Below are positions 1 through 43,728 of a DNA stretch of 43,728 nucleotides, piece after piece; positions within the stretch are counted from its first letter, which is position 1, and each line of letters opens with the position of its first letter. The DNA is from Lachnospiraceae bacterium (lineage in GTDB: Bacteria; Bacillota; Clostridia; Lachnospirales; Lachnospiraceae). Position numbers and translations under genes: made by a program. The stretch is from the NCBI GenBank assembly GCA_021199655.1, contig JAJQHQ010000041.1, forward strand, positions 34,757 through 78,484, in the 5' to 3' direction. A model generated the notes under the pieces. It was given only the letters and a program-made list of their open reading frames with translations, had not been told where the DNA came from and searched no databases.

Positions 1-55
1 AATCTGCAAAAGGGCAGGACTGCTGGTTTTTGATGGGCGGGACGCCCAATCAGTC
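1..55. repeat. Left copy of 55-bp direct repeat flanking structured element 1
   Basis: Bases 1-55 are identical to 169-223, with a period of 168 bp. The copy starts at the window edge and may extend further left. It holds the 3' half of the long interrupted hairpin seen complete at 142-198 and a short hairpin (TGGGC 34-38 with GCCCA 44-48). The same 168-bp period separates the duplicated part of the related element at 31386-31582. Confidence 0.9.
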
Positions 56-107
56 GCAGACATATGACGTCGCAGACGGCATATAGCCAGTCAGGGCGGT
101 CTGTGAC
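32..107 (+). ncRNA. Structured element 1: short hairpin plus three-way junction
   Basis: A short hairpin (34-48) is followed by a three-way junction. P1 pairs 53-61 with 99-107 (9 bp, one G-U). P2 pairs ATATG 62-66 with CATAT 80-84, has an A67/G79 mismatch, then CGTC 68-71 with GACG 75-78 and loop GCA. P3 pairs GCC 86-88 with GGC 95-97. Joining lengths are 0, 1 (A85) and 1 (G98). The element at 31451-31527 has the same plan with different bases in the stems, which supports a conserved RNA or single-stranded DNA fold. I cannot match it to a named RNA family, and the transcribed strand is not known. It sits downstream of mscL. Confidence 0.6.
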
Positions 108-141
108 CTGTTGTTCGGGTTAAGTGAAATGAAATAAACAG

Positions 142-198
142 AAAACCAGCAGTCAGCCCGTGCAGATTAATCTGCAAAAGGGCAGGACTGCTGGTTTT
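142..198. terminator. Long interrupted hairpin downstream of mscL, possible bidirectional terminator
   Basis: Bases 142-154 pair perfectly with 186-198 (13 bp, A-rich 5' end and T-rich 3' end). Inside, GCCC 156-159 pairs with GGGC 180-183 and TGCAGA 161-166 pairs with TCTGCA 171-176 around a TTAA loop. It lies 33 bp beyond the mscL stop and could end transcription on either strand. The inner architecture (G bulge opposite A-rich bulge, 6-bp stem, 4-nt loop) is shared with the hairpin at 31392-31446, so it is probably part of the structured element and not only a terminator. Confidence 0.6.
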
Positions 199-223
199 TG
201 ATGGGCGGGACGCCCAATCAGTC
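169..223. repeat. Right copy of 55-bp direct repeat
   Basis: It is identical to 1-55. It supplies the 3' half of the hairpin at 142-198 plus the short GGGC/GCCC hairpin, then stops: the three-way junction that follows the left copy is absent here, and the mscL stop codon begins 8 bp later. This looks like a partial tandem copy of the element. Confidence 0.9.
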
Positions 224-230
224 AAAAGCT

Positions 231-668
231 TTACAGTGCTGACGTACAGTTCGGGCACTTGGTCGCGTCTTTATGTACTTCAGACTTGCAGAACGGACAG
301 ATCTTGGTGGTCACTTCCGGTTCCGGAGCCGGCTTATGCAGCTTATTGATGCCCTTGATGACAAAGAAGATCACCAGAGCGGTCAGCAGGAACTCCACGA
401 TCATCTGGATGAAATTGCCGTATGCGATGACAGACGCGCCGGCTTCCTGAGCTGCAGCCAGTGTAGTATAGCTGTTTCCATCGAGCGGGATCATCAGATC
501 GGTGAAATTGATCCGTCCGGTCACCAGAGTGACTACAGGCATAACGATGTCGTTTACAAGTGATGAAACGATGTTGCTGAATGCTGCGCCGATAATTACG
601 CCGACTGCCATGTCGATGACATTGCCGCGCATAATAAAGGCTTTGAATTCTTCTGCGAGCTTACTCAT
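231..668 (-). CDS. mscL: Large-conductance mechanosensitive channel MscL with C-terminal zinc ribbon
   Basis: MscL forms a homopentameric membrane channel that opens under membrane tension to release solutes during hypo-osmotic shock. The 145-residue protein has the typical N-terminal amphipathic helix (MSKLAEEFKAF), TM1 with the conserved GNVIDMAVGVIIG stretch at residues 15-27, and TM2 at about residues 86-106. After TM2, where E. coli MscL has a short helical bundle, this protein carries a zinc-ribbon-like tail with Cys124, Cys127, Cys138 and Cys141 (C-x2-C-x10-C-x2-C). The start is supported by an AGGAGG site about 10 nt upstream. It is transcribed divergently from the exonuclease gene at 895 and has a shared palindromic leader element at 703-729. 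Identity is secure; the function of the zinc ribbon is unknown to me. Confidence 0.95.
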   Translation of the reverse strand: MSKLAEEFKAFIMRGNVIDMAVGVIIGAAFSNIVSSLVNDIVMPVVTLVTGRINFTDLMIPLDGNSYTTLAAAQEAGASVIAYGNFIQMIVEFLLTALVIFFVIKGINKLHKPAPEPEVTTKICPFCKSEVHKDATKCPNCTSAL

Positions 669-702
669 CTTTCCTTTCCTCCTGTGTGATAGTTTCCGTT
701 TT

Positions 703-729
703 GTAACTGTTCAGTACCGTCACAGTTAC
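703..729 (-). repeat. 5'-leader palindrome, copy 1 (upstream of mscL)
   Basis: Read in the mscL direction this begins GTAACTGTGA and ends GAACAGTTAC, an interrupted palindrome with 7-8-bp arms. It ends 34 nt before the mscL start codon. Three further copies (14451-14476, 17437-17463, 29725-29750) lie in the same orientation just upstream of other start codons. Confidence 0.85.
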
Positions 730-813
730 TTCGTTTCTTATAATTTCGAGCAACAAAACACATGCCGCCTGTCTTGCAGCAGACTGCGGGGCCGCCCGAA
801 ACTGTTTTACAGA

Positions 814-850
814 AGTATAACATAGTTTTTTGTGAAAGCTATGTTATACT
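814..850. promoter_or_regulatory. Symmetric divergent promoter/operator palindrome
   Basis: AGTATAACATAG (814-825) and CTATGTTATACT (839-850) form a perfect 12-bp inverted repeat with a 13-bp spacer. Each arm contains an extended -10 box (TGTTATACT) facing outward, so the mscL and yhaO-like genes appear to have mirror-image promoters. Recognisable -35 boxes are poor. The palindrome could also be the binding site of a dimeric regulator. Confidence 0.55.
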
Positions 851-894
851 AAAAAAAATTGAAAAAATTTTGAGGGGAGAGGAGACGAGGGCTT

Positions 895-1947
895 ATGCGG
901 TTTATGCATATTGCGGATGTACATCTGGGCGCCGCTCCGGATCATGGCTATGTCTGGTCGAAGGACAGGGGCCGGGAGCTTTGGGAGAGCTTCCGGCAGT
1001 GCATCGCGGATGCCAATGAAAAGAAAGTGGATCTGCTGCTGATCGCGGGGGATCTGTTTCATCGCCAGCCGGAAGAACGGGAGTTAAAAGAGGTCAATTA
1101 TCTTTTTTCTACATTGGAAAAGACAGTGGTGGTACTGATCGCGGGCAATCATGATTATCTGGCGCCGGGGTCGCCGTATCTGAACTACCCGTGGAATGAG
1201 AATGTAGTCTGCCTGTTCTCGCCGGAGTGCGAGAGAGTGCGCCTGCCGGACCTGAAAACAGAGATTTACGGCTTCAGCTATTATCAGCAGGAGATCACAG
1301 CCGGGCTGTACGATGGAATCGCGGCGGAGAAAAGCGATTATTTTAAAATCCTGCTCGCTCATGGCGGTGACGCGCAGCACATTCCCATCAGCCGGGAGAG
1401 GCTCTCGGAGTCAGGATTCGACTACATTGCGCTCGGCCATATCCACAGGCCGCAGGTATTTGTCCGGAACCTCGCCATGTATGCGGGAGCGCTGGAGCCG
1501 ATCGACTGCAATGATACCGGTCCGCACGGCTACATCATCGGGGAAATGCAGCGCAAAAAAGTGAAGCTTTCCTTCGTGGAAAAAGCACAGCGGCAGTATC
1601 GGAAGGAATCGGTGATGGTGACGGAGGAGGATACCGTCTTTTCCGTGCGGGAAAAGATCGCGCGTCTGGTACGGGAAAAAGGCAGTCAGGATACATACCG
1701 GATCACCCTTACCGGAGAACGTCATCCGCAGTTTCGCCCGGATATCAGGGAATACCTGAAATGCGGACGCATACTGGATATAGAGGATCAGACGGTTCCC
1801 GCGTTTCATCTGGAAGAATTGAAAAGGCAGTACCATGGCCAGCTGATCGGAGATTTTATTGAGAGCTTCGGGAATGGTCCGGGAAACCTGACCGAGAAAA
1901 AGGCGCTGGCCTATGGACTGGAGGCGTTGCTGTATCCGGGGAAATAA
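895..1947 (+). CDS. yhaO: YhaO/SbcD-like metallophosphoesterase (DNA repair exonuclease family)
   Basis: This 350-residue protein belongs to the calcineurin-like phosphoesterases of the SbcD/Mre11/YhaO group, which cut DNA with two bound metal ions as partners of an SMC-like ATPase. The motifs are all present: DVHLG (Asp8, His10), GDLFH (Asp53, His56), GNHD (Asn85, His86), His156 in LLAHGG, and GHIH (His182, His184). The start follows a purine-rich GGGGAGAGGAG site. The partner ATPase gene begins 52 bp downstream on the same strand and is probably in the same operon. The exact substrate is not known for the YhaO branch. The catalytic core is intact although the partner gene is frameshifted. 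Confidence 0.88.
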   Translation: MRFMHIADVHLGAAPDHGYVWSKDRGRELWESFRQCIADANEKKVDLLLIAGDLFHRQPEERELKEVNYLFSTLEKTVVVLIAGNHDYLAPGSPYLNYPWNENVVCLFSPECERVRLPDLKTEIYGFSYYQQEITAGLYDGIAAEKSDYFKILLAHGGDAQHIPISRERLSESGFDYIALGHIHRPQVFVRNLAMYAGALEPIDCNDTGPHGYIIGEMQRKKVKLSFVEKAQRQYRKESVMVTEEDTVFSVREKIARLVREKGSQDTYRITLTGERHPQFRPDIREYLKCGRILDIEDQTVPAFHLEELKRQYHGQLIGDFIESFGNGPGNLTEKKALAYGLEALLYPGK

Positions 1948-1999
1948 CAAATTTTTTACGCAGCTCTGCGCATAATAAGGGGACAAACAGGGGGAGACT

Positions 2000-3645
2000 A
2001 TGGAAATACAGGAACTGATAATCAAAAAGTATGGGAAATTTTCAGATTACCATATGACATTTCAGCCGGGGATCAATATTATCTATGGCGGCAATGAGAC
2101 AGGAAAGACGACGATCCATTCCTTTATAAAAGCAATGCTTTTCGGTCTGAACCGCGGCAGGGGACGCGCGGCAAGGATGGATGAGTACCAGCTTCGTCAG
2201 CCGTGGGATTCACCGGGGGCATTTCTGGGAAGCATGCGTATCCGCGAAGACGGAAATGTCTATCGGATTGACCGCTGCTTCGACCGCAGCGGAAAACCGC
2301 TCGGCCTGGTATGTGAGACGAAGAACGTGGAGTCGGAACATCCGCAGGAGGATCTGGATGTGCTGCTGGGCGGGATCAGCGAGAATGCTTTTATCAATTC
2401 CGTCTTTGTCTCCCAGATGCATTGTGAGACGGATGAAGCGTTTGCGCAGGAGCTGCGGCGTTATATGATCAACAGCGACAGCTCCCTGAACAGTGAGATT
2501 GACGTGACGAGGGCGCTGCAGTCGCTGCGCAAAAAGAAAAAACAGCTGGAGCAGCAGCAAAAAAAGGAAGAAGAGGATCTGGAAAAAAAGATCGCGCAGA
2601 AGCAGGAAAAGGCGGATCAGATCCGCCGGGAACTGGAACTTCTGGAGCAGCAGGCCGCGTACTATAACGGAAGCACGGCCGGGCGCGGCGGACGCAATAC
2701 TCAGAACAGGTATGAAACCGGCATGGAGGAAAATTCCGGATGGAACGGGTTCAAAGAAGAAGAGGAACAGCCTGATGGGGGCATTTCTCCCTGGATGTAC
2801 CGGCTGCTTGGCATGATGCTTGTATTAGCCGGCGCGCTGACCATGGGAGGTGCGTTTCTGATTGAGGGAGCATCTTTGCGCCTTTTTCTGGGAGTCATGA
2901 CAGCACTGTTCTGGCTGATGGCGATCGGTGTGCATGCTCTTTTCTCGCCGCATACGGGATCGCACGCGGATCATGGTGAGGAGCATTCCGGCGGCAATTC
3001 TTCTGATCTGGAGCCGGACTTTGCACCGGGAGCTGAATGCCCCCTGAACTTCTAAAGGAAATCAGAGGCCGTCAGGAAACTTATCGGAAATTGAAAGATG
3101 AACTGGAGCTTTTGTATCAGCAGCATGTGCAGCCCTCCATGGAAGTTGAGGCGCTGACACTGGCAATCGACCATATCTGTGACATATCGGACCGCATCTG
3201 CCGGGAAAACGGCGGCCGTCTCAACGAGATCGCCTCAGAAATTCTGGAAGAGATCACCTGCGGCCGATACAACCGCATTGTGCTGGACGACGCGGCGGAA
3301 GTGCGGATTCACACACCCTCGCGCGTACTCAGCTTAAATCAGGTCAGCAGCGGGACCATGCAGCAGATTTATTTCGCGCTTCGCATGGCTGCCGGCGAGC
3401 TGTTTACGGAGAGCCGGGCCATTCCGAATCGCGCAGACGCGCAGCACATGTCCCATGCCTCGTACGGAATGCCTTCCGGTGAGACATCCGGAGTATCCCT
3501 GCTGCCTGTACTCCTTGACGAAACCTTCGCCATGTACGACGACCACAGACTCGAAGCAACCCTCCGCTGGCTCAAAAAAAGCGGCCGGCAGGTCATACTC
3601 TTCACCTGCCAGAGCCGCGAGCGTGAAATCCTGAAAAAATTATGA
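2000..3645 (+). pseudogene. yhaN: YhaN-like AAA ATPase (SbcC/Rad50 type), frameshifted
   Basis: The reading frame encodes an SMC/Rad50-like ATPase, the likely partner of the upstream phosphoesterase. The first part (2000-3055) has the Walker A motif GGNETGKTT (residues 30-38), a coiled coil rich in K, E and Q (about 172-218), and two hydrophobic segments near residues 265-310, as in YhaN proteins of Firmicutes. It stops early. The second part, in another frame (about 3040-3645), has the C-terminal signature region (LNQVSSGTMQQIYFALRMA) and Walker B (PVLLDETFAMYDD). Adding one C to the C5 run at 3040-3044 would join them into a protein of about 548 residues. A roughly 25-residue hydrophilic insertion precedes Walker B. 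It is either a recent pseudogene or an assembly error. The start has a GGGGGAG site 5 nt upstream. Confidence 0.8.
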
Positions 3646-3667
3646 GCGCGAGCGTGTCCGAGGCCAC

Positions 3668-3687
3668 CCCGTTGTCTGCGGGCTTTT
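3668..3687 (+). terminator. Putative terminator of the yhaO-yhaN operon
   Basis: CCCG, a 7-nt loop and CGGG are followed by CTTTTCTTT. The stem is short, but its position just after the yhaN stop and at the 3' end of the convergent AraC gene fits a terminator. Confidence 0.5.
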
Positions 3688-3689
3688 CT

Positions 3690-4637
3690 TTAATTATCAT
3701 ACATCTTCTGACTGCACATCGCCCGATACTCGGACGGTGTGCACCCCTTCTTCTTTTTGAACATCCTGTTAAACGTGGACAGACTGGAGAAGCCCGACAG
3801 CAGCGCCACCTCCGTGATGGAATGCTCCTTGGACATCAGCAGGCTTTCCGCGGCCTTGATGCGCAGCAGACAGAGGTAATCATAAAAATTATAGCCGGAG
3901 CACTCCTTGAACAGGCGCGAAAAATGAAACTTGGAAAAGCCGGCTACATCAGCTACGGTTTCCAGAGAGAGATCCTCGCTGTAATGCTTGTCCATATAGT
4001 CAAAAACCGTGTTCAGCTTCTCATACAGCCGGACTGACCGCTCTGATGCGGATTCCGCGCTTTGTGAGACAGGAACCCGCTCAATGCGGGATTCCCCGTA
4101 ATTGGCAAAGAACTTCAGCAGGCTGGCGTAGCAGTTCAGCGCTCGGAGATGTCCGCCGAAAAAATACTCCCGGCAGAGTTCCAGGATCAGGTCAACCTCC
4201 TGCTCGTAGACCGTAGGACAGGTCTCCGGCGTGATCAGTACCTCATGGGAAATAAAAATCGTCAGGTAAGAAAACCCTTTGATCGCTGAGACAGCTTCCA
4301 TATCAAAAATATAGATCAGCCGCAGCCCGGACGGGGGAGCGATCAGCTGATGGAGCTCTCCCGGCGGGATAAGCAGAATCTCACCGGGATTCAGGTCATA
4401 GCGGGTCTGTCCCACGATCACAGTGTATGTATTTTCAATCGGCATGATCAGCTCTGTGGCGGGATGCCAGTGCATTTCATAGGATTCCGCCTGAGAATTA
4501 ATAAAAAAACGCAGTGTTGTATCGGGACGATAGTCCACCACCTCACGCTCACTTTCCATCCTGCGGTGGTATTGTTCCGAGTCCTGCTTTCCTATTTTCA
4601 GCAGGTCTTCGTCCAGAGTCAGTTTTGCCGGATCCAT
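3690..4637 (-). CDS. AraC-family transcriptional regulator with cupin sensor domain
   Basis: The protein of 315 residues has an N-terminal cupin-like ligand domain (about residues 35-125, with HWHPATELIMP and the PPGELH motif) and two C-terminal AraC helix-turn-helix units (about 215-310; LETVADVAGFSKFHFSRLFKE and ITEVALLSGFSSLSTFNRMFK). Proteins of this kind bind a sugar or related ligand and activate nearby transport genes. It is divergent from the carbohydrate ABC genes that start at 5210 and is the most likely regulator of them. The start has GGAGG 7 nt upstream. The ligand is unknown; the neighbours suggest a plant or host oligosaccharide. Confidence 0.9.
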   Translation of the reverse strand: MDPAKLTLDEDLLKIGKQDSEQYHRRMESEREVVDYRPDTTLRFFINSQAESYEMHWHPATELIMPIENTYTVIVGQTRYDLNPGEILLIPPGELHQLIAPPSGLRLIYIFDMEAVSAIKGFSYLTIFISHEVLITPETCPTVYEQEVDLILELCREYFFGGHLRALNCYASLLKFFANYGESRIERVPVSQSAESASERSVRLYEKLNTVFDYMDKHYSEDLSLETVADVAGFSKFHFSRLFKECSGYNFYDYLCLLRIKAAESLLMSKEHSITEVALLSGFSSLSTFNRMFKKKKGCTPSEYRAMCSQKMYDN

Positions 4638-5209
4638 ATGAATTCCTCCAATTGTCTGTATTAATCTAATGAATCAGGATAGTGCCTTTCACTTGCTGCG
4701 AGGTACGTATTGATAAGCAAAAATTGCGCGCCGGAAAACTGCATAAATTATTTGAAAAAAAATGTGTCCCATGCGCGGCGAACGGGTGACATTTCACAAA
4801 AACGACCGATAAATAAGCCATTTTTAAGGGAACGCAGGCAAAAAAACACAAGGATTGGAAAAAACAGGCAGTTGCCTGAATCTTCTGTTTTTTCTTTTGC
4901 TCCCGTTTGGGTTTATCATAACATAACCGCCATGAAATAGCAATAAGCGGGAAAAATTGAATGCCGGGCAAAAAAGGAAAAGTAAACACGGCAATTTGAC
5001 GGTGAAAAAATGAAAAAAGCAATAATTGACGGCATATTGCGCAAAATCTGGTAAGCCACAAAAAAAGTTTTGTGCAATAATTTAGAAAAATGCACACAGA
5101 CGCATGAGGAGTGACTGCGCTGCAGCCTTGCGTCTGGCGCAAAGTAAAACGTCTGCGTCGTTTTACTTTAGTAATATGGCCGAAAAATTCATAAAGGAGG
5201 AGAAAAAAG
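4638..5209. other. Regulatory region between the AraC gene and the sugar ABC operon
   Basis: This 572-bp A/T-rich region holds no gene that I can support. A possible promoter for the ABC operon is TTGACG (4996-5001) with AATAAT (5021-5026), but the 19-bp spacing is long. A structured motif lies at 5091-5169, just upstream of the AAGGAGGAG ribosome binding site of the first permease. The AraC promoter should lie in the left part, but I could not pick a convincing one. Confidence 0.5.
5091..5169 (+). ncRNA. Structured motif B, copy 1 (leader of sugar ABC operon)
   Basis: AGACGCA (5098-5104) pairs with TGCGTCT (5129-5135); inside are an unpaired GAGGAG stretch and a small stem CTGC/GCAG. Then comes GGCGC (5136-5140) and a perfect 11-bp hairpin, 5141-5151 with 5159-5169, rich in A and T. 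The second copy at 22984-23052 has AGGCGCA/TGCGCCT, a compensatory change, then the same GGCGC and a second hairpin. It ends 40 nt before the permease start and could act as an attenuator or leader element. The family is unknown to me. Confidence 0.5.
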
Positions 5210-6172
5210 ATGGCTGACACAGGCAAACAGGCAATCGGCAGCTCAGCGACCGCGAAGAAACCGCCGAGAGAGTCTTTGGGCAGGCACATACGCAAGTACT
5301 GGCAGTGGTATTCGATGATGCTGATACCGATCGTGTATTACATCATTTTCCGCTATGTGCCGATGGCAGGCAATATCATTGCTTTCCGGCGGTATCGTGC
5401 AGGCAGCAGTATTTTCGGAGATGAATGGAGCGGACTGAAGTATTTCCAGCAGTTCGTCCGGGATTCGAATTTCTGGAGGGCATTTCGGAATACTCTGCTT
5501 CTGAACTTTGAGTATTTGATCATCAGCTTTCCGATAACGATTGTTTTCGCATTGCTTCTGAATGAGATAAAGAATACAAGATTTAAGAAAGTCGTGCAGA
5601 CGATTTCCTATCTGCCGCACTTTATTTCCATGGTTATCGTAGCCGGTATGGTGCGTGAGATCCTTTCCACCAGCGGCCCGATCAACAACTTCATTACCTC
5701 CCTGGGAGGGCAGGCGATCACATTTATCAGTCTGCCGCAATGGTTCCCGACGATCTTTGTGGTGACTGGTGTATGGCAGGGACTTGGCTGGAATACGATC
5801 CTCTATCTGGCTGCCATGGCCGGCATCAGTCCGGATATGTACGAAGCGGCGGAGCTCGACGGAGCAAGCAGGTTCCAGCAGTGCATCTATGTGACACTGC
5901 CGTCGATCCTCCCGACGATTTCGACGCTGCTGATCCTGAACATCGGCCAGCTGTGCGGTTCCGGCGCGTTTGAGAAGGTCTTCCTTCTGTATCAGCCGAC
6001 TACATATGAGACGGCCGATATCATCGCTACCTATGTATACCGCATGGGTCTCGGATCCGGTAATTACAGCTACGCGACGGCAGTCGGCCTGTTCCAGGGC
6101 CTGATCAACCTGACACTCCTGACTGTGGCAAACAAGGTGTCCAAGAAGGTCGCCGGCACTGGCCTGTACTAA
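5210..6172 (+). CDS. Carbohydrate ABC transporter permease, LplB/YteP type
   Basis: This 320-residue inner membrane permease carries sugars or oligosaccharides across the membrane as one half of a heterodimeric channel. After a hydrophilic N-terminus of about 30 residues there are about six hydrophobic segments. The EAA loop that contacts the ATPase is visible as YEAAELDGASRFQ followed by TLP. LplB-type permeases work with a YtcP-type permease (next gene, 16 bp downstream) and a large solute-binding protein (third gene). No ATPase gene is nearby, so a shared MsmK-like ATPase elsewhere is likely. The start has AAGGAGGAG about 8 nt upstream. Confidence 0.93.
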   Translation: MADTGKQAIGSSATAKKPPRESLGRHIRKYWQWYSMMLIPIVYYIIFRYVPMAGNIIAFRRYRAGSSIFGDEWSGLKYFQQFVRDSNFWRAFRNTLLLNFEYLIISFPITIVFALLLNEIKNTRFKKVVQTISYLPHFISMVIVAGMVREILSTSGPINNFITSLGGQAITFISLPQWFPTIFVVTGVWQGLGWNTILYLAAMAGISPDMYEAAELDGASRFQQCIYVTLPSILPTISTLLILNIGQLCGSGAFEKVFLLYQPTTYETADIIATYVYRMGLGSGNYSYATAVGLFQGLINLTLLTVANKVSKKVAGTGLY

Positions 6173-6188
6173 GGAAGGAGGAAGTACG

Positions 6189-7079
6189 ATGGCAAAAAAA
6201 CACAGTGGTACCGCGATTAAGGTTTCACGTGGGTACCGTATATTTACGATATGCAATACGATCCTGATGGTATTGATCTGCGTGGTCATGCTTTACCCGT
6301 TTTTGTATCTGATCGCACAGTCGTTTTCTTCCTATGAAGCGATTGTTGCCGGTAAAGTGGGAATTCTTCCGGTGGATTTCAGTATTGATACTTATGTCTA
6401 CGTGATCACGAACGGTGTGTTCATTCCGGACTACATCAATACGATCGTTTATTCGGCAGTCGGTACGTTTCTGGCATTGTTTTTCTCAGCTCTGCTGGCG
6501 TATCCGCTTTCAAAATCCGAACTCTGGGGCAACAAGGTTGTCGCTCCGCTCATCATCTTCACGATGTATTTTGGCGGCGGCATGATCCCGAACTACCTGC
6601 TGATGATCAATCTGGGATTGCAGGATACCGTAGCGGCATTCCTTCTTCCTTCACTGATCTCTACTTATTACGTGATCCTGATGCGTTCCTTCTTTGAGAC
6701 GGTTCCGAAAGAACTCGAAGAGGCTGGCGAGATGGACGGACTGAACAAATACGGTGTGTTTTTCCGGATTGCGCTTCCGCTGTCCAAGCCGATCATCGCA
6801 ACCATGGTGCTGTTCTATCTGGTTATGTACTGGAACGACTGGTTTGACGCATTCCTGTATCTGGATACCCAGAGCAAATGGCCTGTGGCATACTACCTGA
6901 GAAACCTGATCTCTACCGCGGGTTCGTCGACTTCGCAGGATGCGGGCGAGACGATTGCGATCGCGTCCAATATCAAATCCTGTGCAATGGTATTGACGGC
7001 TGCACCGATCATCTGTGTGTATCCGTTCATCCAGAAGTATTTCGTACAGGGCATGATGCTCGGCGGCGTAAAGGGCTGA
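6189..7079 (+). CDS. Carbohydrate ABC transporter permease, YtcP type
   Basis: The second permease subunit of the importer has 296 residues with about six membrane segments. The EAA loop is visible as LEEAGEMDGLNKYGVF...IALPLSKP. It starts 16 bp after the first permease with GGAAGGAGG upstream, so the two are co-transcribed. The C-terminus ends with the family-typical KYFVQGMMLGGVKG. Together with the preceding and following genes it forms an importer of the YtcQ-LplB-YtcP class; the substrate cannot be read from the sequence. Confidence 0.93.
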   Translation: MAKKHSGTAIKVSRGYRIFTICNTILMVLICVVMLYPFLYLIAQSFSSYEAIVAGKVGILPVDFSIDTYVYVITNGVFIPDYINTIVYSAVGTFLALFFSALLAYPLSKSELWGNKVVAPLIIFTMYFGGGMIPNYLLMINLGLQDTVAAFLLPSLISTYYVILMRSFFETVPKELEEAGEMDGLNKYGVFFRIALPLSKPIIATMVLFYLVMYWNDWFDAFLYLDTQSKWPVAYYLRNLISTAGSSTSQDAGETIAIASNIKSCAMVLTAAPIICVYPFIQKYFVQGMMLGGVKG

Positions 7080-7161
7080 TGTATTTACAATGTTCATGTG
7101 CCCGGCAAGGGCTTATGATAGGTAGTGACACATTTTAATTCAATCTAAGGAGGCTTTCTAA

Positions 7162-8877
7162 ATGAAGAAGAAAAGAGTAATGAGCATCCTCCTTGCGGCA
7201 ACGATGGTGGCGTCCCTGGCGACATCCTTTACCGCTTCCGCAAGCGAAGACACAGACAACGGCGACGGCAGCTATTACAATGAAGAGCTGGGCTACACCT
7301 ACGGTTCCACATTCTGGTCGGATGAGCCGGTGACCTATACGATGTTCTTCAACGACAACGACGCGTATCCGATTCAGGACAGCTGGTATGAGGAGGGCGG
7401 CATCTTTGATACGATCACCAAGATGACCAATGTCACTCTGGACATCACAGTCGTGAACAACGCAAGCTATTCAGATAAGGTAACGCTGGCAATCTCCGGC
7501 GGTACAGCTCCTTACATCATCCCGAAGATGTACAGTGAGACCGCGTATGTGACCGGCGGCGGTATCGTAGCGGTTTCGGATTATGTAGATTATATGCCGA
7601 ACTACTCCGGTATGATCGAGGACTATGGTCTGCAGAGCGAGGTTGACACACTTCTGCAGGAGGATGGCAGCTACTATCGTCTGCCGGGTCTGAAAGAGAC
7701 TGCTCTTCAGGACTACTCCCTGCTGATCCGTTCTGATATCTTTGAGGCAGCTGGTTATGATGTGACCACTCTTGAGGATGACTGGACCTGGGATGAGTTT
7801 ACAGATATTCTGATTGACGTGAAGGCTTACATGGTAGAGCAGGGCATGATCAGCGAGTCTGATTATATCTGGTCTGACCGTTGGTGCGGCGCTACGTCCG
7901 GTTACGGCCAGGGCGGCTGCCTGCTGAACCTGATTGCGGCTACCTATGGCATCCACAGCGGATGGTCCATTACATCCAATTCCGCAGGCCTGTATTTTGA
8001 CTGGGACAACGATGAGTTCGTTTTAAGTGCTACGAGCGATGCGTACAAAGAGTACATGAGCGTTGTGCAGCGCCTGGTAAGCGAGGGCATCCTTGATCCG
8101 GAGACCTGGAGCCAGGAAGATGATACGGCGGATGGTAAGTTCTATCGCGGTGAGACCGCTCTCATTTCCACAAACCGTTCTTCTTATACAACACAGATTG
8201 ACGGCCTGACATCTCAGCTTGGCGAAGGCAACTTCTCCGTATATGAGGTCGTGATCCCGACCGGCACGAACAATTATCAGGCAGAGAATTCCCGCCTTGA
8301 GTGCGGCGTCTGCATCTCCACGACCGCTCTGAACGAGCTCGGTGAGGATGAGTTCATCAAGATGATGCACTTCGTTGACTGGCTGTGGTATTCCGAAGCT
8401 GGTCTGACCATGACCAAGTGGGGCGTTGAGGGCGACACCTATACTGTAGAGGATGGCGTTTACTCTCTGACAGATGGTTACTACTGCGGCGGACTTTCCA
8501 TCGCTCAGTCTTCTGACGATCAGGTTGATATGCGTCTTGAGTATGGTTATGCATGCGGCAACTTTATGTACAGCGGCAGCCTTGAGCTTCTGACCAGCAA
8601 CTTCTCGACGGAGCTGCAGGATTACTACAACAGAATGGCAGAGTACAGAGAATTGAGTGAGATTGATCCGTCTATCGCGATGAGCGAGGATGACGCGGAG
8701 ATGGCGAACCTTTGGGCAACACCTCTGCAGGATATGATCAATACCTGGACGCTGAAGTTCGCTATGGGTCAGGCAGATGTAGAAGCTGACTGGGATACCT
8801 ATGTAGCGGAGGTTGAGGCACAGAACGCAGCCAGCCTTGTAAATCTGTACAATGAATACTATCAGGCAAGCAAATAA
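7162..8877 (+). CDS. Extracellular solute-binding protein of the sugar ABC importer
   Basis: The protein of 571 residues fits the large YtcQ/LipO-type solute-binding proteins that deliver oligosaccharides to LplB/YtcP permeases. It has a signal peptide (positively charged KKKR, hydrophobic core, likely cleavage after ASA at about residue 27). No lipobox cysteine is present at the expected place, which is unusual for a Gram-positive binding protein. It is acidic and rich in aromatic residues, as sugar binders are. AAGGAGG lies upstream of the start; the 82-bp gap from the permease holds only a small GCCC/GGGC hairpin. A strong terminator follows at 8984-9012. Confidence 0.9.
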   Translation: MKKKRVMSILLAATMVASLATSFTASASEDTDNGDGSYYNEELGYTYGSTFWSDEPVTYTMFFNDNDAYPIQDSWYEEGGIFDTITKMTNVTLDITVVNNASYSDKVTLAISGGTAPYIIPKMYSETAYVTGGGIVAVSDYVDYMPNYSGMIEDYGLQSEVDTLLQEDGSYYRLPGLKETALQDYSLLIRSDIFEAAGYDVTTLEDDWTWDEFTDILIDVKAYMVEQGMISESDYIWSDRWCGATSGYGQGGCLLNLIAATYGIHSGWSITSNSAGLYFDWDNDEFVLSATSDAYKEYMSVVQRLVSEGILDPETWSQEDDTADGKFYRGETALISTNRSSYTTQIDGLTSQLGEGNFSVYEVVIPTGTNNYQAENSRLECGVCISTTALNELGEDEFIKMMHFVDWLWYSEAGLTMTKWGVEGDTYTVEDGVYSLTDGYYCGGLSIAQSSDDQVDMRLEYGYACGNFMYSGSLELLTSNFSTELQDYYNRMAEYRELSEIDPSIAMSEDDAEMANLWATPLQDMINTWTLKFAMGQADVEADWDTYVAEVEAQNAASLVNLYNEYYQASK

Positions 8878-8983
8878 GCTTTAAGCTGCAGATATGTAGC
8901 TGTTCGGGCAACTATTTACGGCTGCGCTTCGCAGCAGCTGCATAAATATAAAGCCGGAAAACAGTTATAGAATAAGAATGGGG

Positions 8984-9012
8984 GGACCGGACAAGTGCCG
9001 GTCCTCTTTGTT
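8984..9012 (+). terminator. Rho-independent terminator after the solute-binding protein gene
   Basis: GGACCGG (8984-8990) pairs with CCGGTCC (8998-9004), followed by TCTTTGTT. The 237-bp gap 8878-9114 also contains a small hairpin GCTGCG/CGCAGC near 8931-8945 and a TCGATTGCA direct repeat, but no gene. Confidence 0.75.
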
Positions 9013-9114
9013 GCCGGAGCCTGTTCGATTGCAGGGCAGAGCAATCAGACAATGCTCGATTGCAAAGCCGGGCAGGAAATTTTTCAGATGGCGTGACAGA
9101 GGAGAAACGGGATA

Positions 9115-11541
9115 ATGAAAGAACAGTTAAGATTGCCGAAGCTTCTGGGGGACGCGTGCGTCCTTCAGCGCGGTGCGCATACAAGAATCTGGGGCCGGGG
9201 CATTCCCGGAGAAAAGGTGGAGGCTGTACTTCGCCCGCAGGAGAGCGGGGCTATGGCTGATTTTTCCTGTGCGCCTGCCGCGGGGAGAACGACAGAGGAT
9301 ACGTTGACATATACCTGCCAGACCAGGGTGCAAAACGATGGCACATTTACCGCGTATTTTGAGAACATGGAGGCGGGAGGCCCTTTTATCCTGGAAATTA
9401 CCAGCGGAAAAGAGCGGATCGTAAGCCGGGATGTCTGTGTGGGTGATGTCTTCGTCTGCTCCGGTCAGTCCAATATGGAGCTTCCGATGCGGCGAGTGCG
9501 GGAAATGTTTCCGGAGGAATTCGGCGATAATAAGCCGGATGCCGGACAAAGCCCGACCGGTGAGGACGCATCAGATGCCGCTGGATGCGTGAGCGAACAG
9601 AAGACGAATACAGATGAACCGAGAAATCAGATGGAAACTGCAGCCGGGGGATCCTTGATACATATATATAAGGTGCAGGAAGACTATGATTTTCGCGAAG
9701 AAGCGAAAGATCATAAGGATGCGAAATGGGACATCTGTACCCCGGAGCATCTGGAAGAAGTTTCCGCATTTTCCTGGTTTCTGGCCAAAACCCTCACAGA
9801 AAAGAAACAGGTGCCGATCGGCATCCTGAACCTGAGTCTTGGCGGTACACCGATACAGGCATGGATGAGCGAACAGGGTCTGAGAAATCATCCGGAATAC
9901 CTGGAGGAGCGTAAAACGCTGGAGGATGAGGACTGGTGCCGCCGCCTGACGAAAGAGAATGCCGCCGATGAGGCAGCCTGGCAAAAGGCATTAAGAGAAG
10001 CGGAAAAGAAAACAGATACAGAAACGACCTGCGGAACAATCTCTCTTCCGGGCTATCTGCAGGACGCAGGGCTTGACGGTTTTTGCGGCAGTATCCTTCT
10101 GCGGAAAACATTCCGGCTGCCAAAGATATCTGCGACAGGAAGTGAGAGCGGAGCAGATGCGAATGATACATCAGGCGGCAGCTTCTGGGGCAATTGCAGT
10201 GCCGTCTTGCGCCTGGGGACGATGACAGATGCGGATCAGACGTTTGTAAACGGTACCCTTGTGGGAGAGACGGGCTACCGTTATCCGCCGAGAATCTATC
10301 CGATTCCGAAGGGACTTTTGAGAGCGGGAGAGAATGAGATCCGGATTCATCTGGTCTGCAGAAACGGCGAAGGCCGTGTGACGCCCGGCAAGAAAATGGA
10401 GCTGGCGTGGAATGCAGACCGAAATGACACCCGAAACGACATCCAAAGCGGCAGTCGAATTGATATGCAAAACGACATGCAAGGCTACGGTTCCGGTTCC
10501 ATTTGCCTTGCGGGAGAATGGGAATACTGTGTGCTGGCCAGGACGGAGAAAGCGCCTGAACAGATATTCCTGAACCGTGGACCGACCGGATTGTTTCACG
10601 GGATGGTGGCACCCTGCCTGCCTTACACTGTGAAAGGCGTGGTCTGGTACCAGGGTGAGTCAAATGACTGCAGGCCGGAGAATTATGAGAGCCTCCTGAA
10701 GGATATGATCGCCGACTGGCGGGAACGCTGGATGCAGGAGAAACTGCCATTTGTCGTGGTACAGCTGCCGAACTGCGGAGTGGATATCGCGGGAATGGAA
10801 TGTGATGTGGAACCATGGGCAGTCATCCGTGAGGCGCAGCGAAAAGCACGGACAATTCCGGATGTGGCAGTGACCGTGAACATTGACATCGGGGAAGACA
10901 ACGATCTGCATCCGCAAAACAAGAAGGCCGCGGCAGAGAGAGCTGCGCTGGCACTGCAGAAGATTGCCTATGGAGACGATATCGTATGGGAAGGACCGGT
11001 ACTTACGGACGCACGGATTATGGTCGAAGAGTCCCTTTGCGGCACTCAGCGAATGTTATCTTCACAGGAAGAGCAAAATGAGGAAAGCGAAGATGCTTTT
11101 CCGGGGAATATTCCGGTGAAATGGAAGATCTGCCTTACGTTTGACCGGAAAGTAATCCTGAGAGACTGTACATGCAAAGAGGAACAGGATGTGAAAGGAG
11201 ACACTCTGCATCCTGCAGCGGTGCCGACCGGATTGTTTGAGGTGGCAGGGACAGACGACTGCTGGTATCCTGCAAGCGCTGCCGTGCAGGGAAATTATGT
11301 TACGCTGACACCTGTGGTTATGCGCGGGATTGAACCGGCAGCCAGAAGTACGATCGGAACGTCTGCAGTGCAATCAGTAGAACAGCCGGCAGATCAGGAT
11401 ATTTGCATGTGCAGTCACCCAAGCCGTGTACGGTATGCCTTTCGCAGCGCTCCGGGGAAACTTCTGCTTTACGGGCCGGAAGGGCTGTGTGCTTCGCCGT
11501 TCTGCGCCAAACTAAATAATCATCAGGATTCTGCGATTTAA
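9115..11541 (+). CDS. Sialate O-acetylesterase-like SGNH hydrolase with long insertions
   Basis: This family removes O-acetyl groups from sugars such as sialic acid or acetylated plant polysaccharides. The SGNH-type motifs are intact: SGQSNMELPM (nucleophile Ser119), the WYQGESND block, and DLHPQNK with the catalytic His in the C-terminal half. At 808 residues it is clearly longer than the usual 500-650. The excess is hydrophilic low-complexity stretches, for example after NKPDAGQ (about residue 145), around residues 345-360, the N/D/Q-rich run coded by about 10420-10490, and near residues 645-665. There is no signal peptide, so it probably acts in the cytoplasm after transport. It follows the ABC genes and is convergent with the GH94 gene, which suggests use of an acetylated glucan or similar. 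Confidence 0.85.
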   Translation: MKEQLRLPKLLGDACVLQRGAHTRIWGRGIPGEKVEAVLRPQESGAMADFSCAPAAGRTTEDTLTYTCQTRVQNDGTFTAYFENMEAGGPFILEITSGKERIVSRDVCVGDVFVCSGQSNMELPMRRVREMFPEEFGDNKPDAGQSPTGEDASDAAGCVSEQKTNTDEPRNQMETAAGGSLIHIYKVQEDYDFREEAKDHKDAKWDICTPEHLEEVSAFSWFLAKTLTEKKQVPIGILNLSLGGTPIQAWMSEQGLRNHPEYLEERKTLEDEDWCRRLTKENAADEAAWQKALREAEKKTDTETTCGTISLPGYLQDAGLDGFCGSILLRKTFRLPKISATGSESGADANDTSGGSFWGNCSAVLRLGTMTDADQTFVNGTLVGETGYRYPPRIYPIPKGLLRAGENEIRIHLVCRNGEGRVTPGKKMELAWNADRNDTRNDIQSGSRIDMQNDMQGYGSGSICLAGEWEYCVLARTEKAPEQIFLNRGPTGLFHGMVAPCLPYTVKGVVWYQGESNDCRPENYESLLKDMIADWRERWMQEKLPFVVVQLPNCGVDIAGMECDVEPWAVIREAQRKARTIPDVAVTVNIDIGEDNDLHPQNKKAAAERAALALQKIAYGDDIVWEGPVLTDARIMVEESLCGTQRMLSSQEEQNEESEDAFPGNIPVKWKICLTFDRKVILRDCTCKEEQDVKGDTLHPAAVPTGLFEVAGTDDCWYPASAAVQGNYVTLTPVVMRGIEPAARSTIGTSAVQSVEQPADQDICMCSHPSRVRYAFRSAPGKLLLYGPEGLCASPFCAKLNNHQDSAI

Positions 11542-11656
11542 CTGAGCAGGGGAGATTGTGTCAGCACTGCGATCGAATCGGGCAGAGCGGATTGCTGTTC
11601 TGAACAGGAAATATGGAGCGGAACAGGACGCAGATTGCCTCCCCACGCATGAAAAA

Positions 11657-11734
11657 GAGCCGGGAAGGTTTTAACCTGCCCGGCTCGTGTCTTTGGTATG
11701 CGCGGGCAGGAGCCGATGAGCCGTCTCCTGCCCG
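11657..11734. terminator. Twin hairpins between convergent esterase and GH94 genes
   Basis: GAGCCGGG (11657-11664) with inner AGGTT/AACCT pairs with CCCGGCTC (11679-11686); it has AAAAA on its left and GTGTCTTT on its right, so it can end transcription from both sides, best for the minus-strand GH94 gene. A second stem, CGGGCAGGAG (11703-11712) with CTCCTGCCCG (11725-11734), lies beside the GH94 stop codon. Confidence 0.75.
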
Positions 11735-11742
11735 ATCTGCTG

Positions 11743-14178
11743 TCAGCCCATCACTGCAGTCACTTCATAGTGTGTCTTGCCTTCCTCGAACGGTACGACA
11801 TTACCGGAAATCTCTTTCCCGTCAACGACAAGTTTCGCGATACCCTTCTGTACATTGTCCGGGTTTTCTACATGAATGTCGTAGGTTGCGCCGCGGAAGC
11901 TTCTCGTGATCGTGAAATCTCCGAAGCCTTCCGGTACGCACGGGTCAATACCGAGACCGTCAAACTGCGGCTGAATACCGAGGATAGCCTGCGATATATC
12001 CACGAAGGTCCATGCTGCCGTACCGGTCAGCCAGCTGTTCTTCGCCTCGCCGTGGCGTGCAGCGTCCGCGCCCGCTACCATCTGTGAATACACATAGGGC
12101 TCGGTGCGGTGGATCTCGCTGATGTCCTCAATGTAAGCCGGGCAGGTCTTACGGTAGATCTCAAAAGCCCGGTTGCCGCGTCTGACTACCGTCTCCGCGA
12201 TCGATACCCACGGATTGTTGTGGCAGAAGATACCGGCATTCTCCTTATATCCAGGCGGATAGGAGGAGACCTCACCAAGGTTCAGATAATATTTTGTATA
12301 GGCAGGCTGCAGAAGCATGATGCCGTATTTGGTATCCAGACGATCCTTTACGGAGTCAAGCGCCTGAATCGCCTGGCCGCTTTCTACGCCGATGCCGGCC
12401 ATGACACAGAAGCCCTGCGGCTCAATGTAAATCTGGCCTTCTTCACACTCTTTGGAGCCGACCTTGTTGGAGTTGGCGTCATATGCACGGACGAACCATT
12501 CACCATCCCAGCCGGCGTCAAGTACCGCATCGTTCATTGCCTGTACTTCTTTCTCCGCAGCAGCTGCCAGATCTTCCTTGCCTGCGCGGCGGCAGAGCTC
12601 TGCGTACTCACGGCCGTATTTTACGAACATACCGGCGATGAAAACGGATTCCGCAACCGGTCCCTCAGACGGTCCGGTCGTCTGGAACGATTCACCCGGC
12701 GTATCGGAGAAGCAGTTCAGGTTCAGGCAGTCATTCCAGTCCGCGCGGCCGATGAGCGGCAGATTGTGCGGACCCTTGTGATTCACAATATAGTCAAACG
12801 AGCGGGTCAGGTGCTCAAAGAGCGGTACTGCGGTCGACTCGTCATTGTCAAACGGAACCATCTCATCGAGGATGGAGAAATCTCCGCTTTCCTTTATGTA
12901 AGCAGAGGTACCGGCAATCAGCCAGAGCGGGTCGTCGTTGAAACCGCTGCCGATGTCCATGTTGCCCTTCTTGGTCAGCGGCTGGTACTGATGGTACGCG
13001 CTGCCGTCCGCAAACTGTGTGGAGGCGATATCGATGATACGCTCACGCGCACGCTCCGGGATCAGATGTACAAAGCCGAGCAGATCCTGACAGGAATCGC
13101 GGAAGCCCATGCCGCGGCCGGTGCCGGACTCGTAATAGGAAGCGGAGCGGGACATATTGAAGGTCACCATGCACTGGTACTGGTTCCAGATGTTGACCAT
13201 GCGGTTTACCTTTTCATCCTTGGACTCTACATGATATTTCGCCAGCAGGCCCTCCCAGTATTCATTCAATGCTGCAAAGGAAGCATCTACTTTTTCTTTT
13301 GTATCAAAACGGGACAGAAGTGCTTTTGCCGGAGCCTTGTTGATGATGCCCGGTGCTTCCCATTTCTCCTCGTTCGGAAGCTCTGCATAGCCGAGAACAA
13401 AGACAAGGTTCTTCTCCTCGCCCGGAGCAAGCGTCACATCAATCTGATGCGCCGCGATCGGATACCATCCGCTGGCCACGGAGTTCTCGCATACACCATT
13501 CTCGACTGCTGCCGGATTGGAAGCGTCACGGTACGCACCGATGAAACTGTCACGGCTGGTGTCAAACGAAGCGACCGGAGCGTTCACCGCGGAATAAGCG
13601 TAGTGATTGCGGCGCTCACGATACTCGGTCTTGTGATAGATTACAGAATCTACGATTTCCACCTCGCCGGTGCTTAAGTTTCTCTGATAATTGGTCATGT
13701 CGTCTACTGCATTCCAGAGACAGAATTCAATATAAGAAAAGACCTTCAGCGATTTCGTCTCATCAGAAGTATTTTTCAGAGTAAGAGAATTGATCTCGCA
13801 GGAAGCATCCATCGGCACAAATGCGAGCAGATCCGCGCTGACTCCGTTCTTTGAAGAAAGGAAACGGCTGTAGCCGATCCCATGACGGCATTCATAGGAA
13901 TCGAGATCGGTCTGGGTCGGCTTCCAGCCCGGGTTCCAGACACTGTCCCCATCCTTGATGTAATAGTACTTGCCGTTCATATCATAAGGAAGATCATTGT
14001 AGCGATAGCGCGTGATGCGCAGCAGCTTCGCGTCCTTGTAGAAGCTGTAGCCGCCGCAGGTGTTAGACACCAGTGAAAAGAAATCATTGCATCCCAGATA
14101 GTTGATCCAGGGAAGCGGAGTCTTTGGTGTTGTGATGACGTACTCGCGGTTGGCGTCGTCAAAATAGCCGAATTTCAT
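11743..14178 (-). CDS. GH94 cellobiose-phosphorylase-like enzyme
   Basis: GH94 phosphorylases split beta-glucosidic disaccharides with phosphate to give a sugar 1-phosphate and a free sugar, saving ATP. The N-terminus ([21 protein letters not shown]) and the length of 811 residues match clostridial cellobiose phosphorylases very closely. The catalytic aspartate lies in RADWNDCLN at about residue 480. The phosphate-site and helical barrel regions look complete. There is no signal peptide, so it is cytoplasmic. It is transcribed from a good promoter at 14256-14284 with a LacI-type operator in the leader, and is divergent from the LacI-type gene. The substrate is probably cellobiose, but related GH94 enzymes use other disaccharides. 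Confidence 0.88.
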
Positions 14179-14208
14179 AATTCTCTTCTCCTTTTTATTA
14201 TTTTGTGA

Positions 14209-14216
14209 AAACGTTT
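14209..14216. promoter_or_regulatory. LacI-type operator in the GH94 leader
   Basis: AAACGTTT is a perfect palindrome with the central CG typical of LacI-family sites. The same extended sequence AAACGTTTAAGTAAA recurs at 14430 upstream of the regulator gene, and a variant AAACGCTT is at 14332. It lies about 33 nt after the predicted GH94 transcription start. Confidence 0.6.
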
Positions 14217-14255
14217 AAGTAAAGCCCCAAATAAAAATTTGTTTCAAGCAAATTC

Positions 14256-14284
14256 AGTATATCCCATATTTTGCGGAAAATCAA
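14256..14284 (-). promoter_or_regulatory. Sigma-A promoter of the GH94 gene
   Basis: On the minus strand, TTGATT (14284-14279) and TATACT (14261-14256) are separated by 17 bp. The leader is about 70 nt and contains the operator at 14209-14216. Confidence 0.7.
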
Positions 14285-14385
14285 CCACTATTTTCCTTTG
14301 CGAACATCAAATTTTATCCGAAATCACAAGAAAACGCTTACGAAACTGATTTGAAAAATAACGCAGTAAAAGAGCAAAAATATCC

Positions 14386-14437
14386 TTGAAATCTTTGGGA
14401 AAAAGTGTAAAATATAGCAAAGATAACGTAAACGTTT
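14386..14437 (+). promoter_or_regulatory. Promoter and operator of the LacI-type gene
   Basis: TTGAAA (14386-14391) and TAAAAT (14408-14413) with a 16-bp spacer make a plausible promoter. The operator AAACGTTT at 14430-14437, identical over 15 bases (with its flank) to the GH94 site, lies just after the start of transcription and would allow autoregulation. Another half-matching site, AAACGCTT, is at 14332-14339. Confidence 0.6.
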
Positions 14438-14450
14438 AAGTAAAATTTTG

Positions 14451-14476
14451 GTAACTGTGAAAGTACTGAACAGTTA
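14451..14476 (+). repeat. 5'-leader palindrome, copy 2 (upstream of LacI-type gene)
   Basis: It reads GTAACTGTGA, then AAGTACT, then GAACAGTTA. It ends 37 nt before the start codon at 14514, in the same orientation as the gene, as in the other three copies. Confidence 0.85.
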
Positions 14477-14513
14477 TAATTTTGGGCGGTTAGTTGTGCA
14501 GTGGGGGTTGCAT

Positions 14514-15525
14514 ATGGTTTCCATGAAGGATGTTGCAAAAAAGTGCGGAGTTTCGGTAGCGACAGTCAGCAAGGCATTGAATAATTACAGCGATATCGGG
14601 GAAGAGACGAAGAAAAAGATTCGGGCTGCCGCTGAGGAAGCAGGCTATCTGCAGAATGCTTCCATCCGTGCTTTGAAGTCAGAACGCAGCTGGAATCTGG
14701 GTATCCTGTTTGAAGACGAAGCGCAGAGCGGGCTGACACACGATTATTTTGCGCCGGTACTGGAAAGCTTCAAGCGGGTTGCGGAGAAGAATGGCTATGA
14801 TGTCACTTTTATCAACAACCGTATCGCAGACCGAAAGATGAGCTATTATGAATATTGCCGTTTCCGCGGAGTCGATGGTGTGCTGATCGCCTGCACGGAT
14901 TTTTATAATCCGGATGTGCAGTCACTGATCCGGAGCAGTGTGCCGGTCGTGACCATTGACCATACCTTTGACAACCGGATTGCGGTCGTTTCGGACAATG
15001 TAAACGGGATGGCGTCTCTGGTAAGCTATGTCTGCAGGATGGGGCACCGAAAGATTGCGTACATACACGGAGAAAATACTTCCGTGACGAGAAGCCGGCT
15101 CGGCGGTTTTTTTTCATTCCATAGCCGAACACGGCATTGAACTGCCCGATGAGTATATCCGGGCATCGGAATACCGGGATACTGCTCTGGCAAAAATACT
15201 CACGGAAGAACTGCTTGCACTGCCGAATCCGCCTACCTGCATCTTTTATCCGGACGATTACGCCGCGGTTGGGGGGATCAATGTGATCCATGAGAAAGGT
15301 TTTCGCATACCGGAAGACATTTCTGTCGTTGGTTATGACGGCATCATGCTGAATCGTGTGATGAATCCGCGTGTGACCACTATTCACCAGAATATGCCGG
15401 AGATTGGCCGCAAAGCAGCGGATTTACTGATCGGTCTGATCGAAAAACCAAAGACGACACTCATCGAGCATGTCATCGTACCAGGCACATTCGTGCAGGG
15501 AGGATCGGTGAGAAATTTGGTGTGA
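14514..15525 (+). pseudogene. LacI-family regulator, frameshifted in a T8 run
   Basis: LacI-family regulators bind operators as dimers and are released by a sugar ligand. The N-terminus MKDVAKKCGVSVATVSKALN is a canonical LacI helix-turn-helix, followed by the periplasmic-binding-protein-like domain. The frame breaks at the T8 run 15107-15114 after RSRLGG. Removing one T gives GFFHSIAEHG and an open frame to 15525, for a protein of 336 residues, the usual family length. The second part has the normal VVGYDG and TTIHQNM blocks. The start chosen (ATG 14514) has GGGGG 6 nt upstream; ATG 14523 is also possible. It is probably the regulator of the adjacent GH94 gene. The break is an assembly error, slippage-corrected, phase-variable, or a true loss. 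Confidence 0.82.
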
Positions 15526-15564
15526 GACAATTAGATATAGCCCTGCTTCTTACATTTCATTCAA

Positions 15565-15604
15565 AAAAGAGCCAGTGTCTCCTGCGGAAATACTGGCTCT
15601 TTTT
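15565..15604. terminator. Bidirectional terminator between LacI-type and TrpZ-type genes
   Basis: AAAAGAGCCAGT (15565-15576) pairs with ACTGGCTCTTTT (15592-15603). Both sides end in A/T runs, fitting the convergent genes on each side. Confidence 0.9.
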
Positions 15605-15622
15605 GGCGGCGCTATCAATATT

Positions 15623-16417
15623 TTATCCCAGCAACGCCGAATCATTCGAAAACTGCTCGCCGCTGACCTGCTCGAACTGATCCAGCAGATCTTTTACGGT
15701 CAGCTTCTTTTTCTCTTCTCCCCGGATATCGAGGATGATCTTTCCTTCATTCATCATGATCAGGCGGTTGCCGTGTGTGATCGCGTCTTTCATATTGTGG
15801 GTGATCATCAGGGTGGTCAGATGGTCGCGGTTCACGATCAGCTCGGTGATTTCCAGAACCTTGGCAGCTGTCTTGGGATCCAGGGCTGCCGTGTGCTCGT
15901 CGAGAAGGAGCAGCTTAGGCTTCTGCAGGGTCGCCATCAGAAGCGTGAGCGCCTGACGCTGGCCGCCGGAGAGCAGTCCGACCTTGGCGGTCATGCGATC
16001 CTCAAGTCCCAGACCTAACATGGAAAGAAGCTCTTTGTATTCCGCACGCTCCTGTTTGGTAATGCCGCGGCGAAGGGTACGTGACTTTCCACGGCGCTCA
16101 GCGAGCGCCAGATTTTCCTGAATCTCCATCGTGGCAGCCGTTCCGGTCATCGGATCCTGAAATACACGTCCGAGATAAGCGGCCCGCTTGTGCTCCGGAA
16201 GCTTCGTCACGTTGACTCCGTCGATGATGATCTGTCCCTCGTCCACGAGCCAGGTACCGGCCACCGCATTTAAAAGAGTCGATTTGCCGGCTCCGTTGCC
16301 GCCGATGACAGTGACAAAATCGCCGTCTTCCAGATTCAGGGAGACTCCGTTCAGCGCGGTCTTTTCATTGATCGTGCCGGGATTGAATGTCTTGGAAATA
16401 TTGATGATATCAAGCAT
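15623..16417 (-). CDS. ABC transporter ATP-binding protein, TrpZ type
   Basis: The ATPase subunit (264 residues) of an importer whose parts resemble the TrpXYZ group (COG1101/COG4120/COG2984). Walker A (GGNGAGKST), the signature LLSGGQRQALTL, Walker B (LLLLDEHTAALD) and the switch His (ITHNM) are present. The start at 16417 is chosen because GGGAGG lies about 8 nt upstream; the frame is open a little further but that part overlaps the permease end. It overlaps the permease stop by 8 nt, which suggests translational coupling. Confidence 0.9.
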   Translation of the reverse strand: MLDIINISKTFNPGTINEKTALNGVSLNLEDGDFVTVIGGNGAGKSTLLNAVAGTWLVDEGQIIIDGVNVTKLPEHKRAAYLGRVFQDPMTGTAATMEIQENLALAERRGKSRTLRRGITKQERAEYKELLSMLGLGLEDRMTAKVGLLSGGQRQALTLLMATLQKPKLLLLDEHTAALDPKTAAKVLEITELIVNRDHLTTLMITHNMKDAITHGNRLIMMNEGKIILDIRGEEKKKLTVKDLLDQFEQVSGEQFSNDSALLG

Positions 16418-17420
16418 TGCGGCTGCCTCCCTTCTGTGCGTTTGCTCCGTTCGCAGAACCGGCTGTCCGGCCATTCATACCGGATCCGGCGGACTCGCCG
16501 GAAGCGTTTGCTGCCCTGTGAACCGGCTTTGTGAAATATTTGCCTTTCCAGTATGGTACTGCCAGGAAGACGGCGACGACGGAAGCGGATAACAGCTTCA
16601 GCAGGTCGGTGTCGATGCCCAGCCAGATGACAACCTGGAGGACGATGTAATAAATGATGGCGCCGAAGGATACCGCCAGCAGCGAGAGAGCGAAGTTGCG
16701 GAAGATCTTTCCAAAAATCGCTTCGCCGATAATGACGGCCGCCAGACCGATGACAATGGCGCCGCGTCCCATGTTGACGTCCGCAAAGCCCTGATACTGG
16801 GCGAGCAGAGCGCTGGAAAACGCGACAAGCCCGTTGGAGAGCATCAGACCGATGACTTTATTGAAATTCGTGTTGATGCCCTGTGCGCGGGACATGCCCG
16901 GATTGCAGCCGGTCGCCCGGAGCGAGGCTCCGAACTCCGTGCCGAAGAACCAGTAGAGAATGGCGATCAGCAGGATTGTGATCACGATCACGATCACGAT
17001 TGTGTTTTTCCATGGGGCAACGCCCTTGATGTAGCGCAGGGAAACCAGCAGATCGTAATTGTTAACGTTCACAGCCTGGTTGGATTTGCCCATGATCTTC
17101 AGGTTGATCGAGTACAGTGAAAGCTGCGTGAGGATACCGGCAAGGATCGCCGGGATGCCCATCGCTGTGTGGAGTATGCCGGTCACAAGGCCGGCGAGCA
17201 TTCCGGCTCCGGTCGCTGCGAGCATGGCTACCCAGATGTTGTGGCCGCTCATCAGCATCATAATGCAGGTCGCGCCGCCGGTGGCCATCGTGCCGTCTAC
17301 GGTCAGATCCGCGATATCCAGAATGCGGTATGTAATGTACACGCCGATCGCCATGATGCCCCAGATCAGACCCTGGGCACAGGCGCCGGGCAGTGCGTTG
17401 ATCAAAGTAGAGAAATTCAT
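16410..17420 (-). CDS. ABC transporter permease, TrpY type
   Basis: The integral membrane subunit (336 residues) has about eight to nine hydrophobic segments and is similar in layout to branched-chain-amino-acid-type permeases. The sequence LDIADLTVDGTMATGGA is typical of COG4120 permeases. The C-terminal 35 residues are hydrophilic and rich in G, A, N and S (low complexity), beyond the membrane core. A leader palindrome (17437-17463) lies 16 nt upstream of the start. It lies between the ATPase and the solute-binding protein genes; the substrate may be an aromatic amino acid, but this is by family analogy only. Confidence 0.9.
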   Translation of the reverse strand: MNFSTLINALPGACAQGLIWGIMAIGVYITYRILDIADLTVDGTMATGGATCIMMLMSGHNIWVAMLAATGAGMLAGLVTGILHTAMGIPAILAGILTQLSLYSINLKIMGKSNQAVNVNNYDLLVSLRYIKGVAPWKNTIVIVIVITILLIAILYWFFGTEFGASLRATGCNPGMSRAQGINTNFNKVIGLMLSNGLVAFSSALLAQYQGFADVNMGRGAIVIGLAAVIIGEAIFGKIFRNFALSLLAVSFGAIIYYIVLQVVIWLGIDTDLLKLLSASVVAVFLAVPYWKGKYFTKPVHRAANASGESAGSGMNGRTAGSANGANAQKGGSRNA

Positions 17421-17436
17421 TGAGAGTACCCTTTCT

Positions 17437-17463
17437 GTAACTGTTCAGTCCCGTCGCAGTTAC
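17437..17463 (-). repeat. 5'-leader palindrome, copy 3 (upstream of TrpY-type permease)
   Basis: Read in the permease direction it begins GTAACTGCGA and ends GAACAGTTAC. It is the closest of the four copies to a start codon (16 nt) and may overlap the ribosome binding region. Confidence 0.85.
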
Positions 17464-17566
17464 TATCATATATTTTTATTCAAATATCATTCGAAATAAT
17501 TGCGCGGCGAATCATGCATGGTTGCGGAGCATGAAATGTTGCCGTGGAGGATTAATATAACATTAT

Positions 17567-17661
17567 GCACACAGACAGCGGGAGAGGAGAAGCCTTTCCC
17601 GCTGTCTGTGTGCAACCGGCAGGGACAACGGCCGGCACACTGCCGTCGGCCGCCCTGCCGG
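17567..17661. terminator. Two strong hairpins between binding protein and permease genes
   Basis: A perfect 17-bp stem (17567-17583 with 17597-17613) is followed by a second stem, CCGGCAGGG (17616-17624) with CCCTGCCGG (17653-17661), holding an inner CGGCCG hairpin. No clear T run follows on the minus strand. It may reduce read-through or protect the binding-protein mRNA, giving more binding protein than permease. The gap 17421-17698 holds no gene. Two AAAGATTCAT repeats lie at about 17664-17684. Confidence 0.55.
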
Positions 17662-17698
17662 AAAAGATTCATAAAAGATTCATGTAAATAAAACGAGA

Positions 17699-18703
17699 TT
17701 ACTCGGCAGCTGCCTCAGTCTCAGCCTCGGTCTCAGCTTCCGCGTCCGCACCGATCGCTACATAGTCGTCCGGGATCTCTACGCCAAGAGTCTCAGCGAT
17801 CTCTGCGTTGTACTCCTTCGTTACTTCCGGAGCGTACTCGATCGCCATCTCGGAAATGTCAGCGCCTTCGGTCAGAATCTGTACAGCCATTTCACCGGAG
17901 ATGTATCCGATATCATAGTAGCTGATGGAAAGCGTTGCAACGCCGCAGCCCTCGCAGATACCTTCTTCACCCGCGATGATCGGAACGCCTGCGTCAAGGC
18001 ATACGTTGTTGATCAGCTCGGTGTTGGAAGCTGCTGTATTGTCAGTCGGAACATAGATGACGTCACTCTCGCCGGCAGCGGTCTGTGCGACTGCCTGGAT
18101 ATCGTTGGAGTCTGAGAATGAATAATAGGTAACAGTGTAGCCATAGTCTTCCAGATAAGTGGAAATGGTGTCTGCCTGATACTGAGAGTTCGCCTCAGCG
18201 GAACAGTACAGGATACCAACATTGACAGCATCCGGGAACAGCTCGTTCAGCATCGCTGCCTGCTCGTCCAGCGGAGCCAGATCAGAGGTACCGGAGATGT
18301 TGCCGCCTACCGTACCGGTGAAATCGATGTCGAGTGCTGAACCGTAATCAGTGATGGAAGTACCCAGGATCGGGATTGAATCGGTCGCTGCTGCGCAGGC
18401 CTGCAGAGATGCAGTCGCGTTCGCCAGGATCAGGTCTACCTCGTTGGTCACGAACTGGTTCGCCACCGTTGCGCAAGTAGCGGAATCACCCTGAGCGTTC
18501 TGCTCGTCAAAGGTCACTGCATCGCCAAGTGCGTCTGTCATGGCGTCCTTGAAGCCCTGTGTCGCTGCGTCCAGAGCGTCATGCTCTACCAGCTGCAGAA
18601 TGCCGACATTGTAGGTCTCAGCCTCATCAGCGCTAACGCTAACGCCGCAGAAGCTGGCAACCATTGCTGCGGAAAGAACAGTAGCTAAAATCTGTTTCTT
18701 CAT
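17699..18703 (-). CDS. ABC solute-binding protein, TrpX type (COG2984)
   Basis: The 334-residue binding protein has a signal peptide (MKKQILATVLSAAMVASFCG), likely cut after SVSA at about residue 25. A cysteine lies in the core, but Phe precedes it, so it is not a good lipobox. Motifs of the family are visible (ILQLVEHDALDAATQGFKD; DVIYVPTDNT; GISIT-like LGTSITDYG). The tail from about residue 320 is almost only A, E and T. It starts with GAGGAGG 7 nt upstream and has a very good promoter at 18839-18867. It is the first gene of the importer operon. Confidence 0.92.
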   Translation of the reverse strand: MKKQILATVLSAAMVASFCGVSVSADEAETYNVGILQLVEHDALDAATQGFKDAMTDALGDAVTFDEQNAQGDSATCATVANQFVTNEVDLILANATASLQACAAATDSIPILGTSITDYGSALDIDFTGTVGGNISGTSDLAPLDEQAAMLNELFPDAVNVGILYCSAEANSQYQADTISTYLEDYGYTVTYYSFSDSNDIQAVAQTAAGESDVIYVPTDNTAASNTELINNVCLDAGVPIIAGEEGICEGCGVATLSISYYDIGYISGEMAVQILTEGADISEMAIEYAPEVTKEYNAEIAETLGVEIPDDYVAIGADAEAETEAETEAAAE

Positions 18704-18838
18704 GGTAAAAACCTCCTCGGTTTTTTTATGCGGGGACACCGGCTCTGCACTGAACTCCGATATCTTATAGAGAGGAACACCGGAAATAAAAGCAGCAGAA
18801 AGAAATGAAATTTTCTGGTTATCCGCACATTTAACCGA

Positions 18839-18867
18839 ATTATAATGCTTATAAAATGGAAAGTCAA
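18839..18867 (-). promoter_or_regulatory. Sigma-A promoter of the TrpX-type operon
   Basis: On the minus strand, TTGACT (18867-18862) and TATAAT (18844-18839) are separated by 17 bp, nearly the consensus. The leader is about 130 nt. Confidence 0.85.
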
Positions 18868-18916
18868 GAAATCTGGCAAGATTCGAAAAAAATAAGGTGG
18901 AACCGGAAGTCTTTTC

Positions 18917-18945
18917 TTGCGATTTGCATAAGAATAAGATATGAT
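18917..18945 (+). promoter_or_regulatory. Promoter of the AAA/nuclease gene and hflX
   Basis: TTGCGA (18917-18922), a 17-bp spacer and TATGAT (18940-18945). It probably drives the AAA protein at 18986 and, by overlap, hflX. Confidence 0.65.
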
Positions 18946-18985
18946 AATACAAATGGCAGCATGCACAGTAAGAAGGTGAAGAAAT

Positions 18986-20584
18986 ATGGGAAAATACTTC
19001 AATGTGACAGCGGTCTGTATTCCGGACAGGCACTATATGGTTGATATTACGGAACGGCTGCGGCAGATAAAAGAGATGGTAGACCGGGGAGATTATTTTA
19101 CCATCAACCGGGCCCGCCAATATGGGAAGACGACGACACTTACCGCATTAGAAAAGTATCTTCAGCCAGATTACCTTGTAATCAGCCTGGACTTTCAGGG
19201 GTTGGAGACGGATGATTTTACGGATAACCAGTCTTTTGCACGGGCCCTGTCCAGAGAAATCTATCTTTCTGTAAGAAGTATGAAGGGGATTCCGGAAGAT
19301 ATTCCCGCAAGATTAAAAGAATATGGATTGGGGAAAAGACGGGATATGGGATTGCCCGAGCTGTTCCTTCTTCTGAGTGAATGGTGCGAGCGTTCGGAAA
19401 AACCACTGGTTCTGATGATTGATGAGACGGATGCAGCCTCGAACAATCAGGTGTTTCTGGACTTCCTTGCACAGCTGCGCCTGGCTTATATTAAGCGGGA
19501 TAAATCTGGCTTTGCTGCATTTCGATCTGTAATTCTGGCAGGTGTATATAATATCAGAAATCTGAAAAGAAAGTTTGTGGAAGACGGGGAACATCAGACG
19601 AATTCCCCATGGAATATAGCAGCGGATTTTCTGGTGGACATGAGCTTTTCACCGAAAGATATTGCAGGTATGCTGCTTGAGTATGAAAACGATCACACAG
19701 TCGGAATGGACATTCAAGCAATCGCGCAGCTGATTTTTGATTACACCTCCGGCTATCCTTTTCTTGTTTCACGGATCTGTAAGCTGCTGGATGAACAGAT
19801 TGCCGGTACCGACAGATTTCCGGACAAAGTTTCCGCATGGACCCGGGAAGGGGTTCTGGAGGCCGTCCGGCGTATCCTTTTAGAAAAAAATACATTGTTT
19901 GAGTCTCTGAAAGATAAAATTGACCGTTACCCGGATCTGAAAAGGATACTGTACAGGCTTTTGATGAATGGAGAAACGATTCCTTATGATCCGGATGATG
20001 AGTCTGTTGACATTGCGATGATGTTTGGCTTTGTAAAAGCGACTGACGCTGGAGTCCAGATAGCAAACCGGATCTTTGAGACCCGTCTGTATAATCTGTT
20101 TCTTTCAAATGACCGGGAAAACGGTGATGAGATTTATAAGCTGGGAGACAGGGACAAGCCTCGGTTTATTGAGAATGGTATCCTTAATATGGAAAAGATA
20201 TTGGAACGGTTCGCAGTGAGCTTTAACAACCTTTATGGAGATCAGTCGCAGAAATTTGTGGAAGAGGACGGAAGAAGATTTTTTCTGCTTTATCTGCGCC
20301 CGATTATTAACGGGACAGGCAATTATTATATTGAATCGCGCACCCGAAATCAGGAACGCACAGATGTGATCGTGGATTATGGTGGAAAACAATATGTGAT
20401 CGAGCTTAAGATATGGCGTGGCAATTCTTATAATACCAGAGGTGAAAAGCAGCTTTCGAAGTATTTGGAGCATTATCATTTGAAAAAAGGATATATGCTG
20501 AGTTTTAATTTTAATAAGAAAAAAGAACCAGGCATTCATAAAATCTGTTTTGGGGATAAAATATTGGTGGAGGCTGTAGTGTGA
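18986..20584 (+). CDS. AAA-like ATPase with C-terminal PD-(D/E)XK nuclease-fold domain
   Basis: This 532-residue protein belongs to the abundant gut-clostridial AAA-ATPase-like family whose role is unknown. Residues 35-55 hold the family-type P-loop INRARQYGKTTTL; a Walker B-like LVLMIDETDAA is near residue 145. The C-terminal part has ERTDVIVDYGG followed by YVIELKIW, the D...E-x-K pattern of a PD-(D/E)XK nuclease fold. Its last four bases overlap the GTG start of hflX, so the two are probably co-translated. It may be a defence or DNA-processing protein; this is inference. A second, distantly related gene is at 42001. Confidence 0.78.
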   Translation: MGKYFNVTAVCIPDRHYMVDITERLRQIKEMVDRGDYFTINRARQYGKTTTLTALEKYLQPDYLVISLDFQGLETDDFTDNQSFARALSREIYLSVRSMKGIPEDIPARLKEYGLGKRRDMGLPELFLLLSEWCERSEKPLVLMIDETDAASNNQVFLDFLAQLRLAYIKRDKSGFAAFRSVILAGVYNIRNLKRKFVEDGEHQTNSPWNIAADFLVDMSFSPKDIAGMLLEYENDHTVGMDIQAIAQLIFDYTSGYPFLVSRICKLLDEQIAGTDRFPDKVSAWTREGVLEAVRRILLEKNTLFESLKDKIDRYPDLKRILYRLLMNGETIPYDPDDESVDIAMMFGFVKATDAGVQIANRIFETRLYNLFLSNDRENGDEIYKLGDRDKPRFIENGILNMEKILERFAVSFNNLYGDQSQKFVEEDGRRFFLLYLRPIINGTGNYYIESRTRNQERTDVIVDYGGKQYVIELKIWRGNSYNTRGEKQLSKYLEHYHLKKGYMLSFNFNKKKEPGIHKICFGDKILVEAVV

Positions 20585-22005
20585 GTGAAAGTAAGGATAT
20601 CATGAGGAAGGCGGTACTGATTGGCGTCGAACTCGACGGCGACTTAAATTTTGATTACCATATGGAAGAATTGAGAGGGCTGGCCGAGGCCTGCGGGATG
20701 GAGACGGCCGCAATCGTGACGCAGAAGCTGCCGCGGACGAACGCGGCTCTTTATGTCGGCTCGGGCAAGGTCGAAGAGATCCGGCTGACGGCTGAGATGG
20801 TGGAGGCGGACTGCGTCGTTGTGGACAATTCTCTAAAACCGTCCCAGCAGCGGAATCTTCAGAAGGAGCTGGATCTGCCCGTGATGGACCGGACCAACCT
20901 GATCCTGCAGATATTCGAAAAACGGGCGCGCACCAAAGAAGCGAAGCTGCAGGTGGAGAGCGCGAATCTTCAGTATATGCTGCCGCGTCTGGTCGGCATG
21001 AGAGAGGCACTTTCCAGACAGGGCGGAGGCGCCGGTGCAGGAGGCGGCTCCGGTGCGGGCGGCGGCCTTGCGAACCGCGGCGCCGGTGAACAGAAGCTGG
21101 AGCTGGACCGCCGGAAGATTGAAAAACGCATCAGCGAGCTGCGCCGGGATCTGGAAGCCATCGAGCAGGACCGTGCGACTCAGAGGCAGCAGCGGGAGAA
21201 AAGCGAGATACCTTCCGTGGCTCTCGTCGGCTATACGAATGCGGGGAAATCTACTTTATTAAATGCGATGCTGGATTATTGTTATTCTGAGGATACCGGT
21301 GCGGACATTTCCGGGACGGGCAGGAATTCCGCTGATGCGGCCGCAGATAAAAACAGGCAGGAATCCGGGTTTACAAAAAGCAGCCGTTCTGGTCTGGAAC
21401 GCAAAAGCGTGGAAGAGAAGAAAGTCCTCGAAAAGGACATGCTTTTCGCCACGCTCGATACTACCGTTCGCCGTATCTCGCCGGGGGACAATCGTGACTT
21501 TCTGCTCTCTGACACTGTAGGTTTTATCGACCGGCTGCCGCATACGCTGATCAAAGCATTTCGCTCTACATTATCGGAAGCCTGCGGCGCTGACCTGCTT
21601 TTGCAGGTGGTCGATTATTCTGATCCGCATCATCGGGAGCAGATGCGGGTGACAGAAGACACTCTCCGCGAGCTGGGTGCGGAAAAGATACCGTGTCTTT
21701 ATATAATGAACAAAGCCGATCTGGTGATGGAGGAGAGCGAGCTTCCGAAGATCGTTGGAGATAAAATTTTCCTGTCGGCGAAAAATCAGATTGGCCTGGA
21801 CGAACTGCTTGGGCTCATTCGTGAGAAGCTGTTCGCGGATTACGTGGACTGCGAAATGCTCATTCCCTACACAGACGGCGGCGCGGTCGCTTACTTAAAA
21901 GAACACGCAGTCGTCCATTCTCTGGAGTATGGGGCAGACGGTGCACTCCTGAAGCTATGCTGTAAAAAGAGCGATGCCGGAAGGTATGGGAAATATGTGG
22001 TGTGA
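20581..22005 (+). CDS. hflX: Ribosome-splitting GTPase HflX with inserted loop
   Basis: HflX is a GTPase that binds and splits stalled ribosomes, often after heat or antibiotic stress. The N-terminal HflX domain (GSGKVEEIR; DNSLKPSQQRNL), the Gly-rich loop (here extended, residues 147-170) and the G domain are present: Walker A GYTNAGKST (217-225), DTVGF, NKAD. Between the P-loop and the switch region (LFATLDTT) there are about 50 extra residues (233-284) rich in S, G, D and K that normal HflX lacks. The GTG start is chosen from the 4-bp overlap with the upstream gene. The function is likely kept, since all G motifs are intact. Confidence 0.92.
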   Translation: MSESKDIMRKAVLIGVELDGDLNFDYHMEELRGLAEACGMETAAIVTQKLPRTNAALYVGSGKVEEIRLTAEMVEADCVVVDNSLKPSQQRNLQKELDLPVMDRTNLILQIFEKRARTKEAKLQVESANLQYMLPRLVGMREALSRQGGGAGAGGGSGAGGGLANRGAGEQKLELDRRKIEKRISELRRDLEAIEQDRATQRQQREKSEIPSVALVGYTNAGKSTLLNAMLDYCYSEDTGADISGTGRNSADAAADKNRQESGFTKSSRSGLERKSVEEKKVLEKDMLFATLDTTVRRISPGDNRDFLLSDTVGFIDRLPHTLIKAFRSTLSEACGADLLLQVVDYSDPHHREQMRVTEDTLRELGAEKIPCLYIMNKADLVMEESELPKIVGDKIFLSAKNQIGLDELLGLIREKLFADYVDCEMLIPYTDGGAVAYLKEHAVVHSLEYGADGALLKLCCKKSDAGRYGKYVV

Positions 22006-22088
22006 GTGAGTCTTGCTCGTTACAGGAACCATTTTGCCCTTATGTTCATATAGTATCCATGAATAAAAGAATACCATGGGAGTATGGG

Positions 22089-22898
22089 ATGGCAAAAGTG
22101 GTTTTGGATGCCGGACACGGCGGTGTCGAGCCCGGCGCGGTGCATGAGGGAAGACAGGAGAAGGATGACACTCTGCGGCTGACTCTGGCTGTGGGGGAAA
22201 TTCTGGAGGACAATGGCGTTGAGGTAGTGTATACCCGCACGGAGGATGTGTATGACACCCCTCTTCAGAAAGCGCAGATCGCGAATGCGGAGGGCGGAGA
22301 TTTTTTCGTTTCGTTCCACCGGAATTCCAGCCCGGAAGCGAATCAATATTCGGGTGTGGAGTCTCTCGTCTATGATCTGTCGGGAGAGAAGGTCGCGTTG
22401 GCGGAGGCAATCAATGAGGAACTTGCCGAGGTTGGATTCCGTGACCTTGGCGTGAAAGAACGGCCGGATCTGATTGTTCTGAAACGAACGCAGATGCCGG
22501 CCGTACTTGTTGAGGTCGGCTTTCTGAATACGGATGCGGACAATCAGCTGTTCGACGGGCAGTTTGCGGCAATTGCCGAAGCCATCGCGGGCGGAATTTT
22601 AAGTACGCTGGAATCGGGCGGATATCCGGGAGGAGACTATGACTCCGGCGCAAATGGAGGCAGCACACCGAAGCTCTATCGGGTACAGACAGGGGCTTAC
22701 CGGAACCGCTCGTATGCGGAAGATCTGCTTTACCGGCTGCAGCAGCAGAATTATCCGGCGTTCCTTCTCTACGACGACGGCCTGTACAAGGTGCAGGTGG
22801 GCGCATTTGCGCAGCTCGACAATGCGGTGAAGATGGAGGCGGCGCTGCGCAGGGCGGGATATTCGACATTTATTACCACGGAAGCGAAGATTGAGTAG
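22089..22898 (+). CDS. N-acetylmuramoyl-L-alanine amidase with SPOR domain
   Basis: An Amidase_3 domain (about residues 1-180) cleaves the amide bond between MurNAc and the peptide stem of peptidoglycan. The zinc ligands are recognisable: His in VVLDAGHGG, Glu in the same domain (GGVEPGA), His in SFHRNSS and the late Glu in VLVEVGFL. A C-terminal SPOR domain (about 195-269, YRVQTGAYRNRSYAEDLLYRL) binds denuded glycan. There is no signal peptide at this start; an earlier start at 22059 also lacks one. The start at 22089 has GGGAG about 7 nt upstream. Such proteins act in sporulation or division; how it reaches the wall is unclear. Confidence 0.88.
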   Translation: MAKVVLDAGHGGVEPGAVHEGRQEKDDTLRLTLAVGEILEDNGVEVVYTRTEDVYDTPLQKAQIANAEGGDFFVSFHRNSSPEANQYSGVESLVYDLSGEKVALAEAINEELAEVGFRDLGVKERPDLIVLKRTQMPAVLVEVGFLNTDADNQLFDGQFAAIAEAIAGGILSTLESGGYPGGDYDSGANGGSTPKLYRVQTGAYRNRSYAEDLLYRLQQQNYPAFLLYDDGLYKVQVGAFAQLDNAVKMEAALRRAGYSTFITTEAKIE

Positions 22899-22935
22899 GA
22901 GGCGGCTTGTCGGCTCCTGCTCACCCGCGCGGGCC

Positions 22936-22983
22936 GGGGCGGCTTTAGCCGCAAAACACCCTACCCGGCCCTGCGCATAATAT
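22936..22983. other. GC-rich hairpins between amidase and mutY
   Basis: GGGCCGGG near 22931 pairs with CCCGGCCC near 22964, with an inner GGC/GCC, and TGCGCAT/ATGCGCA forms a hairpin at about 22972-22988. T runs are lacking. The gap 22899-23102 holds no gene; it also contains motif B, copy 2. Confidence 0.5.
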
Positions 22984-23052
22984 GCGCACAGGCGCATAAG
23001 GAACCATGACAGCTTGCGTTGTCTGCGCCTGGCGCGAACGAGCTGCCGCTCG
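22984..23052 (+). ncRNA. Structured motif B, copy 2 (upstream of mutY)
   Basis: AGGCGCA (22990-22996) pairs with TGCGCCT (23024-23030) around TAAGGA and an inner GACA/TGTC stem, then GGCGC (23031-23035), then CGAGC (23039-23043) with GCTCG (23048-23052). The first copy at 5091-5169 has AGACGCA/TGCGTCT, the same bulge (TGAGGA), the same GGCGC and a second hairpin. The flank TGCRCACAG is also shared. Both copies read toward a downstream gene on the plus strand. Confidence 0.5.
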
Positions 23053-23216
23053 ATAGAAAAAATATCTTTCGTTTTCCGGCAAAAGGTGTTACACTATTTA
23101 TCATGGCAAACGACAGAGACGGAGTATTTCAAAAAAACACAGAATTATTGAAACAGATACGGCAGCCTCTGATGAGATGGTTTGATGAGAATGCCCGGGT
23201 GCTTCCCTGGCGGGAG

Positions 23217-23306
23217 CATCCCTGCATCAATGGAGCCGGTGGAGAGCGTTCCTGTATCGATGGAACTGGCAGAGAATATTCTTGTATCAATGGAGCCGGT
23301 GGAGAG
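23217..23306 (+). repeat. In-frame 30-bp tandem repeat, three units, inside mutY
   Basis: Three units of 30 bp (23217-23246, 23247-23276, 23277-23306) code for HPCINGAGGE, RSCIDGTGRE and YSCINGAGGE. They sit between LPWRE and the catalytic WVSEIMLQQ, where MutY normally has only a few residues. Confidence 0.9.
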
Positions 23307-23811
23307 CATCTGCCGGACCGCGCCTATGCGGTCTGGGTATCGGAGATCATGCTGCAGCAGACCCGTGTGGAAGCGGTGAAGCCGTATTACGCGCGCTTTA
23401 TGGAAGCACTGCCGGATATCCGTACTCTGGCAGACTGTCCGGAGGATCGGCTGTTAAAGCTGTGGGAAGGACTTGGCTATTACAGCCGGGTCCGGAATAT
23501 GCAAAAGGCGGCGCATGTGGTCGTGGCGGAGTATGACGGCAGGCTGCCGGAGGAGTTTGAGAAGCTGGTGAAGCTTCCGGGCATCGGCAGCTACACGGCG
23601 GGGGCAATCGCTTCCATTGCGTATGGACAGGCAGTACCTGCGGTGGACGGCAATGTGCTGCGGGTTTTAAGCCGTATTGTGGAAAATGAGGAAGATATCT
23701 CGAAACAGTCTGTAAAAAAGGACGCAGAGGAAGCACTTAAGGCTGTGATGCCGTGCAATTCGCGGAACGGTTCGGATGCACAGGACAATCAGCAGGCAGA
23801 AGATCTGCAGA

Positions 23812-23871
23812 CGCAGCGGCTGTCCGGAAATTTTCCGGGAGCGCAGCGGCTGTCCCGGAATCTTCCGGGAA
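23812..23871 (+). repeat. In-frame 30-bp tandem repeat, two units, inside mutY
   Basis: Units 23812-23841 and 23842-23871 both begin CGCAGCGGCTGTCC and differ at few bases. They code for two versions of QRLSGNFPGA just before FNQSLMELGA. Confidence 0.85.
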
Positions 23872-24452
23872 CGTTCAATCAGTCCCTGATGGAACTTGGC
23901 GCACTCATCTGCGTGCCAAACGGATTTCCTGCCTGTGAACGCTGTCCGGTCAGTCATCTGTGCCGGGCTGCCTGCGACGGACATCAGACGGAATACCCGG
24001 TAAAGGCAAAAAAAGAAGCCGCGCCGCATCGAAGAGCGCACGGTGCTTGTGATCCGCGACAGCAGTCATGCGGCTCTGCACCGCCGGCCGCTGCACGGAC
24101 TTCTGGCCGGTCTGTATGAGCTTCCAAACCATGAAGGACACCTGACACAGGAGGAGGCGCTCCTGTGTGTATCGGAGAGCGGATTTTCCCCGATTCGGAT
24201 CCGGCCGCTTCCGGAGGCAAAGCATATATTCAGCCATGTGGAATGGCATATGATCGGGTATCTTGTGCTGGTGGAAGACTGTGAGGATCCGATAAAGACT
24301 TTGGATCAGGATAAATGTGATACATTTTTTATAGAACCCGAGGTGATTCAGCGCGATTATTCGATTCCGAGTGCGTTTGCGGTATATCAAAGGTTCATTA
24401 ACGGGTAGCTTGACAGATTCTGTTTCGACTGAAAAAGAGAAGGGTGACTGTT

Positions 24453-24518
24453 ATGCCTGAAATAAGTAGATTTTATGGAATATCAATCCTTTATAGAAAA
24501 ATGAAGATACAAGGGTAA
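24453..24518 (+). pseudogene. Remnant of a DUF4160 gene
   Basis: This 21-residue frame starts MPEISRFYGISI, the standard N-terminus of DUF4160 proteins (normally about 75-90 residues). The middle part is missing and the frame ends eight bases before the DUF2442 gene. DUF4160 and DUF2442 genes are commonly adjacent and have been proposed to be toxin-antitoxin-like pairs. An AAGGGTG site lies upstream, so the short peptide could still be made. Confidence 0.65.
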
Positions 24519-24525
24519 AAAGGGT

Positions 24526-24825
24526 ATGTTTGAAGTGAATGGAATTTTATATGCCGGGACTTCTGAAAAACTGGTAAAAATTAAAGACGCCAAAGTAACT
24601 GGGAGGAAAATGCTGTTACTTACATTTTCATCTGGTGAAAAGCGCGTTTTTGATGCGGAAACATTAAAGGGCGAAGTTTTTCTTCCACTTGATGAGGAAC
24701 GTATATTTCGGAATTTTAAAATCGTACATGGTGTTGTCACATGGATGAATGAAGAAATTGACTGTGCACCGGAATATATGTACGAACACAGCTATGCTTA
24801 TGACAACTGGGAAAATGTGGTATAA
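24526..24825 (+). CDS. DUF2442 domain protein
   Basis: This 99-residue protein has the DUF2442 pattern (KIKDAKVTGRKMLLLTFSSGEKRVFDAETL and a late DCAPEYMYEHSYAYD). The family is small and often stands next to a DUF4160 gene; here only a remnant of that gene is left, at 24453. The G+C content is lower than its neighbours, in line with a mobile accessory gene. The function is unknown. Confidence 0.8.
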   Translation: MFEVNGILYAGTSEKLVKIKDAKVTGRKMLLLTFSSGEKRVFDAETLKGEVFLPLDEERIFRNFKIVHGVVTWMNEEIDCAPEYMYEHSYAYDNWENVV

Positions 24826-24844
24826 AGGTACAAGGGAGTCTATA

Positions 24845-25870
24845 ATGAAGAAAATTCTGACCGTAGCCATTCCGTGCTACAATTCTGAAGAATATATGGA
24901 GAAATGCATCAGGTCCATCCTTCCGGTGGGGGATGCGGTGGAGATTCTGATCGTCGACGACGGTTCGACAAAGGACCGGACGGGAGAGATTGCGGACGAG
25001 TACGCGGCGCGCTATCCGGATATCATCCGTGCGGTACACCAGGAAAACGGCGGACACGGCGAGGCGGTGAATGCCGGACTGCGCAACGCGACAGGCGTGT
25101 ATTACAAGGTCGTGGACAGCGACGACTGGGTGAATACGAAAGGTCTGAAAAAAATTGTGCAGACCATGCAGGATCTGGAAGAAAAGGGCGGCGTGGATAT
25201 GCTGCTCGCGAATTTTGTCTATGACAAGGTCGGAGCGAAGCACAAGAGACTGATGCGTTTTACAAAGGTGTTCCCGTGTGAGGAAATCTTTGAGTGGGAT
25301 GATATGAAGCATATGCCCATGACGCAGTACATCCTGATGCATAACATTTTCTACCGTACACAGATGCTGCGGGACTGCGGTACGGAGCTTCCAAAGCACA
25401 CGTTTTATGTGGACAATATTTTCGCGTTCCAGCCGCTGCCTCATGTGAAAAAGCTGTATTATATGGATGTGAACCTTTATCATTATTTTATCGGGCGTGA
25501 GGATCAGTCGGTCAATGAGAAGGTAATGATCGGGCGGATCGACCAGCAGATTCTGGTCAATCAGATCATGATCGACGTCATGGCGGCGGAGGATTTTACG
25601 ACGAAACCGGCAGAATTGAAAGATTATATGCTGAATTATCTGTCCAAGATCATGACGGTGACCTCAATTATGCTGATCTTATCCGGCACGGAGGAAGCGC
25701 TGGCGAAAAAAGAGGCCATCTGGGAGTATTTAAAAGAAAAGGATCCGGATGTGTACCGGACGCTTCGCCATGGCCTCCTCGGCATCGGGATGAACCTGCC
25801 GGGCAAAGCCGGCAGGAAAATATCCGTCTGGGGATATAAGGCGGCGCAAAAGCTTGTGGGATTCAATTAA
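24845..25870 (+). CDS. Family 2 glycosyltransferase
   Basis: This 341-residue enzyme of the GT-A fold transfers a sugar from a nucleotide-sugar donor to a cell-surface or exported glycan. Visible are the N-terminal TVAIPCYNSEEYMEKCIRSIL, VDDGSTKDRT, and the metal-binding DSDDW at about residue 95. There are no membrane segments. The start has AAGGGAG 7 nt upstream; the frame is open upstream but overlaps the DUF2442 gene. It is convergent with pyrI, with only 4 bp between. Donor and acceptor are not known. Confidence 0.88.
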   Translation: MKKILTVAIPCYNSEEYMEKCIRSILPVGDAVEILIVDDGSTKDRTGEIADEYAARYPDIIRAVHQENGGHGEAVNAGLRNATGVYYKVVDSDDWVNTKGLKKIVQTMQDLEEKGGVDMLLANFVYDKVGAKHKRLMRFTKVFPCEEIFEWDDMKHMPMTQYILMHNIFYRTQMLRDCGTELPKHTFYVDNIFAFQPLPHVKKLYYMDVNLYHYFIGREDQSVNEKVMIGRIDQQILVNQIMIDVMAAEDFTTKPAELKDYMLNYLSKIMTVTSIMLILSGTEEALAKKEAIWEYLKEKDPDVYRTLRHGLLGIGMNLPGKAGRKISVWGYKAAQKLVGFN

Positions 25871-25874
25871 ATGA

Positions 25875-26318
25875 TCAGCTGCGTTTTTTGCGTGACGTGC
25901 GGTATTTCTCTTCGCAGTACAGGCAGCGGTAGATTTCTTCTTCCGGATCGGCAAGGTAGAAGATGTGATCCAGCTCCTGTTCGATGGAAGTAATGCAGCG
26001 CGGGTTCCGGCATTTGATGATGTTGACCAGCCGCTGCGGCAGCTCCAGCTGCCTTTTCTCAACGATCTCACCATCGCGGATGATGTTGACGGTGATGGTG
26101 TGGTCGATGTAGCCGAGTACGTTAAGGTCGAGCTCGTCGATCGGGCATTCGACCTTGATGATGTCTTTTTTGCCCATTTTATTGCTGTGCGCGTTCTTGA
26201 TGATCGCGACGCAGCAGTCCATGCGGTCGAGCTTCAGGTAACGGTAGAGATCCATGCTTTTGCCGGCCTCGATATGATCGAGCACGACGCCTTCGTTCAG
26301 TCTTCCTACGTTTAACAT
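25875..26318 (-). CDS. pyrI: Aspartate carbamoyltransferase regulatory subunit PyrI
   Basis: PyrI binds nucleotides (CTP, ATP) and adjusts the activity of the PyrB catalytic trimers in the first committed step of pyrimidine synthesis. The 147-residue protein has the N-terminal allosteric domain ([10 protein letters not shown]) and the C-terminal zinc site with four cysteines (KCRNPRC, then YRCLYC). Its start overlaps the end of pyrB by 7 nt, so it is translationally coupled. Confidence 0.95.
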
Positions 26319-27232
26319 CCTTCCACCTCCAGTAATGTGAGAATCAGAGCCATGCGGACATATACGCCGTACTGGGCCTGTTTAAAGTAAACGGCACGTG
26401 GGTCGTCATCGACTTCGACAGAGATCTCGTTGACGCGCGGCAGCGGGTGCAGTACCAGCATGTCTTCTTTGGCGAGCTTCATCTTTTCCTTATCGAGGAT
26501 GTAGAAATCCTTCATGCGGATGTAATCTTCCTCGTTGAAGAAACGTTCTCTCTGGACGCGGGTCATATAGAGCAGATCCAGCTGCGGAATCGCGTCTTCC
26601 AGACGGACTTCTTCGCGGAAATCCTGATGGTTCTTTTTGAGGACGCCGTCGCGGATGTTGTCCGGCAGCCGCAGCTCCTCCGGGGAGATCAGGACGAAGC
26701 GGATATTCGGGTAGCGGATGAGCGCCTGGATCAGGGAGTGGACTGTACGTCCGAATTTCAGGTCGCCGCAGAGACCGATGGTGAAATTGTCAAGCCGCCC
26801 TTTCAGCGAGCGGATCGTCAGAAGGTCGGTCAGGGTCTGCGTCGGATGCTGGTGGCCGCCGTCTCCGGCGTTGATGATCGGGATGGATGATTTCATGGAA
26901 GCTACAAGCGGAGCGCCCTCTTTCGGATGGCGCATCGCGCAGATATCTGCGTAGCAGGAGATGACGCGGATCGTGTCGGACACGCTCTCCCCCTTGGCGG
27001 CGGAGCTGGAATCGGCCGAAGAAAAACCAAGTACGCTGCCGCCTAAATTTAACATTGCTGCTTCGAAACTTAAACGGGTTCTTGTACTTGGCTCATAAAA
27101 TAAAGTCGCTAATTTTTTGCCCTCACAGGAATGGGCGTATCGGGAAGGGTGGGCTTCAATGTCATTGGCAAGATCGAGAAGCCGGTCAAGCTCTTCCACG
27201 GATAAATCCAGCGGGCTCATCAGATGTTTCAT
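26312..27232 (-). CDS. pyrB: Aspartate carbamoyltransferase catalytic subunit PyrB
   Basis: PyrB joins carbamoyl phosphate and aspartate to carbamoyl aspartate in the cytoplasm. The 306-residue protein has the carbamoyl-phosphate motif STRTR (49-53), HPTQTLTDL, and the aspartate-binding [10 protein letters not shown] chose ATG 27232 because AGGAGG lies about 6 nt upstream and the protein then begins [10 protein letters not shown], as in other PyrB; the frame is open for 28 further codons. It is transcribed with pyrI from the promoter at 27325-27353. Confidence 0.96.
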
Positions 27233-27324
27233 GGGATCCTCCTTTAAAATCTGTCCCGATTCTCGAAGAGAGTCCGGGACCTGTGTCGTATGCCTGAATA
27301 CAGATGTATGCTGCAATCTGAGCT

Positions 27325-27353
27325 ATCATACTCTATATCGGTCTGGATTTCAA
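27325..27353 (-). promoter_or_regulatory. Sigma-A promoter of pyrBI
   Basis: On the minus strand, TTGAAA (27353-27348) and TATGAT (27330-27325) with a 17-bp spacer. Confidence 0.8.
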
Positions 27354-27512
27354 GAACTTTTTGCTCTGGATCGCAGGGCTGTTTTACCTGCCGCCGAAGG
27401 AAATGATTTCGTTATTTTTCACGGCGAGCCTGACACTTGTTGTCAGGCTGCGCCAGAACATGTTTCGGATGTGTGATTTCCGCTGCCGGAGCAGGATTTT
27501 ACATGTTTCAGA

Positions 27513-27541
27513 TTGACTTCCGTGCTCTTTTTCGGTATGAT
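27513..27541 (+). promoter_or_regulatory. Sigma-A promoter of the RelA/SpoT-domain gene
   Basis: TTGACT (27513-27518) and TATGAT (27536-27541) with a 17-bp spacer. The leader would be about 125 nt. Confidence 0.75.
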
Positions 27542-27672
27542 AGGAAAAAAGCTGGCAAGGCGGTCTGGCCTATCGTGAAACGGATGCGACAGAGTCGTTT
27601 GCCTGCTTTTCTTTGCGCGCAGGCCAGGAAGCCTGAATGTGTGCATGGTGAATATTGGGTGGTGTTTGAGCA

Positions 27673-29688
27673 ATGAATGAAATAAAAAGAACGATTTATA
27701 CAAAAGAAGAACTTTCGGAACGGGTGAAGATTTCCCCGATGGTAGAGTCGGATCTTAAAAGGATCATTACGGATCGGATGGAGCAGTGCGGTCTGTATTT
27801 TCGTGTGTTTTCCCGCGTCAAGACGGCGGCTTCCATGGCGCGCAAGTTTGAGCAGAAGGCCTATGGCGGGGAGCACAAGCTGCAGGATCTGGTCGGTGTG
27901 CGGATCAATCTTTACTTTGACGACGATGTGGAGATCTGCCGCCATGTGATGGAGCAGACCTTCGAGGTGCTGGAATGGTCGACATCGGAGCGCAGCGATG
28001 ATGAGTTCAAGCCGACCAAGCTGAACGGCGTGTTCCGGCTGCCGGAATATTTAAAGGATGAGATCTCGGCGGACACCTGGGAGATGTGCATTGACGATAC
28101 GTTTGAGATTCAGATCAAAACGATGTTTTTTGAGGGCTGGCATGAGATCGAGCATGACATGCGTTATAAGGGCGAGGAGCTCTGGAACAGCTATCCGGGC
28201 TTTTCCCGCTACCTGAACAGTATTCTGGCGACACTGGAGCTCTGCGACAAGTCGATGGTGACGCTGTTTGAAGATCTTGGTCATACTCTTTACAAGGCCG
28301 GGCGCTGGAGCGACATGATCAAGAGCCATTTCCGGGTCAAGATGAGCGACGTTTCGCTGTACCCGGAGCTGGAAGAGCTGCTGAACAAAGATCTGGAGAA
28401 TGTGGAGAATCTGGCCAAGGCGATCTATAAGACCCCGCGCGTCGTGCTGGTCGACCAGCTTTTAAAGCGCAGCCGCCGCGTGCCGATCAATGTCAATACG
28501 ATCATCGCGCTCCTCAATGAAGGTGTGTTTCACGACAGCCGCCTGACGACGATTTTCCGCAAGCATGACGTCTATAATGACGGCCGGGAGGAAAGCCTTG
28601 CGGAATCCCGCCACTACGAACTGCGGACGCTCACCAGGCAGACCGCGTTTCAGATGTGTACGGAAGTGGACGGCAGCCGCATGAAAGGAACGGGGGCGGC
28701 AGCACAGAAGGCAGATGGAGGCGCCAAGAGCGGCGCTGTGGAAAATAATCAGGAGTATCCGACAGCGGATGAGATTTTCTGTGCCTGTACGCAGCAGATC
28801 TACGACTGGATCGTGAAAAAATACGGCCAGCTGTTTAAGGATATGCCGGCGCAGCCAACGACCTATCACGCGGATATTCTGGCGTATCATGTGGCGGTGA
28901 ATCTGGACTATGAGAAGAGCCGGATGAATATGCATGTGCGGCATATGGATCCGGAGGTGGCCGGCCGTATCTGGTATTCAGAGGCAAGCCTTACGATAAA
29001 TGAAGCCGGTAAGGTCTGGCTGTGTGTTTCGAACGGCTATGCCGAGGCTAAAAAAGACGACCGTCCGGAGAAGGACGGCGCGGGGATATTTTTCAGCTAT
29101 CCCGGTTATTATAAAACGATTGTGGATACGATCGGCATTTTCAACAGCCTGCCCTGCTCGAACCGCAGGCGGATCATCCGCGAGGAAGCTCTTCCCGGAC
29201 TGGAAGAGGCACTGCAGGACCGCAGCCGTAATTTTCCGATCGTCATCATCATTTCCGAGGAGGACGAGGACGGCATGATGGATGAGGACTGGCTCGGTCA
29301 GTTCCGGGTATCGGATTTTACCCGGACCGTCTGCCGCTACGCGCATGTCCTGACCTGTTATGAGGAGGTCGGGAAAAAGCTGCTGGAGCATCTTCAGAAA
29401 AAGAATATTTTCACTCCGGCGGATAATATGACGCTTGACGCGGCATATTTCCCGCGGCTGTATATCTTCTGGCCGGAGGGCAATGTGGACGATTTCGGAC
29501 CGGAGGATGTGGAGAACTGCAGCTTCGGCCGCCATCTGGAAGCGCGCTCGGATGCACGCACCTATGACATTGTCCGCGGCGGGCAGGCGCTTTATCACAA
29601 GGTCGTGACGGATCTGCGGGACTGGAATGTTTCCGCAAATATGTGGGATGGATTCCAACTCGAGATTATGACGGAAATTCCAACGTGA
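27673..29688 (+). CDS. RelA/SpoT-domain protein with large C-terminal extension of unknown function
   Basis: The first 210 or so residues form a RelA/SpoT nucleotide-synthetase domain: RVKTAASMARK (Arg48, Lys50, Ser54, Lys58), QDLVGVRI (Asp72, Arg77), and EIQIKT...WHEIEHDMRYK (Glu145, Glu160, Lys166). Such domains transfer pyrophosphate from ATP to GTP/GDP or, in toxic members, to other acceptors. The G-loop, normally NGYRSxH with a Tyr stacking on the guanine, reads NGVFRLP, so the acceptor may differ. No HD hydrolase, TGS or ACT domain is seen. Residues 215-671 match no domain I recognise; residues 335-363 are low complexity. It has its own promoter and a weak ribosome binding site (GGTGG). 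It could be a stress alarmone enzyme or a toxSAS-like effector; both are inference. Confidence 0.75.
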   Translation: MNEIKRTIYTKEELSERVKISPMVESDLKRIITDRMEQCGLYFRVFSRVKTAASMARKFEQKAYGGEHKLQDLVGVRINLYFDDDVEICRHVMEQTFEVLEWSTSERSDDEFKPTKLNGVFRLPEYLKDEISADTWEMCIDDTFEIQIKTMFFEGWHEIEHDMRYKGEELWNSYPGFSRYLNSILATLELCDKSMVTLFEDLGHTLYKAGRWSDMIKSHFRVKMSDVSLYPELEELLNKDLENVENLAKAIYKTPRVVLVDQLLKRSRRVPINVNTIIALLNEGVFHDSRLTTIFRKHDVYNDGREESLAESRHYELRTLTRQTAFQMCTEVDGSRMKGTGAAAQKADGGAKSGAVENNQEYPTADEIFCACTQQIYDWIVKKYGQLFKDMPAQPTTYHADILAYHVAVNLDYEKSRMNMHVRHMDPEVAGRIWYSEASLTINEAGKVWLCVSNGYAEAKKDDRPEKDGAGIFFSYPGYYKTIVDTIGIFNSLPCSNRRRIIREEALPGLEEALQDRSRNFPIVIIISEEDEDGMMDEDWLGQFRVSDFTRTVCRYAHVLTCYEEVGKKLLEHLQKKNIFTPADNMTLDAAYFPRLYIFWPEGNVDDFGPEDVENCSFGRHLEARSDARTYDIVRGGQALYHKVVTDLRDWNVSANMWDGFQLEIMTEIPT

Positions 29689-29724
29689 TGCTCTTTGACT
29701 TTTGCGTGACGTTGTAAATATATG

Positions 29725-29750
29725 GTAACTGTGAAGATACGGAACAGTTA
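29725..29750 (+). repeat. 5'-leader palindrome, copy 4 (upstream of prfC)
   Basis: It begins GTAACTGTGA and ends GAACAGTTA, in the direction of prfC. It ends 39 nt before the TTG start. It also lies 37 bp after the stop of the upstream gene. Confidence 0.85.
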
Positions 29751-29789
29751 TCACCTGTGAAAGATAAGGAAAGTCGAGGAGGATTTATT

Positions 29790-31376
29790 TTGAGCACGAT
29801 TACAGATGAAATAACGAAACGGCGCACGTTCGCCATTATTTCCCACCCGGATGCGGGCAAGACGACCCTGACGGAGAAGTTTCTTCTCTACGGCGGAGCG
29901 ATCAACCTGGCCGGTTCGGTGAAGGGAAAAGCGACCATGCGCCATGCGGTCTCCGACTGGATGGAGATTGAAAAAGAGAGAGGAATCTCGGTGACTTCAT
30001 CGGTGCTGCAGTTCAACTACGGCGGCTACTGCATCAACATTCTGGATACGCCGGGACATCAGGACTTCTCGGAGGATACGTACCGTACGCTGATGGCGGC
30101 GGATTCGGCGGTGATGGTCATCGACGCATCCAAAGGCGTGGAGGCGCAGACAAGGAAGCTGTTTAAAGTCTGCGTGATGCGGCACATTCCGATTTTTACG
30201 TTTATTAATAAGCTCGACCGCGACGCGAACGATACATTTGAGCTGCTGGATGAGATTGAAAAAGAGCTGGGCATTGCGACCTGCCCGATCAACTGGCCGA
30301 TCGGCTCCGGCAAGAATTTCAAGGGCGTGTATGAGCGCGAGAGTCGTCAGGTGCTGACCTTTACAGATACGCAGAAGGGCACTAAGATGGGTGTCGAGAC
30401 CCGGATCGACGTGGACTCGCCCGAATTGGAGGAGTTCATCGGCACGGAGAACAAGGAGCAGCTGCTGGAAGAGATTGAACTGCTGGACGGCGCTTCCGCG
30501 GAGTTTGACCAGGAAAAGGTCAGCGCGGGCGAGCTTTCGCCGGTGTTTTTCGGCTCGGCTTTGACGAATTTCGGCGTCGAGGTCTTTTTGCAGCATTTCC
30601 TGAAAATGACGACTCCGCCTCTGCCGAGAAAAGCAGACTGCGGCATCATCGACCCGATGACAGAGGACTTTTCCGCCTTTGTCTTTAAGATACAGGCAAA
30701 TATGAACCGTGCGCACCGCGACCGTGTCGCGTTCATGCGCATCTGCTCCGGCAGGTTTGACGCGGGGATGGAGGTCTACCATGTGCAGGGAGACCGCACA
30801 CAGCGTCTTTCCCAGCCGCAGCAGATGATGGCGCAGGAGCGCCATGTCGTGCAGGAGGCTTACGCCGGGGATATCATCGGCGTCTTCGATCCGGGCATTT
30901 TCTCTATCGGCGATACGATCTGCATGCCGGGCAAAAAGTTTGCCTACGAGGGTATTCCGACCTTCGCGCCGGAGCACTTCGCACGCGTACGGCAGATTGA
31001 CACGATGAAGCGCAAGCAGTTCGTCAAGGGCATCACCCAGATCGCCCAGGAGGGCGCAATCCAGATTTTTCAGGAGTTCAACACCGGCATGGAAGAGATC
31101 ATCGTCGGCGTGGTCGGCGTCCTGCAGTTTGACGTCCTGAAATACCGCCTGGAGAATGAATATAATGTAGAGATTCGTCTGGATATGCTGCCTTACGAGT
31201 ACATTCGCTGGATTGAGAACGAGGAGATCGATCTCGAACATCTTGTCGGCACTTCGGATATGAAGAAGATCCGCGACCTCAAGGGCCGTCCGCTGCTGCT
31301 GTTTGTCAACAGCTGGTCGGTCGGCATGGTGCTGGAACGCAATGAAGGGCTGAGACTTGCGGAATTTGGGCGTTAG
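29790..31376 (+). CDS. prfC: Peptide chain release factor 3
   Basis: RF3 is a translational GTPase that removes RF1 or RF2 from the ribosome after peptide release. The G motifs are intact: AIISHPDAGKTTLTEK, DTPGHQDFSEDTYR, INKLDRD. With the TTG start at 29790 the protein has 528 residues, the same as typical RF3, and begins STITDEITKRRTFAI; AGGAGG lies 7 nt upstream. A longer GTG frame starts at 29757 but would place the ribosome binding site inside the gene. The leader carries the conserved palindrome at 29725-29750, and the stop codon overlaps the first base of structured element 2. Confidence 0.95.
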   Translation: MSTITDEITKRRTFAIISHPDAGKTTLTEKFLLYGGAINLAGSVKGKATMRHAVSDWMEIEKERGISVTSSVLQFNYGGYCINILDTPGHQDFSEDTYRTLMAADSAVMVIDASKGVEAQTRKLFKVCVMRHIPIFTFINKLDRDANDTFELLDEIEKELGIATCPINWPIGSGKNFKGVYERESRQVLTFTDTQKGTKMGVETRIDVDSPELEEFIGTENKEQLLEEIELLDGASAEFDQEKVSAGELSPVFFGSALTNFGVEVFLQHFLKMTTPPLPRKADCGIIDPMTEDFSAFVFKIQANMNRAHRDRVAFMRICSGRFDAGMEVYHVQGDRTQRLSQPQQMMAQERHVVQEAYAGDIIGVFDPGIFSIGDTICMPGKKFAYEGIPTFAPEHFARVRQIDTMKRKQFVKGITQIAQEGAIQIFQEFNTGMEEIIVGVVGVLQFDVLKYRLENEYNVEIRLDMLPYEYIRWIENEEIDLEHLVGTSDMKKIRDLKGRPLLLFVNSWSVGMVLERNEGLRLAEFGR

Positions 31377-31545
31377 CGTTCTGCCGTGCCAAAAGCATCC
31401 TCGAAGACCGTGCAGGCTTGCCTGCAAAGGTCTGGGAGGATGCTTTGAAGAACGGGCAGAATGCCCGTTCAGCCACAGTCATATGATGCGAAGCAGCATA
31501 TAGCCTGCGAAGCAGGTGGGCTGTGGCATGGGCACGGCAGAACGC
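31376..31545 (+). ncRNA. Structured element 2: closed four-branch structure after prfC
   Basis: A perfect 15-bp inverted repeat (31376-31390 with 31531-31545) closes the element. Inside are an interrupted hairpin (31392-31402 with 31436-31446; 31405-31409 with 31429-31433; 31411-31416 with 31421-31426, loop CTTG), a short hairpin (AACGGGC 31451-31457 with GCCCGTT 31463-31469), and a three-way junction: P1 31472-31480 with 31519-31527; P2 ATATG/CATAT with A-G mismatch and loop GAA; P3 CCTGC/GCAGG with loop GAA. The plan, the joining lengths and the bulges match element 1 (1-223), while stem bases differ in a compensatory way. Its first hairpin could end prfC transcription, but the conserved fold points to a further role. 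Confidence 0.65.
31386..31414. repeat. 29-bp direct repeat, left copy
   Basis: It begins GTGCCAAAAGCATCC and is identical to 31554-31582, exactly 168 bp away. It comprises the end of the outer stem and the 5' half of the first hairpin of structured element 2. Confidence 0.9.
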
Positions 31546-31553
31546 GTAAACAT

Positions 31554-31582
31554 GTGCCAAAAGCATCCTCGAAGACCGTGCA
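31554..31582. repeat. 29-bp direct repeat, right copy (truncated element)
   Basis: It is identical to 31386-31414 but cut off before the 3' half of the hairpin. It appears to be the start of a second element copy that was truncated. Confidence 0.9.
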
Positions 31583-31603
31583 AAATTGAAATAAAGTGTG
31601 GCA

Positions 31604-31627
31604 GCCGCTGCCTGTTTATGCTATACT
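31604..31627 (+). promoter_or_regulatory. Extended -10 promoter of the Uma2-family gene
   Basis: TGCTATACT (-10 at 31622-31627 with the TGN extension) lies 30 nt before the start codon. The -35 region (TGGCAG near 31599) is weak. Confidence 0.5.
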
Positions 31628-31656
31628 GGCGATATATGGGAAATGGGGGTGTAACA

Positions 31657-32196
31657 ATGCCATTAGCGAAAGAAAAAGCATATACTGTACAGGATATCTA
31701 TGATTTACCAGACGGAGAGAGGGCGGAACTGCTTGACGGACGAATTTACTATATGTCACCGCCGACCCACAGCCACCAACGTTTTGTTTTTAATCTGGCG
31801 CGAAGAATTGCGGATTATATAGACGCAAAAAAAGGAGACTGTGAAGTCAACATTGCACCTCACGCTGTTTTTTTGAACGCTGATGATTCCAACTATGTCG
31901 AGCCGGATGTATTTGTTACCTGTGATAAGAACAAGTTTGAGGAGAAGGGCTGTATTGGAGCGCCGGACTGGATCATTGAAATTGTTTCTCCTGGCAGCAA
32001 ATTTATGGATTATTACAGGAAAGCAAATAAATACCAGCTGGCCGGTGTCCGTGAATATTGGATTGTTGATTATAAGAGGAACTTCATCACGGTTCATAGT
32101 TTTGAGAACGAAACGACGGAAACATATACATTGTCAGACAGGATACCGGTTGGAATTTACAATGGAGACTTGCAGATAGACTTTGCAGAATTATAG
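31657..32196 (+). CDS. Uma2-family PD-(D/E)XK nuclease-fold protein
   Basis: This 179-residue protein fits the Uma2/DUF820 family, which has a restriction-endonuclease-like fold; the biological role is unknown, though the family is very abundant in cyanobacteria and some Firmicutes. Visible motifs: ERAELLDGRIYYMSPPTHSHQ at the N-terminus, YVEPDVFVTCD (Asp), and PDWIIEIVSPGS followed by K (catalytic D...E-x-K-like set), then YQLAGVREYWIVD. The start at 31657 has GGGGGT 5-6 nt upstream. It is a lone accessory gene between prfC and the housekeeping block, with lower G+C than its neighbours. Confidence 0.85.
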   Translation: MPLAKEKAYTVQDIYDLPDGERAELLDGRIYYMSPPTHSHQRFVFNLARRIADYIDAKKGDCEVNIAPHAVFLNADDSNYVEPDVFVTCDKNKFEEKGCIGAPDWIIEIVSPGSKFMDYYRKANKYQLAGVREYWIVDYKRNFITVHSFENETTETYTLSDRIPVGIYNGDLQIDFAEL

Positions 32197-32279
32197 TGAG
32201 GGATATGCCCTGTAAGGGGTATGTCTTCTCGACACGGCTTACGTTGTTAACTATATTTAATAAGAAATGGAGGTACCCT

Positions 32280-32666
32280 ATGGAAAATGCAGAGGTTCAC
32301 ACTTATAAACTGGATAATGACGAAACGTTCGGCGAGGTGAGTATCGCGGACGAGGTCGTGGCGATGATCGCGGGGCTTGCCGCCTCCGAGGTGGAGGGTG
32401 TCGCTTCTATGGCGGGCAATGTGACGCGCGACCTGATCAATAAGCTCAGTATGAAGAGTCTGTCGAAGGGCGTCCGGATCACTGTGGACGAGAATAAGAC
32501 TGTGAAGGCTGCACTGGCGATTAACATCCGCTACGGCTACAATGTGCCGGATACCAGCGCGCAGGTTCAGGAAAAGGTCAAGACGGCGATCGAGACCATG
32601 ACGGGACTTAACGTGGCTGAGGTCAATGTCAAGATCGTCAATGTAGAGATGGAAGAGAATGAGTAG
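32280..32666 (+). CDS. Asp23/Gls24 family envelope stress protein
   Basis: This 128-residue protein belongs to the Asp23/Gls24 (AmaP-associated, DUF322) family of small cytoplasmic proteins tied to envelope stress. The family pattern is clear: GEVSIADEVVAMIAGLAASEVEGVA, then SKGVRITVDE and late VAEVNVKIVNV. It starts with GGAGG 6 nt upstream and is the first gene of the nusB-to-recN block, a usual place for it in Clostridia. The upstream hairpin ATGCCC/GGGGTAT (about 32205-32223) may end the Uma2 transcript. Confidence 0.9.
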   Translation: MENAEVHTYKLDNDETFGEVSIADEVVAMIAGLAASEVEGVASMAGNVTRDLINKLSMKSLSKGVRITVDENKTVKAALAINIRYGYNVPDTSAQVQEKVKTAIETMTGLNVAEVNVKIVNVEMEENE

Positions 32667-32686
32667 GGCGAGGGACGCTAAGAGGA

Positions 32687-33109
32687 ATGAAAAGAAGCGA
32701 GATCAGAGAGAATGTATTTAAGCTGGTATTTTGCGGGGACTTTTACAGCATGACCGAGCTGCCGGATCAGGTAGAGAGCTTTTTTGAAGAGGCGGTTCTT
32801 CCGGATGAGGAGAGCGGATTTTCAAAATTCAGCGAGGAAGAACGTCAGGAGATCACGGATCGGTTCAATCAGGTGAAGGACCGGGTTCACGAGATTGACG
32901 CGAAGATCAATGAGGTGGCGCAGGGCTGGAAGACAGAGCGCATGGGAAAAGCGGAACTGGCGGTTCTGCGGCTGGCAGTCTACGAGATGCTGTATGATGA
33001 GACGGTTCCCGTGAAGGTAGCGATCAACGAGGCGGTGGAGCTCGCCAGAAAGTACGGCGGGGACGACGCGCCGGCCTTTGTCAACGGGGTTCTGGCAAAA
33101 CTGGCATGA
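32687..33109 (+). CDS. nusB: Transcription antitermination factor NusB
   Basis: NusB binds boxA RNA with NusE (S10) and supports antitermination of rRNA operons. The 140-residue protein has the typical N-terminus (SEIRENVFKLVFCGDF) and C-terminal helices (ELAVLRLAVYEMLYDETVPVKVAINEAVELARKYG...FVNGVL). It is 20 bp after the Asp23 gene and is co-transcribed. Confidence 0.96.
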   Translation: MKRSEIRENVFKLVFCGDFYSMTELPDQVESFFEEAVLPDEESGFSKFSEEERQEITDRFNQVKDRVHEIDAKINEVAQGWKTERMGKAELAVLRLAVYEMLYDETVPVKVAINEAVELARKYGGDDAPAFVNGVLAKLA

Positions 33110-33129
33110 TATGCGCGGGGCCGGGCGGC

Positions 33130-33171
33130 ATCCCGTACGGAGTGCGGGATATGCATTGCGCGGAGCGCAAT
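33130..33171. other. Two hairpins with GGA triloops between nusB and xseA
   Basis: ATCCCGTAC (33130-33138), GGA, GTGCGGGAT (33142-33150) and then ATTGCGC (33155-33161), GGA, GCGCAAT (33165-33171). Both have three-base GGA loops. No T run follows, so they are more likely mRNA processing or stability elements, or a small repeat, than terminators. Confidence 0.6.
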
Positions 33172-33197
33172 TCTGCATGCAAAGTTAAGGGAGAAGG

Positions 33198-34412
33198 ATG
33201 CAGCGAAAGGTTTATTCGGTCGGCCAGATCAACAGTTATATCAAAAATATGTTTACGCAGGATTTTGTGCTGAACCGCGTCAGTGTGTCCGGGGAGGTGT
33301 CCAACTGCAAGTACCATTCGTCCGGGCATATTTATTTTTCGCTGAAGGACGAATCAGGGACGCTTGCCTGCGTGATGTTTGCCAGTGCCAGAACGGGACT
33401 GGCTTTTCGGCTATGTGACGGAATGCAGATCGTGGCGGATGGAAGCGTCAGCGTCTATGAGCGGGACGGAAAATATCAGCTCTATGCGACGCGCATCCGG
33501 AAGGACGGAGCCGGGCTCCTGTATGAGAGATATCTGGCTTTGAAGCAGGAACTCGAAGAGATGGGGATGTTTGCACCCGAATATAAACAGCCGATACCTG
33601 CCTTTGTGAGAAAACTCGGTGTGGTGACAGCTCCTACCGGAGCGGCCGTGCGCGATATTATCAATGTGTCAAAGCGCCGCAATCCCGGGATACAGATTAT
33701 CCTCTATCCGGCGAAGGTGCAGGGAGATGGGGCGGCCGAGAGCGTGGCGGCGGGATTGTATGCGCTGGACACTCTGGGGCTTGACGTGATCATCGTTGGG
33801 CGCGGCGGCGGCTCGATTGAAGACCTGTGGGCGTTTAATGAAGAACTTGTCGCGCGGGCAATATTTGAGTGCCGGACGCCCGTGATTTCGGCAGTCGGGC
33901 ATGAGACAGATACGACGATCGCGGATTTTGCGGCGGATCTGCGCGCGCCGACGCCCTCCGCGGCAGCGGAGCTTGCGGTGCCGGATGTCGGGGCGGTTCT
34001 GGAGCAGCTGTATACCCAAAAGACATCGTTTGACCGGCTGATGAAAAACCGGATCTCCATGGAACGGATGAAGCTGGAGCGTTATCAGCTGCGCATGCGC
34101 TACGCTTCTCCGCAGCAGCGTGTGCGGGAGCAGCGACAGCACCTGGCGGATCTGGAGGAGACACTGACAGACGATATGCGGCGGCTTCTGGAGATACGAA
34201 AGCAGCAGATGGCGCTTTATGTGCAGAAGCTGAAAAATGTTTCACCGCTGGAAAAGCTTACGCAGGGCTATGCCTGTGTGACGGATACGGCCGGGGCGCG
34301 CGTTTATTCGACCGGTCAGGCCGCTAAAGGAGACGCGTTGCGCATTTATGTGTCGGATGGCTGCATTGAGGCGGAAGTGACCGGGACGGAGACTTTCAAA
34401 ATGCAGGAATGA
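33198..34412 (+). CDS. xseA: Exodeoxyribonuclease VII large subunit
   Basis: XseA, with XseB, degrades single-stranded DNA in both directions. The 404-residue protein has the N-terminal OB fold (VSGEVSNCKYHSSGHIYFSLKD) and the catalytic core (GVVTAPTGAAVRDI; IIVGRGGGSIEDLWAFNEE; SAVGHETDTTIADFAADLRAPTPSAAAELA), followed by a coiled-coil and the C-terminal strand. It follows nusB as usual; the start has AAGGGAGAAGG upstream. Confidence 0.95.
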   Translation: MQRKVYSVGQINSYIKNMFTQDFVLNRVSVSGEVSNCKYHSSGHIYFSLKDESGTLACVMFASARTGLAFRLCDGMQIVADGSVSVYERDGKYQLYATRIRKDGAGLLYERYLALKQELEEMGMFAPEYKQPIPAFVRKLGVVTAPTGAAVRDIINVSKRRNPGIQIILYPAKVQGDGAAESVAAGLYALDTLGLDVIIVGRGGGSIEDLWAFNEELVARAIFECRTPVISAVGHETDTTIADFAADLRAPTPSAAAELAVPDVGAVLEQLYTQKTSFDRLMKNRISMERMKLERYQLRMRYASPQQRVREQRQHLADLEETLTDDMRRLLEIRKQQMALYVQKLKNVSPLEKLTQGYACVTDTAGARVYSTGQAAKGDALRIYVSDGCIEAEVTGTETFKMQE

Positions 34413-34560
34413 GACGCAGAAAAACGTGTTTTAGAAGCAGCAAAGTCTGGAAAAAGACAGCAGAGACCTGTAGAAGTGTTCTGAAAAAAACGGGAAACAG
34501 GAAAAGATGGGATGCAGAGATATGCTGCAGATTCAGTTTTAGAGAAAGGCGGACAACAGG

Positions 34561-34848
34561 ATGGACGAGCGCAAAAAGGATGCTTCGATATCAACATCAG
34601 CATCGGAGGTAACGCCCGGGCAGGAGAACCCTGCGCAGGGATCGGAAGCAGACATTTCCCTTGAAGCGTCCTTTGAAAAGCTGGACACTCTTCTGGAACG
34701 TCTGGAAGACCGGGAGATTCCGCTGGAGGAAGCGTTCACCCTGTATCAGCAGGGAGTGGAGCTGATCCGCCGGTGCAATGAGAAGATCGATACCGTAGAA
34801 AAGAAGATTCTTGTGATGACAGGAGATGGTGGATTTGACGAATTTTGA
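34561..34848 (+). CDS. xseB: Exodeoxyribonuclease VII small subunit with extended N-terminus
   Basis: XseB is the small helical partner of XseA. The core (SLEASFEKLDTLLERLEDREIPLEEAFTLYQQGVELIRRCNEKID) is typical. About 30 extra hydrophilic residues precede it (S, E, T, Q rich), which most XseB lack. xseA and xseB are usually adjacent or overlapping; here 148 bp separate them, with no supported gene between. The start at 34561 has AAAGGCGG upstream; a later start is possible. Confidence 0.88.
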   Translation: MDERKKDASISTSASEVTPGQENPAQGSEADISLEASFEKLDTLLERLEDREIPLEEAFTLYQQGVELIRRCNEKIDTVEKKILVMTGDGGFDEF

Positions 34849-35725
34849 CGAGCAGATGAAAAAACGCGTGGCAGAGATCAACAGTGTGATCCGGGGGTAC
34901 CTGCCTGAGGTGGAAGGATTTCAGTGCACGCTTCTGGACGCGGTGGACTACAGCATGCTGGTCGGCGGCAAAAAGCTGCGTCCGCTTCTGATGCAGCAGA
35001 CCTTTGTGATGTTCGGGGGCACTTCGAACGCGATCCGGCCGTTCATGGCGGCGATGGAAATGATTCACACGCATTCCCTGATCCACGACGACCTGCCGGC
35101 GCTGGATAACGATGAATATCGCCGCGGAAAAAAGACGACGCATGCGGTCTATGGGGAGGCGATGGCAATTCTCGCCGGAGACGCGCTTCTGAATCTGGCT
35201 TATGAGACGGCGGTGAAAGCGTTTGCGGAAGCACCGGGTGATCCCAATGTGCCGCGCGCACTGGAGATCCTGACACGAAAGACCGGAAGCTATGGTATGC
35301 TTGGCGGACAGTCGGTGGACGTAGAGTATGCCGGGAAACCATTGACGGATGAACAGCTTTCCTTTATCTATGGCCTGAAGACCGGAGCCCTGATCGAAGC
35401 TTCCATGATGATCGGAGCGGTGCTCGCAGGCGCTTCTGATGAAGAAACGGAGCAGATCGAGCAGGCGGCGCGGTGCGTCGGGATGGCATTTCAGATTCAG
35501 GACGACATCCTCGATGTCACTGGCAGCGAAGAAGAACTCGGTAAGCCGGTCAACAGCGATGAGAAAAACCAGAAGACCACCTGGGTGACGGTGCATGGTC
35601 TGGATGCGGCCCGGGAAGATGTTGAACGCTACTCGAAAGAAGCGGTGCGGCTGCTTGGCGGCCTGCCGTACGAGAACGAGTTTCTGGATGAGCTGATATT
35701 GCATTTGATAAACAGAACTATGTAA
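34835..35725 (+). CDS. ispA: Farnesyl/geranyl diphosphate synthase-type polyprenyl synthetase
   Basis: This enzyme condenses isopentenyl diphosphate with allylic diphosphates to farnesyl diphosphate in the isoprenoid pathway. The two Asp-rich motifs are present, DDLPALDNDEYRRG (FARM) and DDILDVTGS (SARM), plus GGKKLRP and KTGALIEAS. The start is uncertain: AGGAG at 34821-34825 fits TTG 34835 (9 nt) or GTG 34829 (3 nt); the ATG at 34826 touches the site and is less likely. It overlaps xseB and is followed 21 bp later by dxs, a natural pathway neighbour. Confidence 0.93.
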   Translation: MTNFDEQMKKRVAEINSVIRGYLPEVEGFQCTLLDAVDYSMLVGGKKLRPLLMQQTFVMFGGTSNAIRPFMAAMEMIHTHSLIHDDLPALDNDEYRRGKKTTHAVYGEAMAILAGDALLNLAYETAVKAFAEAPGDPNVPRALEILTRKTGSYGMLGGQSVDVEYAGKPLTDEQLSFIYGLKTGALIEASMMIGAVLAGASDEETEQIEQAARCVGMAFQIQDDILDVTGSEEELGKPVNSDEKNQKTTWVTVHGLDAAREDVERYSKEAVRLLGGLPYENEFLDELILHLINRTM

Positions 35726-35746
35726 AATACAAAGGAGGCGGCGCTT

Positions 35747-37609
35747 ATTTTTCTGGAGCAGATTAAGGAAGCAAACGATATCAAAAAGCTGGATCGGAAA
35801 GACTTACCGGTGCTGGCGCAGGAAATCCGCGAATTCCTGATTCAGAAAATCAGCGAGACAGGGGGGCATCTGGCTTCCAATCTGGGCGTGGTGGAGCTGA
35901 CAATGGCGCTCCATCTTTCATTGGATCTGCCGAAGGACAAGCTGATCTGGGATGTCGGGCATCAGTCTTATACACATAAGATTCTGACCGGGCGTAAGGA
36001 CGGATTTGATTCTCTTCGCAAATACGGAGGTATGAGCGGATTTCCAAAGCGCGCGGAGAGCAGCTGCGACGCATTTGATACCGGACACAGCTCGACCTCA
36101 GTCTCTGCCGGACTCGGGTATGTCTGTGCGCGGGATATTGCGGGGGAGGATTATACGGTCGTCTCGGTGATCGGCGACGGCGCGCTCACCGGAGGCATGG
36201 CTTACGAGGCCCTCAACAATGCGGCGCAGCTCAAAACGAACTTTATTATCATACTGAATGACAATAATATGTCCATTTCGGAGAATGTCGGCGGGATCTC
36301 CACTTATCTGGGCAATATCCGTACAGCCGAATCGTACAAGAATTTTAAATCCGATCTGGAAAATAAGCTGAATAAAATCCCGGTGTACGGCGACCCGTTG
36401 GTGCGCGGCATCCGCAGGACCAAACAGAGCATCAAACAGCTGGTCGTGCCGGGAATGTTTTTTGAGGAAATGGGTCTGACCTATTTAGGACCAATCGACG
36501 GTTACAACATGGCGCAGATGCAGCGCGTGCTGGAGGACGCGAAGCGTGTGAAGGGCGCGGTGATCGTGCATGTGATCACGAAAAAAGGAAAAGGCTATGA
36601 ACCGGCCGAACGGATGCCGGCGCGTTTTCATGGGGCGGAGCCGTTCGATACAGAGACCGGACTTCCGAAAAACAGAAAGAAAAAGGCGGCTTATACGGAT
36701 GTTTTTTCTACTGTAATGTGCAAGATGGGAGCGCGGGAGCCGCGTCTGGTGGCGGTGACGGCTGCCATGCCGGACGGGACCGGGCTGAAGCGGTTCCGCA
36801 ATATGTATCGGGACCGGTTTTTCGATGTCGGAATCGCCGAGGCGCACGCGGTGACCTTTGCGGCTGGACTGGCGGCGGGCGGCATGAAGCCCGTGGTGGC
36901 GGTGTATTCTTCCTTTTTGCAGCGCGCCTATGACCAGATCATCCACGACGTCTGCATCCAGAACCTGCCGGTCGTATTTGCGATTGACCGCGCCGGGCTG
37001 GTCGGCAGCGACGGGGAGACGCATCAGGGGATTTTCGACCTTTCCTATCTCACGGAAATTCCGAATATGTGCGTGATGGCACCGAAAAATAAATGGGAGC
37101 TCGCCGATATGCTGAAATACGCGATCGCCTACGACGGACCGATCGCCCTTCGCTATCCGAGAGGGGAGGCCTATGACGGCCTGAAGGAATTCCGCGACCC
37201 CATCGTATACGGAAAAAGCGAGATCCTTTATGACGAATGCTCTCTGGCGCTGGTTGCGATCGGGAGCATGGTAAAGACGGCAATCGAGGTGCGGGCGCTC
37301 CTGAAGACGCTCGGCTATGGCTGTACCATCGTAAACGCGCGGTTTGCCAAGCCCATTGATGAAGACATGCTTGCCTATCTGGCTAAGGACCACAGTCTGG
37401 TCGTGACGATGGAAGAAAATGTCCGATCCGGCGGCTTCGGTGAAAAGGTGCTGGAATACTACAACGAGACACAGGCAGATCTGCGCGTGATGCAGATCAC
37501 ACTGCCGGACGACTATATCGAGCACGGCAGCGTGGATGTCCTGAAAAAAGAGGCCTGCATCGACGCGGAGTCGATATTCAAGAAGATTGTGGCGGAGTAT
37601 CTGCCGTGA
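35747..37609 (+). CDS. dxs: 1-deoxy-D-xylulose-5-phosphate synthase with non-canonical start
   Basis: DXS makes deoxyxylulose 5-phosphate from pyruvate and glyceraldehyde 3-phosphate with thiamine diphosphate, the first step of the MEP pathway. The motifs are intact: GHQSYTHK, GDGALTGGMAYEALNNA (ThDP binding), FDVGIAEAHAVTFAAG and DRAGLVGSDGETHQG. The family N-terminus (LEQIKEANDIKKL) begins upstream of the first ATG/GTG/TTG. AGGAGG at 35733-35738 points to ATT at 35747 (8 nt spacing), giving 620 residues, the usual length. A GTG start at 35810 would remove about 21 conserved residues. The ATT may be a real rare start, a recent G-to-T change, or a sequence error. Confidence 0.9.
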   Translation: MFLEQIKEANDIKKLDRKDLPVLAQEIREFLIQKISETGGHLASNLGVVELTMALHLSLDLPKDKLIWDVGHQSYTHKILTGRKDGFDSLRKYGGMSGFPKRAESSCDAFDTGHSSTSVSAGLGYVCARDIAGEDYTVVSVIGDGALTGGMAYEALNNAAQLKTNFIIILNDNNMSISENVGGISTYLGNIRTAESYKNFKSDLENKLNKIPVYGDPLVRGIRRTKQSIKQLVVPGMFFEEMGLTYLGPIDGYNMAQMQRVLEDAKRVKGAVIVHVITKKGKGYEPAERMPARFHGAEPFDTETGLPKNRKKKAAYTDVFSTVMCKMGAREPRLVAVTAAMPDGTGLKRFRNMYRDRFFDVGIAEAHAVTFAAGLAAGGMKPVVAVYSSFLQRAYDQIIHDVCIQNLPVVFAIDRAGLVGSDGETHQGIFDLSYLTEIPNMCVMAPKNKWELADMLKYAIAYDGPIALRYPRGEAYDGLKEFRDPIVYGKSEILYDECSLALVAIGSMVKTAIEVRALLKTLGYGCTIVNARFAKPIDEDMLAYLAKDHSLVVTMEENVRSGGFGEKVLEYYNETQADLRVMQITLPDDYIEHGSVDVLKKEACIDAESIFKKIVAEYLP

Positions 37610-37619
37610 AGTAAGCTTT

Positions 37620-37840
37620 ATGTCACATTCTCGCCGGATACCAGGCCCAGACATCCACCGCAGCCACGTTGATTTTTGCATTTTTCTTGCGCCGCTTATT
37701 ATCCCTTGCTTCGCTGGAACTCGCTTTGCTCAGACAATGGCGAAACAAGGGAAGCTATGCTCGAAAAATTTGCAAAAATCTGCCTACCGTCTGCTTGTGG
37801 ATGTTCTGGGCTATGGAACCGTCCGGCCCGGATGTGACAT
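37620..37840. mobile_element. MITE-like 221-bp imperfect palindrome
   Basis: The ends ATGTCACAT (37620-37628) and ATGTGACAT (37832-37840) are inverted repeats, and most of the two 95-100-bp arms pair: CCCAG and CATCCAC (37646-37658) with GTGGATG and CTGGG (37797-37810), GATTTTTGCA (37671-37680) with TGCAAAAATC (37771-37780), TTTTTC with GAAAAA, and CCCTTGCTTCGC (37703-37714) with GCGAAACAAGGG (37740-37751), around a 25-bp loop. No coding frame is convincing. I could not see a clear target duplication. It resembles a miniature inverted-repeat element or a large RNA hairpin inserted between dxs and tlyA. Confidence 0.65.
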
Positions 37841-37873
37841 GCGATCAGAATAGAAAGGAAAACTTCGGGATCA

Positions 37874-38788
37874 ATGAAAGAACGCTTAGACATTTTACTT
37901 GTGCAGCGTGCCCTTGCGCCTTCGCGTGAGAAAGCAAAGGCACTGATCATGGCAGGAGAGGTGCTTGTCGATGGTCAGCGCGAGGATAAGGCCGGTACGA
38001 TGATCGACACCAGCGCCGCGGTCACGGTGAAAGGCGGGAAACTCCGTTACGTGAGCCGCGGCGGCCTGAAGCTGGAAAAAGCCATGCAGACCTTTGACGG
38101 GATTACGCCCGAGGGAAAAGTCTGCATGGATGTCGGCTCGTCCACGGGCGGCTTTACCGACTGCATGCTCCAGAATGGAGCCCGGAAAGTATATGCGGTG
38201 GACGTGGGCCACGGTCAGCTCGACTGGGGGCTGCGCAACGACCCGCGCGTCGTCTGCATGGAGCGGACCAATATCCGCTATGTCTTGCCGGAGGACATTG
38301 AAGAAGCACCTTCCTTTGTCTCTGTCGATGTATCTTTCATTTCCCTGACAAAGGTGCTTACTCCTGTGCGGAATCTGATGGCCGGATCGGGAGATATTGT
38401 CTGTCTCATCAAGCCGCAGTTTGAAGCCGGCCGCGAGAAGGTAGGCAAAAAAGGCGTCGTCCGCGACCCGAAGGTACACGAGGAAGTCATACGCGCTGTG
38501 ATCACATATGCGGCGGGGATAGGTCTGCCGGCGCGCGCACTCGACTATTCGCCGGTCAAGGGACCGGAGGGAAATATCGAATATCTGGTGTGGCTGAAAA
38601 AAGAAGGAATTGTTCCGGCAGAGGAGACAGCTGAGAATGATGGCAACAGAACCCCGGCAGATGGTATTAGCTCCGGCTGCATGGTTATCGGGAATTCTGA
38701 AATTATGACGGCACCGGATAACGATGGCAGCGTGACCGACCGGGAGGTGGTCCGTGTCGTGGCTGAGGCGCACGCGGCGCTGGACTGA
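37874..38788 (+). CDS. tlyA: TlyA-family 2'-O-ribose rRNA methyltransferase
   Basis: TlyA proteins methylate ribose in 16S/23S rRNA using S-adenosylmethionine; some affect capreomycin sensitivity. The 304-residue protein has an N-terminal S4 RNA-binding domain (RLDILLVQRALAPSREKAKALI, residues 4-60) and an FtsJ-like domain with the SAM motif DVGSSTGGFTDC (86-97) and VDVSFISL. Residues about 245-285 form an extra hydrophilic stretch (N, G, S, E rich) before the usual C-terminal helix. It lies in the conserved order before nadK. The ribosome binding site is weak. Confidence 0.92.
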   Translation: MKERLDILLVQRALAPSREKAKALIMAGEVLVDGQREDKAGTMIDTSAAVTVKGGKLRYVSRGGLKLEKAMQTFDGITPEGKVCMDVGSSTGGFTDCMLQNGARKVYAVDVGHGQLDWGLRNDPRVVCMERTNIRYVLPEDIEEAPSFVSVDVSFISLTKVLTPVRNLMAGSGDIVCLIKPQFEAGREKVGKKGVVRDPKVHEEVIRAVITYAAGIGLPARALDYSPVKGPEGNIEYLVWLKKEGIVPAEETAENDGNRTPADGISSGCMVIGNSEIMTAPDNDGSVTDREVVRVVAEAHAALD

Positions 38789-38858
38789 AGCTTTTCCGGT
38801 ATGGCAGATGAATCGAGCGGCAAAAGGACTGCGGCATTAACAGACTGAGGAATCATGA

Positions 38859-39740
38859 ATGAACGTTTTTTATGTCATCTCAAATGAACTGAAGGATCCG
38901 GGACAGGAGACGGCGCGTTTTATCCGCTCCTATATAGAGGAGCGGGGAGGAACGTGTTTCTTAAGAGGCGGGCACACGGCAGGCGTATCCGAAGTGGAGT
39001 CGCCTTCTGCCCAGCAGTACCGCTATACGGATGCCAGACAGATTCCGGGGGAGACGCAGTGTGTACTGGTGCTTGGCGGCGACGGCACACTGCTGCAGGC
39101 AGCGAGAGATCTGGTGGAATGTTCCATACCGCTCCTTGGCGTAAACATGGGAACGCTCGGCTATCTGGCAGAGATTGAGAAAAAGAATATCACGGAAGCA
39201 CTGGAAGCTCTGCTTAAGGATAAATTTTCCATTGAAGAACGCATGATGTTAAGCGGTACGGCTCTGCATCAGAACCGGAAGCTCATGCAGGACATTGCGC
39301 TCAATGACATTGTTATCACACGAAGCGGCCGCATGCGTGTCGTGGATTTTAACATCTATGTAGACGGAGTATTTTTAAACGCGTATTCTGCCGACGGAAT
39401 CATCGTCTCGACTCCGACCGGATCGACCGGCTACAGCCTTTCTGCCGGAGGACCGATCGTGGCTCCGTCTGCTTCCCTGCTGCTTTTGACCGCAATCGCT
39501 CCTCACACCCTGAACTCCAGACCGATTGTCCTTCCGGGGACGGCTGAGGTCGTGATCGAGGTCGCAAGCGGGCATGTCACAGATATCGACGGTGCGGAGG
39601 CAACCTTTGACGGCGACACTTCTGTGAAGCTCAATGTGGGCGACCGGGTGGTGATTTCGCAGGCGGAGCAGAAGACAAAGCTGGTCAAGATGAAAAACAC
39701 AGGCTTTCTGGAAATCCTGCGGGAGAAGATGAATAAATAA
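38859..39740 (+). CDS. nadK: NAD kinase
   Basis: NadK phosphorylates NAD to NADP with ATP or polyphosphate. The 293-residue protein has GGDGT (73-77), GTLGYLAEI, the LNDIVI stretch and the NAD-binding TPTGSTGYSLSAGGP. Residues 36-62 are a variable loop before the core. GAGG precedes the start. It is co-transcribed with tlyA (70 bp) and argR (86 bp). Confidence 0.95.
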   Translation: MNVFYVISNELKDPGQETARFIRSYIEERGGTCFLRGGHTAGVSEVESPSAQQYRYTDARQIPGETQCVLVLGGDGTLLQAARDLVECSIPLLGVNMGTLGYLAEIEKKNITEALEALLKDKFSIEERMMLSGTALHQNRKLMQDIALNDIVITRSGRMRVVDFNIYVDGVFLNAYSADGIIVSTPTGSTGYSLSAGGPIVAPSASLLLLTAIAPHTLNSRPIVLPGTAEVVIEVASGHVTDIDGAEATFDGDTSVKLNVGDRVVISQAEQKTKLVKMKNTGFLEILREKMNK

Positions 39741-39826
39741 ATTTTCTGCCATGCCCACTTTGCGGGCACCACGAAATAGAAAAGCAGATGGCAGTAAGCA
39801 GCGAACCAAAATCGCAAAGGAGTATC

Positions 39827-40291
39827 ATGAAAATCGGAAGGCATGCAAAAATCATAGAACTGATCGGGAAATATGAGATCGAGACACAGGAAGAACTGGC
39901 GGAATACCTGAAAAAAGAAGGGTTTCAGGTCACCCAGGCAACGGTCTCACGGGACATCCGCGAACTGAAGCTGACAAAGACCGCGGCTCATAACGGAAAG
40001 CAGAAATATGTGCTCATGCAGCCCTCTGAATCCGGACAGAGCGCGGAGGCTGGCGAGCGCTACCTGCGTGTTCTCAAAGATGGTTTTGTATCGATGGAGA
40101 TGGCGCAGAATATCCTGGTGGTAAAGACAGTATCCGGCATGGCAATGGCGGTCGCGGCAGCCATCGACGCCATGAACTGGTCCGAAGTGGCCGGGTGCAT
40201 AGCCGGGGACGATACCATCATGTGCGCGAACCGGAGCACGGACGATACCCTGATCGTTATGGAGAAGATTCACAGGATTGTGGGGGGATAA
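39827..40291 (+). CDS. argR: Arginine repressor ArgR
   Basis: ArgR is a hexameric arginine-sensing repressor and activator of arginine metabolism genes. The 154-residue protein has the N-terminal winged helix (TQEELAEYLKKEGFQVTQATV SRDIREL, residues 20-46) and the C-terminal oligomer domain with the arginine-binding Asp pair in AGDDTIM. The start at 39827 is fixed by AAAGGAG 6 nt upstream. argR before recN is the normal order in Firmicutes. Confidence 0.95.
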   Translation: MKIGRHAKIIELIGKYEIETQEELAEYLKKEGFQVTQATVSRDIRELKLTKTAAHNGKQKYVLMQPSESGQSAEAGERYLRVLKDGFVSMEMAQNILVVKTVSGMAMAVAAAIDAMNWSEVAGCIAGDDTIMCANRSTDDTLIVMEKIHRIVGG

Positions 40292-40293
40292 TT

Positions 40294-41979
40294 ATGCTGG
40301 CAGGCTTACATGTAAAAAATATGGCGCTGATCCGGGAGGCGGAGGTCGAATTCGGCCCCGGCCTTAATATTATGACCGGAGAGACCGGCGCGGGCAAATC
40401 CATTGTGATCGGCGCGGTCAACATCGCGCTCGGCACCGGGAATTTTAAGGATTATGTGCCTGAGGATGCGGACTACGCACTGGTGGAACTGATTTTTACG
40501 ACAGAGAATCCGCGTGTGCGGGAGCTTATGGAAAAACAGGATCTGCCGTTTGAGGACGGTGAGATCATACTGACGAGAAAATATAAAGGCGGCAGGAGCA
40601 CGAGCAAGATCAATGGCGAGACGGTTCCGCTCTCTTTTGTGCGGGAGCTGTCCGGCGAGCTGATCGACATTCACGGGCAGCACGAGCATCAGTCACTGCT
40701 TTACGCGAAAAATCATCTGGGAATTCTGGACTCGTTTGCAAGGAAAGAGACAGGGCCGCTTATTCATACCGTAAAGGAACAGTACCGCAGCTATCAGAAA
40801 GTCAAAAAAGAATGGGAGCAGGCTGCCGCCTCGGATCAGGAGCGGACGAAAGAACTGGATTTTCTGCAGTATGAGATTCAGGAGATTCAGTCAGCCGCGC
40901 TGCGTCCCGGCGAGGATGAGGAGCTGGAGAGCAGCTATCGTCTCATGGTCAATGGCCAGAAAATTATGGAAGCCCTTTCGGAGACCGGTAATCTGACCGG
41001 TGCAGGCGGTTTTGGCGGCGCGGAAGATGAGATTGGCAGGGCCGCGCGCGCCCTCTCGGCTGTTCGCGGCTATGACAATTCTCTGGAGGAGCTGGGAAAC
41101 ACACTGGAAGACATGGAATCACTGCTTGGCGACTTCAATCGCAGCCTTTCCGATTATATGGATTCGTTCGTCTTTGATCCGCAGGCATTGCGTGAGACGG
41201 AAGAGCGCCTGGATCTGATCAACCGCCTGAAGTCGAAATATGGCAATACCATAGAAGAAATCCTGGCTTCCTTACAGGAAAAAGAAGACCGGGTGGAGCT
41301 TCTTGAAAACTACGAAAGCTATCGCAGTGAGCTGAAAATCAGGCTGCAGGAGAGCAGCCAGGCTCTGATGTCAACTGCCGCAGAGCTTTCTGGAGTAAGA
41401 AAACAGTATGCGAAGGTTCTCTCCGAGCAGATCCGCAGCGCACTCGTCGATCTGAATTTCCTGGACGTGCAGTTTGAGATCGTGTTTGAAGAGCTGCCGG
41501 AGCCGACGGAGGAAGGGATTGACGCCATCTGTTTCCAGATTTCCATGAATCCGGGACTGCCGCTGCGGCCCCTCGGCAGCGTGGCATCCGGCGGCGAGCT
41601 TTCCCGTATCATGCTGGCGATCAAGGCCGTCATGGCGGACAAGGATCACATCGAGACGCTGATCTTCGACGAGATTGATACCGGAATCAGCGGACGGACC
41701 GCGCAGAAGGTATCGGAGAAGATGGCAGTGATCGCGGGGAGCCATCAGATTCTCTGCATCACTCATCTCGCGCAGATCGCGGCGATGGCGGATCAGCATT
41801 TTATCATCGAAAAAAAGCCGGCTGACAGCAAGACTGTGACCCACATCGGAGTGCTGACCGAAGAAGAGAGCATCTGGGAGCTGGCAAGGATCCTGGGCGG
41901 TGCGAAGATCACCGACACGGTGCTCGAAAACGCGCGCGAGATGAAAGAGCTGGCGGCGCATATCAAGCAGGAAATATGA
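40294..41979 (+). CDS. recN: DNA repair protein RecN
   Basis: RecN is an SMC-like ATPase that gathers broken DNA ends for recombination. The 561-residue protein has Walker A GETGAGKS (29-36), DIHGQHEHQSLL, a central coiled coil (about 150-390), the signature VASGGELSRIMLAIK and Walker B TLIFDEIDTGISG. It starts 2 bp after argR with GGGGGGA upstream. There is a Gly-rich loop at about residues 231-240, GAGGFGG, that is not typical of the family. Confidence 0.96.
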   Translation: MLAGLHVKNMALIREAEVEFGPGLNIMTGETGAGKSIVIGAVNIALGTGNFKDYVPEDADYALVELIFTTENPRVRELMEKQDLPFEDGEIILTRKYKGGRSTSKINGETVPLSFVRELSGELIDIHGQHEHQSLLYAKNHLGILDSFARKETGPLIHTVKEQYRSYQKVKKEWEQAAASDQERTKELDFLQYEIQEIQSAALRPGEDEELESSYRLMVNGQKIMEALSETGNLTGAGGFGGAEDEIGRAARALSAVRGYDNSLEELGNTLEDMESLLGDFNRSLSDYMDSFVFDPQALRETEERLDLINRLKSKYGNTIEEILASLQEKEDRVELLENYESYRSELKIRLQESSQALMSTAAELSGVRKQYAKVLSEQIRSALVDLNFLDVQFEIVFEELPEPTEEGIDAICFQISMNPGLPLRPLGSVASGGELSRIMLAIKAVMADKDHIETLIFDEIDTGISGRTAQKVSEKMAVIAGSHQILCITHLAQIAAMADQHFIIEKKPADSKTVTHIGVLTEEESIWELARILGGAKITDTVLENAREMKELAAHIKQEI

Positions 41980-42000
41980 TTGGGACGGAGGTGTGGATGT

Positions 42001-43608
42001 ATGGGATACTATCTTAACTGCAATAAAACCTATTCGCTTTATGAAAGCGAAGCAAGGAAACCATATTTTGTAGATAAGACAAAGATGCTGGTCGAATTGA
42101 TCACTCTTGTAGAACAGGGAAACAATCACATCTGCATTACAAGACCAAGACGATTTGGAAAGTCTGTGATGGCATCCATGGTGGGCGCATTTTTCAGCAG
42201 GGGTTTTGACAGCAGCAGCATTTTTGATTCTCTGAATATTGCGGGTGATAAGAGATATCGGGAACATTTAAACCAGCATGATGTGATCTATATTGATTTC
42301 AGTGAAGCGGCAAATATAAGTAAAAGCTACGATCGCTTTATTGAAAGAATAGAGAAAAAACTCAGTATGGATCTGAAACGGGCATTTCCTGCTGTGGAAT
42401 TTGATGAGGACGATTCGTTGGTTGAGTATTTAAGAGCTGTTCATGAAGAGACCATGACCTCTTTTCTCTTTGTTTTCGATGAATGGGACTGTATCTTTCA
42501 CAAGAAATATATAACGAAAGAGGATAAGGAGAGCTTTATTAATTTTCTTGCCTCATTAACGAAGGGGACAGGGTATGTATCATTAAGCTATATGACGGGA
42601 GTCCTTCCGATTGCAAAATACTCAAGTGGATCTACAATCAATAATTTTGTTGAATATACGATGGCGGTGCAGCCAAAATACAGCGAATACTTTGGATTTT
42701 CGGATGAAGAAGTAGATATGCTGTATGGACGTTATCTGGAAAAAGAAAAGGAACCCGCAGTTGCAAGAGAAGATTTAAGATTATGGTATGATGGTTATCA
42801 TACCGCAGGTGGTACAAAGTTATATAATCCGCGTTCTGTTGTCCTGGCTTTGACAAATAACTGTTTGTTGAGTTACTGGACAACCACTGGTCCGTACTCG
42901 GAAATTTCCACCTATATCGTAAACGATGTTGATGGGGTTAAAAAAGACGTGGCATTAATGATTGCGGGAGAGGCTGTTCCATCGGATGTCGAGGAATTTG
43001 CCGCTACGGCCATGCATCTTAGCACGAGAGATGAAATATTTTCCGCGATGGTGGTCTACGGCTTCCTGAATTATGAGAATGGGAAGGTCCATATCCCAAA
43101 CAAAGAATTGCTGGATGAGTTTGCTAAGACCATCCGCAGGGAGAAAAAACTGGGCTACATCTATGATCTTGCAAATGCGTCCAGCCAGATGCTTCAGGCA
43201 ACGCTGGCTGGCGATACGAAGACTATGGAAGAAATCCTGCAGTTTGCTCATGATACTGAGACCCCGCTCCTGAATTATAATAATGAGACAGAATTGACGG
43301 CGATTGTGAACCTTGTTTATTTGGCTGCGAGAGATTATTATTATGTAGAAAGAGAGAATAAGGCCGGTGAAGGATATGCAGATTTTATCTTCTATCCGGA
43401 AAGACAAGGCGATGACGGAATTATTCTGGAACTGAAAGTTGATGATACTCCGGAAGCCGCCATCCGACAGATGAAAGACAAGAAGTATGCGCTGAAATTT
43501 CAGGGCAAGCTGGCGGAAAAGAAACGGCACACAGGCCGAATATTAATGGTAGGGATTGGCTACGATAAGAAGCGTAAAGACCACCATTGTAAGGTTGAAA
43601 TGATTTGA
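42001..43608 (+). CDS. AAA-ATPase-like protein with PD-(D/E)XK (DUF1703) domain
   Basis: This 535-residue protein matches the pattern of AAA-ATPase_like (PF09820) plus PDDEXK_9/DUF1703 (PF08011) proteins, very common in gut Clostridia and Bacteroidetes and often duplicated. The N-terminus holds YFVDKTKMLVELI and the P-loop RPRRFGKSV (residues 47-55); Walker B-like FVFDEWD is at about 160. The C-terminal nuclease-like part has GYADFIFYP and IILELKVDD (D...E-x-K). The start at 42001 has GGAGG 9 nt upstream. G+C is lower than in recN. The role is unknown; defence or DNA processing has been suggested for such folds, but there is no direct support here. Confidence 0.85.
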   Translation: MGYYLNCNKTYSLYESEARKPYFVDKTKMLVELITLVEQGNNHICITRPRRFGKSVMASMVGAFFSRGFDSSSIFDSLNIAGDKRYREHLNQHDVIYIDFSEAANISKSYDRFIERIEKKLSMDLKRAFPAVEFDEDDSLVEYLRAVHEETMTSFLFVFDEWDCIFHKKYITKEDKESFINFLASLTKGTGYVSLSYMTGVLPIAKYSSGSTINNFVEYTMAVQPKYSEYFGFSDEEVDMLYGRYLEKEKEPAVAREDLRLWYDGYHTAGGTKLYNPRSVVLALTNNCLLSYWTTTGPYSEISTYIVNDVDGVKKDVALMIAGEAVPSDVEEFAATAMHLSTRDEIFSAMVVYGFLNYENGKVHIPNKELLDEFAKTIRREKKLGYIYDLANASSQMLQATLAGDTKTMEEILQFAHDTETPLLNYNNETELTAIVNLVYLAARDYYYVERENKAGEGYADFIFYPERQGDDGIILELKVDDTPEAAIRQMKDKKYALKFQGKLAEKKRHTGRILMVGIGYDKKRKDHHCKVEMI

Positions 43609-43626
43609 CATACCTGACACGGAAAC

Positions 43627-43653
43627 AAAGCCGGTTATGACATCGGCTTTTTT
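43627..43653 (+). terminator. Rho-independent terminator after the AAA protein gene
   Basis: AAAGCCG (43627-43633) pairs with CGGCTTT (43644-43650), followed by TTT. A second small stem CCCGTT/AACGGG lies at about 43658-43676, and TACTCCC/GGGAGTA closes the window (43700-43728). Confidence 0.8.
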
Positions 43654-43728
43654 CATGCCCGTTTTAAAGGAACGGGCGGTGATTACCCGGATGCAAAACT
43701 ACTCCCAAAGTTATTTACTAAGGGAGTA

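Follow-up and report, generated by a model that had tools for sequence, protein, structure and literature searches.

What kind of element are the two similar, strongly folding stretches carried by the window, a 43,728-nucleotide piece of DNA from a Lachnospiraceae bacterium? The original prediction described two elements of the same architecture. Both are indeed present and folded, but they are not the only two. A covariance model (R1), made with nine copies from elsewhere in the same genome and neither of the window copies, matched the genome 49 times at E ≤ 1e-4, and 48 of these matches are more than the mere HP1 palindrome on the other strand. Among these 48 sense matches, two overlap mutually, one is HP1 alone and two are pieces at window 1-252. 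The genome contains 20 matches to the pattern CATATGAN{5,25}GCATATAGCC and 0 to the same pattern read backwards. Each of the two window elements is a diverged copy within a family of dispersed repeats.

The covariance-model search of Lachnospiraceae that had been proposed yielded further homologues in the genome, genus, family and order. Within the genus, 40 of 47 genomes carry the element family (up to 43 matches per genome); it is also present in 16 of 299 genomes sampled across Lachnospiraceae and in three genomes from two other families of the order. A pattern scan of named genomes gave at least 115 stretches; the 80 matches listed are Lachnospiraceae/Clostridiales MAGs, apart from one Enterobacter and one Methanosphaera record. 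Testing of ten pattern loci with the model confirmed three (L183, L177 and L186) and left seven unconfirmed, the Enterobacter and Methanosphaera records and an IMG/VR viral contig being among these seven. A phage or plasmid origin was likewise rejected, as a search of phage and plasmid collections with one copy (L008) gave no match and the viral contig is the sole IMG/VR pattern match.

Features of the two window elements are presented in Table 1. The first had been taken as one unit at 1-223 with its start at window position 1; instead, 1-118 is the 3' part of a copy and about 137-223 a truncated second one, and the left end and the 5' arm of HP1 precede the window, on the far side of an N run in the HP1 apex (locus L013). 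In this locus CTGTTGTTCGG pairs, by eye, with CCGAACAACAG on the upstream side of the N gap. R1 matches the site at 1-126 (66.8 bits) and at 135-252 (43.0 bits), window 169-223 is an exact repeat of 1-55, and the region 1-230 has an MFE z-score of -8.06, with 0 of 200 shuffles folding equally well. The element had been said to follow mscL; mscL (231-668) lies on the minus strand, so that the element sits between convergent genes, mscL and an upstream ORF whose translation, judged by eye, begins like DnaJ. For the second element, placed at 31376-31582, the start was correct and the end was not; it ends at 31545 and is separated by an 8-nt spacer (31546-31553) from a 29-nt partial repeat of itself. 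R1 scores 31375-31545 at 110.6 bits, and the MFE z-score of 31372-31590 is -11.07 (0 of 200 shuffles fold equally well).

Table 1. Features of the two elements in the window.
Feature	Position	Strand	Basis
First element, HP1 3' arm	1-30	+	sequence, locus L013, R1 match 1-126
First element, HP2 TGATGGGCGGGACGCCCAATCA	31-52	+	sequence, R1 alignment
First element, three-way junction: P1 GTCGCAGAC/GTCTGTGAC, P2 CATATGA...GGCATAT, P3	53-107	+	sequence, R1 alignment
First element, right terminal inverted repeat CTGTTGTTCGG	108-118	+	locus L013, by eye
HP1 (142-198) and HP2 of a truncated second copy, with the cut at CAGTC	137-223	+	repeat analysis, R1 (43.0 bits)
Second element, left terminal inverted repeat GCGTTCTGCCGTGCC	31376-31390	+	inverted pair I3, 100% complementary
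Second element, HP1: G bulge, TGCAGG/CCTGCA apex, AA bulge	31392-31446	+	repeat analysis, folding, R1
Second element, HP2 GAACGGGCAGAATGCCCGTTC	31450-31470	+	sequence, folding, R1
Second element, three-way junction	31472-31527	+	folding, R1
Second element, right terminal inverted repeat GGCACGGCAGAACGC	31531-31545	+	inverted pair
Truncated second copy, 29 nt, repeating the 5' part of the second element	31554-31582	+	direct repeat D1, 100%

A typical copy of the family is about 176 bp in length (family range about 144-280 bp) and consists of GTAAC...GTTAC terminal inverted repeats, a bulged HP1, a GGGC/GCCC HP2 and a three-way junction. The folded interior is enclosed by a stem of the paired terminal repeats. 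The claim that pairing is kept by compensatory changes is borne out, since 63 of 71 pairs covary at q ≤ 0.05 against a tree-aware null in 59 unique rows (73 minus 8 opposite-strand matches and then 6 partial rows). The paired fraction in this alignment is 0.907 vs 0.717 for the null, and a structure-blind alignment agrees, with 0.857 paired vs 0.33-0.39 when slid. Single-sequence folding recovers 66-92% of the pairs, depending on the helix, and pairwise identity in the family falls to 31%. Outside the terminal repeats, G-U cells outnumber A-C cells by 61 to 24 in a count that leaves out five non-canonical pairs, removed by hand, and the strand as read would be the folding strand, most simply within transcripts. 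These comparative data support a structured element whose fold is under constraint.

Compensatory changes could also arise without selection if, in long palindromes, one arm templates the replication-time correction of the other. The outer stem of HP1 looks like the product of such a process, being almost purely Watson-Crick (834 Watson-Crick, 7 G-U and 5 A-C cells) with arms that are wholly different between subfamilies. However, templating would erase the G bulge, the AA(A) bulge and the A.G mismatch, which are fixed positions kept in place across the copies, and HP2, P1 and P3, none of them long enough to form a strong palindrome, still covary, with 30 G-U vs 3 A-C cells. We therefore consider this explanation unlikely. 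The interior might instead be the gene of a trans-acting small RNA inside a MITE, whose three-way junction is recognised by a protein or RNA partner. The strand preference for G-U over A-C would suit such a gene, as would the junction of L183, which keeps CATATGAC...GGCATATAGCC nearly unchanged in a copy with different HP1, HP2 and terminal repeats. The high copy number, the missing junction in some relatives (L352 and L110) and a search of window 1-900 that found no promoter-like site all argue against it, making a small RNA gene quite unlikely. Equally, one strand that folds strongly and carries bulges might suggest a single-stranded DNA substrate for recombination or transposition, attC-like or IS200/IS605-like. 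IS200/IS605 elements are not known to have terminal inverted repeats or target duplications; both are present here, by which an IS200/IS605-type element is rejected and the whole single-stranded substrate explanation becomes extremely improbable.

Membership of a known RNA family, which the original prediction had been unable to assign, was rejected. Rfam 15 gave 0 matches in the window at the gathering score, and no credible match covering the element at E ≤ 1 in the loci L040, L100, L324 and L183. A near-threshold Clostridiales-1 (RF01699) match at 1373-1506 of L100 neighbours the element, is on the opposite strand and overlaps it by 6 nt. In 20 further loci searched at E ≤ 0.01 no match fell on the elements, T-box and tRNA being found outside them only. 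Three outcomes had been named as speaking against the element, namely no further homologues, no covariation or an Rfam match, and none of the three was encountered.

Terminal inverted repeats GTAACAGTTCAGAACAGC/GCTGTTCTGAACAGTTAC and their variants bound the copies. Among 48 loci of L040-L124 that passed the end filter, 14 have exact 8-bp target duplications, and in the other loci, at least 34, the duplications are worn or not visible. Mean flank identity is highest at 8 bp (0.59 vs 0.29-0.45 at 4-7 and 9-12 bp). In the 1.70 Mb of fetched loci, 38 end pairs have a duplication match of at least 7/8, including a 2267-bp IS66 element and L183. A clean empty insertion site was sought in the fetched loci and none was found; the nine matches were seven same-locus tandem pieces, one internally deleted copy and one unrelated spacing. 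At its length the element would have no room for a transposase gene of its own. Because terminal inverted repeats and a fixed 8-bp duplication occur in a short, dispersed, multi-copy repeat, the anatomy is that of a MITE. Of the small RNA, mobile RNA-like repeat and single-stranded DNA substrate offered by the original prediction, the mobile repeat is supported, as a DNA element; movement by an RNA route is not supported. We favour, with a probability of roughly 70%, MITE-like elements mobilised in trans by a DDE-type transposase, most likely IS66, and having a conserved fold as their interior. The transposase, supplied in trans, would insert the elements via GTAACWRTTCAG-type terminal repeats with formation of 8-bp duplications.

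The transposition mechanism of IS66 is poorly known. IS66 (PF03050) is described as having 8-bp direct repeats and 20-30-bp ends beginning GTAAGCG (PMC11946415), and the element resembles it, as so described, in its 8-bp direct repeats and GTAA/GTTA-starting ends. The closest link is L183, both ends of which match the IS66 end of L145 at 15 of 16 bases and which carries the fold (63.1 bits by the model, MFE z -10.2). The IS66 in L173 has the terminal inverted repeat GTTACTATTCAC and an exact 8-bp duplication. The differences are that the element appears too short for a transposase gene and that common copies (e.g. L040) match the L145 end at only 9-10 of 16 bases. None of the 30 IS66 loci of the genus has the common GTAACAGTTCAG end, and R1 had no match in them; in the window's genome only an IS66 remnant, with a different end, was found, and in the genome of L183 no IS66. 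Since no IS66 with the element's own ends was found in the window's genome, the genus loci or the L183 genome, the IS66 claim is weakened and the MITE anatomy is unaffected. An IS66-type transposase acting in trans is the probable means by which the family is mobilised.

With its A-rich 5' arm (54% A, 12% T) and T-rich 3' arm, HP1 seems to resemble a bidirectional terminator. At least 5 T in 8 nt are present in 53 of 63 HP1 rows; the other 10 rows, which include the second window element, are not T-rich, and a terminator scan of both window elements found none. Termination at HP1 would render insertions beside gene ends harmless, and some copies, as at mscL, would take over terminator duty. 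The mscL site of a relative (G007, locus L323), inspected by eye, has no element but carries an ordinary hairpin that includes A and T tracts. Upstream genes are co-directional at 48 of 81 copies (++ 28, -- 21, +- 20, -+ 12), a weak bias.

Structured bacterial MITEs are already known, and each published example compared is described from one host group. In the Bacillus cereus group, the repeats bcr1-bcr18 are likewise short and intergenic; a MITE-like character is described for bcr1-bcr3, a conserved secondary structure for bcr10 and bcr18, and expression for about half of the copies (PMC3446304, PMC2267715). Compared by description, they differ in host group, and the present element has GTAAC ends, 8-bp duplications and many host genera. 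BOX, RUP and SPRITE of Streptococcus pneumoniae are described as similarly MITE-like and structured, with paired terminal repeats and copies that cluster and insert into one another; SPRITE is said to resemble a terminator, and its co-option at 3' ends has been proposed (PMC3049150, PMC10969869). Host and architecture are different, and these repeats are described as near-absent in other streptococci (PMC3049150), in contrast to the several genera and three families reached by the fold here. QMITE1 and QMITE2 of Coxiella burnetii are MITEs with 7-9 bp direct repeats and 23-29 bp terminal repeats, whose transcript is described as folding strongly and of which some give sRNAs (PMC10969869); the host is unrelated, and a conserved multi-branched core is not among the features described there. 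The present family keeps one multi-branched fold across many genera, which belong to at least three families within a single order. The family provides a natural alignment deep enough to probe what the fold does in termination, protection of host transcripts or transposition, and it would tie a fold to IS66.

A testable clue to polarity comes from one-sided partial re-copying. Downstream of each window element its left part is present a second time in truncated form, suggesting that copies would re-copy the left part beside themselves and thereby leave truncated copies to the right. An assembly artefact of this genome was rejected because the same tandem pieces occur in other genomes. Simple slippage between the 8-bp duplications was rejected as well, since it would predict pieces on both sides, and so was upstream-gene orientation as the source of the polarity (co-directional in 16 of 26 cases, otherwise in 10). 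A folded RNA or single-stranded DNA interior might aid the element's own IS66-type propagation, with copying that starts on the left and runs rightwards; we regard this as improbable. If it were true, left-start copying would yield right-only, left-anchored, 3'-truncated copies, and a role of the fold in propagation would account for its persistence across genera while the letters change. Among 136 distinct places (those within 140-150 nt of an N run or contig end, the first window element included, being left out), 28 elements have an extra piece on the right, 0 on the left and 0 inverted; when look-alike flanks are dropped, the right-side piece is present in 25 of 127.

The two structured elements of the original prediction are real: their MFE z-scores against shuffles are -8.06 (first, at the mscL site) and -11.07 (second, at the prfC site). 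A covariance model trained on nine further copies from the same genome recovered the second at 110.6 bits; the first came out in two pieces, at 66.8 and 43.0 bits. The window edge cuts the first element, and its left end and the 5' arm of its bulged hairpin (HP1) lie upstream of a run of Ns at the fetched locus L013. This run, just upstream of window position 1, falls inside the HP1 loop/apex and probably reflects a break of the assembly at this palindrome. The listed ORF start of the Uma2-type gene falls within the second element and therefore the true start is probably later.

The terminal inverted repeats (TIRs) pair mutually and enclose HP1 (outer stem, A.G mismatch, G bulge, TGCAGR apex and AA(A) bulge), a GGGC/GCCC hairpin (HP2) and a three-way junction of helices P1, P2 and P3. 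The compensatory changes noted earlier extend to 63 of 71 pairs, which covary at q<=0.05 in 59 unique rows fitted to the model, against a null keeping the tree and column rates (our simplified simulation, 400 replicates). In a structure-blind MAFFT alignment, with the structure taken from one of its rows, 0.857 of cells pair as compared to 0.33-0.39 with partners slid by 1-3 columns (sets of 55-66 pairs), and a double change is seen in 66/71 pairs. Pairwise identity among copies averages 0.63 (minimum 0.31), and folding of single sequences recovers 80% of the pairs in the TIR, 83% in HP1, 92% in HP2, 89% in P1, 66% in P2 and 86% in P3. Outside the TIRs, G-U cells exceed A-C cells (61 vs 24; 30 vs 3 in HP2, P1 and P3 together), while the HP1 outer stem is neutral on strand (7 vs 5). 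This excess, counted over cells that are not independent in an alignment made by an RNA model, supports, short of proof, folding of the strand as read.

The two copies originally counted belong to a dispersed family, one exact pattern of which occurs at 20 places in the same genome and at none when read backwards. The model matches there 49 times at E<=1e-4, 48 of them sense by our count, and at E<=1e-5 in 40 of 47 genomes of the genus. The 16 of 299 genomes with matches in the family sample, 14 of these from other genera, are a floor because scoring was limited to nine candidates per genome. A second model, made from 33 rows of greater diversity and scored on seven candidates per genome, matched 20/392 genomes and 16/173 genera of the order, including three genomes (G364, G485 and G564) of two other families. 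Among those listed, named matches are uncultured Lachnospiraceae or Clostridiales MAGs and two other records, the latter two without confirmation by the model.

Identity between the flanks is highest for a length of exactly 8 bp, and in 14 of 48 loci all eight positions agree. Across the 1.70 Mb of loci fetched, flanks match at >=7/8 positions for 38 end pairs. Most of these are copies of this element; the rest are a 135-bp relative and a single IS66 element. The copy at locus L183 contains the fold (63.1 bits with the model; MFE z -10.2) and has ends GTTACTGTTCACAGTC with an 8-bp duplication. These ends are 15/16 identical to the IS66 end of locus L145, whereas common copies match that end at 9-10/16 positions. 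The common end or fold is absent from all 30 IS66 loci, and a search of L183's own genome found no IS66. Weighing the 8-bp duplications and L183 against the end mismatches and the missing IS66, we therefore consider the element a MITE mobilised by a DDE-type transposase, which is well supported, and IS66 the likely but unproven source of its mobility.

In 28 of 136 distinct elements a further, identically oriented piece of the same element follows on the right, <=140 nt away (threshold 32; shuffled flanks reach 22), while none of the 136 has a piece on the left or an inverted one; with look-alike flanks dropped, right-hand pieces occur in 25/127. Of the 28 pieces, 26 have their start at position 0-41, within the left part, and those at L104 and L124 are right-end pieces. 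By eye, piece and neighbouring copy have variants in common (e.g. L190, L245), so the pieces are local re-copies. At L216 the spacer before the piece is the 8-bp duplication. Symmetric slippage would be expected to put pieces on both sides, and orientation of the upstream gene fails to account for the polarity. The simplest description is a directional copying step beginning at the left end.

In the 5' arm of HP1, A accounts for 54% and T for 12% of the bases, and the 3' arm has >=5 T within eight bases in 53/63 rows, an arm composition as in a bidirectional terminator. A terminator scan, whose rule as we read it disallows bulges, found none in the two window elements; the upstream gene is co-directional in 48 of 81 elements with both neighbours (28 ++, 21 --, 20 +-, 12 -+). 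From the T-rich HP1 set against the empty scan and these orientation counts, a terminator role is therefore kept as a hypothesis, and alone it is insufficient to account for the three-way junction. An ORF of >=100 codons overlies 20 of the 89 elements examined.

At the prfC site, one of 30 fetched loci has a model match, that of the element's own genome. By eye (L292-L294), G011 retains a single truncated left part, as recombination between the 29-nt repeats would leave it; G007 has a copy with an internal deletion and G010 nothing resembling the element. At the mscL site, 11/30 loci match at E<=0.01. By eye, the element is followed by a second HP1 in seven loci (L321, L324, L327, L328, L329, L331, L333), a single HP1 and nothing else of the element is left in G021 (L330; weak match, 5e-4), and an ordinary hairpin with A and T tracts replaces the element in G007 (L323). 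From the loci compared, the element at mscL is therefore old, and termination there may have passed to it; the prfC copy is restricted to a small clade.

An Rfam search returned no match. In the open-licence PMC literature, searches on MITEs of Lachnospiraceae returned papers that, going by how they are listed, are unrelated, and searches linking IS66 with MITEs, on RNA motifs of this kind and for the element's own end and core strings returned none. The nearest kinds, judged from partial accounts of them, are the bcr, BOX/RUP/SPRITE and QMITE repeats. We rate the element as a structured MITE, a kind already known; what makes it unusual is the depth of its covariation, the range of genera it reaches and re-copying on one side only.

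Neighbouring genes, repeats and RNAs (positions in the window or in fetched loci, L)
Feature	Position	Strand	Remarks
mscL		-	Pfam
prfC/RF3			Pfam
Uma2-type nuclease-like gene	window 31516-32196	+	Pfam PF05685; downstream of second element
27-bp palindromic repeat	window 703-729	-	GTAACTGTGAAGGTACTGAACAGTTAC; same end type
27-bp palindromic repeat	window 14451-14477	+	as above
27-bp palindromic repeat	window 17437-17463	-	as above
27-bp palindromic repeat	window 29725-29751	+	as above
135-bp repeat	L060:2757-2891		GTAACTGTTCAG ends; exact 8-bp duplication
135-bp repeat	L067:2682-2816		as above
135-bp repeat	L125:3334-3468		as above
IS66 element	L173		2267 bp; TIR GTTACTATTCAC; duplication ACTATTTT
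Clostridiales-1-like RNA (RF01699)	L100:1373-1506	-	44.7 bits, cut-off 48; beside inserted element
Azaaromatic (yjdF) riboswitch	L183:1365-1484	-	near element
T-box leader	L121:1163-1426	-	near element

The 135-bp repeat is a second MITE-like family with ends related to those of the element. A pattern related to the 27-bp palindromic repeat, GTAACWRTTCNGWAC, is present at 168 places in the genome and at none when read backwards. Flank identity of its 29 copies in fetched loci peaks at 8 bp (0.47 vs 0.22-0.30), with a match at >=7/8 positions in 4 of them, and it is perhaps a minimal mobile element. Some of its copies form the termini of a longer repeat. A folded repeat of ~54 nt (CGCTG...CAGTG...TTAGC...GACCGAAG) is found nested in the element's HP2, HP1, junction or terminal repeat; it has a variable complementary tip and 21 copies in fetched loci (L048, L050, L057, L003, L292 and others).
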